From NCBI RefSeq assembly GCF_015354245.1, contig NZ_JADKYZ010000015.1, forward strand, positions 1 to 64,000: 64,000 nucleotides of DNA, written 5' to 3'. The DNA is from Diaphorobacter caeni (GTDB lineage Bacteria; Pseudomonadota; Gammaproteobacteria; Burkholderiales; Burkholderiaceae_C). Position numbers and translations under genes: made by a program. The notes under the pieces were generated by a model, which saw only the letters and a list, made by a program, of their open reading frames with translations, was not told the origin of the DNA and did not search any database. Shown one piece after another: positions 1 to 64,000 of the stretch (positions are counted from its first letter, which is position 1; each line of letters starts with the position of its first letter).

Positions 1-97
1 CAAGGAGGCCGACCAACACAAAGCACCGCCGCCGCCCAAGAACTACGGTGCGGACATTTCAACACTCATCCGCATGATCGAGGCGGGGGAGCTTTGA
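1..97 (+). CDS. C-terminal end of an unidentified protein (partial)
   Basis: A frame open from base 2 ends at TGA 95-97 and gives about 31 residues, including a run of four prolines (KAPPPPKNYG) and an ending IRMIEAGEL. The rest of the gene lies outside the window, so no function can be given. The composition is compatible with a real protein C-terminus, but a chance open frame of this length cannot be excluded. Confidence 0.4.
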   Translation, partial: KEADQHKAPPPPKNYGADISTLIRMIEAGEL

Positions 98-658
98 TCC
101 CGTTTCAACCCACTTTTACGAATAGCCTGTTTTTTAAGCGCCTGAAGTGATTCTAATGAATCAGTTCTGATTAGGGTCAACTTTGTGAGGAATAAATTAT
201 TCTTTCACTGTCATCTTTTGTGAACCACAAGTATCTGACTATCAAGTAAAAATGTTCGTAGCACGGCGTGCTCTATGGACAAACGCCTGTTTCGCCCCTC
301 AAAGAGAGCTGGGATTCACATCCGTTTCAGTATTTGGCCGCGTGCAGCCAAAGTGCAACAGTGCAACCCGAGCCATCGAAAATCACCCTCATCAGAACTG
401 ATCGACATGATCGCATCAACATACACGGATGTCGATCCATGCGGCGAGTCCGGACTCGGGCTGCGGCATCGGCGCGACATGCTGGGCGCTTTGGGGGCCA
501 AAGTCCCGCATTCCATACATATAAGTCACAGATAAAACGCATTTCGCGTGATTGATTCGCCAAACAGTTCGCAATACAGTGTCATATCACGATGCCAGAG
601 CTTTCCTCGGGCTGCAGCATCCCGCTTTCCAGTAATTCAAGGTAGAGGTAGACACACC
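98..658. other. Intergenic region upstream of glcB, no gene seen
   Basis: About 560 bases, AT-rich in its first half, with no convincing gene; the short open frames here lack ribosome-binding sites and protein-like composition. It probably holds the glcB promoter. A small inverted repeat, TGATTC-TAAT-GAATCA at 148-163, could be an operator, but nothing ties it to a known regulator. Confidence 0.5.
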
Positions 659-2854
659 ATGACCGATCGCATTGCCGTTCACGGCCTTCAAGTCGCTTCC
701 GAGCTGTACAACTTCGTGGACAAGGATGTCCTGCCGGGCACGGGCGTGGACAGCGCCTCGTTCTGGAAGGGTTTCGACGCGCTGGTCGCCGACCTCGCGC
801 CCAAGAACGCCGCCCTGCTGGCCGAACGTGACCGCCTGCAGAAGGAGCTGGACACCTGGCACAAGGCCAACCCCGGCCCCATCACCAACATGGCCGCCTA
901 CCGCGACTTCCTGACGAAGATCGGCTATCTGGTCGAGCCGCCCAAGGGCGCCAAGGCCACGACCGAAAACGTCGATGCCGAACTGGCCAAGATCGCCGGC
1001 CCGCAGCTCGTGGTGCCGATCCTGAACGCACGCTACGCACTGAACGCAGCCAACGCACGTTGGGGCTCGCTGTATGACGCGCTGTACGGCACCGACGCCA
1101 TCAGCGAAGAAGGCGGCGCTGAAAAGGGCAAGGGCTACAACCCCGTGCGCGGCGCGAAGGTGATCGAATTCGCTCGCAACTTCCTCGACCAGGCCGTGCC
1201 GCTTGCCAAGGGTTCGCACAAGGATGCAACCGCGTACAAGGTGGTTGCCGGCAAGCTGGAAGTGACGCTCAAGGACGGCTCCACCACGGGCCTGAAGGAC
1301 GCGGCCAAGTTCGTCGGCTATCAGGGTGATGCAGCGGCTCCGCAGTCGATTCTGCTGATCAACAACGGCATGCACATCGACATCCGCATCGACAACACCA
1401 CCGCCATCGGCAAGACCGACGCGGCGGGCGTGTCCGACGTGGTGGTGGAAGCGGCTGTCTCCACGATTCTCGACCTGGAAGACTCCGTGGCCGCGGTGGA
1501 CGCTGAAGACAAGGTGCTGGGCTACAGCAACTGGCTGGGCATTTTGAAGGGCACGCTGACCGAGTCGTTTGACAAGGGCGGCAAGACCGTGACGCGCGGC
1601 CTGAACGCCGACCGTGAATACACCGGCGCCGACGGCAAGCCGCTCAAGCTGCATGGCCGCTCGCTGATGTTCCTGCGCAATGTGGGCCACCTGATGACCA
1701 ACCCTGCAATCCTGTGGGGCGCGGACAAGAAGGAAATCCCCGAAGGCATCATGGACGCCGTGGTCACCACCGCCATCGCCATCCACGACCTGAAGGGCCA
1801 CGGTGCCAACGGCATCAAGAACAGCCGTACCGGCAGCGTGTACATCGTCAAGCCGAAGATGCACGGCCCCGCAGAAGTCGGCTTTGCCAACGAACTGTTT
1901 GGCCGCGTCGAGAAGCTGCTCGGTCTGCCCGAGAACACCGTCAAGCTCGGCATCATGGATGAAGAGCGCCGCACCAGCGTGAACCTGAAGGCATCCATCG
2001 CCGCAGCGCCCGCACGCGTGGCGTTCATCAACACCGGCTTCCTCGACCGCACTGGCGACGAAATGCACACCGCCATGCAAGCGGGCCCGATGGTGCGCAA
2101 GGGCGAGATGAAGACCAGCGCATGGCTGCAGGCCTATGAGAAGAACAACGTGCTCGTCGGCCTGACCATGGGTCTGCGCGGCCGCGCCCAGATCGGCAAG
2201 GGCATGTGGGCCATGCCTGACCTGATGAAGGCCATGCTGGAGCAGAAGATCGCCCACCCCAAGGCCGGTGCCAACACCGCCTGGGTGCCATCGCCCACCG
2301 GAGCCACGCTGCACGCGCTGCACTACCACCAGGTGAGCGTGGAAGACGTGCAAAAGGAACTGGAGAAGACCAGCGCCGACGACGTTCGCGACGACATCCT
2401 GGCCGACCTGCTCCAAGTGCCGGTCGCCAAGGACCCCAAGTGGAGCGACGCCGAGAAGCAGCAAGAGCTGGACAACAACGTGCAAGGTATCTTGGGCTAC
2501 GTGGTGCGTTGGGTGGATGCAGGCATTGGCTGCTCCAAGGTGCCGGACATCCACAACGTCGGCCTGATGGAAGACCGCGCCACGCTGCGCATCTCCAGCC
2601 AGCACATCGCCAACTGGCTGCTGCACGGCATCGTCACCAAGGAACAAGTGCTCGACACGTTCACGCGCATGGCCAAGGTGGTGGACGGGCAGAACGCCGG
2701 TGACGCCAGCTACATCAGCCTTGAAAAGAACCCCCAGGGCGCCGCCATGCAAGCCGCGCAGGAACTGGTGTTCAAGGGCGAAGAGCAGCCTTCGGGCTAC
2801 ACCGAGCCGCTGCTGCACGCATGGCGCCTGAAGGTGAAGGCCGGCGCTAAGTAA
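659..2854 (+). CDS. glcB: Malate synthase G
   Basis: Condenses glyoxylate with acetyl-CoA to malate in the cytoplasm (glyoxylate shunt and glycolate use). The 731-residue length matches the G isoform (E. coli 723). Recognisable blocks include the N-terminal [14 protein letters not shown], a central [15 protein letters not shown] and [17 protein letters not shown], which form part of the TIM-barrel active site binding Mg and glyoxylate. The frame is open upstream to 548, but I chose ATG 659 because the AAGGTAGAGG sequence lies about 10 bases before it and homologues start here. It stands alone, with a long leader and a strong terminator just downstream, so it is probably a single-gene transcript. 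Confidence 0.96.
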
Positions 2855-2883
2855 GACGCGCCACCGTCCCTCGACCTCTCAAG

Positions 2884-2911
2884 AGCCCGCTGTTCGCAGC
2901 GGGCTTTTTTT
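2884..2911 (+). terminator. Rho-independent terminator after glcB
   Basis: Perfect 9-bp stem AGCCCGCTG / CAGCGGGCT closed by a TTCG tetraloop (2893-2896), followed by seven T residues (2905-2911), 30 bases after the glcB stop. This is a textbook intrinsic terminator. Confidence 0.95.
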
Positions 2912-3060
2912 GTTTCCCGAGCGGCACCGCTCTCCGGGTGGCTTCGCGCCATCCCAGTCATCCTCAGCCATCTCCCGCCCTCTCCCATGCCGCCTCGGGC
3001 CATGCACCGCAGGAGGAGCGCCGCGCCGTGCACCACTGACTGGCGGGGCGTTGGGCCAAG

Positions 3061-3102
3061 TCTTTGCTTTTGCTTTTGCTTTTGCTTTTGCGTTTGCTTT
3101 TG
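3061..3102 (+). repeat. Hexanucleotide tandem repeat, CTTTTG x 7
   Basis: Seven consecutive 6-base units: one TCTTTG, four perfect CTTTTG, one CGTTTG, one CTTTTG. It lies in non-coding DNA between the glcB terminator and the polysaccharide operon. Because the unit is a multiple of three and non-coding, slippage would alter promoter spacing rather than a reading frame. The two variant units argue that it is not expanding rapidly. Confidence 0.85.
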
Positions 3103-3500
3103 CCTTCTCAGCCCCACCACTGGAAAACATCTGTGATGTGTCGGCTTTTTCGGTCTTGCGGCCCTTTGCGCGCTTGATTGCAAACAAACCTTACGAAGCC
3201 TCCCCAGAACTGGGTATTTCCAAATGCTACTGCGCTTCCCGCTGGGTAAGAAGTTCAAGCCGGGGTGAATCGCAACGTCGGATGAGAGTTTTCGAGCGCA
3301 ATATGTGTGAGCGATCACTCATTGAGAAAGCGCTATGAATTATAGATTTTCCATAGATTGATTTTTTCAACCGATATTTTGGTCACTCACAAAAGCAACA
3401 AATCTGTCACAAGTAGGCACGGGTGACCGGTTGCGTAATTGCTCGAGAAGTCAAAAATACAGACTATTGAAAACAACTTTTCAATAGATTTTGCGAGGAG

Positions 3501-3518
3501 CCCGCCGATTGAGGCGGG
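3501..3518 (+). promoter_or_regulatory. Small GC hairpin in the wecB leader
   Basis: CCCGCC (3501-3506) and GGCGGG (3513-3518) form a perfect 6-bp stem with a GATTGA loop, about 85 bases before the chosen wecB start. There is no T tract, so it is more likely an mRNA-leader structure than a terminator. Confidence 0.4.
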
Positions 3519-3604
3519 GTTGAACACCTTCTGCAACGCGCATGAAAAGCGCGTGCAACGAAGGGCCATCAGGGGGGGATTGCCCAACGGCAATCGACGA
3601 CAAG

Positions 3605-4801
3605 ATGAAGAAGATTCTTTCCGTCTTTGGTACACGGCCTGAAGCCATCAAAATGGCGCCGTTGGTCAAGGTGCTGGATCTGACGCCAGGCATCGAGAGC
3701 TTGGTGTGCGTGACCGGTCAGCATCGTCAGATGCTGGATCAGGTGATGCAGCTGTTTCAGATCCGGGCCGATTTCGATCTCGCCGTGATGCAGCCCAACC
3801 AGTCGCTCAACGGCCTGTTCACCCGTGCGATGTCCGGCGTGGACGAGGTGATCGCCAATGTGCGTCCGGACGTGGTGCTGGTGCATGGCGACACAAGCAC
3901 CGCCTGCGCCTGCGCTCTGGCCGCCTTCCATCGGCGCACGCCCGTGGGGCATGTGGAGGCCGGGCTGCGCACCGGCAATCTCTCGATGCCGTTTCCCGAG
4001 GAAATGAACCGGCGCACCGTGGACGGCGTGAGCGAATGGATGTTCGCGCCCACCCTGACGTCCAAGGCCAATCTGCTGCGCGAGAACCTGCAGGGCCGCA
4101 TCCACGTCACCGGCAACACCGTCATCGATGCCCTCGCCTCCACCTGCGACACGCTGCAGAAGGACGCCGTCCTCGGCGCCCGCATGCGGGCCGACTATCC
4201 GTGGATCGACCCTGAACGCAAGCTGATTCTCGTGACCGGCCATCGCCGCGAGAGCTTCGGCGACGGCTTTCGCTCGATCTGCGCGGCGCTCGCCGAACTC
4301 TCGGTGCGCCGCGACGTGCAGATCGTCTACCCGGTGCACCTGAACCCGGCCGTGCGCAACGTGGTGATGTCCTCGCTCGGCCAGTGCGACCGCATCCATC
4401 TGATCGAGCCGCTCGACTATCTCGACTTCGTCTGGATGATGCAGCGCGCGCACATCATCCTCACCGATTCGGGCGGCGTGCAGGAGGAGGCTCCGTATCT
4501 CGGCAAGCCGGTGCTGGTGATGCGCGACGTGACCGAGCGCCCCGAGGCCGTTGCAGCCGGCACGGTCACCATCGTCGGCACCCGCACCGAGCGCATTCAT
4601 GCCGCCGTGACGCGCCTGCTGGACGACGCGCACTACCACGCATCCTTCGCGCGCCGCATCAACCCGTATGGTGACGGCAAGGCCTCGCAGCGCATCGTCG
4701 CGGCCCTGCTCGGCCGCAGCTTCCGCGAGTTCGGCGCTGGCGTGGACGAGAGCCCGTCCATCCCATCGGCGCACGCGGTGCCGATGCAGTCCGGCGGCTG
4801 A
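3605..4801 (+). CDS. wecB: UDP-N-acetylglucosamine 2-epimerase (non-hydrolysing)
   Basis: Interconverts UDP-GlcNAc and UDP-ManNAc in the cytoplasm and so supplies activated ManNAc. The N-terminus KKILSVFGTRPEAIKMAPL is the family signature, followed by CVTGQHRQMLDQ, VHGDTSTACACAL, HVEAGLRTG, PFPEEMNRR, TGHRRESFGDGF and DSGGVQEEAP, in the usual order for a GT-B-fold epimerase. The product is 398 residues (E. coli WecB 376), with an extra C-terminal tail. The frame is open to an ATG at 3542, but conserved sequence begins at 3605; neither start has a strong ribosome-binding site. It is first in the operon and its stop overlaps the next gene's Shine-Dalgarno. In E. coli WecB is required for the NfrA/NfrB-dependent glycan, matching this neighbourhood. 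Confidence 0.93.
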   Translation: MKKILSVFGTRPEAIKMAPLVKVLDLTPGIESLVCVTGQHRQMLDQVMQLFQIRADFDLAVMQPNQSLNGLFTRAMSGVDEVIANVRPDVVLVHGDTSTACACALAAFHRRTPVGHVEAGLRTGNLSMPFPEEMNRRTVDGVSEWMFAPTLTSKANLLRENLQGRIHVTGNTVIDALASTCDTLQKDAVLGARMRADYPWIDPERKLILVTGHRRESFGDGFRSICAALAELSVRRDVQIVYPVHLNPAVRNVVMSSLGQCDRIHLIEPLDYLDFVWMMQRAHIILTDSGGVQEEAPYLGKPVLVMRDVTERPEAVAAGTVTIVGTRTERIHAAVTRLLDDAHYHASFARRINPYGDGKASQRIVAALLGRSFREFGAGVDESPSIPSAHAVPMQSGG

Positions 4802-4811
4802 GGAGCCCACC

Positions 4812-7079
4812 ATGTCCTCGCACAAGACTTCGCCTGCCCGACATGCGCCGGTGGGGCGGATCGTCGCCCACGCAAGCACCGCCATCGCCGCCACGGCCTG
4901 GTTGCTGACCAGCGTTTGCGCGCACGCCAGCCCGCTTGCCGAAGGACTGCAGCAGCTCGGCCAGGGGCAGCGGTTCGAACAGCGCATTTCGCTCACGGCA
5001 CTGGGCGTGATGGGGCAATCGGTGAACATTCCCGCCGATTCGCTGCAGGAGTTCTACTGGCCGCAGCATGGTGCGGACAGCACACGTTCGCTGGTGATCA
5101 CGACCCCCGCGAACCAGCCCGCACCGGCCCTTGCCGTCAACGGCGCGGCCACTGCCCTGCCACCCGTCACTCCGGGCAAGCCCGACGAGCTGGTGCGCAC
5201 TGTGCTGCCGCTGGCCGGCTCCGCGCCCCTGGCGCGCATCGGCATGCAGGTGGGACCGCAGGCCCCCGCCACCTGCGACGCGAAAACCACCGGAGCGGTG
5301 GCGCTGAATCCGGAAACCTATCTGTCCTACCACGGCGCGGGCATGCCCACGCCCACGCCGAAGACCGGCACCTGGTCACAGGCCGTGGCCGCGATGCCCG
5401 AGCGGCCCTTCCTGCTGGTCGCTGCGCCTCCGTTGAGCCGTGAAACGTTCGACACCGCATGGCGCGTCGGTCTCGCGATGGCCAGGCAGGGACGGCAGGT
5501 CTCGGTGCATGCGCTGCCCAGCGTCGGCGACATCGTGGACACGCGCACGCTGAGCGTGCCGCCCGCACTCATGCCCATCAACGCCTTCGCGGCACTGAAC
5601 GATGCGAGCGAACACCACGCCATCGCGAGCGCCGCCGAAATCGGCGCGCTGCTGATGCTCGATGCGGGTGGCCTGCTCGCCGACGTCGTCGTCGTGGACG
5701 CGCATTTGCAAAGTCAGCTGGCGAGCGCGCTCGATGCGCTGCAGATGCAGATCACCGACGAAGACGCGCTCGCCGTGTTCCAGCAGTGGCGCGACAGACG
5801 CATGCCGTTGGCCCGGGCCTCCGGCGCGCTTGCCGCGCTCGTGCCGACCCCGTTCGGCGCGCACAGCGCCTGGGCCATCAAGGCCGACGGCGCGGCCAGC
5901 ATCGCGGCGCTCGACACCCACGCGCAATGGCAGCCGCTCACGGCTGTTGCCGACGGCGCCGCACGCCTTGCCAGCAGCCAGGCCCATCATCCGCTGCTGC
6001 GCGAATCCACCAACGGCCAGGCGCCACAGCAGCGGCAGCAGTTCACCGTGCAGGCCCCCCAGAACTGGGCCGCGAGCTTTGCGCTCACGCCGCCGCTGGC
6101 GTCCGGCCATACGCCGTCGCACATCCAGGTCAGCTTTCAACTGCCCGACAACGCCAGGCAGCAAAGCCCCGTCGGCGTGCTGCACTGGAACGGCATTCTG
6201 CTGGCGGCGCGCAATCTCAAGGGCTCGGGCGAGCGCGAAACGCTGGCCGCCGACATCCCCGTCTATGCCCTCAGCGCCATCAACGTGCTGCAGGTTTCGG
6301 TGAAGCAGGATGCGCCCTCCGGAGGTTGCACGCCGCCCACCGCGATACCCGCAACCGCGCTGCAGTTCGACGTGCGCTTCAACGCGGGCGCGGCGGCAGG
6401 TGCCGGCACGCAATCCACCGACAGGCCCGCGTTCGCCGACGTCATCAGCAGTCTGGGCAGAACGGCCGACATCGCCGTTCCGCAGAGCTATCTCACACAG
6501 GCGCGACGGGGTATCACGAACACCATTCAGCTGACTGCGGCCGCCAACGTCTCGCCCATCGCTTCGCGGCTCATACTGGTCGACGAAAAGAAATCCTTCG
6601 CGCCCACGCAGCCCTTCGTCGCGCTCGATGTGGACCTGCCCGGCACGCCGCGCGCCTTCGCGCTGCAGGACATGCAGGTCGCGCTGCGCGGCACGCCGAT
6701 CAAGGGCCTGCCGTGGCCACGGGCCAGTGGCGTGACGGCGGTGCAGGCGGTTCACGCCGGCGGCCAGAACGGCCTGCTGTGGTATCCGCTGGGTGCAGAG
6801 ACACGCGTGCGGCCCACGGGCCTGCTGGTCAATCACGGACGGCTCGCGCTGCTCGGCCCGGGCACCGAGGTCGCCTGGGTGAACGCCACCGGCTCCGTGG
6901 TGAGCGCCGCCGACGCCAACACGGCGGGGACCATGTACGAGTGGCGCAGTCTGTTTTCCTGGGGTGTCCCGGTGACGCTGGTGACGCTGGTCGTCTTCTT
7001 CGCGCTGCTGGTGGCCGCGGCCATCGCGGCACGCAGAGCCAAACGCAAATCGCAGGCAATGGAGGGAGCAACATCATGA
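4812..7079 (+). CDS. BcsB-like periplasmic subunit of the glycan synthase
   Basis: A 755-residue exported protein resembling BcsB, the membrane-anchored periplasmic partner of cellulose synthase that guides the nascent glycan. It has an N-terminal signal segment (AIAATAWLLTSVCAHA), a long periplasmic part of beta-rich carbohydrate-binding-like character (residues about 40-710), and one C-terminal membrane helix (SWGVPVTLVTLVVFFALLV) followed by a basic cytoplasmic tail. This is the BcsB layout and size (E. coli BcsB 779). ATG 4812 is preceded by AGGAG that overlaps the wecB stop. Its stop overlaps the nfrB-like start by four bases, implying translational coupling with the synthase. Family membership is moderately sure; binding of this particular glycan is inferred. 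Confidence 0.75.
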   Translation: MSSHKTSPARHAPVGRIVAHASTAIAATAWLLTSVCAHASPLAEGLQQLGQGQRFEQRISLTALGVMGQSVNIPADSLQEFYWPQHGADSTRSLVITTPANQPAPALAVNGAATALPPVTPGKPDELVRTVLPLAGSAPLARIGMQVGPQAPATCDAKTTGAVALNPETYLSYHGAGMPTPTPKTGTWSQAVAAMPERPFLLVAAPPLSRETFDTAWRVGLAMARQGRQVSVHALPSVGDIVDTRTLSVPPALMPINAFAALNDASEHHAIASAAEIGALLMLDAGGLLADVVVVDAHLQSQLASALDALQMQITDEDALAVFQQWRDRRMPLARASGALAALVPTPFGAHSAWAIKADGAASIAALDTHAQWQPLTAVADGAARLASSQAHHPLLRESTNGQAPQQRQQFTVQAPQNWAASFALTPPLASGHTPSHIQVSFQLPDNARQQSPVGVLHWNGILLAARNLKGSGERETLAADIPVYALSAINVLQVSVKQDAPSGGCTPPTAIPATALQFDVRFNAGAAAGAGTQSTDRPAFADVISSLGRTADIAVPQSYLTQARRGITNTIQLTAAANVSPIASRLILVDEKKSFAPTQPFVALDVDLPGTPRAFALQDMQVALRGTPIKGLPWPRASGVTAVQAVHAGGQNGLLWYPLGAETRVRPTGLLVNHGRLALLGPGTEVAWVNATGSVVSAADANTAGTMYEWRSLFSWGVPVTLVTLVVFFALLVAAAIAARRAKRKSQAMEGATS

Positions 7080-8770
7080 TGTCATCGCACTACTGGCCGT
7101 ATCTGGTCGCCGACTACTACCACTGGCTCGAGATCGCCGGTGTCGTCGTGGCCCTCGTCATCTTCATCTCCAGCGTGGACGACCTGTTCGTCGACGCGTG
7201 GTTCTGGATCCGCAAGCTGTACCGCCGCTTCTTCGTGCGCGTGCGGCATGCGCCGCTGAGCAGCGAAGCGGTGCGCGCCAAGCGCGAGCAGCCGCTGGCG
7301 ATCATGGTGCCCGCCTGGCTCGAATATGACGTCATCGCGATGATGCTCGAGAGCATGGTGAGCACGCTCGAATACAAGAACTACATGATCTTCGTGGGCA
7401 CATACCAGAACGACGAGCGCACCAAGAACGAGGTCGAGCGCATGCGCCGCCGCTATCGCCAGCTGATCCGCGTGGAGGTGCCGCACGACGGCCCCACCTG
7501 CAAGGCCGACTGCCTGAACTGGCTGGTGCAGGCCATTCTTCAGCAGAACCAGCGGCAGGAAACGCCGTTCGCGGGCCTCATCCTGCACGACAGCGAGGAC
7601 GTGCTCCACCCGCTGGAGCTCAAGTACTACAACTACCTGCTGCCCGGCGTGGACTTCATTCAGCTGCCCGTCGCATCCATCGAGCGCAACTGGTATGAAC
7701 TGGTCGCGGGCACCTACATGGACGAGTTCGCCGAATGGCACACCAAGGACCTCGTCGTGCGCGAGAGCATGTCGCACATGGTGCCTTCGGCGGGCGTGGG
7801 CACCTGCTTCTCGCGCCGCGCGATGGACGCTCTGGCGCGCCAGACGCACAACCAGCCCTTCAACACCGACACGCTGACCGAGGACTACGACATCGGCGTG
7901 CGTCTGTCGCGCATGGGCATGAAGCAGATCTTCGCCAGCTTTCCCGTGGATCACCCCACCCGCCGCCAGACCTGGTTCGGCTTCGGCCCGCTGAAGGAAG
8001 AGACTCGCAAGCTGCCGCTCGACATCCGCGAGTTCTTCCCCAACACGTTCAAGACGGCCTACCGCCAGAAGGCGCGATGGACGCTGGGCATCGGCCTGCA
8101 GGGCTGGAGGCAGGTGGGATGGAAGGGATCGCTCGCCACGAAGTACCTGCTGTTCCGCGACCGCAAGGGCCTCGTCACGTCGTTCGTGGCGATTGCGGGC
8201 TACCTGCTGCTGCTGAACTTTCTGGCGTTCTGGCTGGCGGACAAGATGGGCTGGTGGCAGACCTATTTCCCGACGCAGTTCTCTCCGCGCGGCTGGGTGG
8301 GCACGCTCATCCTGCTCAACGGCATCGCGTTGGTGCTCAGAACCGTGCAGCGCGGCTTCTTTGTCAACCACCTCTACGGCTGGGAGCATGCGCTGCTCTC
8401 CGCGCCGCGCATGGTGATCGGCAACTTCATCAACGCCGCGGCCGCAGCACGCGCCTGGAAGCTGTTCATCGTGCACATCTTCACCGGCAAGCGCCTTGCA
8501 TGGGACAAGACCATGCACGACTTCCCGTCCGCAGACCAGCTCGTGCAGCAGCGTCAGAGTCTGGGCGACCTGCTCGTGAGCTGGAAGGTCATCAACGACG
8601 AACAGCTGACCCACGCGCTGCAACGTCAGAAGCAACTGGGACTGCAGCTGGGTGAAGTGCTGATCCAGCAGCATCTGCTTGACGAGGACACCCTGCAGGA
8701 AGCCATCTCCTACCAGCTGTATGTGGAGGAGGTGTCGCGTCCAGCCCCACTCATGCCGGAGCCTGCATGA
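7076..8770 (+). CDS. nfrB: NfrB-like inner-membrane glycosyltransferase with C-terminal MshEN domain
   Basis: Processive GT2-type glycosyltransferase predicted to polymerise the glycan from the wecB product. Residues 13-35 form a membrane helix; the catalytic domain shows DSED (172-175), TEDYD (268-272) and QKARW (331-335), the donor-binding, base and Q-x-x-R-W motifs. Membrane helices follow at about 362-385 and 405-425. Residues about 494-550 form an MshEN domain with two LG...LxxxLxxQ repeats, the c-di-GMP-binding fold reported for E. coli NfrB. The usual arginine before the first LG is serine here and the conserved glycines are Lys and His, so ligand affinity may differ. At 564 residues it is shorter than E. 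coli NfrB (about 745). ATGA overlaps join it to both neighbours. Confidence 0.88.
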   Translation: MMSSHYWPYLVADYYHWLEIAGVVVALVIFISSVDDLFVDAWFWIRKLYRRFFVRVRHAPLSSEAVRAKREQPLAIMVPAWLEYDVIAMMLESMVSTLEYKNYMIFVGTYQNDERTKNEVERMRRRYRQLIRVEVPHDGPTCKADCLNWLVQAILQQNQRQETPFAGLILHDSEDVLHPLELKYYNYLLPGVDFIQLPVASIERNWYELVAGTYMDEFAEWHTKDLVVRESMSHMVPSAGVGTCFSRRAMDALARQTHNQPFNTDTLTEDYDIGVRLSRMGMKQIFASFPVDHPTRRQTWFGFGPLKEETRKLPLDIREFFPNTFKTAYRQKARWTLGIGLQGWRQVGWKGSLATKYLLFRDRKGLVTSFVAIAGYLLLLNFLAFWLADKMGWWQTYFPTQFSPRGWVGTLILLNGIALVLRTVQRGFFVNHLYGWEHALLSAPRMVIGNFINAAAAARAWKLFIVHIFTGKRLAWDKTMHDFPSADQLVQQRQSLGDLLVSWKVINDEQLTHALQRQKQLGLQLGEVLIQQHLLDEDTLQEAISYQLYVEEVSRPAPLMPEPA

Positions 8771-11535
8771 TGCGCACGTTGCTCGTCAGCGCCAATGCGG
8801 CCGTCGCGCTCACGCTGGGCGCGGGCGCAGCCCATGCCGCGCCCCATGCGGCACCCGCGACAGCGGCGGCAGCGACTGCTCCCGCACAGGCCGCAGAGCG
8901 ATCGCTCAAGGGCCAGGCCTACCGCACGGCAAGGCAAGCCTATGCGGCCTATGACGCCAAGCGCTATCCACAGGCCGAACAGCTCGCGCGTCGCGCGATC
9001 GCGTTGCGGCCCGACGTGCTGCGCTTGCGCATGCTGCTCGTCTACGCGCTGCAAAAGCAGGGCAAGATCGAGGACGCGCGCGCCGCCATCAACGAAGCGC
9101 AGGCCTATGGCCTGCGGTCCGACGAGCTGGATCAGGCCAAAAGCAATCTGCAGGCCGCTGGCGGCGCGGTGCAAAGCGACGCCTTCCGGCAGGGGTTTCC
9201 CATCGCCACGCAGGCGTTTGTGGACTACAACGCGCAGAAGTACGCGTCCGCCGCTCAGCTTGCCGAAAAGGCCTTCCGGATCGACCCATCGCAGGGCAAC
9301 TGGGCACTGCTGTGGATCACCGCGCTCGAGGCGCAGAGCAAATTGCAAGCCGCCGTGGACGCGGCCGATGCCGCCATCGCGCTCGGCGCGCCGAACCACA
9401 ATGACCTGCAGGCACGCAAACAGGCGCTGCTCAAATCCATGTCGGCAGAGCCGGCCGTCGGCGCCTATCGGGCACTGGGAGAGTTCCAGAACGACAACGC
9501 CGTCGATCTCGCCCGCAAGGCCGTCGACCTCGCGCCGGACACGCAGAGCCACCGCTTGCTGCTGCTCACCACGCTCGTGCTCGCCAACCGCATGGCCGAA
9601 GGCGAAGCGGCCGCCAGCGACGCGCTCTCGCAGGATGTGGAGGACACCAACGCGCTCGTCATGCGCGCGTATTTCCGCCAGCGCCAGCTCAAGACCGAAC
9701 AGGCCAACAAGGACTTCGACGACGCCATGGTGCAGGACTGGCTCGACGACGTGCAGCGCACCGGCATCCGCCTCGTCGCCACCGACGCTGCGCTCGCCGT
9801 CGGCGATTTCGAGCGCGCGAAGGCGCTGCTTGCGCCGCTGCCTGCGGACGACCAGCCCGTGGCGCGGCGCCTCCAGCAGATCGCGGACCGCGAAGCGCCG
9901 CCCAAGGAGCTCACCCGCGCGAGCTACCCGCCGCCCAACATGGACTGCCACCTGACGCCCTACGGCTCGGTGTGCGACATGAAGCCCGCCGACGAGGCCA
10001 ACACCGCCAGCGCCAAGGCCTATGCGGCCTACGGAAAGCAGGACTGGCAGGAGGCCATCGCCCAGGCGGAAAAGGCCGTGGAGCAGGACCCCGACAGCCC
10101 GCTGATGCAGAACCTGCTGACCATCACGCTCGCGACGGGCAACACCGCGCAGCAGTCGCGCGCGCTCGAGCGCATCAACGCCGAACTCCAGACCAAGCCC
10201 GGCGACGCCAACCTGCTGATGCAGCGCGCCTACATCCGCCAGCGGCGCAATGAATCGCTCGCGGCGCTCAAGGACTTCCAGGCCGCGCGCGCCACCGGCA
10301 AGGCGCCACCGCTCGCCATCCTCGACGAGGGCTATGCGCTCGCGCGTGTGGGCCGCAAGCCGGAGGCGGTGGCGATGTTCAAGCAGGCCATCGACCAGAG
10401 CGACGGCAACGAACTTGAGCTCACACCCGAGCAGCGCTACAACACACGAAGCGCCATCGCGGGCCTGTCGCGCGAATGGGGCGCGTCGGTGTCAACCAGC
10501 TACCGGGGCGCACGCGCTGCGGGATCGGGCCTCAACAACACGCCGATCACGACCGGCTCGGACTCGGTCTTCGGCATGGCCGATGTCTACTGGCGGCCAC
10601 CGCAGTTCCTCAACGAGGGCAATCAGATCTTCGAGGTCTACGGCCGCGTGATGAGCACGCTGCATGCGGGATCGTCGAGCGCGCCGGAACAGTCCGTCAT
10701 CGACCCCTGCACCGGCCGCCCGATACCGCTCGGTGCCAGCCGATACGACGGCGTCTCCGGCATGCCGACCACCATCGGAGCGCTGGGTGTGCGCTTCACG
10801 CCATCCACCGACTACGCCTTCTCCGTCGGTCTGGAGCGGCGCTTTCTGCTCGGATCGACAACGCGCTCGGGCTCGGTCACGCCCGCCTCGGCCGACCTGC
10901 GCTGCAAGCTCAGCGGACGCGATCCATCGCAGCCCGGAGCCCCCGTCGTCGGCAATGCGCAGTCCATCCTGTTCGACGCAAACGCGAGCCAGGGCGGATG
11001 GCTGGCCTACGCGACCTATGGCTTCTATCGCGGCACGGCGCTGCGCCATGACATGCCGAGCTGGTTCACGATGGAAGGCTACGTGCAGGGCGGCTACTAC
11101 CGCGAAGACCTGTCCGCCAATTTCTGGATGCGCGACCAGAACACCGGCACCGACGGCGGACGCCAACGCGGCAAGTACCGGCGCGACCAGTGGTTCGCCA
11201 ACGCCGAAATGCGCGTGGGCCGCAGCGTCCGCATGGACTCGGTGAGCGAGCGGCTGATGCTGTTTCCGCACTTCGTTCTCGCGGCCGACTACCAGCGCCA
11301 GAACTACCGCGCACGCGTTCCGCAGTTCAGCGAGGAGATGCGCGTGCTGGGCAACGGCTCGACCTGGTCCGCAGGCGCGGGTGCCGGCGTCAGCGCGCGC
11401 TACGCCTTCCGCGAGGATCACTACAACGCGCCGCGCTCCTACGTCGACTGGACCGTGCAGTACCGCACCAGCCTTGGCAGCGGCCAGAAGGACCGCGCCA
11501 AGGGCTGGTTCATGAGCCTCTCGCTCTGGTACTGA
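8767..11535 (+). CDS. nfrA: NfrA-like outer-membrane glycan exporter (TPR plus beta-barrel)
   Basis: A 922-residue protein with a signal peptide (cleavage likely after AAHA, residue 26), a long alpha-helical TPR region (about residues 50-560; repeated units such as AYAAYDAKRYPQAEQLARRA) and a C-terminal beta-rich region ending in the aromatic pattern SLSLWY expected of an outer-membrane barrel. This matches E. coli NfrA, the phage N4 receptor and glycan-secretion partner of NfrB, and is analogous in layout to PgaA/BcsC. It overlaps the nfrB-like stop by four bases. Expected role: passage of the polymer through the periplasm and outer membrane, and possibly exposure to phage. Confidence 0.85.
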   Translation: MMRTLLVSANAAVALTLGAGAAHAAPHAAPATAAAATAPAQAAERSLKGQAYRTARQAYAAYDAKRYPQAEQLARRAIALRPDVLRLRMLLVYALQKQGKIEDARAAINEAQAYGLRSDELDQAKSNLQAAGGAVQSDAFRQGFPIATQAFVDYNAQKYASAAQLAEKAFRIDPSQGNWALLWITALEAQSKLQAAVDAADAAIALGAPNHNDLQARKQALLKSMSAEPAVGAYRALGEFQNDNAVDLARKAVDLAPDTQSHRLLLLTTLVLANRMAEGEAAASDALSQDVEDTNALVMRAYFRQRQLKTEQANKDFDDAMVQDWLDDVQRTGIRLVATDAALAVGDFERAKALLAPLPADDQPVARRLQQIADREAPPKELTRASYPPPNMDCHLTPYGSVCDMKPADEANTASAKAYAAYGKQDWQEAIAQAEKAVEQDPDSPLMQNLLTITLATGNTAQQSRALERINAELQTKPGDANLLMQRAYIRQRRNESLAALKDFQAARATGKAPPLAILDEGYALARVGRKPEAVAMFKQAIDQSDGNELELTPEQRYNTRSAIAGLSREWGASVSTSYRGARAAGSGLNNTPITTGSDSVFGMADVYWRPPQFLNEGNQIFEVYGRVMSTLHAGSSSAPEQSVIDPCTGRPIPLGASRYDGVSGMPTTIGALGVRFTPSTDYAFSVGLERRFLLGSTTRSGSVTPASADLRCKLSGRDPSQPGAPVVGNAQSILFDANASQGGWLAYATYGFYRGTALRHDMPSWFTMEGYVQGGYYREDLSANFWMRDQNTGTDGGRQRGKYRRDQWFANAEMRVGRSVRMDSVSERLMLFPHFVLAADYQRQNYRARVPQFSEEMRVLGNGSTWSAGAGAGVSARYAFREDHYNAPRSYVDWTVQYRTSLGSGQKDRAKGWFMSLSLWY

Positions 11536-11594
11536 AACGGGCCATGGATGAGGCAACGGATGAGGCAACGGACGCACCGCAGGAGACACCACAA

Positions 11595-12629
11595 ATGAAG
11601 CAAGACACCCATCACGATGAAAGCCTGCAGGCCCCGCAGCACACGCGTCGTGCGGCGTTGCGGATGGCCGCCGTCGCCTCCGCCATGCTGCTCACCACGC
11701 AGATCGCCTGGGCGCAGAACAACGCCTCCTCACTGGTCATCAAGGGCAAGGACGGATGGCTCTTCGCGGGCTGGGGCAGCCTCACGCAGGTGGACACGGC
11801 GGGCATCGACCGCTCCGTGCAGCTCGTGGGCCGCGTCAATCAGCTGCTCAAGGAGCGCCACATCGCACTGCTGCTCGTCATGCTGCCCGACAAGGTGCAT
11901 TTCTACGCCGACAAGCTGCCCGATGGCACGAAGGTCAGCCCCGCCGTGGAGCAGCGCTATGCGCTCATCCAGGACAAGCTGCAGCGCGCCGGCGTTCGGA
12001 CCTTCGACGATTTCGCCGTGCTGAAAAAGGTGAGCGCATCGGGTGCCGACGTGTTCTACCGCACCGACCAGCACTGGACACTCGACGCCGCCGACGCGAC
12101 CGCTCAGGGCACGGCCGACGCGATCCGCCAGATCCAGCCGCAGCTCTCGGGCAGCACGGGCACGGGCACGCCGCTCGGCGCGCTCTCCAAGGAGCGGCGC
12201 TACGGCGATCTGGCCGAGATCTTCCTCACGCCCGAGGAAAAGAAGCAGGTCGGTCGCGAGGTCTATACCGTGCGCCGCCAGGCCGAGGGACAGGGCCTGC
12301 TCGACGATGCTCCCGCTCCGGTGCACGTGACCGGACACAGCATGGTCCAGCCGTATTTCGGCTATCCGCAGAAGCTCTCCAACCTGCTGGATCGTCCCGT
12401 GTCTTTGAACTGGAAACCCGGCAACATCGGCCCCTGGGTGATGCTGCTGGAATACCTCGAATCGTCCTCGTTCAAGCAGACCAGGCCGCAGGTGCTGGTC
12501 TGGCAGATGTTCGAGCCCAGCTTCAATCAAGGCCCCGATGCTGCGGGTCTGTGGGACAACGCGGCCGTCATGCCCGTCGACACATGGACGCAGCGCGTCA
12601 CCCGCGCCCTCGGGAGTGCCACGCCATGA
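11595..12629 (+). CDS. AlgJ/AlgX-like SGNH acyltransferase, first copy
   Basis: Predicted periplasmic protein (344 residues) of the alginate O-acetylation AlgJ/AlgX family. A twin-arginine-like signal (TRRAALRMAAVASAMLL, residues 18-34) precedes the mature domain. Family landmarks are KGKDGWLF (50-57), LPDK, the acidic/histidine pair in YRTDQHW (Asp158, His160) and the nucleophile in VTGHSM (Ser249). By analogy it takes an acyl group delivered across the membrane by the MBOAT protein and transfers it to the polymer. An in-frame ATG exists at 11544, but AGGAG at 11581 supports 11595. Its stop overlaps the second copy by four bases. Confidence 0.8.
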   Translation: MKQDTHHDESLQAPQHTRRAALRMAAVASAMLLTTQIAWAQNNASSLVIKGKDGWLFAGWGSLTQVDTAGIDRSVQLVGRVNQLLKERHIALLLVMLPDKVHFYADKLPDGTKVSPAVEQRYALIQDKLQRAGVRTFDDFAVLKKVSASGADVFYRTDQHWTLDAADATAQGTADAIRQIQPQLSGSTGTGTPLGALSKERRYGDLAEIFLTPEEKKQVGREVYTVRRQAEGQGLLDDAPAPVHVTGHSMVQPYFGYPQKLSNLLDRPVSLNWKPGNIGPWVMLLEYLESSSFKQTRPQVLVWQMFEPSFNQGPDAAGLWDNAAVMPVDTWTQRVTRALGSATP

Positions 12630-13783
12630 CGCCGCGCGAAAACGCCCCGCCCTCCGCCGATCCGCCCAGCCGGGGGCATCGCGCCTCCGCCCTCGTCTGG
12701 ATGGCGCTGCTGGTGGCGGGTCTCGGAGTGGGCATCTGGTCGCTCGCGCAGACCGAACTCAAACCTGAAAAATCGACGCGCGAGGCGTGGATGAACGGCA
12801 GCGCGGAGACCGCCATCAACCAGTCACTGCGCCTGCCCGGCCAGAGCTGGATCGAGATGGCAAGCGCTGCCACGCGCTACCGATTTCTGGGTGATCTTGG
12901 CGAGCAGGTCGTGCTCGGCTGCCCGCAGTGGATGTTCTATCACGACGGTCTGCGCGCGCAGCCGGGCACCGCGCCCGAGGTCGTTCAGCAGCGCCTTCAG
13001 CTGCTCGAGCACTGGCATGATCGTCTGCAGGCCCGCAACGTCAAGACGCTGGTGGTCGCCGTGCCCGACAAGGCGCGTGTCGAAAATGAATACCTGTGCG
13101 GCCGCACGATGAGCCGCAGCATGCAGGCGCGCTACGACGAACTGAGCAACGGGCTGTCCAAGCGCAGCATCCCCTTCGCCGATCTCCGCGCCACGCTGGA
13201 AAAGCAACCGGAGGACATGTACTTCCGCACCGATGTGCACATGAACGCTGCGGGCGCGCAGCGCGCAGCGCACGCCGTCGCGGCCCAAGCGATCGCGCTG
13301 CTGGGCGGCCAGCGCGGCGATCAGCGCTTCGACATCTCGGCGCCCAGCGCACCCGCGCCGCGCATGGGCGATCTGCTGGTGCTCTCGGGTCTCAAGGACG
13401 CGCCCGAGGGCTGGCGGCCCGAGATCGAATCCGCTCCTTCGCAGACGATCACCCCGGTGCGCAGCGGCGGACTGCTCGACGACACGCCGCCGCCGCGCGT
13501 GCTGCTGGCCGGCAGCTCGAACGGTCTGCGCAGCAACTTCGCCGAATGGCTGGGCAACGATCTGGGGCAGGAGGTGTGGAACCTCAGCATGGACGGCGGC
13601 CAGTTCGCCGGCGCGATGATCAAGGCGCTCAAGCAGGAGTCCAGCTGGCCGCAAAGCCTTCAGCTCGTGATCTGGGAGTTCTCTGAAAACACCTTGTCGC
13701 TGCCCTTGACCGACGACGAAAAGAAGGCGCTCAAGGAGATCACCGTGCCGGTTCTGGCAGCGGCCTCCACGCAGGGAGGGTGA
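12626..13783 (+). CDS. AlgJ/AlgX-like SGNH acyltransferase, second copy
   Basis: Second, diverged member of the same family (385 residues), anchored by an N-terminal membrane helix (residues about 22-41) instead of a cleavable signal. It has VVAVPDKARVE, the Asp203/His205 pair in YFRTDVHM and a GSS nucleophile motif (Ser297/298 in VLLAGSSNG). Its cysteine pair (C99, C158) and larger C-terminal part distinguish it from the upstream copy. Two adjacent SGNH proteins recall the AlgJ plus AlgX pair, in which one relays and the other modifies the polymer. ATGA overlap with the gene before; seven bases before the MBOAT gene. Confidence 0.78.
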   Translation: MTPRENAPPSADPPSRGHRASALVWMALLVAGLGVGIWSLAQTELKPEKSTREAWMNGSAETAINQSLRLPGQSWIEMASAATRYRFLGDLGEQVVLGCPQWMFYHDGLRAQPGTAPEVVQQRLQLLEHWHDRLQARNVKTLVVAVPDKARVENEYLCGRTMSRSMQARYDELSNGLSKRSIPFADLRATLEKQPEDMYFRTDVHMNAAGAQRAAHAVAAQAIALLGGQRGDQRFDISAPSAPAPRMGDLLVLSGLKDAPEGWRPEIESAPSQTITPVRSGGLLDDTPPPRVLLAGSSNGLRSNFAEWLGNDLGQEVWNLSMDGGQFAGAMIKALKQESSWPQSLQLVIWEFSENTLSLPLTDDEKKALKEITVPVLAAASTQGG

Positions 13784-13789
13784 CGCACC

Positions 13790-15370
13790 ATGCTGTTCAA
13801 TTCCTACCTCTTTCTGCTGCTGTTCCTGCCCATCGCGTTGATGGGCTACTACGCCGCAGGCCGCGTCAGCCTCCGGCTCGCGGCGCTCTGGCTGTGCATC
13901 TCGTCGTTCATTTTCTATGGCTGGTGGAACCCGCAGTTCGTCGCGCTGCTGTCGTGCTCCATCGTCTTCAACTACCTTGCCGGGCTGCTGATCCTGCGCT
14001 TCTCGGGATCGCCCAGAAAGCAGTTGCTGATCACCGGCGCCAGCGTGATCGTCGACCTCGCTGTGCTGTTCCACTACAAGTATTTCGCGGCGCTGTTCAA
14101 CTTCCTCAGCGAATGGGGGCTCACGCACGGCGCGATGGACACGCTGATCCTGCCGCTGGGCATCTCGTTCTTCACCTTCACGCAGATCGGCTTCCTGCTC
14201 GATTGCCGCTCGGGTCTGGTCAAGGAAAAAGGCTTTCTGAGCTACGTGCTCTTCGTGACCTTCTTCCCGCACCTGATCGCCGGCCCCATCCTGCACCACA
14301 AGGAAATGATTCCCCAGTTCGCGGACCCCGCGAACTACCGCTTCAAGGCCGAGAACCTGTCGATCGGCGGCGTGCTGTTCGTCATCGGCCTGGCCAAGAA
14401 GGTGCTGCTCGCCGACGGCATCGCGCCCTATGTGGACGCAGGCTTTGCGGCGCCCGGCGAGCTGCAGTTCTGGGGATCGTGGGCCACGAGCCTCTGCTAT
14501 GCGCTGCAGATCTACTTCGATTTCTCGGGCTACTCGGACATGGCGCTTGGCCTCGCGAAGATGTTCGGCATCGGCTTTCCGCTGAACTTCAACTCGCCCT
14601 ACAAGGCGGCGAGCATCATTGATTTCTGGGCGCGCTGGCACATCACGCTCACGCGCTATCTCACCGCCTATCTCTACTATCCCGTGGCGATGGCGGTCTC
14701 CCGCGCGCGCGAAAAACGCGGAATGAGCGTGGGCTCCAGCGCCGCCAGATCACCGGGCGGATTCGCCGCCACCATCATCGTGCCGACGCTGTTCACCATG
14801 GGCCTGGCCGGCGTGTGGCACGGCGCGGGCATGCAGTATCTGGTGTTCGGCATCTGGCACGGGCTGTGCCTGTCGATCAACCATGGCTGGCGCATCTTCG
14901 TGGTGGGCAAGAAGCCCGCCAACCAGCGCCACAGCGGACCGCTGATGCAAGTGGCCTGCGTGCTGATCACGTTCGCGGCAGTGCTGATCGGCCAGGCGTT
15001 CTTCCGCGCCGATGGCATGGGCAAGGCCTGGCAGCTCATCGAAGGCATGTTCGGCCTGCGCGGCTTCGAAGGGCTCGAATCGCTCGGGCACGCGGTGGGC
15101 ATGTCGTTCGGGGACGCATGGCGGCTCGTCATCGGCCATCACCTGCAGGGCGTGTACATCGCGCTGCTGCTCGCCATCGCCTGGTTCACGCCGAACGCAC
15201 ACCAGATTCTGGGCGGCTTCTCGCCCGCGCTGTTCAAGACATTGAAAAACCCCAGCCAACTGCTGAGCTGGCGGCCCAGCCTCGGCTGGATGGTGACCAC
15301 GCTGCTGCTGCTCGCGCTGTGCGTGGCCAACGTGCACAAGGAAACGCGTTTCCTGTATTTCCAGTTCTGA
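13790..15370 (+). CDS. algI: AlgI-like membrane-bound O-acyltransferase (MBOAT)
   Basis: Polytopic inner-membrane protein (526 residues, as AlgI about 520; DltB is nearer 400) that passes acyl groups from a cytoplasmic donor to periplasmic acyltransferases. N-terminal MLFNSYLFLLLFLPI, FHYKYFAAL, the loop SFFTFTQIGFLLD, YFDFSGYSDMALGL and FWARWHITLTRYL are AlgI/DltB hallmarks. The invariant active-site histidine is His344 in GVWHGAG, with a second WHG at 356-358. AGGGAGG precedes the ATG and overlaps the upstream stop. The next two genes encode a carrier protein and its ligase, so unlike classical AlgI, the donor is probably an acyl-carrier thioester, as for DltB. Confidence 0.92.
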   Translation: MLFNSYLFLLLFLPIALMGYYAAGRVSLRLAALWLCISSFIFYGWWNPQFVALLSCSIVFNYLAGLLILRFSGSPRKQLLITGASVIVDLAVLFHYKYFAALFNFLSEWGLTHGAMDTLILPLGISFFTFTQIGFLLDCRSGLVKEKGFLSYVLFVTFFPHLIAGPILHHKEMIPQFADPANYRFKAENLSIGGVLFVIGLAKKVLLADGIAPYVDAGFAAPGELQFWGSWATSLCYALQIYFDFSGYSDMALGLAKMFGIGFPLNFNSPYKAASIIDFWARWHITLTRYLTAYLYYPVAMAVSRAREKRGMSVGSSAARSPGGFAATIIVPTLFTMGLAGVWHGAGMQYLVFGIWHGLCLSINHGWRIFVVGKKPANQRHSGPLMQVACVLITFAAVLIGQAFFRADGMGKAWQLIEGMFGLRGFEGLESLGHAVGMSFGDAWRLVIGHHLQGVYIALLLAIAWFTPNAHQILGGFSPALFKTLKNPSQLLSWRPSLGWMVTTLLLLALCVANVHKETRFLYFQF

Positions 15371-15402
15371 CCCCCCGTTTTTTCAAAGAGAAGGAGCACC
15401 CC

Positions 15403-15642
15403 ATGAGCATGAACGAAATCGAATCCCGCGCCGCATCGCTGATCGAGGGAATCATCATGACGCCCGTCGACTCGGAAACCCTGCTGATCGACTCCGGTCT
15501 GGTCGATTCGCTGTCCGCCGTCGACGTCACGCTCGCCGTCGAGCGCGAGTTCGGCGTGAAGATCCCGCCCTCGGAGATCGACGTGCATCTGCAATCGGTG
15601 CAGACGCTGGCGCAGTACATACAGGCGCGGGCACATGCCTGA
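15403..15642 (+). CDS. Acyl/peptidyl carrier protein (DltC-like)
   Basis: A 79-residue acidic helical protein with the phosphopantetheine attachment motif DSGLVDSLSAVDV (Ser36 is the modified serine), the correct length and helix pattern for a stand-alone carrier. AAGGAG lies seven bases before ATG 15403. It sits between the MBOAT gene and the adenylating ligase, the relation seen for DltC between DltB and DltA. Expected role: hold an acyl or aminoacyl group as a thioester for oxidation by the downstream flavoenzyme and/or transfer by the MBOAT protein. Confidence 0.9.
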   Translation: MSMNEIESRAASLIEGIIMTPVDSETLLIDSGLVDSLSAVDVTLAVEREFGVKIPPSEIDVHLQSVQTLAQYIQARAHA

Positions 15643-15679
15643 GCACGATTGACAAGAAAACGGACTGGAATTCCGTGCG

Positions 15680-15704
15680 GGAGCGCCTGCTGAGCGGGCG
15701 CTCC
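15680..15704 (+). promoter_or_regulatory. Intergenic hairpin between carrier protein and ligase genes
   Basis: GGAGCGCC (15680-15687) and GGCGCTCC (15697-15704) form a perfect 8-bp stem with a 9-base loop, 16 bases before the ligase start. There is no T tract. In an operon otherwise joined by overlaps this may be an RNA-processing or stability element setting carrier:ligase ratio. Confidence 0.55.
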
Positions 15705-15720
15705 GCGAAAGGAGAGCAAC

Positions 15721-17226
15721 ATGCGGTTTGACTTCGACACCTTCGAGTTCAGTGAACTCTCGGAACACCCCCGGCTTGCGGCGATCCACGACGCCTGCGG
15801 CCCCATGAGCTGGCAGGCGCTGCGCACCGCCGTGGACGTGTGGATGATGATGGCGACCGAGGCCGGTGCCCGCGCCGATCAGCCGCTGGTGATCACCGGC
15901 CACAAGGAGTCCGACTTCGTCGTCGCGATGCTCGGCTGCCTGCGGCTTGGCGTGCCCTTCGTTCCCATTGACGTCATCAACCCCGCCGAGCGCGTGCGTC
16001 GCATCACGGAACTCGTGCATGCGCGGCTCGTCTACGACGCGCAGACGCACCGCTTTGCCGCCACCGGACAGGAGGGCGCGGAGCTCGCCGAGAAGGGCGT
16101 GGCCTACATCATGTTCACCTCCGGCAGCACGGGCGATCCCAAGGGCGTGCAGATCGGACGCGAGAGCATGGGTCTGTTCGCAAGCTGGGTGCGCGAGTGC
16201 CTGCAGCTCGGCCACGCGCCGGTGTTCATGGACCAGATGCTCTTCAGCTTCGACTTCTCGCTGTTCAACTGGGTCGGCGCGCTGACCTGCGGCGGCACGG
16301 TGGCACTGTGCGCACGCGAGACCATCGAGGACAGCACCGCGTTCATGGACTATCTCGCGAAAAGCCGCGTGTCGATCTGGGCGTCGACGCCCTCGTTCCT
16401 GCGCCAGCAGATGCTGAGCGCCGACTTCACCGCCCAGCACCTGCCCGATCTGAAGGTCTTCGTGTTCGGCGCGGAGTCGCTCACGCCCACCATGGCCGAG
16501 GCGATCTGGGAGCGCTTTCCCGACATCCGCATCATCAACTCGTATGGCCCGACCGAAGCGACCTGCTCGACCACCTGGGTCGAGGTCGATCCCGTCATGC
16601 GCCGCGCCGCGCCGTTGCCCTTCCCCATCGGCCGTGCCAAGCCGTATGCCGACGTCTTCATCGAGGACGGCGAGATCTGCATCGCGGGCGACCATGTGAT
16701 GCGCGGCTATCTGAACCGCCCCGATCTCAACGAGACCCGCATGTTCGTGCGCAACGGCAAGCGCGGCTACCGCAGCGGCGACATCGGCGACATGGATGCC
16801 CAAGGCCTCGTCACGTTCCGCGGTCGTCGCGATGACCAGATCAAGCTGCACGGCTACCGCATCGAACTCGCCGAGGTCGATGCGGCGCTCGCGCTGCTGC
16901 CCGGCGTGCGCGCAGGCGCGGCCATCGCGCTCAAGCGGCCCGACGGCGTGATCGTGCGCATGATCGGCTTCGTCGATCCGGACCACGCGGGCCCGCCCGG
17001 CCTGCATGCGCCCGGCGCCGGGCTTCAGGACTGGAAGGCGATTCTCGCGCGCCGCGTGCCGTCCTACATGGTGCCGTCCGAGCTGCTGGTCTGCCACGGC
17101 TTTCCAATGTCGCAGACCGACAAGGCGGACCGCAAGAAGCTCGAGCAGATGTACCGCGAAAGTCGCACGCCCGCCGCCAGCCGGCCCGTGCCTCGGCCGG
17201 ATCAGCTCACGGGACAACCGGCATGA
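15721..17226 (+). CDS. DltA-like adenylating ligase loading the carrier protein
   Basis: Activates a carboxylic substrate as the adenylate and attaches it to the adjacent carrier. The 501-residue ANL enzyme shows A3 FTSGSTGDPKGVQI (132-145), STPSF (222-226), NSYGPTEAT (273-281), RSGDIGD and HGYRIEL, and the C-terminal catalytic Lys468 in TDKADRK. The sequence reads most like D-alanine:carrier ligase. Asp178 in FSFDFS, which anchors the amino group of amino-acid substrates, is kept. The pocket cysteine of DltA that discriminates D- from L-alanine is replaced by Gly250 (FVFGAESL), suggesting a different or larger substrate. A strong Shine-Dalgarno (AAAGGAGAG) precedes the ATG. Its stop overlaps the algF-like start. 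The true substrate is unknown. Confidence 0.85.
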   Translation: MRFDFDTFEFSELSEHPRLAAIHDACGPMSWQALRTAVDVWMMMATEAGARADQPLVITGHKESDFVVAMLGCLRLGVPFVPIDVINPAERVRRITELVHARLVYDAQTHRFAATGQEGAELAEKGVAYIMFTSGSTGDPKGVQIGRESMGLFASWVRECLQLGHAPVFMDQMLFSFDFSLFNWVGALTCGGTVALCARETIEDSTAFMDYLAKSRVSIWASTPSFLRQQMLSADFTAQHLPDLKVFVFGAESLTPTMAEAIWERFPDIRIINSYGPTEATCSTTWVEVDPVMRRAAPLPFPIGRAKPYADVFIEDGEICIAGDHVMRGYLNRPDLNETRMFVRNGKRGYRSGDIGDMDAQGLVTFRGRRDDQIKLHGYRIELAEVDAALALLPGVRAGAAIALKRPDGVIVRMIGFVDPDHAGPPGLHAPGAGLQDWKAILARRVPSYMVPSELLVCHGFPMSQTDKADRKKLEQMYRESRTPAASRPVPRPDQLTGQPA

Positions 17227-17939
17227 ACCGCGCCCACCGCTTTTTCCCCGGCCTCGCGAGCGCGGCAGGCTGCGCGGCGCTGACCGCCGTGGGCACGCTG
17301 GCCATGCTGAGCACGCCCGAAGCGCTGGCCGAGGGCGCCTTCGGGCAGCTCTACGCCTCGCGTCCACCCGCTGGCTCGTCGTTCGTTCGCGTGATCAATC
17401 CGGGAACGGCACCGCTGCGCGTGAAGATCGCCAGCGGACCCGAGCAGACGCTCAAGGGCGACGTCGTCGCTTCAAGCTACGCCATCGTCAAGGGGCAGAC
17501 CGAGTTCGTCGTGACGATCAACGGCAAGGCCTCGGCACCGCTCACGGTCGCGCCCGACAGCTTCACCTCGCTGATGCCTTCGTCGCCAACCAATGCCACG
17601 CAGCTCAAGGTGCTCGACGACTCCGCCGGCGCACCGCAGGATGCGTTGAAGGCCGGACTGCGCTTCTACAACCTCAGCGCGGACTGCAACGAGGGCGCCG
17701 TGGGCATCGCGCCTGCAGGCACGCCGCTGTTCAGCCCTGTCGCCTACGGTGCCACCACGGCGCGCGCCATCAATCCGGTGAAAGCCAGGCTGGTGGGCCG
17801 CTGCGCGCAGGTGGACACCGCCACGCTCGAGTTGCCCGCGCTGCAGCCTGGCGAGCATTTCAGCCTGTTCCTCATGGGCAGCGCGAGTCAACCCGTGCTG
17901 CGCGGCCAGCGCAGCTCAACCGATGGGTACAAACCGTGA
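17223..17939 (+). CDS. algF: AlgF-like periplasmic acylation protein
   Basis: A 238-residue exported protein resembling AlgF, the adaptor needed for alginate O-acetylation. The N-terminal 38 residues form a signal peptide (GCAALTAVGTLAMLS...ALAEG). The mature part begins QLYASRPPAGSSFVRVINPG, the AlgF signature, and continues with small beta-rich repeats (LRVKIASGPEQTL, FSLFLMGSASQPV). It probably links the MBOAT and SGNH proteins in the periplasm. It overlaps the ligase gene by four bases, and its own stop overlaps a possible GTG start of the next gene, so it is embedded in the loading module. Confidence 0.83.
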   Translation: MNRAHRFFPGLASAAGCAALTAVGTLAMLSTPEALAEGAFGQLYASRPPAGSSFVRVINPGTAPLRVKIASGPEQTLKGDVVASSYAIVKGQTEFVVTINGKASAPLTVAPDSFTSLMPSSPTNATQLKVLDDSAGAPQDALKAGLRFYNLSADCNEGAVGIAPAGTPLFSPVAYGATTARAINPVKARLVGRCAQVDTATLELPALQPGEHFSLFLMGSASQPVLRGQRSSTDGYKP

Positions 17940-17983
17940 CCAAGAACCCGCCCGACCCTGCCTTGGAATCCAAGCGACCGCCG

Positions 17984-19114
17984 ATGAACCGCACCGTTCT
18001 GCGTGAAGACCACCTGCTGCTCCAGACGCAGGTGGAGCGCTTCGTCAAACAGGAAATCCTGCCCTTCTACGCACAGTGGGAAGAGCTCGGCGTGACGCCT
18101 CGCGGACTGTGGCGCAAGGCCGGTGCGAACGGGCTGCTCAACTGCGCGATCCCCGCGCCCTGGGGGCAAGGCGGAGATTTCGGTCACGCGACCGTGGTGC
18201 TCGAAACGCTGGCGCGCAACAACTGCCTGGGCATCGGCTTCTCGATCCACTCCGACATGGTGGCCCCGTACATCCTGCATCTGGGCACGCGCGAGCAGAA
18301 GGACCGCTGGCTCACGCGCATGACCGACGGCGAATGCATCGGCGCCATCGCGATGACCGAGCCCGATGCGGGCAGCGATCTCAAGGCCGTGCGCACCCGC
18401 GCGCGGCGCGAGCGCGGCCACTATGTGCTCAATGGCACCAAGACCTTCATCACCAACGGCACGAACGCCGACATCGTGATCGTCCTGGCCAGCACCGCGC
18501 CGGACCTCGGTGCGCGCGGGCTCTCGCTGTTCGTGGTCGAACGCGGCATGCCCGGCTTCTCGCATGGCGTGCCGCTCAGAAAGATCGGCCAGCATGCACA
18601 GGACACGAGTGAACTGTTCTTTGACGATGTCAAGATACCGCTCGAAAACCGGCTCGGCGAAGAGAACGCGGCCTTCGAGCATGCAAGCGTCGAGCTGGCG
18701 CAGGAGCGCCTCGCGATCGCGCTGCGCGCCGGAGCGAATCTTGAAGGCATGATCGATGCGACCGCGCTGTACGTGAAGCAACGCAAGGCCTTCGGCCGCC
18801 GCGTCGTCGATTTCCAGAACGCGCGCTTCAAGCTCGCCGACGCCATCGCCCAGACCACCATGCTGCGCACGTTTCTCGACGATTGCCTTGGCAAGCACAT
18901 GCGCGGTGAGCTCGATCCCGTCACCGCCGCCATCGCCAAGCTCAACGCCACCGAGATGCAGAACAGGCAGCTCGACGAGCTGCTGCAGCTCTTCGGCGGC
19001 TACGGGTACATGGCTGACTACGGCATCGGCCGCGCGTGGACCGACGCACGCGCGCTGCGGATCCTGGGCGGCACCAGCGAGATCATGCGCGACATCATCG
19101 GCAAGCGCATCTGA
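17984..19114 (+). CDS. Acyl-CoA dehydrogenase-like flavoprotein of the glycan operon
   Basis: FAD-dependent alpha,beta-dehydrogenase fold (376 residues): MTEPDAGSDL (124-133), TKTFITNGTNADI (152-164), RKAFGRRVVDFQ, LFGGYGYMADY and GGTSEIMRDII. The usual MCAD-position base is glycine (GGTSE), while Glu241 in AQERLAIALRAG aligns with the catalytic glutamate of isovaleryl-/long-chain-type enzymes, so it should be active. This is also the position used by prolyl-carrier oxidases such as PltE/RedW. I chose ATG 17984; an in-frame GTG at 17936 overlaps the algF-like stop as GTGA and would add 16 residues. Being in this operon, it may act on the carrier-bound group rather than in fatty-acid breakdown; that is inference. 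Confidence 0.82.
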   Translation: MNRTVLREDHLLLQTQVERFVKQEILPFYAQWEELGVTPRGLWRKAGANGLLNCAIPAPWGQGGDFGHATVVLETLARNNCLGIGFSIHSDMVAPYILHLGTREQKDRWLTRMTDGECIGAIAMTEPDAGSDLKAVRTRARRERGHYVLNGTKTFITNGTNADIVIVLASTAPDLGARGLSLFVVERGMPGFSHGVPLRKIGQHAQDTSELFFDDVKIPLENRLGEENAAFEHASVELAQERLAIALRAGANLEGMIDATALYVKQRKAFGRRVVDFQNARFKLADAIAQTTMLRTFLDDCLGKHMRGELDPVTAAIAKLNATEMQNRQLDELLQLFGGYGYMADYGIGRAWTDARALRILGGTSEIMRDIIGKRI

Positions 19115-19145
19115 GGTCTTACCGACCGCTCGAGCGCGCCGCCGC

Positions 19146-20174
19146 TCAGCGCTGCTGCCTCTGCTGCGCGCGCATGGAAGACTTCCACACATTGCGCAGC
19201 TGCACGCCCTCGGCCGTGTCCTGCGAGACCCAGGGTTCGAGCGCGAACGCCACGACGCGCCTCGAGCCATAAGCCTGCGCCACGTTCCACTGCGCACGCA
19301 GGCGCTCAAGCCCGGCGGTCTGCGCGTCGAATTCGCCGGTCACGTTGGCCGCGCCCTGCTTCATTTCGAACAGCTCGACGATCAGATCGAAGTTCGCGCC
19401 GCGCTTGAGCAGCATCTGATGCAGAGGCTCGAGGTTGGTGTAGTTGTTCATGCCGTTCACGCCGACGCCGTCCTGGATCATCGGGCGCAGGACCACGCGG
19501 TCGAGGATGTAGCTCCACATGGTGGCCAGCTGCTCGGGCGTGCCCATGACGCTGTAGTAGGTCGACACGCTGGGCTCGCGGCCCGAGGTCTCGATGGCCA
19601 CGTCCGACAGCTGCTTGAGCCAGCCCGCCACCATCTCGAGGCGCGCCTGCGAACGGCCGAAGTCGTACTGTTCGAGCTCATACGGGATGTACCAACCGGC
19701 GAACGCGGGATGCCTGGGCCAGGTGACCGAGCGCATGTAGGCGATGGAATTCGCGGCGATGTTCTGCAGGTAGTTGGCGACGTCGGCATCGCTCTGGCCG
19801 ATCGCGGTCCACCAGCTCTCGTTGTAGGGCAGGCCGATGTGAACGCCCATGCCGAGCTTGGCGGCCTCGTCCATCAGACGCTGCAGCATGCGGCCACGCG
19901 CGTCCCACTTGTCCAGCGACTCGCCCTCGATCCCCACCCATTGCAGGAACAGCGAATCACAGCCGAGGTCCTTCATGCCGGAGAGAACACTGCGCCAACG
20001 CGCGTTGGTCCAGTCCATGTGCTCCTGCCAAGGCTGCAGGAACGAGCCGCCGGTCATCTGGGTGGTTTTGCAACCGGCCAGCGTCATGGCGCTGCCCAGG
20101 GCTACGGCTCCGGAAAAACGCAGCCAGTCGCGACGCGACAGGCCGTTGGAAACGAGGTGAAGTTTTGAAGACAT
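19146..20174 (-). CDS. DUF4434-type lipoprotein, possible glycan-processing enzyme
   Basis: A 342-residue protein with a twin-arginine signal (SRRDWLRFSGAVALGSAM) running into a lipobox LAGC, so a Tat-exported lipoprotein. The mature part (WKSVL-like SVLSGMKDLGCDSLFLQW, HIGLPYNESWW, WYIPYELEQYDF, YYSVMG, VNGMNNYTN, ELFEM) has the look of a TIM-barrel glycosidase-like DUF4434 protein. It converges on the polysaccharide operon with only about 30 bases between, and may be a hydrolase or processing factor for the same polymer, as glycan operons often carry one. No enzyme activity can be assigned from sequence alone. Confidence 0.65.
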   Translation of the reverse strand: MSSKLHLVSNGLSRRDWLRFSGAVALGSAMTLAGCKTTQMTGGSFLQPWQEHMDWTNARWRSVLSGMKDLGCDSLFLQWVGIEGESLDKWDARGRMLQRLMDEAAKLGMGVHIGLPYNESWWTAIGQSDADVANYLQNIAANSIAYMRSVTWPRHPAFAGWYIPYELEQYDFGRSQARLEMVAGWLKQLSDVAIETSGREPSVSTYYSVMGTPEQLATMWSYILDRVVLRPMIQDGVGVNGMNNYTNLEPLHQMLLKRGANFDLIVELFEMKQGAANVTGEFDAQTAGLERLRAQWNVAQAYGSRRVVAFALEPWVSQDTAEGVQLRNVWKSSMRAQQRQQR

Positions 20175-20460
20175 GTCAACAACTTTAGCAACCGCATTAC
20201 GAACATGCGGGTTTTTTGAAAAAGTTGGTCAATGGATGTGTCTACATGTTTTAACCTATTGATTTACATAGGTTTTTTTGAATTTTCCGTTCCAAAAACG
20301 AGTACCAGTCTTGATTCGAGTCAATTTTCACACGTGCTCTGAATCTTATATGTTCCACTTACTGGAAACTTACCGTCAATTATTTACAAAAGTTGCAATA
20401 TTCAACCTTCGTGAGACGGCAAGGACTACATCCATTTCAGGCTGTTTGTGCTAGCTCCCC
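20175..20460. other. AT-rich intergenic region, probable promoter of the DUF4434 gene
   Basis: Nearly 290 bases, markedly more AT-rich than its neighbours, between the start of the minus-strand DUF4434 gene and the stop of the metallophosphoesterase gene. It probably carries the promoter for the DUF4434 gene. No gene or clear repeat seen. Confidence 0.45.
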
Positions 20461-21621
20461 TCAGGGCGCCTTGCGCAGCACGAGAACGTCGATGCGGGAT
20501 GGCACGCCGAGGCGCACCGCAAAGCCTGCCCACAGCCCCGCGCCGTTGCTCACGAAGAGCTTCATGCGATCCACGTCGTAGGTGCCGCGCACAAAACCGT
20601 TGTTGACCGGCGCGACCAGCCAGCGGTCCATGCCGAGGATGTGACCACCATGCGTATGGCCCGAGATCTGCAGCCCCACGCCCTGCGCCGCGTTCTCGCG
20701 CGCGAGCTTGGGCTGGTGCGCGAGCAGCAGATGGAAATCCGCACCCTTGGCCTGCTTCGCCACGGCGGCGATGTCGGGCGGCAGCCCCTCGGGCACGCCC
20801 GGGTCGGCGTTCTGCTGCGAGAGGCGGCCATAGGCCGGGTCACCGATGCCCGAAATCGCGAGCGTGCGGCCCTTGATCTTCACGCGCTGGGTCTGGTTCT
20901 CCAGATAGTTGAGGTGCTGCGCGCGGAACACCCGCGCCCAGGCTTCGTAGCCGCTGTAGTACTCGTGATTGCCGGGCGCGGCGAACACGCCGTACTTGGC
21001 GCGCAGCTGCGCCAGCGGCGCGAGGTTGCCCGCCTGGGTGGCGACGTCGCCGTCCACCATGTCACCGGGCAGCACGATGAGATCGGGCATCGCCGCCAGT
21101 GTGCGGTCGACGATGCCGTGCACATAGCGTGCGTTGTTGATCGGACTGGCGTGGATGTCGGCGATCACGGCCACGCGCAGCCCATCGAACTCGGCGGGCA
21201 GGCCGGTGAGCGCGATGTCCTGCTCGTGCACGTCCGGCAGCTTGAGCGCCTGCGTCACGCCAAAGGCCGACACCAGCAGCGAGATCACCACGCCAAGCCC
21301 CGTGGCGAGCCCACGCGCGCGCGGTGACATGCCCCCACCCACCAGCGCCAGCAGCAGACCGACGATGTCGCGCACCAACGCCATCACAAACGCCAGCGCG
21401 AGCGCGCAGAAGACCCAGCCCGCAGCCACCTGCAGCGGTGCGATCACGTCGTAGGCCAGCGTGGTGCTGCGCATCGCCCAGATCAGCGCGGCAGGCATGG
21501 CCCCCAGCAGCGCGGTGACAAGGAACGCGAACCAGAAAGCGCCGCGCTTCTCGCGCTGCAGCAGAGGCCACCACAGCCACAGGGCCACGGGCAAAACGAT
21601 CAGGCTTGCGTAGAAAATCAT
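20461..21621 (-). CDS. Membrane-anchored metallophosphoesterase (YkuE-like)
   Basis: A 386-residue calcineurin-type phosphoesterase. Four or five N-terminal membrane segments (residues 1-125) precede a catalytic domain with all metal-binding motifs: ADIHAS, GDMVDGD, GNHEYY, the histidine in AHQPKL, and GHTHGGH. The frame continues far upstream, but ATG 21621 starts the membrane region and homologues. Similar proteins hydrolyse phosphate esters of lipids or nucleotides at the cell envelope; the substrate here is unknown. Confidence 0.87.
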   Translation of the reverse strand: MIFYASLIVLPVALWLWWPLLQREKRGAFWFAFLVTALLGAMPAALIWAMRSTTLAYDVIAPLQVAAGWVFCALALAFVMALVRDIVGLLLALVGGGMSPRARGLATGLGVVISLLVSAFGVTQALKLPDVHEQDIALTGLPAEFDGLRVAVIADIHASPINNARYVHGIVDRTLAAMPDLIVLPGDMVDGDVATQAGNLAPLAQLRAKYGVFAAPGNHEYYSGYEAWARVFRAQHLNYLENQTQRVKIKGRTLAISGIGDPAYGRLSQQNADPGVPEGLPPDIAAVAKQAKGADFHLLLAHQPKLARENAAQGVGLQISGHTHGGHILGMDRWLVAPVNNGFVRGTYDVDRMKLFVSNGAGLWAGFAVRLGVPSRIDVLVLRKAP

Positions 21622-21680
21622 GTGCTTGCTTTGAAAAACCGGACACTCCACTGCCGATACACTGCGCCTTGGAGTACCCC

Positions 21681-21896
21681 ATGAGCCCCGCAGAACACGA
21701 CGCCCCAGACACCAGCCACTGCCCACTGTGCGGACAGGCCAATCAATGCGCGATTGTCGCAGGCCTGCCGCCCGAGAGCTGCTGGTGCATGAATGAACCT
21801 GTCTCGCGCGAGGCTCTGGCACGCGTCCCCGAGGAGCAGCGCGGCAAGGCCTGCATCTGCCCGGCCTGCGCCCGCCCCGCACCCGCATCGGATTGA
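21681..21896 (+). CDS. Small cysteine-rich CWC-family protein
   Basis: A 71-residue protein with the CWC pattern: CPLCGQANQCAI, then ESCWCMNEPV, then CICPACA, seven cysteines in all, probably binding a metal. GGAG lies nine bases before ATG 21681. The family is widespread in Proteobacteria without an assigned role. It is divergent from the metallophosphoesterase, with overlapping promoter space. Confidence 0.8.
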   Translation: MSPAEHDAPDTSHCPLCGQANQCAIVAGLPPESCWCMNEPVSREALARVPEEQRGKACICPACARPAPASD

Positions 21897-22031
21897 CGCC
21901 AGAGCGGCCATTCACACCGCAGCGCGAAAACTGCGCATTTCGTGCCCTCGAACGGGCCCCCGTGCCTGCAGATATCACCAGCAGCCGATATGATTCGCGC
22001 TCGCTTTTTTCACTTCTGCAAAGGACCCGAA

Positions 22032-22220
22032 ATGCCAACGTACCACATCGAAATGATGGAAGGCCGCACCGTCGAGCAAAAGCGCAAGCTGGCCGAAGAG
22101 ATCACCCGCGTGAGCGTGGAAGTGCTGGGCGGCTCGCCCGAGTCCGTCGACATCCTGATCACCGACGTCAAGCGCGAGAACTGGGCCACCGGCGGCAAGC
22201 TCTGGCTGGACCGTCAGTGA
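22032..22220 (+). CDS. 4-oxalocrotonate tautomerase family enzyme
   Basis: A 62-residue tautomerase. The initiator Met is followed by Pro (MPTYHIEMMEGRT), the catalytic N-terminal proline of the family; the body (EQKRKLAEEITRVSVEVL, then ESVDILITDVKRENWATGG) fits the beta-alpha-beta fold. AAGGACC precedes ATG 22032; longer upstream frames were rejected because they lose Pro1. It ends two bases before the MFS gene and is probably cotranscribed with it. The substrate is not known. Confidence 0.9.
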   Translation: MPTYHIEMMEGRTVEQKRKLAEEITRVSVEVLGGSPESVDILITDVKRENWATGGKLWLDRQ

Positions 22221-22221
22221 G

Positions 22222-23712
22222 ATGAAGGGTTTCCTGCAGGCCACCTTCAGTGGCTCTGCCTCGGCCAGCGCGTTGCGCGAGCGCTATGGCGATCGCTACC
22301 GCTGGCTGCTGCTGCTCTCCGTTCTGGCGGGCACCATCGCTTCGCTGATTCCCTCCACCAGCGTGAACGTGGCCATTCCGGCCATGAGCGCGTTCTTCGA
22401 GCTCGGGCAGGCTCGCGCGCAGTGGATCACCTCGGGTTTCATGGTGGCCTCCACCGTGTCCATGCTCACCACGCCCTGGCTGCTCACGCGCTTCGGCTAC
22501 CGCGCCACCTATGTGGGCGCCGTTCTGCTGCTCATGGTTGGTGCGACCATCGGCGGCTTCGCACAGAATTTTCCGATGGTGCTGATCTCGCGCGTCGCCG
22601 AAGGCATGGCCGCGGGCATCATCCAGCCGATTCCGGCCGTCATCATCCTGCACGCCTTCAAGCCGCATGAACAGGGCCGCGCGGGCGGACTCTTCGGCAT
22701 GGGCGTGGTGCTGGCGCCGGCCATCGCTCCCGCCCTCGGCGGCGTGCTCACCGACCTGATGGGCTGGCGCAGCACCTTCTTCATGGTCGTGCCGGTCACG
22801 CTGCTGTCGCTGTGGCTGGGCCTCAAGCTCGTGCCGCACTCCTCGCCCGGCGGGGCCGCCGTGGGCGAAAACACCTCGGGCCTCGACTGGATCGGCCTCT
22901 CGCTCGGCGCGGGCGGCACGCTGAGTCTGCTCAACGGCATGGCCCAGCTCCACCACGAGCCACGCGGCCCGGCGCTGCTGCTGCTCGCTCTCGCGCTGGC
23001 GCTGCTGGTGGGATTCGTGCTCTGGCAGAAGCTCATGCTCGCGCGCGGCCGCAAGCCGCTCATGGACCTGCGCCTGTTCCGCTGCCGCCCGTTCGTGATG
23101 GGCTGCATCGTCTCGGCGGTGTACGGCACCGCGATGTTCGGATCGACCTACCTGCTGCCGCTGTTCATGCAGATGGGCATCGGCCTGTCGGCAAGCTACG
23201 CGGGCAATCTGCTGCTGCCCGCCGGCATCGTGCTGGCGATGACCTTCCCCGTCGTCGGGCGCATGGCCGACCGCCAGCCCACGCACTGGCTGGTGAGCAT
23301 CGGCCTCGGGCTGCTGGCGCTGTCGTTCGCGCTGATGATCTTCGTCGGATCGAGCACGGCGCTCTGGCTGCTGGCCGCCTTCATCATCGTCGGCCGCATC
23401 GGCCTCGGTTTCATTCTTCCGAGTCTGAACCTCGGCGCCATGCGCCCGCTCGACAAGTCGCTGATCGCGCAGGGATCGAGCACCATCAGCTTCATCCGCA
23501 TGCTCGGCGGCGCGGCGGGCGTGAGCCTGTTCGGCATCGTGCTGCAGTGGCGCATGGAGGTGCACGAGGCCGACGTCGCGCTCGGCACCAAGGCCGCGCA
23601 CCTGATCGCCTTCCACGAATGCTTTGCGCTGCTCACCGCGCTGTGCCTCGTCGCCATGGCCGCCGCCACACAATTGCGCTCTCCGCACCCCGCGACCGTC
23701 CGAAGCGACTGA
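22222..23712 (+). CDS. MFS drug/proton antiporter, DHA2 (EmrB-like) family
   Basis: A 496-residue inner-membrane transporter with about 14 helices. The N-terminal SVNVAIPAMSAFFELGQARAQW, RFGYRATYVGAVLLL (motif A region) and the helix-5 motif GMGVVLAPAIAPALGGVL (antiporter motif C) identify the DHA2 group. It exports amphipathic or toxic compounds by proton exchange, with unknown specificity. Coupled to the tautomerase gene upstream. Confidence 0.88.
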   Translation: MKGFLQATFSGSASASALRERYGDRYRWLLLLSVLAGTIASLIPSTSVNVAIPAMSAFFELGQARAQWITSGFMVASTVSMLTTPWLLTRFGYRATYVGAVLLLMVGATIGGFAQNFPMVLISRVAEGMAAGIIQPIPAVIILHAFKPHEQGRAGGLFGMGVVLAPAIAPALGGVLTDLMGWRSTFFMVVPVTLLSLWLGLKLVPHSSPGGAAVGENTSGLDWIGLSLGAGGTLSLLNGMAQLHHEPRGPALLLLALALALLVGFVLWQKLMLARGRKPLMDLRLFRCRPFVMGCIVSAVYGTAMFGSTYLLPLFMQMGIGLSASYAGNLLLPAGIVLAMTFPVVGRMADRQPTHWLVSIGLGLLALSFALMIFVGSSTALWLLAAFIIVGRIGLGFILPSLNLGAMRPLDKSLIAQGSSTISFIRMLGGAAGVSLFGIVLQWRMEVHEADVALGTKAAHLIAFHECFALLTALCLVAMAAATQLRSPHPATVRSD

Positions 23713-23797
23713 GTTTGTACTAACCTATAGTGGTCACCAACCGGCCGCGCCTTGATGGGCCACGGCCGAACGAACGAACTGCGAAAGCCCCCCACGC

Positions 23798-24559
23798 ATG
23801 TGCCAGCTATTAGGAATGAACTGCAACACCCCGACTGACGTGCGCTTCAGTTTCTCGGGGTTCGCCCAACGCGCGGGCAACACCGGCGATCACACCGACG
23901 GCTGGGGCATCGCGTTCTTCGAGGACAAGGGCCTGCGCCATTTCGTCGACCACGAGCGCGCCATCGACTCGCCTGTCGCCAAGCTGATCCGCGAGTACCC
24001 GATCCGCAGCAAGAACGTCATCGCCCACATCCGCAAGGCCACCCAGGGCGTCGTGAGTCTGGAGAACTGCCACCCGTTCGTGCGCGAGCTCTGGGGGCAC
24101 TACTGGGTGTTTGCGCACAACGGCGATCTGAAGAGTTTCAGCCCCAAGCTGCACAGCCACTTCCAGCCGGTCGGCAGCACCGACAGCGAACAGGCCTTCT
24201 GCTGGATCATGCAGGAGCTGTCGAAATCGCACGCCTGCATGCCCAGCGTGGACGAGCTCACGCTCACCCTGCGCGAACTCGCGCCCGGCATCGCCAAGCA
24301 CGGCACCTTCAACTTCCTGCTCTCCAACGGCCAGGCGCTCTGGGCGCACGCCTCCACCCACCTGTACTACCTCGAGCGCAAGCACCCGTTCACCCAGGCG
24401 CAGCTCTGCGATGAAGACCTCAAGGTGAACTTCGCCTCCGAAACCACGCCCGACGACAAGGTCGCCGTGGTCGTGACCGCGCCGCTCACCACCAACGAGG
24501 AGTGGACTGCGTTCAAGAGCGGCGAGCTCAAGGTGTTCGTGAACGGCGAATTGCGCTGA
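23798..24559 (+). CDS. yafJ: Class II glutamine amidotransferase (YafJ-like)
   Basis: A 253-residue Ntn-hydrolase-type glutaminase. Cys2 directly after the initiator Met is the nucleophile; RAGNTGDHTDGWGIAFF, AHIRKATQG, NCHPF, FAHNGDL and STDSEQAF are the conserved glutamine-binding motifs. YafJ-type proteins are stand-alone amidotransferase domains often linked to gamma-glutamyl compound breakdown or to modification of unknown acceptors. The gene has its own short upstream region (23713-23797), with a TATAGT box at about 23727. Confidence 0.9.
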   Translation: MCQLLGMNCNTPTDVRFSFSGFAQRAGNTGDHTDGWGIAFFEDKGLRHFVDHERAIDSPVAKLIREYPIRSKNVIAHIRKATQGVVSLENCHPFVRELWGHYWVFAHNGDLKSFSPKLHSHFQPVGSTDSEQAFCWIMQELSKSHACMPSVDELTLTLRELAPGIAKHGTFNFLLSNGQALWAHASTHLYYLERKHPFTQAQLCDEDLKVNFASETTPDDKVAVVVTAPLTTNEEWTAFKSGELKVFVNGELR

Positions 24560-24566
24560 GAGGCTT

Positions 24567-25355
24567 TCAGGCCTTGATGCCCGCCGTCGTTCCCACGCCC
24601 GCCGCCAGATAGCCGCCATCCACCGGCAGCAGCACGCCGTTGACGTACGCCGCTCCGTCGCCGCAGAGGTAGACGATGGCGTTGGCGATCTCGTTCACCT
24701 GACCCATGCGCTTCGCGGGGATCATCGCCTCGAACGCGCGTTTGGTCTCGGGCGTGTAGTTCTTCTCGGTCATCGGCGTGAGCACCGGACCCGGCGCGAC
24801 CGCGTTGACGGTGATGCCGTGGCAGCCCAGCTCCATGGCGAACTGGCGCGTGAGCCCCGCGATGGCCGTCTTTGACGTGCCATAGGCCACGCGGCCCACA
24901 CCCGCACGTTCGGAGCTGATCGACGCCAGATTCACGATGCGTCCGTACTGCTGCGCGATCATGCCCTTGGCGGCGCGCTGCGAGCACAGGAAAGTGCCTC
25001 CCACGTTCACTTCCATCGCCTTGCGAAACAGCTCGTAGGAGCACTCCATCACCGAGGCCACCGGCATGATGCCCGCGCTGTTGACCAGCACATCGGCCGC
25101 CTTGCCGAACTGCTGCTCGACCGCGCCAAAGGCCGCATCCACCGACGCCGGATCGCTCACGTCGAGCGCCACCGCCATCGCGCAGCCCGCGCGCCGCGCG
25201 TTGAGCGCTGCCGCCACCGCACGGGCGTTGTCGATCTGGATGTCGAGCAACGCCACGCGATGCCCCGCATCGGCCAGCTGATGCGCCACCGCCTCGCCGA
25301 TGCCCGAACCACCGCCGGTCACAACGGCCACGCGCGTCGATTCATTGTTTGTCAT
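24567..25355 (-). CDS. Short-chain dehydrogenase/reductase (FabG-like)
   Basis: NAD(P)-dependent oxidoreductase of 262 residues: nucleotide-binding TGGGSGIG (13-20), LDVSD, NSAGIM (92-97), catalytic Ser145, Tyr158 and Lys162 (YGTSK), and the C-terminal YVNGVLLPVDGGY. An aspartate after beta-2 (LLDIQ) suggests NAD rather than NADP. It converges on the amidotransferase gene with seven bases between. The substrate is unknown; FabG-like enzymes of this type act on 3-hydroxyacyl groups, sugars or steroids. Confidence 0.88.
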   Translation of the reverse strand: MTNNESTRVAVVTGGGSGIGEAVAHQLADAGHRVALLDIQIDNARAVAAALNARRAGCAMAVALDVSDPASVDAAFGAVEQQFGKAADVLVNSAGIMPVASVMECSYELFRKAMEVNVGGTFLCSQRAAKGMIAQQYGRIVNLASISSERAGVGRVAYGTSKTAIAGLTRQFAMELGCHGITVNAVAPGPVLTPMTEKNYTPETKRAFEAMIPAKRMGQVNEIANAIVYLCGDGAAYVNGVLLPVDGGYLAAGVGTTAGIKA

Positions 25356-25458
25356 GGATGCCTCATCTCCGAATGGTGGAACTGACTTCGCCTCAGTGCG
25401 TCAGATGCACCATACCCGGAAATCGGCCCATGAGACAACTGGCGCGGAGGCCTGGTTT

Positions 25459-25716
25459 TCACGAGCCCGTCGTGCGAGGCTTTGCCAACACCGAGGCATG
25501 AAAATGATGCTCATCGGTGTTGTATCGCTTCGCGTCCTCGTTGAACTTCGTCGCGTAGGCCACGGCTTTTTCCTCACTGGGAAATTCAAGGCGCTCGTCC
25601 AAACGCATTCCCCATCCCGCTTCAGACTCAATGATCTCGACGCACCAGGTCTGAGGTGGAGAAGGCTTTGGGCTCTTCTGCGATTTCGGTCGAAACCTGG
25701 ATTTCATTCCTGACAT
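25459..25716 (-). CDS. Unknown 85-residue protein, last gene of the WYL operon
   Basis: Not recognised. The protein starts with a basic, Lys/Pro/Ser-rich stretch (RFRPKSQKSPKPSPPQ) and continues with a compact domain (TWCVEIIESEAGWGMRLDERLEFPSEEKAVAYATKFNEDAK). I set the start at ATG 25716 because of a strong AGGAGGAG ribosome-binding site; it overlaps the upstream gene by 13 bases, so the two are probably translationally coupled. Confidence 0.65.
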   Translation of the reverse strand: MSGMKSRFRPKSQKSPKPSPPQTWCVEIIESEAGWGMRLDERLEFPSEEKAVAYATKFNEDAKRYNTDEHHFHASVLAKPRTTGS

Positions 25717-26237
25717 GTCTCCTCCTGTTGCGTGCGATGTGGACGCCATTGCAGCGGCGCGTTGGTTCGGAAGCTGGCGATCCTGCAGCCGTACTTCAGT
25801 TCCATGGCGGCGCATGGATCGGGTCGTGCATTTCCATCCAAAAAAATGCCACGGCCATAGCGCTCATACAGCTTCGCGACCTGCATCAGCGGCGCAACGG
25901 GAAACCGCCCGCAACCGCGAAATCCGATGTACGTGGAGGCGGGCGCAGCATGTCGAAACGCCTCGTGGATACCCGCGTGGATTTCGTCATTCCCGACGCG
26001 AAACCCGCTCTCGTCGGGAATCAAGCGCGCGAACGCGTAGTGAAACTCCCCGGAGCCCGTCCAGCAAACGGCATACACGTCCGCGCCATGATCGGAGTCG
26101 CTCACCTCCACTCTGACGCGCGCGGGCAGGCGCTGCAGATAGCGCGAAAAGATCAGCAGATCGGCTGAATGCCCGATCAGATCGCTTTCCGTCGTAGACG
26201 GTGCGCAGGGCTTTCCATCGGCGTTTTGCGTCGTCAT
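25704..26237 (-). CDS. Unknown 177-residue protein in the WYL operon
   Basis: Not recognised. A mixed soluble protein (SADLLIFSRYLQRLPARV, DVYAVCWTGSGEFHYAFARLI, HEAFRHAAPASTYIGFRG) without a signal peptide or membrane segment. The frame is open to a TTG at 26261; ATG 26237 with AGGGA nine bases upstream is the better start. It lies 39 bases after the WYL regulator on the same strand and overlaps the next gene, so it is probably part of the same transcript. Confidence 0.65.
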   Translation of the reverse strand: MTTQNADGKPCAPSTTESDLIGHSADLLIFSRYLQRLPARVRVEVSDSDHGADVYAVCWTGSGEFHYAFARLIPDESGFRVGNDEIHAGIHEAFRHAAPASTYIGFRGCGRFPVAPLMQVAKLYERYGRGIFLDGNARPDPCAAMELKYGCRIASFRTNAPLQWRPHRTQQEETCQE

Positions 26238-26276
26238 CGTTGTCCCTTTCGAGTCAGTCAAATGGGCCGTGGCTCT

Positions 26277-27176
26277 TCATCGCGGCGCCACATAGCCGGG
26301 CGCCAGCGCGGCGCTGCCAGCGCCTTCGAGTTCGGCCGGGTCCGCCAATCGCAACCTGATTTCCTGCCCCCGCATGCCTGCGTCCGGGCTGCAATCCACC
26401 TGCCATTGGCGCATGACATACCCCGCAACCGCACCACGCAGCGACACCCGCAGGCGCCCTTGCTGCATCCCGAAGTCCTTCGCGATGACGTCCGGGTGCG
26501 GACGCGATGGATGTGGCACCAGGTTCAGCGTGAACAGGCGGTTCCACTGCACGTCGGCGCCGATCTGCTCGTCCTTGGAAGGTGGACTGGCGTCCTCCAC
26601 GGCACGGGCGTCTTCCACGCGCGTCAGCACCAGATCTCGGAAGTGCCCCTTTGTCCGATCAAACGCGCGGATGTGCCAGCGCAATCCGGAATCCACCAGA
26701 GAATGGGGAACGATGACACGGGGGCTGGGGCCCTTCTTCATGGACAGATAGGTCAGCGCCAATGCCTGCCCCGCGTGAATGGCTCTGGTCACGGTCGCCA
26801 GCGTGCTCAGGTCGGGCTGGTTCAGACGCTTTGGCGATGCATGCGAAATGGTTTCACTGCTGCCCCCGGCATCCGCCGCCGATGCGCCCGTCGTCAGGGC
26901 CGCCAGCACCTTGTCGGGATCGTGTCGGAACAAGGGCTGGAAGGACGGCAGATAGCGATACTGCTTCTGTTCGTAGCTGACGTTGTGCGGCGCGAGTTGC
27001 CGGTACAGGATCAGATCGCGCGTGCCGGCGGCGGTCGCCACTTCAAAACGCTCCACGACGTGCTTTCGGGCCACCTCTCCGTAGAACCACACGCGAAACT
27101 CGATGAAGGCCAGACGCAGCCGTTGCGCGGCGGACAACGCGGACAGGGAATGGTCGTGCTCCATGGCTGTGTGCAT
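26277..27176 (-). CDS. WYL-domain transcriptional regulator, BrxR/CapW-like
   Basis: A 299-residue DNA-binding protein. The N-terminal winged helix (QRLRLAFIEFRVWFYGEV, RKHVVERFEVATAAGTRDL, YRQLAPHNVSYEQKQYRYLP) closely follows the pattern of the BrxR/CapW regulators that control BREX, CBASS and other defence loci. The central WYL-type domain (YLSMKKGPSPRVIVPHSLV, RWHIRAFDRTKGHFRDLVLTRV) and a C-terminal WCX-like part follow. WYL domains sense nucleic acids or nucleotides. It starts four bases after the HD hydrolase gene stop, so both are cotranscribed; it may repress the operon and respond to nucleic-acid stress. Function is inferred from family resemblance. Confidence 0.8.
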   Translation of the reverse strand: MHTAMEHDHSLSALSAAQRLRLAFIEFRVWFYGEVARKHVVERFEVATAAGTRDLILYRQLAPHNVSYEQKQYRYLPSFQPLFRHDPDKVLAALTTGASAADAGGSSETISHASPKRLNQPDLSTLATVTRAIHAGQALALTYLSMKKGPSPRVIVPHSLVDSGLRWHIRAFDRTKGHFRDLVLTRVEDARAVEDASPPSKDEQIGADVQWNRLFTLNLVPHPSRPHPDVIAKDFGMQQGRLRVSLRGAVAGYVMRQWQVDCSPDAGMRGQEIRLRLADPAELEGAGSAALAPGYVAPR

Positions 27177-27180
27177 GTTT

Positions 27181-27618
27181 CTAGTTGGACTCCGCAGCCA
27201 TCAGGATCGCACGAACCTGCTCGTACTCGCGAAGTCGCTCGTAGTCCTTCGCGGTGGGGTTGGGAATGCGTGACAGGTCCATGTTGTCGGCGTTGTCAGC
27301 CAGCTTGACGGTTCGCGCAAGAGGGTCTGCCGCTGCGCGCCTTGCAGCTTCCAGACGCGTTTCACCGGGCCGCTTTGTCAGTGCCTCGATGGCCCTGACC
27401 ACTTCGGGCGGGAAACCTTCACGCTTCAGATCGTCCAAGGTGACGCTGGTGTCCTCCACGACGTCGTGCAGAACAGCCACCATTTGCTCGAATTCACTTC
27501 TCACGCGGCGCATGACCCGAATCGAATGGAATATGTACGGTCGACCCGCCTTGTCCAATTGGCCCGCATGGGCGTTCTTGGCGATTTCGATCGCTCGCAC
27601 CAAACAAGAAGAAGACAT
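27181..27618 (-). CDS. RelA/SpoT-type HD hydrolase, small (MESH1-like)
   Basis: A 145-residue HD-superfamily protein resembling the (p)ppGpp hydrolase half of RSH enzymes: AKNAHAGQLDKAGRPYIFH (first His), AVLHDVVEDT (HD pair), VRAIEALTKRPGE, and KLADNADNM (metal-binding Asp, RSH KLADRLHNM). It lacks a synthetase domain, so it is a small alarmone hydrolase or related nucleotide pyrophosphohydrolase. ATG 27618 with GAGGAG upstream is preferred over a TTG at 27630. First gene of the WYL operon. Confidence 0.82.
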   Translation of the reverse strand: MSSSCLVRAIEIAKNAHAGQLDKAGRPYIFHSIRVMRRVRSEFEQMVAVLHDVVEDTSVTLDDLKREGFPPEVVRAIEALTKRPGETRLEAARRAAADPLARTVKLADNADNMDLSRIPNPTAKDYERLREYEQVRAILMAAESN

Positions 27619-28026
27619 GTGACTCCTCAAAGCAAGTACAGGCCATCATACAACAAAAGATCAAAATGATTCTATTTTTCAAATCTTTTTGATTCGATTA
27701 ATAACAGCAAGGCAAGTCCAGGTGTCTTGAATGCACATGCGTCTGCGCGACTCCAATGCCGGGGCGGCGACATCAGGAGGCCGCCTCAAGCGTGACCTGG
27801 TTTCGCGGAGCTTGTGGGTGGGCATTTCCGTCCACCGAATGCGCTGGGTGGCAGAAAAAAAAGCGGTATGAAAGTCTCCGTATGAAAAAGTTATTCAAAC
27901 CCAAGTGTTCATGCGCACTGGCTATTGAAGGCTTTGAGTATTGTGGGAATTGAGGTGATGAATGCCCGGTGAATGCAGGTCATCTGATGGAACTCGACGG
28001 TCGCTTGGATTGCCTTTTTCGCGCCC
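27619..28026. other. Divergent promoter region, HD/WYL operon and TolC operon
   Basis: About 400 bases between two divergent operons. The left part (27630-27720) is AT-rich and likely holds the promoter of the HD/WYL operon. An inverted repeat GGCGGC (27763-27768) / GCCGCC (27780-27785) lies roughly midway. No convincing gene; short frames at 27756-27953 look spurious. Confidence 0.45.
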
Positions 28027-29424
28027 ATGGGATGGCTGCTGGGTGCCTCTATCGCCATGGTGTTTCTGTGTCCTGCCATGGCGCAGACCTCCATGAGCTT
28101 TGCCACGGCCCAAGAGGCACTGTTGAGCAACTCGGATCAACTGGGGGCTGCCACCAAAGCGGTGGACAGCGCCCGCCTGCGTCGTCAGGGCAACGAAGGG
28201 CTTGGTGGCCCGTCGCTGGCGGTCACCGGCATGGCCTACCGCTACTCGGTGAACGCCAACCTTGATCTGGACCCGGCGCGCCGCATGCTCAACGGCACGC
28301 TGGGCATGCTTCCAGGTGAACTGGGCGAGTCGGCGTCCAGCCTGCCGCAGTTGCCGTCCAACGTGGCGCTGCAGCGCGAAAAGAACAACGCCTCGGCCAG
28401 CCTGTCGTTGGTCTGGCCGCTGTACATGGGCGGGCTGACTGGCGCCGTGCGCAGCGGGCTCGATGCCGCCACGGATGAGGCGCTGGCCGATGCCGCGAAC
28501 AGCCGCGAGTCTCTGCACGCGCTGCTGGTGCAGCGCTACTTTGGCGCGCAACTGGCCGAGCGCGCCGCTCAGTTGCGTGCGCGTGCGCTGGACGCCGTGC
28601 GCCGACACGATGCGGCCGCGCAGAGCATGCTCAAGGCAGGCGTGATTGCCAAGGTGGAGCGTCTGCAGGCGAGCGCGGCGCTGGCCGATGCCGAGCAGCA
28701 GGCGCGCAAGGCACGCGACGATGCCGAGCTGGCCGCCGCGGCGCTGGCGCGCACGGTCAAGGCTCAGTCCAAGGTGCTTCCGAGTTCTCCGCTGTTCGTG
28801 AGCAGTCGGCCGTTGCCACCGCTCGAGGAGTTCGTGTCCACCGCCGAGCGGCGCCACCCCGGCCTCGACAAGGTGCAGGCCAAGCGCCGCCAGGCCGAAT
28901 CCTTGCATGACGCGCAGCAGGCCTTGCGCAAGCCGCAGGTGCTGGCCTTCGGCTCGCACGAGCTGACCACCAGCGGCAAACCCAACTGGATCGCAGGACT
29001 GGCTGTGCGCTGGACGCTCTGGGACAGCGTCGACCGCGATGCGCTGGCTGCGTCGTCGCAGCTCAAGATCGAACAGGCTGATCTGATGGAGGCGCAGGCG
29101 CGCAGCGACATTGCACTGCTCGTCGAGAAAAACTGGATGGGCGTGGAGCAGGCCCGCCGCCAATATCAAGCCCAACAGGCGCAGGAAAACCTCGCCCGTG
29201 AACTGCTGCGTCTGCGCGAGGCGGGTCTCAAGGAAGGCACCAGCACGCTGCTGGACCTGATCGACGCACAGACGAATCTCGCCAAGGTGGAGACACAGCG
29301 CGCCGAGAGCGCGAACCAATACATCCAGGCGCTGGCGGCCTTGCTGCAAAGCTCGGGACAGAGCGACGCTTTCCAGCTGTACATGGCCCAGGCTGACATC
29401 TTGATCCCTTCCGATGCACCATGA
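28027..29424 (+). CDS. TolC-family outer-membrane channel
   Basis: A 465-residue outer-membrane efflux protein. A signal peptide (GWLLGASIAMVFLCPAMA) precedes two TolC/OEP repeats with long coiled-coil helices (AQSMLKAGVIAKVERLQASAALADAEQQARKA; LREAGLKEGTSTLLDLIDAQTNLAKVETQRAE). The second repeat motif EGTSTLLDLIDAQTNL is typical of the family. It opens a four-gene operon with periplasmic adaptor and two permeases, so it forms the outer duct of a tripartite exporter. No strong ribosome-binding site precedes ATG 28027. Confidence 0.88.
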   Translation: MGWLLGASIAMVFLCPAMAQTSMSFATAQEALLSNSDQLGAATKAVDSARLRRQGNEGLGGPSLAVTGMAYRYSVNANLDLDPARRMLNGTLGMLPGELGESASSLPQLPSNVALQREKNNASASLSLVWPLYMGGLTGAVRSGLDAATDEALADAANSRESLHALLVQRYFGAQLAERAAQLRARALDAVRRHDAAAQSMLKAGVIAKVERLQASAALADAEQQARKARDDAELAAAALARTVKAQSKVLPSSPLFVSSRPLPPLEEFVSTAERRHPGLDKVQAKRRQAESLHDAQQALRKPQVLAFGSHELTTSGKPNWIAGLAVRWTLWDSVDRDALAASSQLKIEQADLMEAQARSDIALLVEKNWMGVEQARRQYQAQQAQENLARELLRLREAGLKEGTSTLLDLIDAQTNLAKVETQRAESANQYIQALAALLQSSGQSDAFQLYMAQADILIPSDAP

Positions 29425-30452
29425 CCTCAGACACAACAACTTCCCCTGAACCCAATGCGGCGGCGGCACCCCGTGACAAACGCCCTCTAGTCGCCATCGT
29501 GGTGGTGCTGCTGGTGATCGCGCTGGTGGCCTGGGGCTTCTGGCGCGCCGCGCAGCCCGCGCCGGCCTATTTCCAAGGCCAGATGGAGGCGCGCGAGGCC
29601 GACATCGCCCCCAAGGTCACAGCCCGCATTGCCAAGGTGCTGGTCAAGGAAGGTCAGCAGATCAAGCCTGGTGAGTTGCTGGTCGAGATGGACAGCCCCG
29701 AGGTGCGCGCCAAGCTGACCCAGGCGGAAGCCGCGCGCGATGCTGCCCAAGCCGTGGCCGACAAGGCTCAGGCAGGTGCCAGGCCGCAGGAAGTGCAGAT
29801 GGCGCGCCTGAACTGGCAGCGCGCCCAGGCCGCTGCCGAGTTGGCCGACACCTCGTATCGCCGCGTGCAGAGTCTGTTCGACCAAGGCCTGGTAGCGGCG
29901 CAGAAACGTGACGAGGCGCTGACCAATTTCCGCGCTTCCCGCGATCAGGCACTGGCTGCCAAGGCGCAGTACGACATGGCGGCATCGGGTGCTCGCCAGG
30001 AGGACAAGGCCGCAGCCCACGCCCAGGCCCGTCAGGTTCAGGGCGTAGTAGCCGAAGTGGAGGCGGCGCGCGCCGAGACCCAATTGCGCAGTCCGGTAGG
30101 AGGCGAAATCAGCCAGGTGCTGGCCAAGGAAGGCGAACTGTCGCCGCAAGGCGTGGCCGTGGTCACCGTGGTGGACCTGAGCGACCAGTGGGTGGTGCTG
30201 AACGTGCGCGAAGACCAACTGGCCCGCTTCGCCCAAGGCAGCCGCTTTACCGCCCGCCTTCCGGCGCTGGACAACCGCGAGGCGCAGTTCGAGGTCTATT
30301 ACCTCGGCGTGCTGCCCAACTTCGCCACCTGGCGTGCAACCCGTGCGGGCCAGGGCTTCGACGCACGCACTTTCGAGGTGCGGGCGCGTCCGGCCGAGCC
30401 CATTGCGGGAGCGCGGCCCGGCATGAGCGTGGTGGTCGAAGCGGCGCGTTGA
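29421..30452 (+). CDS. HlyD/EmrA-family periplasmic adaptor
   Basis: A 343-residue membrane-fusion protein: N-terminal membrane helix (residues about 20-40: VAIVVVLLVIALVAWGFW), biotinyl-lipoyl halves (QMEAREADIAPKVTARIAKVLV and AETQLRSPVGGEISQVL), a long alpha-hairpin between them and a beta-barrel (DQWVVLNVREDQL). Connects the two inner-membrane permeases with the TolC-like channel. ATGA overlap with the upstream gene. Confidence 0.88.
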   Translation: MTSDTTTSPEPNAAAAPRDKRPLVAIVVVLLVIALVAWGFWRAAQPAPAYFQGQMEAREADIAPKVTARIAKVLVKEGQQIKPGELLVEMDSPEVRAKLTQAEAARDAAQAVADKAQAGARPQEVQMARLNWQRAQAAAELADTSYRRVQSLFDQGLVAAQKRDEALTNFRASRDQALAAKAQYDMAASGARQEDKAAAHAQARQVQGVVAEVEAARAETQLRSPVGGEISQVLAKEGELSPQGVAVVTVVDLSDQWVVLNVREDQLARFAQGSRFTARLPALDNREAQFEVYYLGVLPNFATWRATRAGQGFDARTFEVRARPAEPIAGARPGMSVVVEAAR

Positions 30453-30457
30453 GTTCC

Positions 30458-31651
30458 ATGGCAAGCCCCTTGCTCGCCAGCCTGCGCCGCGAAGCGCGGC
30501 TGCTGCGCGGCCGACCCTGGGATCTGGCCATGATCAGTTGGGTGCCGCTGCTGGCGGTGCTGCTGTTGGCCTGGATATTCGCAGCCGGCCTGCCGCACCG
30601 GCTGCCGATCGCCGTCTGGGACCAGGACCACAGCACTCTGTCACGCCAGTTGGTGCGCATGCTCGGCGCGACACCGGGGTTGTCGGTGCGCGCGCAGGTG
30701 CTCAACGCCTCGGAGGCGCAATGGGAGCTGCAGTCCATGACCTCATACGCGGTCGTGCAGATACCGCCGGACTTCGCCCGCGACGTGAAGCGCGGCCTCG
30801 CTGCCAACGTGGTGCTGATGCACAACGCACAACTCGCCACGCATTCGAGCCTGATCCAGCGCGACGTGCGCCAGGTGGTGGGCACGCTGTCGGCCGGCGT
30901 GGAGATGCAGGCCCGCGCCAAGCGTGGCGACCCGCGTCAGGCGCTGCAGATGCGCATCGAGCCTGTGCGCACCAGCTTGGTGTCGCTGTTCAACATCTCG
31001 ACCAACTATGAGCAGTTCCTTGCGGCGGCGCTGATCCCGGCGCTGCTGCACATTCTGGGCATGACGGCCGGTGCGTGGAGCGTGGGGCGCGAGTTGCGCG
31101 ACTGCACGCTGGGCGACTGGGTACAGGAGTCCACGGGCGGCCGGCCTGCGGGGTGGTCTGAGGTGCTGAGCGCGCTGGCCGGCAAGCTGGCGCTGCCCTG
31201 GCTGAGCCTCACGCTGTGCGGAATGCTGGCGCTGCTGTGGCTCACCGTGGGGCGCGGCTGGACGGTGGCCGGCAGCTTTGCCTGGGTGGCGCTGGGCCTG
31301 ACGGCGCTGGTCGCGGTGAGCTTGGCCATGGGGGCCTTGCTTGCAGCGCTCACGCTATCGCTGCGCACCGCGCTGTCGGGCGCGGGGCTGCTGTCGGCAC
31401 CGGCCTTCGCGTTCAGCGGCGTGGGCTTTCCACTGCTGGCCATGCCTGCCTCAGCGCGCGGCTGGGCGCTGTCGATGCCCTATACCCACTATGCGCGGCT
31501 GCAGCTGGAGCAGTTCCAGATGGGCGCCTCCATCGTGCAGAGTCTGCCTGTGGTGTGCGGCCTTGTGCTGGCCACGCTGGTGCTGACGCTGTTGGCGACA
31601 GCAGGATTGATGCGGGGGCTCAAGCGCCCCGATAAATGGGGAGGACGCTGA
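30458..31651 (+). CDS. ABC-2 type permease, first copy
   Basis: A 397-residue inner-membrane protein of the ABC-2 permease family (YhhJ/YhiI-operon type): one N-terminal helix (LAMISWVPLLAVLLLAWIF), a large periplasmic domain (about residues 45-190, PIAVWDQDHSTLSRQLVRML) and five C-terminal helices including the ABC-2 motif region SGVGFPLLAMPA. It pairs with the next gene. No ATP-binding gene is present in this operon. I start at ATG 30458 because the frame upstream overlaps the adaptor gene. Confidence 0.85.
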   Translation: MASPLLASLRREARLLRGRPWDLAMISWVPLLAVLLLAWIFAAGLPHRLPIAVWDQDHSTLSRQLVRMLGATPGLSVRAQVLNASEAQWELQSMTSYAVVQIPPDFARDVKRGLAANVVLMHNAQLATHSSLIQRDVRQVVGTLSAGVEMQARAKRGDPRQALQMRIEPVRTSLVSLFNISTNYEQFLAAALIPALLHILGMTAGAWSVGRELRDCTLGDWVQESTGGRPAGWSEVLSALAGKLALPWLSLTLCGMLALLWLTVGRGWTVAGSFAWVALGLTALVAVSLAMGALLAALTLSLRTALSGAGLLSAPAFAFSGVGFPLLAMPASARGWALSMPYTHYARLQLEQFQMGASIVQSLPVVCGLVLATLVLTLLATAGLMRGLKRPDKWGGR

Positions 31652-31653
31652 GC

Positions 31654-32787
31654 ATGGCGGGCCGTTCTTCCTTCCTGCGAGCCTTTCTCGATGCGCTGCG
31701 CGCTGTCATCAGCGACAAGGGCGTGGTCATGCTGCTGGTAGGCGCGCCGGTGCTCTACGGCTTTTTCTACCCCTGGTTCTACGGTCAGGAGGTGGTGCAG
31801 CGTGTGCCCGTAGCCGTGGTGCAGCAGGACGGTAGTGGCCTGGCGCGGCAGGTGCTGCGCTTTGCCGAGGCCAGTCCGCGCATCGCCGTGGCGCTGGTCA
31901 CCGGCGACGAGGGCGAGGCCCAGCAGGCGCTGCTGCGCGGCGAGATCATGGGCTATGCGCTGCTGCCCGCCGACATGAAACGCGACGTGGTGCGCAGTCA
32001 GAACGTGGTGGTTCCGGTCTATGCCAACGGCGCCTATCCGCTTGCGGCCAAGCAAGTCCAGTACGGCTTTGCCGAGGCCGTGGGTACGGTGTCGGCCGGC
32101 ATCGAACTGCGGCGCCTGCGCGCGGGCGGACAGAGCAGCCTGCAGGCCGCCAGCAGCCGTTCGCCCATCAACCTGCAAATGGACGCGCTGTTCAACCCCA
32201 CCGAAGGTTACGGCAGCTTCGTGGTGGTGGCAGTGGCGGTGTTGATCTTGCAGCAAACCCTGCTGATGGGCGGCGCGCTGCTGGTAGGCACTTGGCGCGA
32301 GCGCGGCGAAGCCGCTGCACCGCCGCACGTATGGTTGGCGCGTCTGCTGGCGTTGTGCGCTCTGGGATGGCTCTCGGGCCTGTATTACTTTGGCTGGATC
32401 TTCGTGTGGCACGACTTCCCGCGCGGCGGCAACCCTTTGGGCGCAGTGTTGCTGCTGGCGGTGTTTGTGCCAGCCGTCGCAGGCCTGGCCGCGCTGCTGG
32501 GCTGGTGGCTGGGCAACCGCGAGCGCGCGATGCAGATGCTGCTGTTCACCTCGATCCCACTGGCCTTCCTCGCTGGTTTCAGCTGGCCCGCCGAGGCGCT
32601 GCCCACGCTGCTGCAGTGGCTGCGCTGGCTGTCGCCAAGCACGGCCGCCATCCAAGCCTCGTTGCGCCTGAACCAACTGGGCGCACCGGTGGATGCCGCC
32701 CTGTTCCAACTGACAGTGCTGCTGGCTCTTGCGCTGGCGGCATGGCTGGCGATTCTGTGGGTGGGACGCAGCAAAGACAAAGATTGA
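31654..32787 (+). CDS. ABC-2 type permease, second copy
   Basis: A 377-residue partner permease with the same plan: N-terminal helix (GVVMLLVGAPVLYGFFY), periplasmic domain (VPVAVVQQDGSGLARQVL) and C-terminal helices ending in the SWPAEALP region characteristic of ABC-2 permeases. GGAGGA eight bases upstream supports ATG 31654; the frame also opens at 31636. Last gene of the operon. Confidence 0.85.
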   Translation: MAGRSSFLRAFLDALRAVISDKGVVMLLVGAPVLYGFFYPWFYGQEVVQRVPVAVVQQDGSGLARQVLRFAEASPRIAVALVTGDEGEAQQALLRGEIMGYALLPADMKRDVVRSQNVVVPVYANGAYPLAAKQVQYGFAEAVGTVSAGIELRRLRAGGQSSLQAASSRSPINLQMDALFNPTEGYGSFVVVAVAVLILQQTLLMGGALLVGTWRERGEAAAPPHVWLARLLALCALGWLSGLYYFGWIFVWHDFPRGGNPLGAVLLLAVFVPAVAGLAALLGWWLGNRERAMQMLLFTSIPLAFLAGFSWPAEALPTLLQWLRWLSPSTAAIQASLRLNQLGAPVDAALFQLTVLLALALAAWLAILWVGRSKDKD

Positions 32788-33259
32788 AATCGGTACACTC
32801 AGGATGCTCAAGGCGTTTGCAAGTCTTCCCACCTTGGCATGGTTGGACCAATAACCTGTTTCGTCCAACTTGACTAGGTAGCTCGCCTGTAGACATTGCG
32901 CGAATTTAGCGAGCGTCGTCTACAGGCTGGGAGTGACAGTCCCGAGTCAGCGGCACGGATTGAACATCACGAAAACTAGCTGGAAGCACGCATCTGGGTG
33001 CGACCATTCACCATAGACTGAGAGATGACATAAGAGCTTCCACATCGAGTGTCGGCGGCGATCAACAGCTGAATTTGATGCTCCCTGACTGCAATCACCA
33101 AGAATCGGCATTCAAGGATTTCCGCAGCCCTTGACGCCGACCACTCCGCCCCGGCCCCTTGGCGACGATTCAGCATCCATTCGGGCAAAATCCAGCCGAT
33201 AGGAGTAGCCTGGAGTCAGGTCTGCCGGGAAGCCCACCTTGAAGAATGGAACAACATCA
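32788..33259. other. Intergenic region before the defence island
   Basis: About 470 bases with no convincing gene, lower in GC than the exporter operon. It contains a perfect 10-bp inverted repeat (32885-32927). It marks the transition from backbone-like DNA to the RADAR island and may contain the left boundary of an insertion. Confidence 0.4.
32885..32927. repeat. Perfect 10-bp inverted repeat
   Basis: GCCTGTAGAC (32885-32894) and GTCTACAGGC (32918-32927) are exact inverted copies separated by 23 bases. It could be an RNA hairpin after the exporter operon, an operator or a remnant of mobile DNA; no T tract follows. Confidence 0.6.
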
Positions 33260-33700
33260 ATGGCACTGACGAAAAAGGGCGAGTTCATGTACGGGACGAC
33301 GTCCGGCGACACCCAAGCCGAGCTGCGCAGCTATAGCGTTGCGAATGGCCATGAGGCCGTCCGGTTTGCCTCGTCCAAATGCGATTGCGGGTGCCGGACT
33401 TTTGCGCTGCAGACAGATGAAAACGCCGGCGTGGCAATCCGCACCTGCAGCGACTGCGGGCAGGAACACCTCATGGGCGACAGCGCGGACTACGTTGAAG
33501 AGGCCGCCCCCGACGGGCACGTGTGCGTGTGCGAGAACGAGGTGTTCGAACTGGTATCCGGAGCCTCCGTGCACAAGGGCACACATGACGTGCGTTGGTA
33601 CTACATCGCTTGCCACTGCGTGGAATGCAATCTGGTTGGGGTCTTCGCAGACTGGAAGTGTGAACCAGGTGATGCGGCGGCCTTCCTCGCCAAGGTGTGA
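33260..33700 (+). CDS. Cysteine-rich protein of unknown function beside the RADAR genes
   Basis: About 146 residues with several Cys pairs: CDCGC, CSDCG, CVCE and a final CHCVEC, consistent with one or two zinc sites. No signal peptide or membrane segment. Not recognised. Start uncertain: TTG 33239, ATG 33260 or ATG 33287; the last has an AAGGGCGAG before it and would remove nine residues. It is convergent with rdrB across a 500-base gap. Whether it belongs to the defence island is not known. Confidence 0.65.
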   Translation: MALTKKGEFMYGTTSGDTQAELRSYSVANGHEAVRFASSKCDCGCRTFALQTDENAGVAIRTCSDCGQEHLMGDSADYVEEAAPDGHVCVCENEVFELVSGASVHKGTHDVRWYYIACHCVECNLVGVFADWKCEPGDAAAFLAKV

Positions 33701-34201
33701 GCGCGCCCCCCGCTGAGATCCTGCTCGTAGGCTCGAGCGGCCGAGTAGTGTCATGAGTTGGTTGGTGAACTTGGCTGTACTAATGACGGCAATCGCTGCA
33801 GACCCGCGGTTGGTGTTTGGAGGCCCGTTTAGGCTGGCTCCAGTCGTTCGAGATGTACCCAGGAAGGATCGCTTCCACGAATACCGGCCAATCGTAGCCA
33901 TTAGCGTTGAACGACTGTTGCTCATTCAACAACGGTCGCTTGAGTGTGGAAGGCGCAAGCTGTGTAATTCATTGCGGTCAGGGATGCAAGCGTGCCGTGC
34001 CCTAGATCAGCGCCAAGAGAATGGATATAAAGAAAGGAGACGGCGCGATGAAACTCTTGGCCCAGGGCACACAAGCCTTGCGACCACATTAGTCACAAGT
34101 TTTTGGGATCGCTAGCCCTAGAAAACTGCGAATGACCGGATTGATTAGATGAGGGCATCTTCGCAAAGCAGCAGCGACGAGCATTACCGTTCCCGCAACG
34201 G
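33701..34201. other. Intergenic region between the Cys-rich gene and rdrB, nothing recognised
   Basis: About 500 bases between two convergent genes. Short open frames on both strands (such as 33753-34115) lack ribosome-binding sites and protein-like character. It may be decayed sequence at the island edge; I cannot identify it. Confidence 0.4.
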
Positions 34202-36718
34202 TCAAAGCGATGGGTCATGGAAGCGATACTGGCGTCCCCGCTCATTAACAATGCTGACATGGCGCAGAGCGTCAGCGTCAGCGAAACCTTGCTGCCTAAG
34301 AACGGCATAGAGTTGGTAAAACTCGCCCTTGAGGTTGCCGGCGAAGATGCCTGGATCGTCAGAGCCGAGGGATACCATGATAGGCGTGTCGCCATCTTGC
34401 ACATGGCCAGGAATGCCCATCCAGCGAAAGGCATGGTGCTCTTCAAATCGTTCGTATTGACTGATGCGTACGTTACTACTTGGCAGTGTTTCAATGACAA
34501 CCCGGCGATCAGCCACATGTCTCATGAGGGCCTGCTGCAGTCGAAGATAGATGGCAGGTGTGAAAAGCGTATCTTGGACTTCGATGCTGAGGAGTGATTC
34601 ACTGCGCTTCCAAAGCTCGCGGTCATGCTGCCACTGCCATAAAAGCGACAACGCTTCCCCGTCTTGTTCGTTTGCTTCACTCACCAGCCGAGCTTCTTCG
34701 CGCAGGCTGTCGACCAGTGAGGTATTTGTCCAGCGCCAGTCGGGATTATTCTGCAGCGAAGCCACGAACCCCATGTGTAGACCGCGCAAATGCATTGCCC
34801 GTTCAAACAGGTGGGTAGAAATAGGTGCTTTGAATACCTGTTCAAGCAAGTGCTTGAGTGCCAGCTCGACCTGATACGCCTGTACAGTGGTGTCTTGCAG
34901 TTCGCGCAGCAGTTTCCAGGCGGCCAAGAGGTCTAGGAGTCGCTCACTGCGTTTCAGGTGGAGCGTGCTGGGCATGCGCTCCAGCCATAGTTCCGGTTCA
35001 ATGCCGAGTGCTGTGCCGTGGCCAATGCGTGCACCATCGCGCAGATCCAGCAGCTCCAAAGCATCCAGCATATGTCGTATGCCGGTCAGAAGGTGAGGAA
35101 AGTCTTCACCGACATGAAAACTGCGGTGCCCAAGCCCCGCGCGTGTAGCTTGCCGGAAGATGCTGGCAAATACCTCTGGCGGCGCATGCAACTCGTTGGC
35201 TGCGCCATCGACGCCACGAACCCAGCGATGCAGCCTTGGATGATCTTTCAGCGTCGTACGCAGCTGTGCCATCTGCACCTCCAGCTTGCGTCGTAGCTTG
35301 TAGTGGCGGTACGAGCCGCCTTTGTTGATGTCCCAGTCTACCTTGATGAAATGCGCCACCAGCGCCAACTGCTGGCGACGCGGCCATCGCACTTCGGCGC
35401 TTTTGCTCACGATGTCCAGTGCTTCGAGCACGCTGCGCAGAGAGGTTTTGTCGACGTCCACCCTGCTGTCATTTCCCTCCTGCAAGTACTCCAGATAGTC
35501 CAGCAGGATGATCTTCAGTAGCTGTGTATTGTCGGTAGCAGTGGATTTTGGGGCAAACCGTCCTTCCAGATAGCTGCTTTGGCTTCGCTGCGCATAGACG
35601 CCGTGCATGTCTCGTAGCCGCTGTAGATAACGCTTCTCAGCGAGGCTACGCAGTTCGGTGTGGGTGAACTTCTGGAACTGATCGAAACCGTACAACTCTT
35701 CACCTTGCACCATCAACGAACGGTACTGGTTCTGCAACAACAGGTACAAATGCAATATGCGATCCACCTGAGGAGGCACGGAGTGCTGGCGCAGCAACTG
35801 AGTCATCCAAGCTAATTCCGCTGTCAATGCGTCTGCAAGGGTGTTGTGCAGCGGATTGAACTCCTTTGGCAACGTGGGAGCTGGGGCCGATCGGGTCCAT
35901 CCGCGCAAATCGTCTGCTCGCCAAGGTAAGGGGGAGTGATCCGAGGAAGGCTGCTGCGCGAAATACACTAGCCAGCCACGCAACTGCCTTGCCAGCATGA
36001 GGTCATGCCGAAACTGCGTCGGGTTGAAATCGGTGTCGTGCAGTCGAGCCAGCTCGTGCACCCGTTCACTGGCAGCACTGCGCTGTGCCTCCTGCCACAG
36101 GGCACTGAATTGTTTCACCTCTTGGTCTGGCCGGGCCATGGCGCGTAACCAACATTGCTCTGCAAAGCTACTGCCGTTCAGATGTAAGTGACTTTCGTGC
36201 AGACCTTCGCGGCTAATGTAGTCCTCCACCGCAGCATCGCGTGGCGTGATACACGGCAGCAGCGGTGGCTGGCCGCGCCCAGGGAGTTTTTGGGTAGACA
36301 GATGCTCGACAGCTAAATGACCTCCCCGCTTGAGATGCAGCGCCTGCATGGCAGCCATAATAGGCATGCCGCTCACGCGACTCAGTACGCTTTGCTGCCA
36401 CTCGCCGAAAAAATTCAGGCGAACGTGCACTTCTCCATGTTGTGTCTCCAAGTAGCGCTCAGCCAGAAGTCGCAAGGCGCTGGTAGCGAGTTGACCGTCC
36501 TTCAACCCCTCTGCCTGCGCCGCCTTAAAGCCCAGATCGAAGACATGATCCGGCAACCGTGCCTGCCAGGGTTGATTGCTGAGGTAAAGCTGTTGGCGGA
36601 GATCTTGTCCTTTTTGCGGTTTGGACCAGTCGCTGGTCAGTAGGTGCTGACGGAGTAGTGAGCTGCTTAGCGTGCGGCAGCACAGCAGGGCAAGTTGGGG
36701 TGTATGTACTGTGGGCAT
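34202..36718 (-). CDS. rdrB: RdrB, adenosine deaminase of the RADAR anti-phage system
   Basis: An 838-residue protein with a divergent adenosine-deaminase core: ESHLHLNGSS (zinc His177, His179), FHVGED (His535, catalytic Glu538), IGHGTALG (His567) and SLGSDDPGIF (metal Asp787 and Asp788), in the correct order over a protein more than twice the usual deaminase length. Size, motif layout and the adjacent ATPase gene identify RdrB of RADAR, which on phage infection forms large assemblies with RdrA and deaminates adenosine (in RNA or as ATP/dATP) to inosine, blocking phage growth. It lies 74 bases downstream of rdrA on the same strand, with lower GC than the backbone. Confidence 0.88.
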   Translation of the reverse strand: MPTVHTPQLALLCCRTLSSSLLRQHLLTSDWSKPQKGQDLRQQLYLSNQPWQARLPDHVFDLGFKAAQAEGLKDGQLATSALRLLAERYLETQHGEVHVRLNFFGEWQQSVLSRVSGMPIMAAMQALHLKRGGHLAVEHLSTQKLPGRGQPPLLPCITPRDAAVEDYISREGLHESHLHLNGSSFAEQCWLRAMARPDQEVKQFSALWQEAQRSAASERVHELARLHDTDFNPTQFRHDLMLARQLRGWLVYFAQQPSSDHSPLPWRADDLRGWTRSAPAPTLPKEFNPLHNTLADALTAELAWMTQLLRQHSVPPQVDRILHLYLLLQNQYRSLMVQGEELYGFDQFQKFTHTELRSLAEKRYLQRLRDMHGVYAQRSQSSYLEGRFAPKSTATDNTQLLKIILLDYLEYLQEGNDSRVDVDKTSLRSVLEALDIVSKSAEVRWPRRQQLALVAHFIKVDWDINKGGSYRHYKLRRKLEVQMAQLRTTLKDHPRLHRWVRGVDGAANELHAPPEVFASIFRQATRAGLGHRSFHVGEDFPHLLTGIRHMLDALELLDLRDGARIGHGTALGIEPELWLERMPSTLHLKRSERLLDLLAAWKLLRELQDTTVQAYQVELALKHLLEQVFKAPISTHLFERAMHLRGLHMGFVASLQNNPDWRWTNTSLVDSLREEARLVSEANEQDGEALSLLWQWQHDRELWKRSESLLSIEVQDTLFTPAIYLRLQQALMRHVADRRVVIETLPSSNVRISQYERFEEHHAFRWMGIPGHVQDGDTPIMVSLGSDDPGIFAGNLKGEFYQLYAVLRQQGFADADALRHVSIVNERGRQYRFHDPSL

Positions 36719-36792
36719 CGATTAGCCAGACACAATGGCGCCTAAATCGTTGCCAACTGCCTCGTAGATAAATGAATTAGGTTGAGGTGCGG

Positions 36793-39387
36793 TCATCCGG
36801 AAACTGTGGTTTGTCCAATCTTTTCCCAGACCGCTTCGCTGCACAAGGTTGATTCAGCGATCTCAAGGGAAATCTTTGCCGTCTTTAATTTTGCATTCAG
36901 ACTTCTGATGAACTCCTTTGTATCCTCCTCATCCTTGATTAAGCCCAGCACAAGTGGACACGTCGCTATCATGAAGGTCAGAGGTGCGATGTCTGGTGTG
37001 ACATCCACACTGCCGGCTGAGGTCTCACTAGCAGGAGTCAGAAACTTCTTTGTCACTAAGCTGCGAGCGGTCCTAGGGTTGCGCCTGTCGATAGTTCCGT
37101 GCGTCGATTTGTCTTTTCTGTGGTGATAGTCGACTTCTTCAACGAGGCATGCGTTGATCAGGGCCAGAGCAAACAATTCCATAGCTTTGCTGCAGCGCGC
37201 CTTGTCCTGTGTATTCGCGCGCATGGCTGATGAGATGTTGTCCAGGCTGAAATACAACCGATTCCAGATCTTGCCCATCAGCACGGCTGAAGGACTGAAA
37301 AGTTTTTTAAGATCTTGGCTAGCTTTCAGCCAGTGTTCGATCTGAGTTAACAGAGAGTCGATTCTCGTCTGTTCGACACTGTCGTCATCCTCACCATCGT
37401 CAACCTCTGTGTCGGCATCCTCATCCCAGTTGGGCATTGAGACGGTCTGCACCCCCATGATTTTGAACAACTGCCTCCTAATGCCGTCGGTGTCGTTAAC
37501 GTCAAAATCTAGCAGATTGGAAATCAGACCTAAAGTGTTAAAGATGGACAGGTAACGCTGGGTGTTACTAGGGCTTTTGACGGCGGATTGACTGAAAGCG
37601 ATGGCGGGGTAGGTACTATCCGCGCTGCTATCGAGTGCGGCGCGAATTTGCGCATCAAAAGTTTTGACATCCTTAGCATTTTTGACACGCACACCAATAA
37701 TGCCTTGGCGTAACTGCAGACCTTTAGCGGTTCTTGCGCCCAGCAGTGCGGCGGTGGCATGCAGGGACCAATTAAGCGCGTTGTCTTTTCGGCCAACAGA
37801 CAGGTACTGCTTTACCTTTAGCTGCAGTGCGTTTTCCTCTCTCGCATCGTTGGCACCGCGTGCCCCAGGTTTTTTGGAGATACTGACCGCTGTCAAGTGG
37901 AGGATATGGCTGCTGCCGACCATGCTCACCATGTAAGTGATGGCTTTAGCCGGATCGTGCTCACACAGCCTGGCCACATCTGCCGCCAGCGACACGTAGG
38001 CATTGCGTAGCGTAGCGTCGCGTGACTGTGGTCGCAGGTAGATGGCAGTATCTGGCTCGCCGTCCAACTGGCACAGATCGAAGGCGGCATTGATGGCCGC
38101 ATGCAGATCGCCTTCTGCAATGTTCTCGACATCAATGTCATGCCGGTATAGGCTGCTCAGCGCCGTGGCACGCAAAGCGCCGGCGGCGGCTTCACGCGCA
38201 AATGCGGTGCCCTTGGAGCTCAAATGATAGTAAGAGAACAAGAGTTGCAGCACGGAACGTACGGGCAGCTTCAGGACATACTCGCGGAACAAGTCGAGGT
38301 CGAGGCGATCTCGCAGGCGCAAGCCCTCGGTAGCAATGGCATCAATTGCCTCTGGCAGATACACCTCTTTCCCATCCCCTGGCCTTTTGACAATGAATGC
38401 TGGTAGGCCGCTGCGCACCTTGTCTTTACGCTTTCTTTCGGTGAGCGTGTGCAGGGTCTTCAACTGGACCCGCCGCTGGATAGGGAAGAGCTTGAGCAGG
38501 TATTGCTCTTCCAAGTGCGTCACCATACGAGTTTGCTGCGTTTTGCGCTCTAAGGAGAAGCCCTTTTCATTGCTGGCGAAGTCTTGCTGGAAGTGGTTCT
38601 GTACCAGAAGCGAGTACATTTCCATGTCTCCGGTCACTAGTACCACCATTTGTGGTGTGTCCAAGTATTTGCGGATGCATTCCAGTATCTCTATGGCATA
38701 AGCGAACTTGGTGTCCGCGTCGTCAATGGCCAAGAGCAGAGCTTCGGAGTTGTGGGCCTTGCAGACCAACGCAATGGTCTGGTGCAACAGACGGCGCAGG
38801 CGTTGGCTGTCAGCCGCACGGTCCAGGCCGTAATCTAAGAATAGTTCTGCGTCCAAGTCTTTGAGGCTGTCTGTCTTGGAGACAAACAGGTGCAAACCAC
38901 CGGCCATTTCCTTGAAGAGGGCCCGGAACTCCTCCTGGCACTTCCCCCAAGCGTGTCCGCGGTGATGGCTGCTATCCATCAGGCGCTTCAGGTTCTTGAG
39001 GATATGCAATAGCACGATTTCGCTGGACTCGATGCGGCTGGGGTCCAGATATAGCAAGGGCGTAACAGACACTGTGCCACCCTCTTTGTATTCTGCCTGT
39101 CGCTCATTCACATTGGCGTATGTGTATCCCAGAAAGGTGGATTTTCCCGCGCCTCGTGTTCCGTCAATGAAGTAGGTCAGGCCACTTCCGTGCGGGTACA
39201 GTTCTTCTTTCTCAACATTGTTTTGGGCCTCCACCGTGGAGACCTTGGATTTGGCTTGGACTAAGTCCTTGCGGATCTGCTGAAGCAGCGTGTCAAAGGC
39301 TTCACGCTGAATTAATTCAGCACCTGAACTCACCGGTCGGTTGTGATTGCTGGAATTAAGGTTGATCACAATATCGCTGTCGGACAT
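36793..39387 (-). CDS. rdrA: RdrA, AAA+-type ATPase of the RADAR anti-phage system
   Basis: An 864-residue ATPase with Walker A GTRGAGKST (76-84) and Walker B ALLLAIDDADT (216-226). A long C-terminal region follows without obvious nuclease or membrane parts, except an acidic run (DEDADTEVDDGEDDDSVEQ) at about residue 655. Its size, place upstream of an RdrB-like deaminase and STAND/AAA-like N-terminus match RdrA, which forms heptameric rings that recruit RdrB and detect infection. ATG 39387 is weakly preceded by a purine-rich sequence; no other start is better. Likely first gene of a two-gene operon; no RdrC/RdrD accessory gene was recognised. Confidence 0.87.
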   Translation of the reverse strand: MSDSDIVINLNSSNHNRPVSSGAELIQREAFDTLLQQIRKDLVQAKSKVSTVEAQNNVEKEELYPHGSGLTYFIDGTRGAGKSTFLGYTYANVNERQAEYKEGGTVSVTPLLYLDPSRIESSEIVLLHILKNLKRLMDSSHHRGHAWGKCQEEFRALFKEMAGGLHLFVSKTDSLKDLDAELFLDYGLDRAADSQRLRRLLHQTIALVCKAHNSEALLLAIDDADTKFAYAIEILECIRKYLDTPQMVVLVTGDMEMYSLLVQNHFQQDFASNEKGFSLERKTQQTRMVTHLEEQYLLKLFPIQRRVQLKTLHTLTERKRKDKVRSGLPAFIVKRPGDGKEVYLPEAIDAIATEGLRLRDRLDLDLFREYVLKLPVRSVLQLLFSYYHLSSKGTAFAREAAAGALRATALSSLYRHDIDVENIAEGDLHAAINAAFDLCQLDGEPDTAIYLRPQSRDATLRNAYVSLAADVARLCEHDPAKAITYMVSMVGSSHILHLTAVSISKKPGARGANDAREENALQLKVKQYLSVGRKDNALNWSLHATAALLGARTAKGLQLRQGIIGVRVKNAKDVKTFDAQIRAALDSSADSTYPAIAFSQSAVKSPSNTQRYLSIFNTLGLISNLLDFDVNDTDGIRRQLFKIMGVQTVSMPNWDEDADTEVDDGEDDDSVEQTRIDSLLTQIEHWLKASQDLKKLFSPSAVLMGKIWNRLYFSLDNISSAMRANTQDKARCSKAMELFALALINACLVEEVDYHHRKDKSTHGTIDRRNPRTARSLVTKKFLTPASETSAGSVDVTPDIAPLTFMIATCPLVLGLIKDEEDTKEFIRSLNAKLKTAKISLEIAESTLCSEAVWEKIGQTTVSG

Positions 39388-39804
39388 AGCAGGTGTATGA
39401 GTTCGTTGGGGAATTGGTCATCATAGCGTTACAAACCGTATCACCAAGCTCATCTGCGCATTCAACGGCGTCCGCTCGGTGTTGATTTTCATCCAGAAGT
39501 GATCACTAGCTAAATGGTAACTGATCACCAGAAACCAGAGGTTGGATCATTCGCAGCACCGGCGCTCGGATGATCGCTGAATAGCCATCAGTGACAGTTG
39601 TGATGCGGCGGTGAACAGCAGCAACCGCCGCAAAGCGGGAGTTCGCGGATGGACGCCTGACTCACAGTGATTGCTGCGCCCCGCTATTGACAAGTCTTTA
39701 ACTGCATCCAACCAAGTAGCGGTCAATTCAACCGCTTGTCCGATCAACTGATATATACGCGCGGAGCGATGTTAAGCAACATACCCCACGCATTCAGCCT
39801 TCCC
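39388..39804. other. Leader region of rdrA with TGATCA palindromes, possible IS remnant
   Basis: About 420 bases between the divergent-flank rdrA start and the porin stop. Two TGATCA palindromes (GTGATCAC at 39499-39506, TGATCA at 39522-39527) and short decayed open frames suggest a remnant of mobile DNA at the island edge; some IS21-family ends carry similar motifs. It likely also contains the rdrA promoter. No intact gene. Confidence 0.35.
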
Positions 39805-40929
39805 TCAAAAGCTCGCGCGCATCCCCAGCATCACGCCCGTCTGCCCCTGCCCAGCCACGGCAGCACCAGAGCCACTCGCAGCACTGCTCACGGAGGTGGT
39901 CAGAGCTCCGCGATTGTTCATGCGCCCGGCTGTGGCGTAGACCGATGTGCGCTTGGACAAGCTGTATACGGCCCGCACGGCGAACAAGGTTGAGCGGTCT
40001 CCTGTGGGGCTGTCTTTGAACGACAGTCGACCCACCATGGCCTCAAGCGACACCGAGGGGGTGGCCGCATAAGCACCTTCAAGGAAGTAGATGTTGCTGC
40101 GAGGCTGTACGGCGTTGCCATCGTTGTCGCGGTAGATCATGCCACCGCCAACTTTGAATGGGCCTTGCTTCACGAAGCCATTCAATGTCACGCGCATGTC
40201 GTGTTTGTCGCTGGTGACAAGCCCTCCAGCCGCTCCTTTGGCTCCTTTGATTTGGCTGTAACCGGCGGCCACACCCCAGCCCGGAGTAACGTACTTGACC
40301 ATGGCGGACATTGCTTTGCAGGCCTGTGCGTCTGCAGAATTCTCGCCTGCGCAAACGGTGCCTGTGGCGGAGGGCACGGTGTCACGGCCAAAGCTGTAGT
40401 TGGCAGCCACGGTGAGGTTATTGAATTTTCCATTGTAGGCAATGGCGTTGTCAAAACGTGCAGCTGGAATGTAGGACTCCAGAGAACTCAGGCTGTAAGC
40501 ATTCGGTCCGAAGACCGTGTAGTCGTTGAGTGCCAGAGAGAAGTTGTCGTACTGACGGCCGAGGGATACTGTCCCCCAGTTGCCGCCGATGCCAACGAAC
40601 GCCTGACGTCCGAACATGCGCCCACCTTGATTGAGTGAGCCTGTATCGATGCCGAAGCCGCTTTCCAGCACAAACTGCGCATGCATGCCACCGCCCAGAT
40701 CTTCAACGCCACGAAAGCCCAGGCGCGATGGAACGGAGCCGCTCAGATTGGGCATGCGAACCAACGATTTGCCGCTGGGACCTGTCTTGCTCAGGTATTC
40801 GACTCCGGTATCCACCATGCCGTAGATGGTCACGTTGGGAACAAGCCTTTGCACGGGCTGGGCATGGCTGACCATGCTGGCCGTCGCTATGCAAATGGCG
40901 GTCACCAGTTTTGCGTTTGGGTGGTTCAC
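39805..40929 (-). CDS. Gram-negative porin (Burkholderiales 16-strand type)
   Basis: Trimeric outer-membrane channel, 374 residues. A GTG start at 40929 with CAGGAG seven bases upstream gives a proper signal peptide (AKLVTAICIATASMVSHA), whereas the longer frame from 41082 has no such site. The mature protein begins VTIYGMVDTGVEYLSK, the beta-strand-1 motif of this porin family, contains SRLGFRGVEDLGGGMHAQFVLE and GRQAFVGIGGNWGTVSLGRQYD, and ends with phenylalanine (MRASF). Next to an aromatic catabolic cluster it may serve uptake of its substrates. Confidence 0.9.
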   Translation of the reverse strand: MNHPNAKLVTAICIATASMVSHAQPVQRLVPNVTIYGMVDTGVEYLSKTGPSGKSLVRMPNLSGSVPSRLGFRGVEDLGGGMHAQFVLESGFGIDTGSLNQGGRMFGRQAFVGIGGNWGTVSLGRQYDNFSLALNDYTVFGPNAYSLSSLESYIPAARFDNAIAYNGKFNNLTVAANYSFGRDTVPSATGTVCAGENSADAQACKAMSAMVKYVTPGWGVAAGYSQIKGAKGAAGGLVTSDKHDMRVTLNGFVKQGPFKVGGGMIYRDNDGNAVQPRSNIYFLEGAYAATPSVSLEAMVGRLSFKDSPTGDRSTLFAVRAVYSLSKRTSVYATAGRMNNRGALTTSVSSAASGSGAAVAGQGQTGVMLGMRASF

Positions 40930-41087
40930 TGTTGTCTCCTGTTGCCTTGAAATTTTGGACTGGCGCCTCGTCAAATCATGCGCCGCATCCGCCTCTACTG
41001 CGGCCCGACCGGTGCGCTTTGCCGCGCCGGACACGGCCCCTCCTCCGGGCGCTTCACATCGCCGGAAATTCGTGGTTCTCATGAAAC

Positions 41088-41105
41088 CCGGGCTTGATTG
41101 CCCGG
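41088..41105 (-). terminator. Probable terminator of the catabolic acyl-CoA dehydrogenase gene
   Basis: CCGGGC (41088-41093) / GCCCGG (41100-41105) with a six-base loop, nine bases beyond the stop on the minus strand, followed there by a short GTTTC run. A plausible but weak intrinsic terminator. Confidence 0.5.
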
Positions 41106-41113
41106 ACAGCGGA

Positions 41114-42271
41114 TCAGTTGTTGTCGACTTTCAGCCCCATACGGGCTGCGATCAGATTGCGTTGCATCTGCGATGTGCCTGCACCAATGGTCACGCTGCG
41201 TGCATCGCGGAAATGACGTTGCATGTCGAACTCCATGCAGTAACCGTAGGCCCCCAGAATCTGCATGGCGTTGTTGGCCATGCGCACATACGCTTCAGAT
41301 GCAAAGAGTTTGGCAATGGAAATTTCCTTGAGCGCATCTGCCCCACTGGCAAGCGTCCATGCGGCACGCCACATCATCGTGCGTGAGACTTCCAGATCGG
41401 CCTGCATGTCCGCCAACATGTGAGCGATGGCCTGGTTGGTGCCAATCGGACGTCCGAACTGCTTTCTGTCCTTGGCGTATTGCAGGGCATCATCCAAGAT
41501 GGCTTGCATACCGCCGATGTAGCCTGCAGTCACGGTGACACGCTCCACTTGCAAGCCAGCCATCACCACCTGCCAGCCGTTGTTCTCGCCGCCCACCAAG
41601 CGGTCAGCCGCCACGCGCACGTCGTTGCAGTGGATCTCATAAGTGCCCGTGCAGCGGCGGCCGAGCATGTCGAGCTTGCGCAACTCAAGGCCTTCGGAAC
41701 GGTTATCCACCAAAAAGAGCGACATTCCCTTCCGGTAGTGCGCCTTGGGATCGGTTTTCACATACATGTGAATGATGTTGTCTGGCGCACCAGCCGATGT
41801 GGCCCAGAGTTTCTGGCCGTTGATGAGCCAGTCAGTGCCGTCGCGCACGGCGGTGGAGCGCATGGCTCCTACGTCGGAGCCTGCTTCAGGCTCGGAAATC
41901 GAGACCGAAAATTTCACCTCGCCTGCGAGCAGCTTGGGCAGCAACTGGGCCTTTTGCTCCGTAGTGCCTTTGGCGAGTAAGTTCAGACCGCAGAACAGCG
42001 ATGCGCCAAGCGCTGTGAAGAAGTCAAAGCTCTTATATGAGATGGCCTCCGCCATCACGGCTAGATCAATCACGTTGCCGCCCATGCCGCCATATTCTTC
42101 AGGGAACGGCAGACGCAGCAGCCCCAGATCCACCCACGCCTTATAGAGCTCTTCAGGAAAGCGCTGCTCACGATCGCACTCGCGGATGTACTCCGGCGTA
42201 GCCAATTCGTTCATCACCCGAGTCACGCCGTCTCGCAGCATGCGCTGCTCTTCGGTAAAGCTGAAATCCAT
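41114..42271 (-). CDS. Acyl-CoA dehydrogenase, catabolic
   Basis: A 385-residue FAD-dependent dehydrogenase: FTEEQRMLRDGV, ISEPEAGSDVGAM, GQKLWATSAGAPDN, DRKQFGRPIG and GAGTSQMQRNLIA. The helix-G Glu in LQVERVTVTAGYIGG aligns with the isovaleryl-CoA-dehydrogenase-type base; the MCAD-type position is not acidic. ATG 42271, nine bases after GGAG, is preferred over the ATG at 42280. Near a CoA-transferase and crotonase of the aromatic cluster, it may desaturate a phenylpropanoyl-CoA side chain; the link is inferred. Confidence 0.85.
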   Translation of the reverse strand: MDFSFTEEQRMLRDGVTRVMNELATPEYIRECDREQRFPEELYKAWVDLGLLRLPFPEEYGGMGGNVIDLAVMAEAISYKSFDFFTALGASLFCGLNLLAKGTTEQKAQLLPKLLAGEVKFSVSISEPEAGSDVGAMRSTAVRDGTDWLINGQKLWATSAGAPDNIIHMYVKTDPKAHYRKGMSLFLVDNRSEGLELRKLDMLGRRCTGTYEIHCNDVRVAADRLVGGENNGWQVVMAGLQVERVTVTAGYIGGMQAILDDALQYAKDRKQFGRPIGTNQAIAHMLADMQADLEVSRTMMWRAAWTLASGADALKEISIAKLFASEAYVRMANNAMQILGAYGYCMEFDMQRHFRDARSVTIGAGTSQMQRNLIAARMGLKVDNN

Positions 42272-42349
42272 GCCTGTCATCTCCGTTGTCTGAGTTCTCG
42301 TGCGCAGTCATCGCTTTGCGGTCAGATCCTTGTGCCCCGAATTCACGAA

Positions 42350-42372
42350 GCGTGTGCTCAGTGAGCACACGC
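42350..42372. promoter_or_regulatory. Perfect 23-bp palindrome upstream of the acyl-CoA dehydrogenase gene
   Basis: Arms GCGTGTGCTCA (42350-42360) and TGAGCACACGC (42362-42372) are exact inverted copies around one central G, about 80 bases before the minus-strand start at 42271. Such symmetry suggests a dimeric repressor operator or a strong leader hairpin. Confidence 0.7.
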
Positions 42373-42553
42373 CCCATGCCCCACCAGGAGAAGGTTGCAC
42401 GCCGGTCCTGCGGCTGCTCTGCGTCTGGATCGCGGATGCCTTTGTTGGCGTTGGAGTGCATCCGTTACGTCGAATGCATGAAGTCTATGACGCACATCTA
42501 TAAAAATCAATATGCTGACCTTTTGGTGTTTTCCCTTGTTGTAAATTAAATCA

Positions 42554-42575
42554 TTAGGTCAGACTATTGACCTAA
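42554..42575. promoter_or_regulatory. Inverted-repeat operator candidate TTAGGTCA-N6-TGACCTAA
   Basis: TTAGGTCA (42554-42561), spacer GACTAT, TGACCTAA (42568-42575), a perfect 8-bp inverted repeat about 80 bases before the solute-binding gene at 42653. A further TGACCTT half-site lies at 42516. The core TCA-[G/A]ACTAT-TGA recurs upstream of the paralogous solute-binding gene at 56624. A site for the local GntR regulators is likely. Confidence 0.65.
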
Positions 42576-42652
42576 AAATGACACACGCAATCATCAGTCA
42601 CAGGTGATGCGCGTGGCATGAATCAATGAACCAACGACAAACAGGAGACGCC

Positions 42653-43654
42653 ATGAACCCTTCTTCCCCCCCTTCAACGAAGCGACGCTGGATCAAGGCT
42701 GCAGCGCATCTGACGCTGGCCGCAGCGGCCGTGCTGACGCTGCCTGCACACGCACAGACCTACCCCAACAAGCCCGTGCGTATGATCGTTCCATACGGTC
42801 CCGGCACTGCACCCGATGTGCTGGGTCGCATCACGGCAGATGCCTTGCAGCGTCGACTGGGACAGGCCATCGTGGTGGAGAACCGCGCTGGAGCAGGCGG
42901 CAAGATCGGTACCGAAGCGGCAGCGCAAGCGGCTGCTGACGGATATACCTTGTTCCTCGGAACCAAGGATTCGCAGAGCATCATCCCCAACCTCTACCCC
43001 ACCTGGAACGTCAAACCTCATCAGGCGCTGACGCCCGTGGCAAGCCTGGCCCGGATCGAGAACGTGCTGGTCTCTCACAATGGCTCCGCCATCAAGGCCT
43101 ATGGAGATATGGTGAGCCAATCCTCAAAGCGCGAGCTGTCCTACGGCTCGCCAGGCATCGGCACCAATCTGCATCTGATGGTGGAGCTGATCAAGGCTCG
43201 CCAAGGACTGCAGCTCATGCATGTTCCTTACAGCAAGAGTTTTTCCGAAGCCATTCCCGCATTGATGCGCAACGACCTGGATTTGGTGGTGGCCGGTCTA
43301 CCCCCAATGTTGCCTTTCGTGAAGGATGGCCGTCTCAAGGCCATCGCCATCACCGGCACCAGCCGATCGCGCTATGCGCCCGATGTGCCGACCTTTGCCG
43401 AGCTGGGAATTCAAGATCTGGAGACTGGCGGATGGTTCGGCGTCTTCGTCCCCACGGGCACGCCCGCTGCAGCTGCCACGCGACTGAATCAGGAGCTGGC
43501 CGCAATCGTGAAGAGCGACGAGTTCCGCACCCGCCTGGAAACTCTGGCCGCCGAGCCATGGGCCGCCTCCCCAGCCGATCTCAATCAGATCATCGAGAAA
43601 GAACGCACGCGCTGGGGCAAGCTCATCCAGAGCAGCAATATCGTGCTCAATTGA
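42653..43654 (+). CDS. BUG-type tripartite tricarboxylate transporter substrate-binding protein
   Basis: Periplasmic solute-binding protein of the Bug/TctC family, 333 residues. Signal peptide with twin basic start (KRRWIKAAAHLTLAAAAVL...AHA). The mature start QTYPNKPVRMIVPYGPGTAPDVLGR, RAGAGGKIGTEAAA, DGYTLFLGTKDSQ and the late VPTFAELGI are family motifs. AGGAG precedes ATG 42653; the ATG at 42626 is not used. Closely similar to the gene at 56624, so the two likely bind related aromatic acids. No TctA/TctB permease genes are in the window. Confidence 0.9.
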   Translation: MNPSSPPSTKRRWIKAAAHLTLAAAAVLTLPAHAQTYPNKPVRMIVPYGPGTAPDVLGRITADALQRRLGQAIVVENRAGAGGKIGTEAAAQAAADGYTLFLGTKDSQSIIPNLYPTWNVKPHQALTPVASLARIENVLVSHNGSAIKAYGDMVSQSSKRELSYGSPGIGTNLHLMVELIKARQGLQLMHVPYSKSFSEAIPALMRNDLDLVVAGLPPMLPFVKDGRLKAIAITGTSRSRYAPDVPTFAELGIQDLETGGWFGVFVPTGTPAAAATRLNQELAAIVKSDEFRTRLETLAAEPWAASPADLNQIIEKERTRWGKLIQSSNIVLN

Positions 43655-43742
43655 TCTGCTCGTTTTCCTGATTCACCATTCAGTTGCGCTGCAATGCAAG
43701 ACCATGCATTGCACGCAGCTCTGAACCCCATGGAGGTCAGAT

Positions 43743-44729
43743 ATGACCGGCTTTGTTGCACCCCTTAGATTCATGAGCCTGTTGGCAAGCACACTCGCGA
43801 TCTGCCCCTCCGCGGCTATGGCAGACACCTTTCCCAATGCACCGGTTCGCATTGTCGTGACATTTCCGCCAGGCGGCGGTGCTGACTCGGTGGCTCGCCT
43901 GATTGCGCAGCAACTGGCGCTGCGCCTCAAACAACCCGTGGTGGTAGACAACCGCGCAGGAGCAAATGGCTCGATAGGCGCAGCCTCGGTTGCCAAAGGT
44001 GCAGCCGATGGCTACACCTTGCTGCTGACCGACCGCGGTGCTCTGGGTATCAACCCCAGTCTGTACCGCAGCCTTCCATACGACCCACTCAAGGACTTCA
44101 CCTACGTAGGCATTGCGGCACACTCCCCCTATGTACTGGTACAACGCGCAAACCTCGCACCGCGTAAGATGAGTGAACTTGCAGCCATGGCCAAGTCCAG
44201 TCCTTGTCAGCTCAACTACGCCAGCTTTGGGCAAGGTAGCCTGCCGCAATTGGGCATGGAGGCGCTGAACACCAGATATGGTGCCTGCATCACGCACGTT
44301 CCTTACAAAGGCGGAGGCCCGGCGCTGGCTGCCGTGGTTTCAGGCGAAGTGGATCTCGCGCTGTTGGCGCTTGGCCCTGCTGTCCCGCAAATCAAGTCCG
44401 GCCGCATCGTGCCGCTTGCCGTGGGTGGACAAAAACGCTCCGCATTGCTTGCGCAAGTCGCCACCACCGCTGAGCAGGCTGACTCGGCGGACCTATTTCC
44501 CGCAACCTGGTTCGGATTCGCTTATCCCCGGCAGACATCACCCGCCATCGTCTCGCGCATGTCAGGCGAAATCCGGGCGGTGTTGCAACAACCAGAAATC
44601 CGCAAACGCCTGCAGGAAGACGGCTACGAACCCGGTCTGGCCGACGCGCAGGAGATGACTGCCGCCGTCGTGGCCGACGTCACGCGCTTCGCCGGCGAAC
44701 TGGGCCGACTTGGAATTAAGCCAGAATAG
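43743..44729 (+). CDS. BUG-type substrate-binding protein, second
   Basis: 328 residues, same fold and signal peptide layout (ASTLAICPSAAMADTFPNAPVRIVVTFPPGGGADSVAR). RAGANGSIGAASVAKGAADGYTLLL is the family core. It is more distant from the flanking paralogues and so may bind a different ligand. GGAGG lies six bases before ATG 43743. It is followed after 25 bases by a GntR gene on the same strand, probably cotranscribed. Confidence 0.88.
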   Translation: MTGFVAPLRFMSLLASTLAICPSAAMADTFPNAPVRIVVTFPPGGGADSVARLIAQQLALRLKQPVVVDNRAGANGSIGAASVAKGAADGYTLLLTDRGALGINPSLYRSLPYDPLKDFTYVGIAAHSPYVLVQRANLAPRKMSELAAMAKSSPCQLNYASFGQGSLPQLGMEALNTRYGACITHVPYKGGGPALAAVVSGEVDLALLALGPAVPQIKSGRIVPLAVGGQKRSALLAQVATTAEQADSADLFPATWFGFAYPRQTSPAIVSRMSGEIRAVLQQPEIRKRLQEDGYEPGLADAQEMTAAVVADVTRFAGELGRLGIKPE

Positions 44730-44754
44730 AGACTTCCATGTAGCATCTACCCCC

Positions 44755-45486
44755 ATGGCACAACGTCTCCAAATAGAAAAAAGCAAGATTGCACGTTACC
44801 TTCAGCTGGCAACTCTCTTTCGCAGCCGGATTACCAGTGGCCAATGGGCGGTGGATGAACGCATTCCCAATGTGGACGATCTGGCGTTGGAGTTCAACGT
44901 CGCCCGCGGCACTATCCGCGAAGCGTTGGACGTCATCGCAGAAGAAGGCTTGATCGAACGTTTCCGCGCAAAAGGTAGTTTTGTGCGGAAATCGCCGGCG
45001 GTCAACGTCGTGCATCACCTTGAGACCGACTGGAACTCGCTGATTGGCACACACAAGGATGCCAAGGTCACGGTGCTCGACCATGTTCATGGCGCCAATC
45101 TGCCTCACTACGCGCTGTCCGAAGGAACGCCCGTCAACGAGTACGAAATGATGCGCCGCCTTCACAAACGTGATGGCATTCCTTACCTGCTGGGTCGTTT
45201 CTATCTGGATCGCGAGTTGTATCAGTTGGCCACGCCCAAGCAATTTCGCACCGAACCAGTGCTCGCAATACTGCACAATGTTGCCAACGAAAGGATTGCT
45301 CACGCAAGGCAAACGCTCACCATCGCGTCTGCCGATCTGGAAATGGCAGAGTTATTGGACATCCCGCTCAACGCCCCCGTTGCCAAGGTATTCCGCGTCG
45401 CCGTCGACCATGCAGGCAATCTGATCTACGTGAGTGAAGGCTTCTACCGCGGCGACATGGTGAAGCTGGAAATCAAATTGAGATAG
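44755..45486 (+). CDS. GntR-family regulator with UTRA domain, copy 1
   Basis: 243-residue HutC-type regulator: N-terminal winged helix (IARYLQLATLFRSRITSGQW; VARGTIREALDVIAEEGLIERFRAKGSFV) and a C-terminal UTRA ligand domain (EYEMMRRLHKRDGIPYLLGRFYLDREL). Strikingly similar along its full length to the minus-strand regulator at 47319-48050, so a duplication. ATG 44755 chosen over a TTG at 44710. Ligands may be CoA esters or aromatic acids of the cluster. Confidence 0.9.
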   Translation: MAQRLQIEKSKIARYLQLATLFRSRITSGQWAVDERIPNVDDLALEFNVARGTIREALDVIAEEGLIERFRAKGSFVRKSPAVNVVHHLETDWNSLIGTHKDAKVTVLDHVHGANLPHYALSEGTPVNEYEMMRRLHKRDGIPYLLGRFYLDRELYQLATPKQFRTEPVLAILHNVANERIAHARQTLTIASADLEMAELLDIPLNAPVAKVFRVAVDHAGNLIYVSEGFYRGDMVKLEIKLR

Positions 45487-45550
45487 AAGGGACGAGTTTC
45501 TTGATCGTCCTTGGGCTCATGCGAGCTTTAGGGGGTCGAGCTACTTCGCA

Positions 45551-45585
45551 TTCAGGTGCAAACAAATCGCCCAGGTGCACCTGAA
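45551..45585. terminator. Inverted repeat between convergent genes, possible bidirectional terminator
   Basis: TTCAGGTGCA (45551-45560) and TGCACCTGAA (45576-45585), exact inverted copies with a 15-base loop, between a plus-strand GntR gene and the minus-strand operon end. A direct repeat CAGGTGCA also lies at 45553 and 45572. Position favours a bidirectional terminator; there is no strong T tract. Confidence 0.5.
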
Positions 45586-45703
45586 ACCCTCAATAGACTG
45601 GACGCTCAATTGCACGGCTAGAGCGGGGGCAGGAATTCGAGGGAAACATTACATGCATCCGCATCGAACTCCAATGAAGCCATGTCCGTACAGGAATCAA
45701 GCA

Positions 45704-46468
45704 TCATGCAGACACATGAAATCCGGTGCGACCGAGTCCTTCCATCTCCACCGATACATATTGACCTCGCTTGATCCACTCCGCGGGGGTTGCACCTCCT
45801 GCCAACACCACCCATCCCGCCTGAAGCGGCTCTCCAGCTGATGCGGATAAACGCGCTGCGGCCACCAACGAGCGTAGCGGGTGCCCAAGAATGGCGGCAG
45901 TGGAGCCGATCTGGATCAGAGCATCATCCATCGACATGACCAGTCCCAAGTTTGAAAAGTCACATTTCGGATCGTGCCATGCACCGATAACGTAGCCGCT
46001 GGATGACGCATTGTCTGCCACCACGTCAGGCAAAGAAAACTTGAAATCTTCGTAGCGTGAGTCGATCACCTCCAATGCGGGAGCAATGGCTTCGACAGCT
46101 GCCAATGCTTCCATCAAGGTCGCGTCTGGTGCTATGGGGCGTTTGAGCATGAACGCCAACTCAGGCTCCACGCGTGGATGCACGAAGCGACTGAAATCCA
46201 AGGTGCCACCGTCCTCGATCAGCATGTCGCTGGACAGGCGCCCCCAGATCACGTCATCGATGCCCATCTGAACCATCTTGGCACGACTGGTGAAACCCAT
46301 CTTCACGCCCGTGCGGCGGGCTCCGCGCGCCAAGCGCAGTTGCATTGCGGCGGACTGAATGGCGTAGGCATCGTCCATGCTGAGTTTGCCCTGCGGATCA
46401 ATCTGTGCGATAGCGCGGCCTTCATGCGCGGCGCTGTCCACCTTGCGGGCCAGGTCGTTGATATTCAT
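45704..46468 (-). CDS. 4-oxalocrotonate decarboxylase-like (DmpH/XylI family)
   Basis: A 254-residue member of the hydratase/decarboxylase (FAH-like) superfamily. RRTGVKMGFTSRAKMVQMGIDDVIWGRLSSD is very close to the pattern of 2-oxo-3-hexenedioate decarboxylases, with metal-ligand motif VEPELAF (glutamates) and DNASSSGYVIG. Releases CO2 from the oxalocrotonate-type product of meta-cleavage. Overlaps the hydratase gene by four bases, as DmpH and DmpE act as a complex. Last gene of the minus-strand operon. Confidence 0.85.
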   Translation of the reverse strand: MNINDLARKVDSAAHEGRAIAQIDPQGKLSMDDAYAIQSAAMQLRLARGARRTGVKMGFTSRAKMVQMGIDDVIWGRLSSDMLIEDGGTLDFSRFVHPRVEPELAFMLKRPIAPDATLMEALAAVEAIAPALEVIDSRYEDFKFSLPDVVADNASSSGYVIGAWHDPKCDFSNLGLVMSMDDALIQIGSTAAILGHPLRSLVAAARLSASAGEPLQAGWVVLAGGATPAEWIKRGQYVSVEMEGLGRTGFHVSA

Positions 46469-47274
46469 TGCGAAGCTCCCTCTTTTGAACTGGTTTCGAA
46501 TTCAGCGCGAACATTGCCAAGACCGTTGATGCGCACGTTGAAGATGTCGCCTGCATTCACCGGCACCATGGGGCCGAGTGCGCCGGAGAGGACCAGGTCA
46601 CCCGCACGCAGTGGTGTGCCCAGACGTGCCATGGTGCGAGCAAGCCACACCACGGCGTTCACAGGATTGCCAAGACACGCAGCACCCGCGCCGACAGAGA
46701 CGGGTTCGCCCTTGCGCTCGATGAGCATGCCGCACAGACGCAGATCGATCTCACTGAGCTTGCGCGGTGTGGTGCCCAGGATGAATGCGCCGGATGATGC
46801 GTTGTCCGCCACCGTATCCACAAAGCGGATGTTCCAGTTGGCGATACGGCTGCCTACGATCTCCACCGCTGGAAGAACATAGTCCACGGCATGCATGACG
46901 TCAGCGTGCCCGGGGTTGGTCATGTCCAGATCACGCCCCAGCACGAAAGCAATCTCCGCCTCCACCTTGGGCTGATGAAGCTTGTGAAATGGCACGGGCT
47001 CACCATCGCCAAAGCTCATGTCGTCGAACAGCACGCCGAAGTCCGGCTGATCCACACCCAACTGCTTTTGTACAGAACGTGCCGTGAGACCGATCTTGCA
47101 GCCCACCCGGCGGTGACCGGCCTGCATGCGCAGTTCATTGTTCAGGCGCTGGATGGCATAAGCCGAGTCAGCGTCGAGCGTAGAAAATTGCTCTCTGAGC
47201 GGCTGAATGAACTGACTGTGGGTGCCCGCATCGCGCAGCATCTGCGCCGCGAGCTGGATATCTTGAGAGGTCAT
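46465..47274 (-). CDS. 2-keto-4-pentenoate hydratase-like (MhpD/DmpE family)
   Basis: A 269-residue paralogue of the neighbour: RRVGCKIGLTARSVQKQLGVDQPDFG, VEAEIAFVLGRDL, DNASSGAFILG and NAVVWLARTMARLG are typical of MhpD-type hydratases, which add water to 2-hydroxypenta-2,4-dienoate in aromatic meta-pathways. It is coupled to the decarboxylase by an ATGA overlap. No aldolase (MhpE) or acetaldehyde dehydrogenase (MhpF) gene lies in this window. Confidence 0.85.
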   Translation of the reverse strand: MTSQDIQLAAQMLRDAGTHSQFIQPLREQFSTLDADSAYAIQRLNNELRMQAGHRRVGCKIGLTARSVQKQLGVDQPDFGVLFDDMSFGDGEPVPFHKLHQPKVEAEIAFVLGRDLDMTNPGHADVMHAVDYVLPAVEIVGSRIANWNIRFVDTVADNASSGAFILGTTPRKLSEIDLRLCGMLIERKGEPVSVGAGAACLGNPVNAVVWLARTMARLGTPLRAGDLVLSGALGPMVPVNAGDIFNVRINGLGNVRAEFETSSKEGASQ

Positions 47275-47318
47275 TGAATGGTTTCTTGCTTCAAAAAATC
47301 GGATGAAATGAACAAGCC

Positions 47319-48050
47319 TCAGCGAAGCCCGATCTCCAAAGTGAACGTGTCGCCGCGGTACAAACCTTCGGCCAAATAGATCAGTCGACCATTGCAGTCC
47401 ACCGCCGTCCGACAGACCTTCACGGTAGGCGCGTTCAGCGGCAATTCCAGCAGTCGTGCCACTTCCAGATCGGCCGTACCTACCGTGAGTATCTGATTGG
47501 CAGAGGCGATCTGGTCACCCGCGATGTCTTGCAAAATAGGCAAGGTGGGCTCGCGCAGAAAGCGCTTGGGCGGTCCCTTGCGATACAGCTCGCGGTCAAG
47601 GTAGAAGCGCCCCACCAGATAGGCATGCTGATCACGCAGATGCAGCCGCAGCATCATTTCGTACTCCGGCGCAGGCTCGCCCATTTGCGCGGCGTAGGCT
47701 GGCAGCGTTTTGACATGAGCCTGTTCCAGCACCCTGATCTCCACCCCCTGGTGCGATTCGATCATGGACTTCCAATCGCTCTCCAGGTGGTGAATGCCCT
47801 TGGGTGCTGGCACTTTGATGACGAAGCTGCCTTTAGCGCGAAAGCGCTCGATCAGTTCTTCTTCGGCCAGCACGCCCAGAGCCTCGCGAATGGTCCCGCG
47901 TGCCACCTGGAACTCATCCGCCAATTGCTCCACATTCGGAATGCGCTCGCCCAAAGGCCACTCTCCCGAAACAATGCGGTTGCGAAACAAGGTGGCCAGT
48001 TGCAGATAGCGTGCAATGCGGCTGCGGCTGATGTCAGAGTAAACAGGCAT
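47319..48050 (-). CDS. GntR-family regulator with UTRA domain, copy 2
   Basis: 243 residues, full-length paralogue of the regulator at 44755-45486 (shared RYLQLATLFRNRI, VARGTIREAL, LIERFRAKGSFV, YEMMLRLHLRDQHAYLVGRFYLDREL). Lies inside the long minus-strand catabolic operon between the tannase-family and hydratase genes, so it is probably autoregulated together with it. Similar DNA-recognition helices suggest that both copies may read the same operator. Confidence 0.9.
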   Translation of the reverse strand: MPVYSDISRSRIARYLQLATLFRNRIVSGEWPLGERIPNVEQLADEFQVARGTIREALGVLAEEELIERFRAKGSFVIKVPAPKGIHHLESDWKSMIESHQGVEIRVLEQAHVKTLPAYAAQMGEPAPEYEMMLRLHLRDQHAYLVGRFYLDRELYRKGPPKRFLREPTLPILQDIAGDQIASANQILTVGTADLEVARLLELPLNAPTVKVCRTAVDCNGRLIYLAEGLYRGDTFTLEIGLR

Positions 48051-48080
48051 ATCCCAAGCACTCCCAGAATTCAGCGTGCC

Positions 48081-49919
48081 TCAACGGCACACGAAGTTGG
48101 CCGCATCATCGATGCTGCCGGAACCCGAATAGCGGGCAACGGCCGGGTACGAGCACAGCGGACGGGTCCGACCAGCGGGTATGTTGCCCAAGCCGTTGTT
48201 CTGAGCGGCCGTGCCCGCCGTGGCCACTATGTTGTCAGGAGTCTGCCCCTTTTCAACCCAGGCGACCAAGGGGGTGAGCAGATCGAACTGATCGGTGGCC
48301 GGTCCACCGCTGCAGTGATTCATGTCGGGCACCGCGATCAGGCGTGCATAGTTCTGCACATTGCCCGCGTCGTTACCCTGCTTAAGGCCCTCGTACCAAG
48401 CAACAGAGTCATTGAACGAGAACACCGGGTCTGCCGTACCATGGAAGACGATGATCTTGCCGCCACGGTTCTTCAGCACGCTCAGATCCTTAGGATTGGG
48501 CGGTGTCATGAACTCCATCGGCGACTGGCTGAAGACCGTCGTCGTACCGGTTACGGCAGCCTCGGCCTTGTCAAAATCGTAGTGGATCGCAGAGTCCAGC
48601 AATGTGGCACCGAGTCCTGTCAACACACTCGGATCCGCAGGGGGCGTGCTGAAAACGAAGGCTCCTGATACAGCACCCCGCGCGAGTGTCTGGCCGTATT
48701 TGTCTGCGCCTTTTCCTGCACCATCGGTCGTGCCCGTCTTCCACGAGCGCCAGCCCGGCGCATCCAACCCCGACGTCAAAGGCCAATCGCTGTAAAGCGT
48801 CTTGCCCGCAGAATCCTTGGGGCCTGCAAAAATTTTCTTCACTGCGCCCAGTTGGGTGGCGGTCAGACAACTGCCATCCGCAGCACCGCCGGGAGCACAG
48901 ACAGCCACGTCCTTGTCGAGCGAAAAGGCCGTCTGGCAGGCCTTCACATCCGCCACCATGCCGTCCGTTGCACCGTCCAGCGCATCGCACTTGGCGACGA
49001 TCTTGCTGTTCAGATACGTCAGATCACCCTTGCCAAGAGCCGACCAGATGGCCGGGCGCTGTGTGACCGGATCGGTTGATTGCGCTGCGTTCATCAGTAC
49101 TTGAGCATCCCAATACTGAGCCACTGCAGCACGGGGCAGATTGATGCCTGGATTGCCAGCGAGAATGCCGTCGTACTCGTTGGCGAACCGGTAGGCAGCC
49201 ACCATACTCAAACGCCCGCCGTTGGAGCAACCCGCCATGTACGAGCGGTCTGGTCCGCGTCCGTAAGCTGCCGCGATCAATCCCTTGGCCATCGGCGTGA
49301 GGGCACCTGCTGCTGCGTAGCCAAAATCTGCCCGAGCCTGTGGGTCCAGCCCGAAGACCAGTGCAGAGATGCCAAGGCCGGTTTCGGCGTCATCGGGATA
49401 GGCCTTGTCCGGCACGTGACCCGAGTCCGAGGTGAGCACCGCGTAGCCCTCCATCAGTCCATTGCTCTTGGGTGCGCCGCCCAGTTTCTGCCCGAAAGCG
49501 CGGGTGGAATCCGTGGTGATCACCCCTCCACTTCCGCCATTGGCCTGATGGAAGAAGCGTCCATTCCACTGCGCTGGCAAGCGCATCTCGAAGCCGATCG
49601 CATAAGCCTTGCCGTCAATGCCTGTGCGCGAGTTCATGTTTCCGCTGATCAGGCAGTGTGCAGGCATGCTGAGCGTCACACCACCGACGGAACTGCTGAC
49701 CTCGCCCGCAGCCTTGCTCACAGCAGAGGCGATCCTGGTTCCGGTGAAAGAGTAGCCCGTCAACGTCTCGCAAGATGCAAGTGTTCCGGGGCGTGCCTCC
49801 GTCAATTGCGGTGGCTCTTCATCGTGCGAGTTGCTGCCAGAGCACGCAGCCAACAGCAAGGCGGAACCAACGATACCCAGGGCCTGCAAGCCCGCAATGG
49901 AATTCAACTTTTGAGTCAT
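48081..49919 (-). CDS. Tannase/feruloyl esterase-family lipoprotein
   Basis: A 612-residue exported esterase with a lipoprotein signal (GIVGSALLLAACSGS; Cys in LAAC). The alpha/beta-hydrolase core shows the nucleophile Ser in YMAGCSNGGRLS, the catalytic Asp region HGTADPVFSF and the His in DMNHCSGG (with the family's cysteines near Ser and His). The family includes tannases, feruloyl esterases and MHETase. It probably cleaves an aromatic ester at the cell envelope to release the acid for uptake. A strong hairpin lies before it (49958-49991). Confidence 0.88.
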   Translation of the reverse strand: MTQKLNSIAGLQALGIVGSALLLAACSGSNSHDEEPPQLTEARPGTLASCETLTGYSFTGTRIASAVSKAAGEVSSSVGGVTLSMPAHCLISGNMNSRTGIDGKAYAIGFEMRLPAQWNGRFFHQANGGSGGVITTDSTRAFGQKLGGAPKSNGLMEGYAVLTSDSGHVPDKAYPDDAETGLGISALVFGLDPQARADFGYAAAGALTPMAKGLIAAAYGRGPDRSYMAGCSNGGRLSMVAAYRFANEYDGILAGNPGINLPRAAVAQYWDAQVLMNAAQSTDPVTQRPAIWSALGKGDLTYLNSKIVAKCDALDGATDGMVADVKACQTAFSLDKDVAVCAPGGAADGSCLTATQLGAVKKIFAGPKDSAGKTLYSDWPLTSGLDAPGWRSWKTGTTDGAGKGADKYGQTLARGAVSGAFVFSTPPADPSVLTGLGATLLDSAIHYDFDKAEAAVTGTTTVFSQSPMEFMTPPNPKDLSVLKNRGGKIIVFHGTADPVFSFNDSVAWYEGLKQGNDAGNVQNYARLIAVPDMNHCSGGPATDQFDLLTPLVAWVEKGQTPDNIVATAGTAAQNNGLGNIPAGRTRPLCSYPAVARYSGSGSIDDAANFVCR

Positions 49920-49957
49920 AGCGATACTGAAAAGACAGGGACGGGAAAATGAACGAA

Positions 49958-49991
49958 CGAGCTCACCCGCACCACGGATGTGGTGAGCTCG
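49958..49991 (-). promoter_or_regulatory. Strong intergenic hairpin before the tannase-family gene
   Basis: CGAGCTCAC (49958-49966) and GTGAGCTCG (49983-49991) form a perfect 9-bp inverted repeat, with an inner CCAC/GTGG that can also pair. It lies in the 87-base gap within the catabolic operon and may partly terminate transcription or bind a regulator. Confidence 0.6.
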
Positions 49992-50006
49992 GGAGTCGTG
50001 CGATGG

Positions 50007-51200
50007 TTAGCGGGCTTGCTGCGTTGGCGCTGCCGGGTCGATGCCCAACTCGCGCAGCACTTCGGCCGTGTGTTCACCCAGCACGGGTGGCGGATAACGC
50101 GTAGGCTCGCGCCCACCGTCGAACAGCACAGGACGCTCGATGCAGGTCACATCGCCCATTTCGGGATGCGTCACGGTGCGGAAAGTACCGCAAGCCTGCA
50201 ACGCCGGATCGGCCATCACCTCATCCACACGGCGCACTGCGGAGTGCGGCACGTCGGCATCTGTGAGTGCCTTCAGCCAGTATTCACGAGGCTGCTTTGC
50301 AAAGTATCCACGCAGCACTTCGGTCAGCACCTTGAAGTTCTGAATGCGTGCCCCACGGTTGCTGAAGCGTTCATCTGCTGCCAGTTCTGATGCCTGCAGC
50401 GCCTTGGTGAAAGACTGCCAGAACTTCTCGGGTGACGAGAGCTGCACGCCCACCAATTCACCATCCGCGCAGCGGAAGGCAAACGTGTGCGAGTAGGCTG
50501 CGCGGGTGGTCGACTCCATCAGCGTGCCTTCCCGCGTGAAGCTGGCGAAGAAGTCCGGCATGAAGGACATGGCGGTCTCCGCCATGTTCACATCCACTCT
50601 GCGCCCTTCACCGTTTGCGGCTCTGCCTGCCAGTGCTCCCAGAATGCCGTAGCAGGCGTACATGCCAGCCACCTGATCGGCAATCGTCGGCCCACGCACT
50701 TCGGGGTCCTCCGGATCGAGAAATGCGTTGAGCATGCCGCTCTGCGCCTGACCGATGGCGTCGAACGCGGGACGGTCAATGCTCTCACTTCCCGGTGGAA
50801 ATCCTGCAATGGCGCAATACACCAAGCGCGGATTGCGAGCGCGCAGCACATCGCAGCCAATGCCCAGTTTGTCTAGGCCGCCGGGGCGGAAGTTCTCCAG
50901 CACCACGTCGGCCTGATCGGCCATGGCGAGAAAAACCTCGCGATCCGCAGGGCTCGACAGATCAAGCTTCACGCTGCGCTTATTACGGTTGTACGCCACG
51001 AAGTTGGGGCTGTACTGTCCGCCTCTGAACGAGCGGAAGGGGTCACCCTCCGGTCGTTCGATCTTGATCACCGTAGCACCAAGATCCGCCAGAAGCAGCC
51101 CCGCATAGGGGCCGGTGATGAAGCTGCCAAGCTCCAGCACTACCACACCAGCCAGAGGCTCGGTGCGGGCCGTCACGGTTTGTGCGGGAGCTTGGCTCAA
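50007..51200 (-). CDS. Family III CoA-transferase (CaiB/BaiF)
   Basis: A 397-residue formyl-CoA-transferase-type enzyme: LAGVVVLELGSFITGPYAGLLLADLGATVIKIE, NRNKRSVKLDLSS, DVVLENFRPG and the catalytic aspartate in GPTIADQVAGMYA. It transfers CoA to an organic acid, here probably the aromatic or phenylpropenoic acid handled by the next enzyme. No ATG is suitable: the start is probably TTG 51200, overlapping the upstream stop as TTGA and preceded by AAGGAAG. Confidence 0.9.
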   Translation of the reverse strand: MSQAPAQTVTARTEPLAGVVVLELGSFITGPYAGLLLADLGATVIKIERPEGDPFRSFRGGQYSPNFVAYNRNKRSVKLDLSSPADREVFLAMADQADVVLENFRPGGLDKLGIGCDVLRARNPRLVYCAIAGFPPGSESIDRPAFDAIGQAQSGMLNAFLDPEDPEVRGPTIADQVAGMYACYGILGALAGRAANGEGRRVDVNMAETAMSFMPDFFASFTREGTLMESTTRAAYSHTFAFRCADGELVGVQLSSPEKFWQSFTKALQASELAADERFSNRGARIQNFKVLTEVLRGYFAKQPREYWLKALTDADVPHSAVRRVDEVMADPALQACGTFRTVTHPEMGDVTCIERPVLFDGGREPTRYPPPVLGEHTAEVLRELGIDPAAPTQQAR

Positions 51201-52054
51201 GATGCTTCCTTTTCGCCCTGCTCTTCTGCGCCACGCTGGTACTCACCGTAACCGGGGCGATAGGTCTTCTCATCCAGGAACTGGGTCATGGCTTTCTCGC
51301 GACCACCTTCGCGATCAAGGAAGCGCATCTCGCGCTCCTTGGCCAGCAGGTAGTCAGCCGCCTGATCCACGCTCATGCCACGCACCAGACGCAGGCTTTC
51401 CTTGATGGTACGAAGTGTTTGTGGGTTCTTCTTGGCCAGTTCCTGCGCCAGTGCTTCGGTGCGTGCGCGCAGTTGCTCGCCAGGAACAGACTGCGTCACC
51501 AGCTTGATTTCTGCAGCCTTCTTGCCATCGAGTTGCTCGCCGGTCATCGAGTAGTACACGGCGTCGCGATAGGACAGACCGTCCACAATCACCTTGCCCA
51601 CCAGGCCACCCGGCAGAATGCCCCAGTTGACTTCGGAGAGACCGAACAGCGCCTCATCCGCAGCAATGGCGAAGTCACACGCGAACAGTTGCACGAACGC
51701 ACCGCCGAAGCAGTAGCCGTGCACCATGGCAATGGTGGGCTTTGGGAAGCTTGAGAGCAATGTCCAGCGCCATTCGTGATTGGCCAGACGCGCCAGATGA
51801 CGCTCACGTGGCTTGTCGTCAAGCTCGCGGAAGAACAACTTGATGTCCTGGCCCGCGCACCAGCTCTCGCCCTCGCCGCCCAGCACCAGCACGCGCACCT
51901 TGGGATCCTCTGCCAGTTCCTTGAGCACATCCACCATCTCGAAGTGCAGATCCGGGCTCATGGCGTTGCGCTTATCCGGACGGTTGAGGTTGACCCACGC
52001 GATGCCGTCATCGGAAATAGTGACTTTGACGTTTTTGAGTTCGTTGAAATTCAT
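51197..52054 (-). CDS. Hydroxycinnamoyl-CoA hydratase-lyase-like crotonase
   Basis: A 285-residue crotonase very like feruloyl-CoA hydratase-lyase (Ech/FCHL): IAWVNLNRPDKRNAMSPDL, GESWCAGQDIKLFFREL, TIAMVHGYCFGGAF and GLSEVNWGI with the catalytic Glu141. FCHL cleaves hydroxycinnamoyl-CoA to benzaldehyde plus acetyl-CoA. The two tyrosines that hold the substrate 4-hydroxyl in FCHL (Tyr75, Tyr239) appear as Phe (DIKLFF) and Leu (DYLLAK) here, so the ring substitution pattern may differ. AGGAG precedes the ATG. The aldehyde dehydrogenase gene directly upstream supports an aldehyde-forming lyase. Confidence 0.85.
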   Translation of the reverse strand: MNFNELKNVKVTISDDGIAWVNLNRPDKRNAMSPDLHFEMVDVLKELAEDPKVRVLVLGGEGESWCAGQDIKLFFRELDDKPRERHLARLANHEWRWTLLSSFPKPTIAMVHGYCFGGAFVQLFACDFAIAADEALFGLSEVNWGILPGGLVGKVIVDGLSYRDAVYYSMTGEQLDGKKAAEIKLVTQSVPGEQLRARTEALAQELAKKNPQTLRTIKESLRLVRGMSVDQAADYLLAKEREMRFLDREGGREKAMTQFLDEKTYRPGYGEYQRGAEEQGEKEAS

Positions 52055-52093
52055 GAGAGTGTCTCCTGTGGACTGAAAATTGAAATGGTTGAA

Positions 52094-53575
52094 TCAGAGA
52101 TTGATGTGGATGTTCTTGACCTGCGTGTACGACAGCAATTCTTCGAACGACTCCTCACGGTTGTTGCCCGATTGCTTGGTGCCGCCGAAGGGTGCGGGGA
52201 AGAAATGGCGGGCCGCGTTGTTCACCCACACATAACCGGCTTCCACGCGACCATCGGCGCGGTGTGCAGTCGCCAGGTTGGTGGTGTAGATGCCTGCAGC
52301 AAGGCCGTACTCCACGTTGTTCACGTCCTTGAACATGGCATCTTCATCGCTCCACTTGATGATGGAGAGCACCGGGCCGAAGATTTCTTCCTGTGCGATG
52401 CGCATGCCCATGTTGGCGTCGGCGAACACGGTCGGCTCGATGAAGAAACCATTGGCGAGATGTGCGCCTTCCGGATGCTTGCCACCTGCTACCAGACGGG
52501 CGCCCTCCTTTTTGCCCAGCTCGATATAGCTCATGATCTTGTCGTACTGCGCCTTGGAAACGATGGCACCCATCGTGGTTTCCTTCTCAGTAGGAATGCC
52601 AGGGCGGAACGCCTTGACCCCCTCCACCACGCCTGCAACCACCTGGTCGTAGATGGACTCGTGCACGAACAGGCGGGTCGTGGAACTGCATGCCTGTCCG
52701 CACCATGTGAAGCACATGCCTGACACAGCGCCCGCGATGGCGCGTTGAATATCCGCATCCGGATAAATCACCAGAGCGTTCTTGCCACCCAGCTCCAGAC
52801 TCACATGTTTGAGCTTGTCTGCAGCACCACGTGCAATCGCTTTGCCAGTGGAGATGCTGCCGATCAGCGTGACCTTGGGAATCAGGTCGTGCGCCACCAG
52901 CGCCTCGCCACAGGCCTGTCCACCAGTGATCACATTCATCACACCGGCAGGCAGCACGCCGTCAATGAGTTCCATGAGGCGCAAGGCGGACAGAGGTGCC
53001 TGCACCGGCGGCTTCATGATGACCGTGTTACCCGCTGCCACCGCGGGTGCCATGCGGCTGGCAGTGAACATCAGCGGATGGTTGTATGCCACGATGCGAG
53101 CGCATACGCCGAAAGGCTCGCGCACCGTCATGTTCACCACATCGCGCCCCATGGGAATGGTTGAGCCACGCTGCTCATAGACCAACCCTGCAAAATAATC
53201 GATGAGCTGGGTAGCGATATCCACGTCATGCATTAGCGCGGTCACGGGGTTGCCGCAGTTCATGGCATCGACGGTGGCCAGCTCTTCCTTGTTGGTGCGC
53301 ATGATGTGCGCGATCTCGCGCAGCGCCTTGGCACGTACGTCGGGCGATGTCAGACGCCATTCCTGAAAGGCCTTGTGGGCTGCTGTAGCTGCTGCATCCA
53401 CGTCGGCGGCATTGGCCTCTGCGCACTGGCCCAGACTCGCTCCGGTGGCGGGGTTGAATGTCTCAGCATAGCCTCCCTTCGGCTTGTGCCATGCGCCGCC
53501 GTAATACAGGTCGCGTTGTTTCGGCAGGTATTGCGCGATGTCTTTTTCACGGGACGAAGCGTTGTTCTCGTACAT
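52094..53575 (-). CDS. Aldehyde dehydrogenase (NAD-dependent), aromatic aldehyde candidate
   Basis: A 493-residue ALDH: IVAYNHPLMF, KPPVQAPLSAL, GSISTGKAI, ELGGKNALV (catalytic Glu) and GQACSSTTR (nucleophile Cys), EEIFGPVLS. ATG 53575 with AAGGAG is the start; a TTG at 53623 is not needed. Together with the adjacent lyase it likely oxidises the released benzaldehyde to a benzoate, as vanillin dehydrogenase does after Ech. By sequence it is closest to betaine-aldehyde/benzaldehyde-type ALDHs. Confidence 0.88.
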   Translation of the reverse strand: MYENNASSREKDIAQYLPKQRDLYYGGAWHKPKGGYAETFNPATGASLGQCAEANAADVDAAATAAHKAFQEWRLTSPDVRAKALREIAHIMRTNKEELATVDAMNCGNPVTALMHDVDIATQLIDYFAGLVYEQRGSTIPMGRDVVNMTVREPFGVCARIVAYNHPLMFTASRMAPAVAAGNTVIMKPPVQAPLSALRLMELIDGVLPAGVMNVITGGQACGEALVAHDLIPKVTLIGSISTGKAIARGAADKLKHVSLELGGKNALVIYPDADIQRAIAGAVSGMCFTWCGQACSSTTRLFVHESIYDQVVAGVVEGVKAFRPGIPTEKETTMGAIVSKAQYDKIMSYIELGKKEGARLVAGGKHPEGAHLANGFFIEPTVFADANMGMRIAQEEIFGPVLSIIKWSDEDAMFKDVNNVEYGLAAGIYTTNLATAHRADGRVEAGYVWVNNAARHFFPAPFGGTKQSGNNREESFEELLSYTQVKNIHINL

Positions 53576-53619
53576 GTCTGGGGTCTCCTTGGGAAATAGT
53601 TGAATCGTGTCTGTTTGAG

Positions 53620-54480
53620 TCAATGATTACGCAGGAATGCGCCAATCACCTGAATAAGCCCGCTCGGGTTGTCACCGGGCAGGTCGTGCGAGCCCGTTAT
53701 CTCGGTCGTTAGCACGCGTGGATTGACTTCGCGAACCTTCGTGAGCGTTTGCGGTGAGAGCATGTCAGAAGTGCTGCCCCGCACCACTGCGGCAGGCATG
53801 GAAAGCCCGGCCACCATGCCCCAGAGGTCCTCTTTCACCGGCTGTGATTTGCCTGTGAGAAGCACCTGCCTGAACTGGTCGCGATAGTGAAGATCGCGCT
53901 TGAGAGATAGCCCCTGCTCCGTAGGCCGCAGGAACGCTTTGAAGCGAAGATAGGTCGACGAATCCGGCAGCTCGCCCAAAATGCCGTGGTATTCCAGTGC
54001 GTCATCCACACTGGCGAAGAAGTCCGGCTGGTTGCCGATGCGCAGTGCCACGTTCCTGCGACCCGCAGCCTCCACATCGGGAGCAAAATCCAGGCACATC
54101 AGGCCTTCCACACGCTCTGGATACCATGCTGCGGTACACAGGCAGATGCGCCCACCCATCGAGTGCCCCACCAACGTGGCCCGGGGCCATGCCAAATGGT
54201 CCATCACCGCCACGATGTCTTGCGCCATGGTGCGCAAACCGTAGTCACGTGTCGGGCTCCAGCCGGACTCCCCGAAGCCGCGCAAATCAATGGCCACCAC
54301 TTCGCGATCGATCGCCAGTTCCGTAGCGACACCAATCCAGTCATACGAGAAGTAAGACAGTCCATGCACGATGACGACAGGCGTCTCCTTCGCTGCGCCG
54401 TTGGCGGGCGCAAAGCGCCGGTAATGAATCTTGACGTCACCCGACGCCACACTGCCGGTCTCGCCATATTGCGGGTTCAT
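53620..54480 (-). CDS. Alpha/beta hydrolase, MhpC-like
   Basis: A 286-residue alpha/beta hydrolase: VVIVHGLSYFSYDW, DLRGFGESGWS, nucleophile in GHSMGGRICL, and histidine in GSHDLPGD. Lying next to an extradiol dioxygenase, it is a candidate for hydrolysis of the ring-fission product (MhpC role), although MhpC-type enzymes carry GNSMGG. ATG 54480 (AGGA upstream) is chosen over a GTG at 54522 that overlaps the dioxygenase stop. Confidence 0.82.
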   Translation of the reverse strand: MNPQYGETGSVASGDVKIHYRRFAPANGAAKETPVVIVHGLSYFSYDWIGVATELAIDREVVAIDLRGFGESGWSPTRDYGLRTMAQDIVAVMDHLAWPRATLVGHSMGGRICLCTAAWYPERVEGLMCLDFAPDVEAAGRRNVALRIGNQPDFFASVDDALEYHGILGELPDSSTYLRFKAFLRPTEQGLSLKRDLHYRDQFRQVLLTGKSQPVKEDLWGMVAGLSMPAAVVRGSTSDMLSPQTLTKVREVNPRVLTTEITGSHDLPGDNPSGLIQVIGAFLRNH

Positions 54481-54518
54481 TCCACAATCCTCGGTTCGTT
54501 GATTCGATAACATTGCAT

Positions 54519-55469
54519 TCACGCCTCAGCCGTCATGACGCCCATGCCGGTCAGCCATTCGGGAATGGCATCGTAGTAACGCTCCTTGGGTGTCAGCGGT
54601 GTACCACCCGCGATCTCCTGCGCGGCAGCGGCAGCGGCAACCCAGCAGCGCACCTCGTGCCCGCCGAAGCCCGCGCGGGTATCGATTTCGAAATCGTCGA
54701 TGGCATCGAGCGCATCGAAATCCAGCTTCTGCATGTGGCGCATGAATGACTGGTCCCACGCCACATCCGGCGGCATGCAGGGCCCGCGCCCCACAACCAA
54801 ATCGCGCGCTGCCTTCACCACGCGAGCCTCGCGAGCCTGCAATTCCTCTACGCTCGGCGTAGCACGCTTGATGAGTCGGCGAGCCACTTCATAAGAGGTC
54901 TTGGCCAGCCTTGGCGTTGGTGGATCGTGCGAGAGACCGCCAGAGCCCAGAACCGCAACACGCAGCGATTGAGTGGCGAGAAAGCGTCCGATCTCCGCTC
55001 CCAGCTGGCGAATACGCCGCATCGACGGTCGCGGATCCGCGGCGCAGTTGATGAACACTGGCAGCACGTCATAGCGCGCCAGCGCTCCGGTCAATTGCAC
55101 CAATGGAATGGTGAGCCCATGATCCACCTTCATGTCGTGCGAGATGCTGATGTCGAAATCCTTGCCATGCAGATGCCGCACGCAGTCCATCGCAAGATCA
55201 CGCGGCACACGCAGCGGCCCGCCCTCTGCGCCCCAATCCCGCGAGCCTTCCGCTGCTGTCCCCATACAGAACGGCGGCATCATCTCGTAGAAGAAACCAT
55301 TGAAATGGTCTGGTGCAAACATCACCACCACATCGGGCGCAAAGGCCTGAAGCTCCCGGGAGATCGTCTCCATCGTGCCAAAGAAAGCAGCTTGGCTGTC
55401 TCCCTGAGACTCTTCGATTCCGGTGAGCATCAGAGGGCTGTGAGAACAGCAGATCATCTGTACGGACAT
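54519..55469 (-). CDS. Extradiol dioxygenase, MhpB-like (class III)
   Basis: A 316-residue LigB-superfamily ring-cleavage enzyme closely following 2,3-dihydroxyphenylpropionate 1,2-dioxygenase: SHSPLM, VVVMFAPDHFNGFFYEMMPPFCMG, MKVDHGLTIPL, LPVFIN, VAVLGSGGLSHDPP and the tail RYYDAIPEWLTGMGVM. The histidines in APDHF and VDHG are the active-site acid/base residues, and Fe(II) is bound near the N-terminal SHSP. It opens the aromatic ring beside adjacent hydroxyls. Substrate uncertain given the non-Mhp neighbours. Confidence 0.9.
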   Translation of the reverse strand: MSVQMICCSHSPLMLTGIEESQGDSQAAFFGTMETISRELQAFAPDVVVMFAPDHFNGFFYEMMPPFCMGTAAEGSRDWGAEGGPLRVPRDLAMDCVRHLHGKDFDISISHDMKVDHGLTIPLVQLTGALARYDVLPVFINCAADPRPSMRRIRQLGAEIGRFLATQSLRVAVLGSGGLSHDPPTPRLAKTSYEVARRLIKRATPSVEELQAREARVVKAARDLVVGRGPCMPPDVAWDQSFMRHMQKLDFDALDAIDDFEIDTRAGFGGHEVRCWVAAAAAAQEIAGGTPLTPKERYYDAIPEWLTGMGVMTAEA

Positions 55470-55481
55470 GGCGTCACCCCT

Positions 55482-56471
55482 TTAAACGTGAACATCATCC
55501 AGCGTGCTGGCAGCGAAAATTTCATCCACCGACAGCTTGCGTACCGCAAGTCCCTGCTCGAAGGAGTAGCGTGTCATGGCTTCGAGAACCTTGCGATTCT
55601 GCGCAACGCCATACGGCCAGAAATCTTCACCCATGACTTTTTGCGTGCTTTCCAATTCGGCCGTCACCCAAGGCAGACCAATCTTGAGCGCGGTGACCTC
55701 CATGAGTTCCTGATCCGCAATGCGTTTGGCCTGTGCAAATGCCTTGTAGACACTGGCCGCAAGCCACGGGTGCTTCTCTGCCATGTCCTTGCGTACACCC
55801 ACGGCGTGCATCAGCGGAAACAGACCCGTGCGACTGAAATATTCCTTCTCTGCCGCTCGGTAATCTTCAAACAGGCGCTTGACTGGCACGCCCGGTTTGC
55901 CCAGGCACGACGGCGCACGAGCCGAGATCACAGCATCCAATCCCCCGTTCGCCAACAGCTCCGAAAGCGAGGACGAACTGGCCGATGTGAGCGGAAACCC
56001 TTCAGGCAGATTCAGCGGAAACTTGTCCTTGCGGCCATGCTGCTCCAGACCACCTTGCACCCAGTGGATGTCGTGCGCCTCGATGCCAAAATCATCCTTG
56101 AGAAAGCCACGCACCCACAGCGCCGCCGACTGCTGATACTCCGGCACACCGATGCGCTTGCCGCGCAGATCTGCAGGCGAATCAATACCACGATCCGAGC
56201 GTACATACACCGCCGAATGCCGGAAAGTGCGCGACACGAACGCAGGCACCGCCACATAGGGTGCAATGCCACGCGAGAGTGCGATCAGGAATGGGCTCAA
56301 ACCGATCTCCGCCACATCGAACTCACCATGAAAATAAGCACGATGAAAACACTCTTCAACCGTCATGGCGAGGAAATTGACATCGCATCCTTCTACTTCA
56401 ACCCGCCCGTCCATAAGCGGACGAACCCGGTCGTAATCCCAGGTAGCGATGGTGATCGGCAACCGCGCCAT
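55482..56471 (-). CDS. 4,5-dihydroxyphthalate decarboxylase-like protein
   Basis: A 329-residue protein of the NMT1/periplasmic-binding fold but without a signal peptide, as in cytoplasmic 4,5-dihydroxyphthalate decarboxylases (331 residues). Start ITIATWDYDRVRPLMDGRVEVEGCDVNFL, then FDVAEIGLSPFLIALSRG, RGKRIGVPEYQQSAALWVRG and LFEDYRAAEKEYFSRTGLFPLMHAVGVR, match that family. It probably removes a carboxyl from a dihydroxy-aromatic acid before ring cleavage. First gene of the minus-strand operon, divergent from a solute-binding gene. Confidence 0.82.
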   Translation of the reverse strand: MARLPITIATWDYDRVRPLMDGRVEVEGCDVNFLAMTVEECFHRAYFHGEFDVAEIGLSPFLIALSRGIAPYVAVPAFVSRTFRHSAVYVRSDRGIDSPADLRGKRIGVPEYQQSAALWVRGFLKDDFGIEAHDIHWVQGGLEQHGRKDKFPLNLPEGFPLTSASSSSLSELLANGGLDAVISARAPSCLGKPGVPVKRLFEDYRAAEKEYFSRTGLFPLMHAVGVRKDMAEKHPWLAASVYKAFAQAKRIADQELMEVTALKIGLPWVTAELESTQKVMGEDFWPYGVAQNRKVLEAMTRYSFEQGLAVRKLSVDEIFAASTLDDVHV

Positions 56472-56580
56472 TTCGTATTCCTTGTTTGATTGATGATGGG
56501 ATGAAGTTTATGTCAAAAAATCAAAAGTACATAGTTTTGATCTTTAGGTGCTTACACCAGTGACCAACGAAAGCCAAACA

Positions 56581-56594
56581 ATCAAACTATTGAT
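56581..56594. promoter_or_regulatory. Operator-like motif ATCA-AACTAT-TGAT
   Basis: ATCA (56581-56584), spacer AACTAT, TGAT (56591-56594), within the 150-base divergent region between the decarboxylase-like and solute-binding genes. Same spacing and nearly the same core as the perfect repeat at 42554-42575. An inverted partial copy (ATAGTTTTGAT) lies at 56531-56541. Confidence 0.55.
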
Positions 56595-56623
56595 CTTTTA
56601 AAGAAGTGCAGAGACAGACAAAG

Positions 56624-57643
56624 ATGCAAAAGCAACGACACCCAAGCAGGCTCCTCCCTTATAAAATCACCCCTCTTTCAGCATGTCTGGTGGGCGTGTT
56701 GACGGTAGGAACCGCTATCTCCTGCCATGCACAGCAGCAGCCCTATCCCACCAAAGCCATTCGAGTGATCGTCCCCTATGGCCCCGGCACCGCACCAGAC
56801 ACCATCGCACGCATCGCCAGTGACGGTTTGCAAAAGCGCCTTGGCCAATCGCTCGTGATTGAAAACCGCACGGGCGCGGGCGGCAAGATCGGCACTGAAG
56901 CAGCTGCGAATGCAACGGCAGACGGTTACACCCTCTTTCTAGGCACCAAGGACTCGCAAAGCTACCTGATCCACTTGCATCCGACCTGGTCCGTCAAGCC
57001 CGATCAGGCCCTCAAACCCATCGCGGGACTTGCCAAAATCGAGAATGTCCTGCTCACTCGCAACAACGCATCAGCCCCAGCATCGCTGAGCGCCATGCTC
57101 GATACAGCGAGCAAAAAAGAGCTCACCTACGGATCGCCTGGCGTGGGCACCAATCTGCACCTGATGGGTGAACTCCTGAAATCCGGGCAGAAGAATGTGA
57201 AGCTGCTGCACATTCCCTTCAGCAAAAGCGCAGCAGAAGCTCTCCCTGCAGTCATTCGGGGTGACCTCGATCTGCTCTTCTCAGGCCTGCCACCAGCACT
57301 CCCTCTCATCAAAGACGGCAAACTCAAGCCTCTCGCCATTACTGGCACAGTACGTTCACGCTATCTGCCCAACGTGCCGACGTTTGCGGAAAGCGGCATT
57401 CAGGGTTTTGAAACAGGCGGCTGGTTCGGCCTGTTTGCACCATCGGGAACACCCGCTTTCATGCTCAAGAAACTCGAGACGGAAATTGCATCGGTAATGC
57501 AAGAAGCGAGCTACAAGGAAAGACTGGAAAGCCTCTCCGCGGAAGTCTGGACCGCAAGCCCCGCCGAGCTAAGCCGCGTAATAGAGGTGGATGGGATGCG
57601 AGCGGGGAAATTGATTCGAGAGAATCGGATCGCCGCTGAGTGA
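56624..57643 (+). CDS. BUG-type tripartite tricarboxylate transporter substrate-binding protein, third
   Basis: 339 residues with signal peptide (LSACLVGVLTVGTAISCHAQ). Nearly parallel in sequence to the gene at 42653 (KAIRVIVPYGPGTAPDTI, GAGGKIGTEAAA, DGYTLFLGTKDSQS). Such proteins capture aromatic acids such as phthalates for TTT permeases. ATG 56624 preferred over GTG 56606. Divergent from the catabolic operon and so probably coinduced with it. Confidence 0.9.
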   Translation: MQKQRHPSRLLPYKITPLSACLVGVLTVGTAISCHAQQQPYPTKAIRVIVPYGPGTAPDTIARIASDGLQKRLGQSLVIENRTGAGGKIGTEAAANATADGYTLFLGTKDSQSYLIHLHPTWSVKPDQALKPIAGLAKIENVLLTRNNASAPASLSAMLDTASKKELTYGSPGVGTNLHLMGELLKSGQKNVKLLHIPFSKSAAEALPAVIRGDLDLLFSGLPPALPLIKDGKLKPLAITGTVRSRYLPNVPTFAESGIQGFETGGWFGLFAPSGTPAFMLKKLETEIASVMQEASYKERLESLSAEVWTASPAELSRVIEVDGMRAGKLIRENRIAAE

Positions 57644-58651
57644 GTTGCATGGTCGCAAGCCAACCCATCGCTGGCGAACATAGCCCCCTGAATCCCTGGA
57701 GACAGGACTAACGTAGCGACTGGACGGTGTCCGGGACTACGGGGGCAAGATCACACGGGTTGAGCGCTTGAATGAAGATGGATGTCGAAACTCTGTCTTT
57801 CAGTCAACGAATGAGCCTCCCACGCCACATACAAGCTGGGAGCAGCCATCCTGCGTTAGGGCTCCAATGACTGTCGACGCCGGTAGCGGACGCTCATCGG
57901 AGATCCTGCAGAACTTCTGAGCGCACAAAGGAACGTGGATCCAATTCGCCAGCGAACTAGAGCTGTCGGCCAGAAGCAGACAAACCTGCCAACAAAGAGC
58001 AGCCGCCCCTTTCGCTACAGCGACAAGGTGAGCGCCATTCCCGAATGAAGTACTCGTCGAACCTCCATTTCGTCACCAGTACGTAGAGGCGCTCATTTTT
58101 GCAGACCCTTTCTGCATCTTGGACGTCACCCAAACGACTGGAGCGGAGAGCCACCGACGTTGGATTGGAGCTAACACGGGCAGCATTGCAGAACAAGGCT
58201 TTAGAGGGATATGGGCCTGTTTGGGTACGCCTCGATACCCCGTAATACGCGCTGATGTCCCTGAGAGTGGCAGAACTGTTTGATCTGTGATCTGTGCTTT
58301 TCTCCGCTGACGCAACCACTTGGACACACTCATTTCACCGACGGATTTGCATTTCTGAGCGGTTGCACAAGCGCAATCAAGCCGACATTGGCAAAACATC
58401 ATCCCTCAAAATACCTGAATTCAGGTAGATACAAAAAGTTGCAAATGTGTTGCAATTAATTCGCAACCACGCTGGATAAGTAGGCGATCACGCGCGGCGC
58501 CCGCGCACCTCCCAATCTTTGGAGGCTACCTGATTGCCGCCGACCTAAAGGTCACAGACCAGCGAGATCAATGTCGCTGTGAACATTGTTAGGTGAGTTT
58601 TTCGAATGCTCGCCCAGCACCTATTTACACGCAAATCACCCCCCATAGCAT
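57644..58651. other. 1-kb region with no recognisable gene; leader of the IPTL-CTERM gene at its end
   Basis: No protein-like open frame; two overlapping minus-strand frames (57957-58319, 58073-58402) lack ribosome-binding sites and domain-like sequence. It may contain decayed genes. The last 200 bases hold short TTGCAA repeats (58444-58467) and the hairpin-rich leader listed separately. Confidence 0.45.
58483..58579 (+). ncRNA. Candidate structured RNA leader of the IPTL-CTERM gene
   Basis: GGCGATCA (58483-58490) pairs with TGATTGCC (58531-58538, one G-U) and encloses two hairpins: GCGCGG/CCGCGC (58492-58506) and CCTCC/GGAGG (58508-58525), giving a three-way junction. It is followed by mutually exclusive GACC/GGTC stems (58542-58560) and a CAGCGA/TCGCTG hairpin (58560-58579). 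The layout is consistent with a cis-regulatory RNA about 70-170 bases before the ATG at 58652. I do not recognise a known riboswitch class. Confidence 0.4.
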
Positions 58652-61024
58652 ATGCACTTTCCCAAACAGGTTAACCAACGCCGCAGACTCATCGCATTGG
58701 GTTACAGCACCATCGCACTCACCAGCATGCTGGGCATGGCACAAGCGGCTACGCTGATAGTCACCAGTGACCAAGACACCGGCGGAGCAGGAAGTCTTCG
58801 CCAGACCCTGGCCAACGCCAATGCGGGGGACGCGATCGTCTTCGCTGACGGAGTCAGCACCATCACATTGACGAAGCAATTGGAATTGACCAAAAACGTC
58901 TCGATCGACGGAGGCATCTCAGGGGTCACGCTCGATGGACAACTCAAAGGGCGCGTGGTGCTGGTGAATGCAGGCGTCAACGCCACACTCAGCCGGCTGA
59001 CGATCACCCGCGGCTTGCTGGCGGGCAAAGGGATCGGCGCCGAAGACTCCACCGCCTCCGGCTCCTCCTTGGGAGCGGGGATTCGCAACGACGGCAACTT
59101 GACTCTGGACAACGTGCAGGTGCAGGGCAACTACGCCACAGGCGGGGGCGGCGGCGATACCAGTACGGACATGGGCAAAAGCGCTGGCGGCGGCGGCAGC
59201 GGAGTGCGGGTCAGTTTGGGCAACGGACAGTGGTTGACTGGCAGCGGCGGCGCAGGAGGCTTCGGCGCCACCGGCAGCTCGGGCGGCACAGGCGGTACCG
59301 AGGGTGGTGGTGCCAAAAACTTTGGCTCTACGGGTGCCAGGGCCGGTAGCGGCATCAATGGTGGTGGCGGCGGCGGCGCGGCAGACACCGGTCGTGGTGG
59401 TGCCGGCGGCGGCGGTGGCGGCTGGGCTGGAGGCGGCGGCGGCGGTGGTGGCGGCACTACAGGCGTCACCTCCGGTGGTGGTGGTGGCGGCGGTTATGGC
59501 GGTGGTGGTGGCCGCATCAACCTCTCTGGGGTCAACGAGCTGGGAACAGGCGGCACAGGACCAGGCGCTATCAGCAATAGCGGCAGCGGTGGCACTCCCA
59601 ACGGAGGAAGCGCAAGTGCGGGTGTCAATGGCGTCCAAGGTCGCAACACAAACGGCGGCGGCGGCGGGGGATACGCAACCCTCAATGGCGTCTGGGTTGG
59701 GGGCGGTGGAGGCTCCAGTGGCAACTCCGGCAGCGCTGGTGGTGCAGCCGTTGGAGGCATCTACAACGCCGCTGGTGCCCTATTGGATGTGAGGGGCAAC
59801 GCCTGCAGCGTCAGCGGCAATCTGGCCGCTGGCGGCGGCGGATCAGGAACCTACAACGGCGGTGAAGCCACCGGCGGACTGTATAACGCAGGCACACTGA
59901 ACATCACTGAGGCGTGTCGAGCCGCCATCTCCGGCAATGCGGCCGATGGTGGTGGTTTTGGTGGTGAAAATCGCGCCCCAGGCCGGTCTGACAACAATAT
60001 GAATGGCGACTTGACGCTCGCTGTTGCAGCATCAGCCAACGGCAGTGTTTCCGCAGGCAGCACGCCAGTACCAAAAGCCAACAGCATCAGCGCTTGCACC
60101 AGCGCTACCTGCCAAGCCACTTATACTTTGAACGATGTGGTGACGCTGACCGCTACGCCAGCATCCGGCTACCGTGTCAATTGGGGCGGCGCGTGTACAG
60201 CTAGCGACACCAATCCGCTGCAGGCCAAGGTCACGATGACCAACAACGCCACGTGCACCGTCAGTTTTGCCAACATGTATGCGCTGAACATCGTAGCAAC
60301 GGACAACGGCAGCATCGAATGCAGAGCATCCAGCAACGTCTTGTCCAACGGCGCGTTGATCCCATCGAACACTGCCGTCAGTTGCACAGCCACCGCCTTC
60401 GCCAACTACAAACAAGGCAGTTGGGCGAACAATTGCTCGTTAGCCACTGTGGGTGAGAGTTGCAACATCATCATGGATGGCGACAAGACCGTGGGAGCCG
60501 GATTCGTCAGGACCGCTGGCGGCACGGAAATTCCCGGTGGAGGCAACGTCACTCTGGAAACATCCAGTTCCACTTGCGTACTGACCAGCGGCCCCACCTA
60601 CTCTGCCGCACCAAGCAGCGGTGCGCCTGCAGGCTTCAGCTTTCCTTACGGTCAAATCGCATTCAGCGCCACCGGCTGCGCGCCTGGCAGCGTCCTGGCA
60701 CTCACTGTCACCCTGCCCAAGGCCCTGCCCGCAGGCTCCAGAATGTTCAAGTGGCTCGACGGACACTGGGTGGAATGGATGCAGGCCAACATCAACGACA
60801 ACAGCGTTCAGTTCACGGTGAAGGACAATGACGGGACCTCCTCCGCCACACTCACCGGAGACACCAACCCTGTGGCTGGCAGCATCGACGACCCATTCCT
60901 GCTCGCAGCGCCTATGCCCGCAGCTGCGCCCGTGCCAACCCTAAGCCATTGGGCGCTGCTTGTGTTGAGCGTGCTGGCTGCCGGACTTGGAATGGGAGCG
61001 CAGTGGAGTAGGCGAAACCTCTAA
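58652..61024 (+). CDS. Glycine-rich surface protein with IPTL-CTERM sorting signal
   Basis: A 790-residue exported protein. Signal peptide (ALTSMLGMAQA, to residue about 33); VTSDQDTGGAGSLRQTLANAN is the GSLRQ motif that starts many parallel beta-helix surface proteins; residues about 165-345 are extremely glycine-rich (GGGGG runs), likely low-complexity fibre; two beta-repeat units with CTATCQATY and ATDNGSIECRAS; a C-terminal VPTLSHWALLVLSVLAAGLGM plus basic tail, the IPTL-CTERM sorting signal. Probably surface-displayed and possibly adhesive; the function is unknown. A terminator follows. Confidence 0.85.
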   Translation: MHFPKQVNQRRRLIALGYSTIALTSMLGMAQAATLIVTSDQDTGGAGSLRQTLANANAGDAIVFADGVSTITLTKQLELTKNVSIDGGISGVTLDGQLKGRVVLVNAGVNATLSRLTITRGLLAGKGIGAEDSTASGSSLGAGIRNDGNLTLDNVQVQGNYATGGGGGDTSTDMGKSAGGGGSGVRVSLGNGQWLTGSGGAGGFGATGSSGGTGGTEGGGAKNFGSTGARAGSGINGGGGGGAADTGRGGAGGGGGGWAGGGGGGGGGTTGVTSGGGGGGGYGGGGGRINLSGVNELGTGGTGPGAISNSGSGGTPNGGSASAGVNGVQGRNTNGGGGGGYATLNGVWVGGGGGSSGNSGSAGGAAVGGIYNAAGALLDVRGNACSVSGNLAAGGGGSGTYNGGEATGGLYNAGTLNITEACRAAISGNAADGGGFGGENRAPGRSDNNMNGDLTLAVAASANGSVSAGSTPVPKANSISACTSATCQATYTLNDVVTLTATPASGYRVNWGGACTASDTNPLQAKVTMTNNATCTVSFANMYALNIVATDNGSIECRASSNVLSNGALIPSNTAVSCTATAFANYKQGSWANNCSLATVGESCNIIMDGDKTVGAGFVRTAGGTEIPGGGNVTLETSSSTCVLTSGPTYSAAPSSGAPAGFSFPYGQIAFSATGCAPGSVLALTVTLPKALPAGSRMFKWLDGHWVEWMQANINDNSVQFTVKDNDGTSSATLTGDTNPVAGSIDDPFLLAAPMPAAAPVPTLSHWALLVLSVLAAGLGMGAQWSRRNL

Positions 61025-61039
61025 GCGGACTTCGCTCCG

Positions 61040-61060
61040 AGCCACCTGCGGGTGGCTTTT
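61040..61060 (+). terminator. Terminator after the IPTL-CTERM gene
   Basis: AGCCACC (61040-61046) / GGTGGCT (61051-61057) with TGCG loop, followed by TTT (total T4), 15 bases after the stop. A plausible intrinsic terminator with a short T tract. Confidence 0.75.
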
Positions 61061-61605
61061 GGGGCCATCGGAGGGGCTGCTATGGATTGGTTCGAACTTC
61101 TGGTTTGGGTCGACAGAACTTATTCGCGAGCCGAGATAGCGGACCTCCGGCATCCCGAGGACAACCTGTTAGCGAGGGGCTACTGCTAACCTGAAAGCAG
61201 CCATTGGGGAAGCGAATGTCTTAGCGCTCTGAATGAACGCTATGAGGTAGTGACCAGTAGTTCGTCCTGCTGCTATGAGCTGCAGTAACCGCTGCAGAAG
61301 AGACGCTCGAGGCCCCCACCGAGAGGTGCTGGAACACTTCACCAACAACGCGACCACACGCATCACGCGTGATCTAGGTCTTGCACTCTCCCCCACACTA
61401 TCGATAAGCAGCATTACCGATAGCGTGATGGGCCTTGGATCAAGGCATGAAGCGTCGCGTCATTCAGGATTGCGAGACGCGCTGAAGAGCGTCAACACGC
61501 ATGGTTTTTGGCCACATTGTTTCATGGTCCAATCTCTAAGGGCGCAAATAATATGGTTCCGTCCCGCCCAGAACCTTCAACGCTGCGTCTAATTTACGGG
61601 CCATA
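61061..61605. other. Intergenic region, no gene recognised
   Basis: About 545 bases between convergent genes. Short frames (61275-61592) look spurious. It may mark the right boundary of the McrBC island; nothing else was seen. Confidence 0.4.
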
Positions 61606-62892
61606 TCAGATGCAGAAGTTCAGAATACTTTTCAGATGCTCGTCCACCAGTTTCAAATCGACCAGAGGGAGACTGGCAACCTTCAAGGCATGGCCGTTCC
61701 GCTCGCTCTCGGGCTCCCGAAACTGATAGGTATTCAGGCAAGGTTTCCACTCTCCTAATTCGGCGTGATGGGGATATAGGAGAATCACATTGGGCACTCG
61801 ATATTGCTTGGCATAGGCGAACATCTGATACAGATCGGATGTGGAAATCTCTTCTCGCACACCGTTGAATCTGATTCGCTTCCATTTGGTATCTATCACG
61901 ACCAGATGCTTACCAGACTCCGTGATCACGATGTCTGGGCGCAATTCAAAGCAAGGGGTACCGCTGTCACGCAGAGCTAGGTGACGCTTAGGGCCTTGCA
62001 GTTGTGTGATCAGCCCGAGGTGTGCGCAGACGTGTTGGACCCGCCGACCGATGTACTGCTCAAACAGCTGGTTCATGTCGAACAGAACCGCGAAACCGTC
62101 CCCGCCGCCGGAGGTCAAGTCGGGAGACTCTCCCTCAACGAACAACCGAGCCATTCTGATCAAAGGTGCATAGCGTTCACTGAGCCGATCCGTTGTGGCC
62201 TGTTCCCATTGGATAGCGCTGGCGGGTACGTCAGTTACGCCGTCAAAGCAAAACAGCAACTCTGCAATGCTCCGGGATGAGGTTTCAGTGCTAACGAGTC
62301 TGTGAAGCACGCGCAGAGCTGCCTTCAGTGCCCGGTTAAGGGGATTGTCTGGCGTGAATTCGTCGAAGGTGCAATGCAGCCGGTCTGGCCGGGCGAGATT
62401 GCGTTTCAACTGCTCCGTAACGTCGAGTCGACCACGCAAGGTCACGAGGTTGTCTTGTTGACTTTGATACCTGCGCACCACGCCTTTGTGAATGGCTTGC
62501 CAGAGCATATCGCAATACAGACGGATCAGAACTTCCAGAATCGAGTGTGATGCGCGGTCAAGCGACGCCAGTTCGCCGCCATGCAGCTGGAGGTTCAGTG
62601 CGCTGGCAACCATCTGCAATAGGTTCTGCCGAGTCCGATACTGTGGGGCCTCAATCTTTGGTAGTACTTCAACTTGCCAGCCTCCCAAATGGATGACGCC
62701 CACGTAGTTTTGCGCGATCAGCGTATTGCGGGCCCCGTGCTGGAATGCCTTGATTCTGCGTTGCCGCTCGGATTGCTCGTTGAAGCGTTCGAGCTGCTGG
62801 AATTGCGCCGCCGTCACCGTGCGTTCGGCTGCGCAAAATACCTCGGCTTTTCGAATGGACTGGTATTCCGTGACGCACAGAACTCTGTTCAC
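61606..62892 (-). CDS. mcrC: McrC-family nuclease subunit of a McrBC-type restriction system
   Basis: A 428-residue protein with a PD-(D/E)xK nuclease core: FELRPDIVI (Asp320) and VVIDTKWK (Asp334, Lys336) in the C-terminal half, and an N-terminal domain for contact with the McrB ring (HLGGWQVEVLPKIE). Cleaves DNA carrying modified bases when driven by McrB GTP hydrolysis. GTG start 62892 overlaps the mcrB stop as GTGA, so the subunits are coupled. Confidence 0.9.
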   Translation of the reverse strand: MNRVLCVTEYQSIRKAEVFCAAERTVTAAQFQQLERFNEQSERQRRIKAFQHGARNTLIAQNYVGVIHLGGWQVEVLPKIEAPQYRTRQNLLQMVASALNLQLHGGELASLDRASHSILEVLIRLYCDMLWQAIHKGVVRRYQSQQDNLVTLRGRLDVTEQLKRNLARPDRLHCTFDEFTPDNPLNRALKAALRVLHRLVSTETSSRSIAELLFCFDGVTDVPASAIQWEQATTDRLSERYAPLIRMARLFVEGESPDLTSGGGDGFAVLFDMNQLFEQYIGRRVQHVCAHLGLITQLQGPKRHLALRDSGTPCFELRPDIVITESGKHLVVIDTKWKRIRFNGVREEISTSDLYQMFAYAKQYRVPNVILLYPHHAELGEWKPCLNTYQFREPESERNGHALKVASLPLVDLKLVDEHLKSILNFCI

Positions 62893-64000
62893 TCTTTGGC
62901 CCCGTAGATGCGCTTGTATGCGGATATCGGAAACGGCAGAGGGTTGACCGAGTAAAGAACCACGGACTCGTCGCCCATGTCCTGGTCGCCGTCGGCTGAA
63001 ATGGCGGGCAGCTCACGACGACAGATGAACTCACCACTGCCAAAGTCGGCCAGCACGCGGCGAACCTGTGACCAGTTCTCGTAAAAATACTCCTGCAACA
63101 ACGGCAGCACTTTGAAGCGGAAGGCGCGATCCAAGTCTTGCAATGTTCGAACACCCATCAGGTAGGCGTGTCCAATGGTGTGGTCGCGGTCGTACAGCAC
63201 TTCAATGCGTTGGTTCAGCGCCTGAAGCAGCCGATTCAGTTCGATGCCTTCGATGATGTGATCGCTTAGAAGGTCCGGGCGGGGCATCACTTCTTCAAAC
63301 TCAAACCTCCGACGAAGTGCGGTGTCCAGCAGTGCGATGGAGCGATCCGCCGTATTCATCGTGCCCAGCAAATGCAGGTTCGACGGCACCGAAAAATCTT
63401 CGCCAGAGTAGGGTAGCTTTACGGTGACGGCATTCGTCTGACCTTCTCGTTTATCGGGTTCAATGAGGGTGATGAGCTCGCCGAACACCTTGGAAATATT
63501 GGCACGGTTGATCTCGTCAATAATGAGCACGTGAGGCTGCTCAGGCGTCTGTTCAGTCTGCGCCTCCAAGAGGGACTCCAGCTTGTCATACCGGATCGCC
63601 TCTGTGTTAAGCACGTACAGTGACGACTGACCAATCTCCCGGTTATAGAGTTCGCTGGTGGGAATTCCGCCCTCAAAGATGGCCAGCCAACGCACCGAGC
63701 GCATCTGATGGAACGGCGCATCCTCTACATATTCATAGTCGCCAGTGACTTCAGCGATTGCCCGGAAAATCTTGTTGCCCAGAGACACCACGATGAGGTC
63801 CCCCACCTTGATGTCATGCTTGAAGCGATCAACAAAGTTTGCTTGAGATGATGGCTTGTGGATATTGGGAGCTTCTTCACGGATTTTTGTGACGATGTCG
63901 GCTTTGCTGCCGCATTCAGTGAAGTCGATGTCTTCACCCCAGCCCAGCAGTACACAGTGGTTCTTGACGCAGTAGTCAAAGACTTTTGTTGCCTCTTGAC
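62889..64000 (-). CDS. mcrB: McrB-like AAA+ GTPase with PUA/EVE-like segment, 5' end outside the window
   Basis: The last 370 residues. The frame remains open to the window edge; a GTG at 63806 is internal, not the start. Visible parts: VFDYCVKNHCVLLGWGEDI, then FKHDIKVGDLIVVSLGNKIFRAIAEVTGDYEY with MRSVRWLAIF, a PUA/EVE-like module such as modified-base readers use; then Walker B VLIIDEINRANISKVFGEL, the McrB signature GTMNTADRS, and the arginine-rich LLDTALRRRFEF. Walker A must be upstream of the window, so the module seems inserted between Walker A and Walker B. Motor subunit for the McrC nuclease; target unknown. Confidence 0.85.
   Translation of the reverse strand, partial: QEATKVFDYCVKNHCVLLGWGEDIDFTECGSKADIVTKIREEAPNIHKPSSQANFVDRFKHDIKVGDLIVVSLGNKIFRAIAEVTGDYEYVEDAPFHQMRSVRWLAIFEGGIPTSELYNREIGQSSLYVLNTEAIRYDKLESLLEAQTEQTPEQPHVLIIDEINRANISKVFGELITLIEPDKREGQTNAVTVKLPYSGEDFSVPSNLHLLGTMNTADRSIALLDTALRRRFEFEEVMPRPDLLSDHIIEGIELNRLLQALNQRIEVLYDRDHTIGHAYLMGVRTLQDLDRAFRFKVLPLLQEYFYENWSQVRRVLADFGSGEFICRRELPAISADGDQDMGDESVVLYSVNPLPFPISAYKRIYGAKE

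Follow-up and report, generated by a model that had tools for sequence, protein, structure and literature searches.

An Nfr-type exopolysaccharide gene block of Diaphorobacter caeni with alginate-type acylation genes and a Dlt-like carrier-loading module

Nfr polymers are phage receptors whose chemistry is unsolved. For Escherichia coli, the sections of PMC8669472 that deal with nfr give a ManNAc-based polymer, postulated from its dependence on wecB. Two reports from 2021 describe, in their sections on these clusters, additional genes: homologues of BcsB and of O-acetyltransferases with nfrA, nfrB, and wecB in Achromobacter xylosoxidans (PMC8669472) and an insertion resembling alginate acetyltransferases in the nfr cluster of Simplicispira suum (PMC8669469). 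The first-pass annotation of the locus described here was therefore wrong in stating that decoration genes are absent from the Nfr systems known so far. The main-text sections of both reports on these clusters describe the acetyltransferases and contain no carrier, ligase, or flavoenzyme. The full combination was not described in titles and abstract openings on nfr with exopolysaccharide or carrier, or on MBOAT with carrier and exopolysaccharide, and a literature search on FkbH with MBOAT returned two papers on cyanobacterial natural products. The polymer system is already known; for its amino-acid-loading and -oxidizing part, no description was found.

The dra genes of Bordetella encode a carrier, a DltA-like ligase, a DltB-like MBOAT protein, and SGNH partners. 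The passages of PMC4448142 concerned with this system assign it a function with D-alanine.

The window, i.e., the whole analyzed stretch of 64,000 nucleotides of D. caeni (contig NZ_JADKYZ010000015.1, positions 1 to 64,000), contains eleven open frames, all on the plus strand, between positions 3605 and 19114. Pfam and NCBIfam searches gave family matches for 10 of the 11, in agreement with the earlier description of a same-strand block combining Nfr, Alg-type, and carrier-loading parts. The same description had the genes mostly joined by 4-base overlaps; such overlaps are present at only 4 of the 10 junctions (bcsB-nfrB, nfrB-nfrA, algX-algX, and ligase-algF), the other six being gaps of 6 to 78 bases. 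The DUF4434 gene that follows in convergent orientation is best counted as part of the unit. A scan for promoter-like and terminator-like sites returned nothing above chance (2 found versus 1.7 expected and 10 found versus 10.9 expected, respectively). The genes are as follows.

3605..4801, plus strand: wecB/nfrC-like UDP-GlcNAc 2-epimerase (UDP-ManNAc supply); Pfam Epimerase_2, 388 bits
4812..7079, plus strand: BcsB-like synthase partner (gene 2); AlphaFold model and Foldseek
7076..8770, plus strand: nfrB, processive GT2 polymer synthase with c-di-GMP (MshE-type) motif; NF012033, NF053729
8767..11535, plus strand: nfrA, TPR and C-terminal NfrA domain, outer-membrane exporter; Pfam NfrA_C, TPR
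11544..12629, plus strand: AlgX/AlgJ-like SGNH acyltransferase a; Pfam ALGX, 223 bits
12626..13783, plus strand: AlgX/AlgJ-like SGNH acyltransferase b; Pfam ALGX, 226 bits
13790..15370, plus strand: AlgI/DltB-like MBOAT protein with C-terminal acyl-shuttle motif FLYFQF (His344, Tyr523); Pfam MBOAT
15403..15642, plus strand: acyl/aminoacyl carrier protein, phosphopantetheine site DSL; Pfam PP-binding
15721..17226, plus strand: DltA-like amino-acid:carrier ligase, predicted altered substrate pocket; PRK04813, 330 bits (cut-off 476), and pocket analysis
17223..17939, plus strand: AlgF-like periplasmic protein; Pfam AlgF, 44.8 bits (cut-off 34.4)
17984..19114, plus strand: LCAD-type acyl-CoA-dehydrogenase-like flavoenzyme, candidate catalytic Glu241; Pfam Acyl-CoA_dh N/M/1
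19146..20174, minus strand: DUF4434 protein (YbcH homologue), lipoprotein-like, TIM-barrel, possible glycan hydrolase; Pfam DUF4434, 186 bits

The synthase part of the block has these features of an Nfr/NGR system: NfrB with a c-di-GMP motif, the NfrA exporter, WecB, and a YbcH-type protein. NfrB scores 911 bits with NF012033 (cut-off 537) and 54 bits with the c-di-GMP motif model NF053729 (cut-off 38), and its HDSED, TED, and QxxRW motifs are kept in all 66 aligned rows. It is 42% identical to E. coli NfrB but shorter (564 versus 745 amino acids) and does not reach the cut-off of the longer E. coli-type model NF008411 (579 versus 1170). NfrA matches Pfam NfrA_C, although in BLASTP it aligns only weakly with its E. 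coli counterpart (34 bits). Gene 2 has no Pfam or NCBIfam match and was therefore analyzed through an AlphaFold model (pLDDT 67), whose 22 best Foldseek matches in the PDB are all BcsB or cellulose-synthase entries (best E value, 1.4e-18); by its modeled fold, the product resembles BcsB. The DUF4434 protein, the family to which E. coli YbcH belongs, has a glycosidase-like TIM-barrel fold and a Cys35 that is invariant in the alignment; a literature search on DUF4434 returned nothing.

We scanned genomes for loci anchored on the MBOAT gene. Among the 80 loci obtained, 62 have nfrB; a ligase and a carrier are found in 59 of these, L142 pairs its carrier with FkbH, and two end too early. All 60 nfr loci that could be judged thus combine this MBOAT with a carrier-loading module, which is of one of three kinds; the nfr-linked MBOATs are 53 to 89% identical to the one in the window. 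MBOAT, carrier, ligase, and dehydrogenase occur all together in 35 of the 62 nfrB-bearing loci, and for this reason the block is not a chance grouping. All twelve genes are matched in 33 of these 35; the other two lack wecB only, within the DNA covered. The loci come from Burkholderiales, Pseudomonas, and Lysobacteraceae. One genome with the complete cluster is that of Diaphorobacter aerolatus (L090). These neighborhoods bear out the view of the Nfr synthase, the AlgI/X/F-type acylation proteins, and the Dlt-like loading set as one conserved unit. Acylation or loading genes found apart from the synthase, which the first-pass annotation would have counted against such a unit, do exist, but among distant relatives only: ligases with 38 to 53% identity are accompanied, at loci lacking nfr, by a carrier, by a different MBOAT, or by both, and MBOATs with 36 to 56% identity occur without nfr. 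A closer MBOAT (67% identical; L108) lies on a 3.3-kb piece too short to judge the presence of nfr. The loci L196 and L197 would be dra-like.

Four types of cassette are seen on the Nfr loci: an altered-pocket ligase with the LCAD-type enzyme, a ligase with DltA-type pocket and a second flavoprotein, a ligase alone, and FkbH. In our scan, the ten Achromobacter loci with enough DNA all belong to type A, which is the window type, and that of Simplicispira hankyongi belongs to type B. Judging from the cluster sections of PMC8669472 and PMC8669469, these clusters are probably the same as those reported there, a likeness drawn through strains other than the two in the papers.

The acylation proteins have the features expected of an alginate-type set. 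Both AlgX-like proteins and AlgF score above their Pfam cut-offs; the candidate catalytic residues are kept throughout in protein b (Asp, His, and Ser in 66/66 rows) and nearly so in protein a (Asp and His in 66/66, Ser in 65/66). Both SGNH proteins match ALGX and neither matches a DltD model in Pfam. In the MBOAT protein, the histidine (His344) and the tyrosine of the C-terminal FXYXXF motif (FLYFQF) are each kept in 64 of 66 rows; FLYFQF is missing from a protein that is cut short (L147) and from one that leaves frame (L146). This resemblance to the alginate set suits ordinary O-acetylation from acetyl-CoA, with carrier, ligase, and dehydrogenase co-transcribed for another product, and acetylation is the reading given in the sections of PMC8669472 and PMC8669469 (both 2021) cited above. 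We regard it as improbable. The carrier and ligase are linked to the MBOAT, without exception among the 60 testable nfr loci if all kinds of loading module are counted, which argues against an acetyl-CoA donor. Moreover, carrier, MBOAT, and AlgX are constant, whereas the enzyme that loads the carrier varies (two ligase types, FkbH), as a carrier-fed MBOAT predicts.

If the MBOAT is fed by the carrier, the plainest substrate would be D-alanine, with a Dlt- or dra-like system moved to an exopolysaccharide and the dehydrogenase incidental. Of the NCBIfam models, those of DltA come nearest to the ligase, and so does DltA, domain for domain, in the PDB, where linear gramicidin synthase scores level with DltA over the whole chain (245 bits each) but lower with single domains (112 and 116 bits). 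The only PDB matches of the MBOAT are two DltB sequences (best E value, 3.5e-28), and the carrier has the phosphopantetheine Asp-Ser in 63/63 rows. As a Dlt system proper, with DltA, DltB, and DltC above curated cut-offs, the block does not qualify, the NCBIfam scores being 330 versus 476 and 329 versus 560 bits for the DltA models, 177 versus 375 for DltB, and 26 versus 68 and 20.5 versus 52 for DltC. The substrate pocket was compared in 52 ligase rows, 29 of type A and 23 others, with positions placed through sequence motifs and residue numbering rather than on a structure. The type A consensus differs at every one of the 8 positions predicted for the pocket, and six of them hold a type A residue that is absent from the other rows. 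Of the 478 columns, just 20 are group-specific, and these six belong to them (P = 6.4e-8, a value computed over related rows and so not a count of events). At position 301, Cys in DltA, which we take to be the D-alanine pocket residue, all 29 type A rows have Gly (Gly250 in the window) and all 23 others have Cys. Asp178 and Lys468, kept in 52/52 rows, presumably have the roles of DltA Asp235 and Lys517 in amino-group binding and catalysis. The DltA-type pocket is kept in nfr clusters of types B and C and in the relatives outside nfr loci, and for these D-alanine is a good guess. For window-type loci, the divergent pocket and a dehydrogenase kept in 38 of 42 testable cases make plain D-alanylation unlikely. 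By its sequence, the pocket is predicted to be altered, and the amino acid that the ligase loads is most likely not D-alanine; the pocket code matched none of the amino-acid codes considered.

The flavoenzyme has three ACAD domains and Glu241, kept in 36/36 rows, which we take to be the helix-G type catalytic Glu position of acyl-CoA dehydrogenases. Its best PDB match is mitochondrial LCAD (338 bits), and a paralogue encoded elsewhere in this genome (60% identical) has neighbors that by eye look like thiolase, enoyl-CoA hydratase, and CoA ligase. Going by these similarities, its closest relatives are acyl-CoA enzymes, a point against the reading favored below. Trios of stand-alone ligase, carrier, and dehydrogenase make pyrrolyl carriers, and the block could likewise load proline and oxidize it to pyrrole-2-carbonyl, as for prodigiosin and clorobiocin, giving pyrrole esters on the polymer, an aromatic product that would be stable as an ester. 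The NCBIfam RedW and PigA models do match the dehydrogenase but far below their cut-offs (205 versus 650 and 186 versus 500, respectively), the prolyl-carrier dehydrogenases in the PDB reach 159 bits against 338 for LCAD, and the pocket residues are unlike the proline codes considered, so that we consider proline very improbable.

The dehydrogenase accompanies the window ligase type in 38 of 42 testable loci; the four exceptions are Pandoraea, with the altered ligase and no orthologue of the dehydrogenase found elsewhere in their genomes, and oxidation is thus not needed for the pathway to persist. None of the 21 rows with a DltA-like pocket has the enzyme. The flavoprotein of type B, present in 14/14 type B loci, lacks the catalytic Glu in all 13 aligned rows (L138, split into two matches, was left out) and therefore is not orthologous to the flavoenzyme of the window; it may be a monooxygenase.

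Taken together, we favor, at a probability of about 60%, a c-di-GMP-responsive Nfr-type exopolysaccharide whose O-acyl group derives from an amino acid and is not acetate. By homology, WecB would supply UDP-ManNAc, NfrB would polymerize it with the partner that is BcsB-like by fold, and NfrA would export the product, which the DUF4434 protein might trim, a guess from its fold. We infer the kind of amino acid, the oxidation, and the polymer acceptor: the DltA-like ligase would adenylate an alpha-amino acid other than D-alanine, a change read from its pocket, and load it onto the carrier, and in most lineages the LCAD-type flavoenzyme would oxidize the bound aminoacyl group at its alpha,beta carbons. 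Following the PatA/PatB and Dlt mechanisms, the group would then cross the membrane by way of the MBOAT and be received by Tyr523 in the C-terminal FLYFQF of that protein, and the two AlgX-like SGNH proteins, aided by AlgF, would pass it to polymer hydroxyls. A carrier-fed MBOAT has a precedent in the mechanism outlined in parts of PMC12148441, and the earlier proposal of transfer from carrier through MBOAT to polymer fits both the conserved unit and the conserved motifs. A more specific version, to which we give somewhat less than even odds, is that the exported polymer bears esters of an oxidized (alpha,beta-dehydro or aromatized) amino acid, which a ligase and a relative of acyl-CoA dehydrogenases would produce on a carrier of their own, with no described counterpart found, and that the Nfr polymer receives a different group from each of several exchangeable loading cassettes.

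Should the donor be an aminoacyl carrier, the polymer would have amino-acid-derived, possibly charged groups, and phage adsorption, adhesion, and cationic-peptide resistance could change. The carrier-fed MBOAT mechanism, known from the Gram-positive Dlt system, would then apply to exopolysaccharides of Gram-negative bacteria as well. Since the four cassette types are spread over different species, they can readily be compared to learn how the substrate is chosen.

Among the known systems, E. coli Nfr/NGR (nfrBA-ybcH with wecB) shares NfrB, NfrA, WecB, and the DUF4434/YbcH protein with the window, which adds the BcsB-like protein, the AlgI/X/F-type acylation set, and the carrier-loading module; these are all absent beside nfr in E. 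coli K-12. With alginate O-acetylation (AlgI, AlgJ, AlgX, and AlgF) it has in common an MBOAT with a C-terminal shuttle motif, two AlgX/J-like proteins, and AlgF, but a dedicated carrier and ligase replace the CoA donor. With Dlt (DltABCDX) and Bordetella dra it shares the carrier, the DltA-like ligase, the DltB-like MBOAT, and SGNH partners; it differs from them in the shuttle motif fused to the MBOAT, in partners of the ALGX rather than the DltD type, in the predicted altered pocket, and in having a flavoenzyme and an exopolysaccharide synthase in the operon.

The window derives from a bacterium of the family Comamonadaceae that is close to Diaphorobacter aerolatus, as indicated by its MBOAT, the AlgI/DltB-like membrane acyltransferase (89% identity), and by the NfrB tree. 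It carries eleven genes on one strand, in the order wecB, a BcsB-like gene, nfrB, nfrA, two ALGX-family genes, the MBOAT gene, a carrier gene, a DltA-like amino-acid:carrier ligase gene, algF, and a gene for an acyl-CoA-dehydrogenase-like flavoenzyme (ACAD), followed by a convergent gene for a DUF4434 protein:

3605-19114, plus strand, cluster of eleven genes
19146-20174, minus strand, DUF4434 gene, convergent, after the ACAD gene

Genes of this cluster overlap by 4 bases at 4 of the 10 junctions and not at most of them, as the first-pass annotation had it. In Escherichia coli K-12, nfrB, nfrA, and ybcH are found together without adjoining decoration genes and, since YbcH is a DUF4434 protein, the convergent gene is considered part of the system. 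The AlphaFold model of the second gene product (pLDDT 67) appears BcsB-like: its 22 best Foldseek matches are all BcsB or cellulose-synthase entries (best E value, 1.4e-18), with modest query-normalised TM-scores of 0.31 to 0.39. Elsewhere in the window, the G+C content drops from ~0.66 to 0.54-0.61 between positions 33000 and 58000, and the translations at ~41-57 kb, judged by eye, resemble a cluster for the catabolism of aromatic compounds or CoA esters that includes binding proteins of tripartite transporters.

The cluster had been described as a hybrid, together with the claim that Nfr systems have no decoration genes. The cluster is real and the main idea survives; the claim is contradicted by two papers from 2021 (PMC8669472, PMC8669469), which define Nfr as an N4 phage receptor and an exopolysaccharide synthase that depends on WecB and is under c-di-GMP control, and report homologues of BcsB and of periplasmic O-acetyltransferases in the nfr cluster of Achromobacter xylosoxidans (PMC8669472) and an alginate-acetyltransferase-like insertion in Simplicispira suum (PMC8669469). 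Thus, the combination of Nfr with alginate-type genes was already known. The sections of both papers that report these genes mention no carrier, ligase, or dehydrogenase, and our literature search found no description of the donor side (carrier loading) of such hybrids. The Nfr and MBOAT/SGNH components have thus been described before, and no account was found of an exopolysaccharide system with a carrier-loading side that includes a changed ligase and a flavoenzyme.

Conservation of the cluster was assessed in the best 80 of 510 relatives from a genome scan with the MBOAT alignment, whose loci were typed by tblastn with the window proteins; all counts in this paragraph refer to that sample. 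NfrB is encoded in 62 of the 80 loci, and the other 18 have no nfrB match within the DNA stretch covered. Type A, the window type with ligase, carrier, and ACAD, accounts for 35 of the 62 nfrB loci, of which 33 match all twelve genes and 2 have no wecB within the stretch covered. Four loci, all from Pandoraea, have the ligase and carrier without the ACAD, and 6 loci from Paraburkholderia and Burkholderia (type C) have the ligase and carrier with neither flavoenzyme matched. In type B (14 loci, from Acidovorax, Paracidovorax, Pseudacidovorax, Simplicispira, Xylophilus, Ideonella, and one other member of the Burkholderiaceae), ligase and carrier genes lie on the opposite strand, with a different ACAD-superfamily flavoprotein. 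The remaining three nfrB loci (L132, L142, and L147) show no ligase match. Two of these, L132 and L147, end before the ligase position, and the third encodes, directly before the MBOAT, a carrier and an FkbH protein that scores 311 bits against a cut-off of 147:

L142 (Nfr cluster of an Alcaligenaceae bacterium), 7761-9948, FkbH and carrier in place of ligase and carrier

FkbH enzymes put glyceryl groups onto carriers, and this cassette suggests that the same polymer is decorated there with a glyceryl-type group. With ligase and carrier in 59 loci, FkbH and carrier in L142, and two loci ending early, a carrier-loading module is present in all 60 testable nfrB loci. Two loci are irregular: in Ideonella sp. 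B508-1 (L134:1-12288), the wecB-nfrA half lies in inverted orientation with respect to the acylation genes, and in Burkholderia sp. lig30 (L146:10001-11576), the MBOAT reading runs out of frame before the C-terminal motif, reflecting a broken gene or a sequencing slip.

These components or their relatives also occur apart from each other. Among a sample of 399 genomes of the order, NfrB was found in 16 (E <= 1e-100), and 4 of these (G000, G280, G285, and G020) encode the MBOAT and ligase. For the remaining 12, the stretches examined yielded no match to the MBOAT, ligase, or carrier, and two of these stretches (L203 and L211) break off at nfrB where the contig ends; decoration is thus optional for Nfr. 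Relatives of the ligase (E <= 1e-70) are encoded in 9 of the 399 genomes, four times in nfr clusters; in the five other genomes, and in a second copy in G285, the loci lack nfr and match a carrier, another MBOAT, or both. Two nfr-less loci, L196:9715-13925 and L197:9442-13526, have a ligase, MBOAT, and carrier and resemble the Dlt (teichoic-acid D-alanylation) system and its Bordetella counterpart dra; their ligases are 51-52% identical to that of the window and have a DltA-like pocket. After L108 and the nfr loci L132, L142, and L147 were set aside, 40 of 44 loci remained as the non-nfr MBOAT set. FkbH and a carrier adjoin the MBOAT in 9 of the 40 (L150, L151, L160, L162, L165, L167, L168, L169, and L037), and 6 have a carrier but no FkbH at most 3 kb from it. 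In the remaining 25, neither was found nearby with the probes used; one of these, L051, has a weak match to the carrier at a distance of 8 kb. Linkage of an MBOAT to a carrier thus extends beyond Dlt.

The ligase pocket, read at positions in gramicidin-synthetase numbering that we take to correspond by motif, divides the nfr loci. The window pocket occurs in 43 of 64 aligned rows: the window itself, L033, L034, all 35 type A loci, the four Pandoraea loci, and L108, a short piece. The remaining 21 rows, from types B and C (L035 and L133 represent one locus), have a DltA-like pocket in common. The six ligases examined from loci without nfr also have this DltA-like form, L199 with Ser in place of Thr at one position. 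A comparison of 29 type A rows with 23 other rows left out near-copies, L034, L108, and several more rows. In 20 of its 478 columns, at least 95% of the type A rows carry one residue that is absent from the other 23 rows. These include 6 of the 8 pocket positions (236, 239, 278, 301, 330, and 331; hypergeometric p = 6.4e-8, which, as the rows are related, measures concentration in the pocket and not the number of events); at positions 299 and 322, the consensus differs and the residues overlap. Asp178, presumably the ligand of the amino group, and Lys468, which we take to be catalytic, are kept in 52 of 52 rows. On this reading, the substrate of the window ligase would be an alpha-amino acid other than D-alanine. 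In a genome of the same genus, G147, the ligase match (L034:7257-8665, minus strand) lies in two overlapping frames, maybe a broken gene or a sequencing slip.

The window ACAD has all three ACAD domains, and each of the 36 type A rows keeps its candidate catalytic Glu241. In the PDB, the enzyme matches mitochondrial LCAD best (338 bits, versus 159 for a prolyl-ACP dehydrogenase), and a paralogue in the same genome (60% identity) has thiolase-, enoyl-CoA-hydratase-, and CoA-ligase-like neighbours (translations judged by eye), so the cluster enzyme was probably recruited from acyl-CoA metabolism. The ACAD is tied to the type A ligase, yet dispensable: where the pocket is of type A, 38 of 42 testable loci encode it, and all 21 rows with a DltA-like pocket lack it. 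The NfrB tree, built from 51 rows without near-copies, places the four ACAD-less Pandoraea on one branch inside type A (support 99/95), beside the ACAD-bearing P. horticolens. The best matches in their genomes, one a metagenome assembly, reach only 35-36% identity, versus 72% in P. horticolens, and a single loss is the simplest explanation. All 14 type B loci encode the second flavoprotein, for example:

L035 (type B locus), 15540-16712, minus strand, ACAD-superfamily flavoprotein adjoining the type B ligase and carrier

It lacks the catalytic Glu in 13 of 13 aligned rows (at ~25% identity) and is possibly a monooxygenase.

Homology and conserved residues identify the polymer synthase and its exporter, the epimerase, the carrier and its ligase, the MBOAT with a shuttle tyrosine, and two SGNH transferases. 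Judging from linkage and cassette exchange, the carrier would feed the MBOAT; the pocket points to a loaded substrate other than D-alanine, linkage suggests the loaded carrier as the substrate of the ACAD, and the shared operon would make the Nfr polymer the acceptor of the group.

The predicted fold of the DUF4434 protein is a TIM barrel like those of several glycosidase families, including GH99 and GH5, whereas E. coli YbcH is called a putative scaffold in a passage of PMC8669469. As sugar epimerases and other proteins are also among the matches, hydrolase activity is only a guess; Glu166, Asp235, and Glu267, the candidate catalytic acids, are invariant in the alignment. According to PMC12148441, PatA, also an MBOAT, transfers an acetyl group to the tyrosine within its own C-terminal FXYXXF motif, an acetyl-tyrosine peptide of such a motif feeds the SGNH partner, and MBOAT/SGNH pathways other than Dlt are described as having no similar carrier protein. 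The window MBOAT ends in FLYFQF and has a carrier gene next to it; it thus combines the shuttle motif that it has in common with PatA and the dedicated carrier that is a feature of Dlt.
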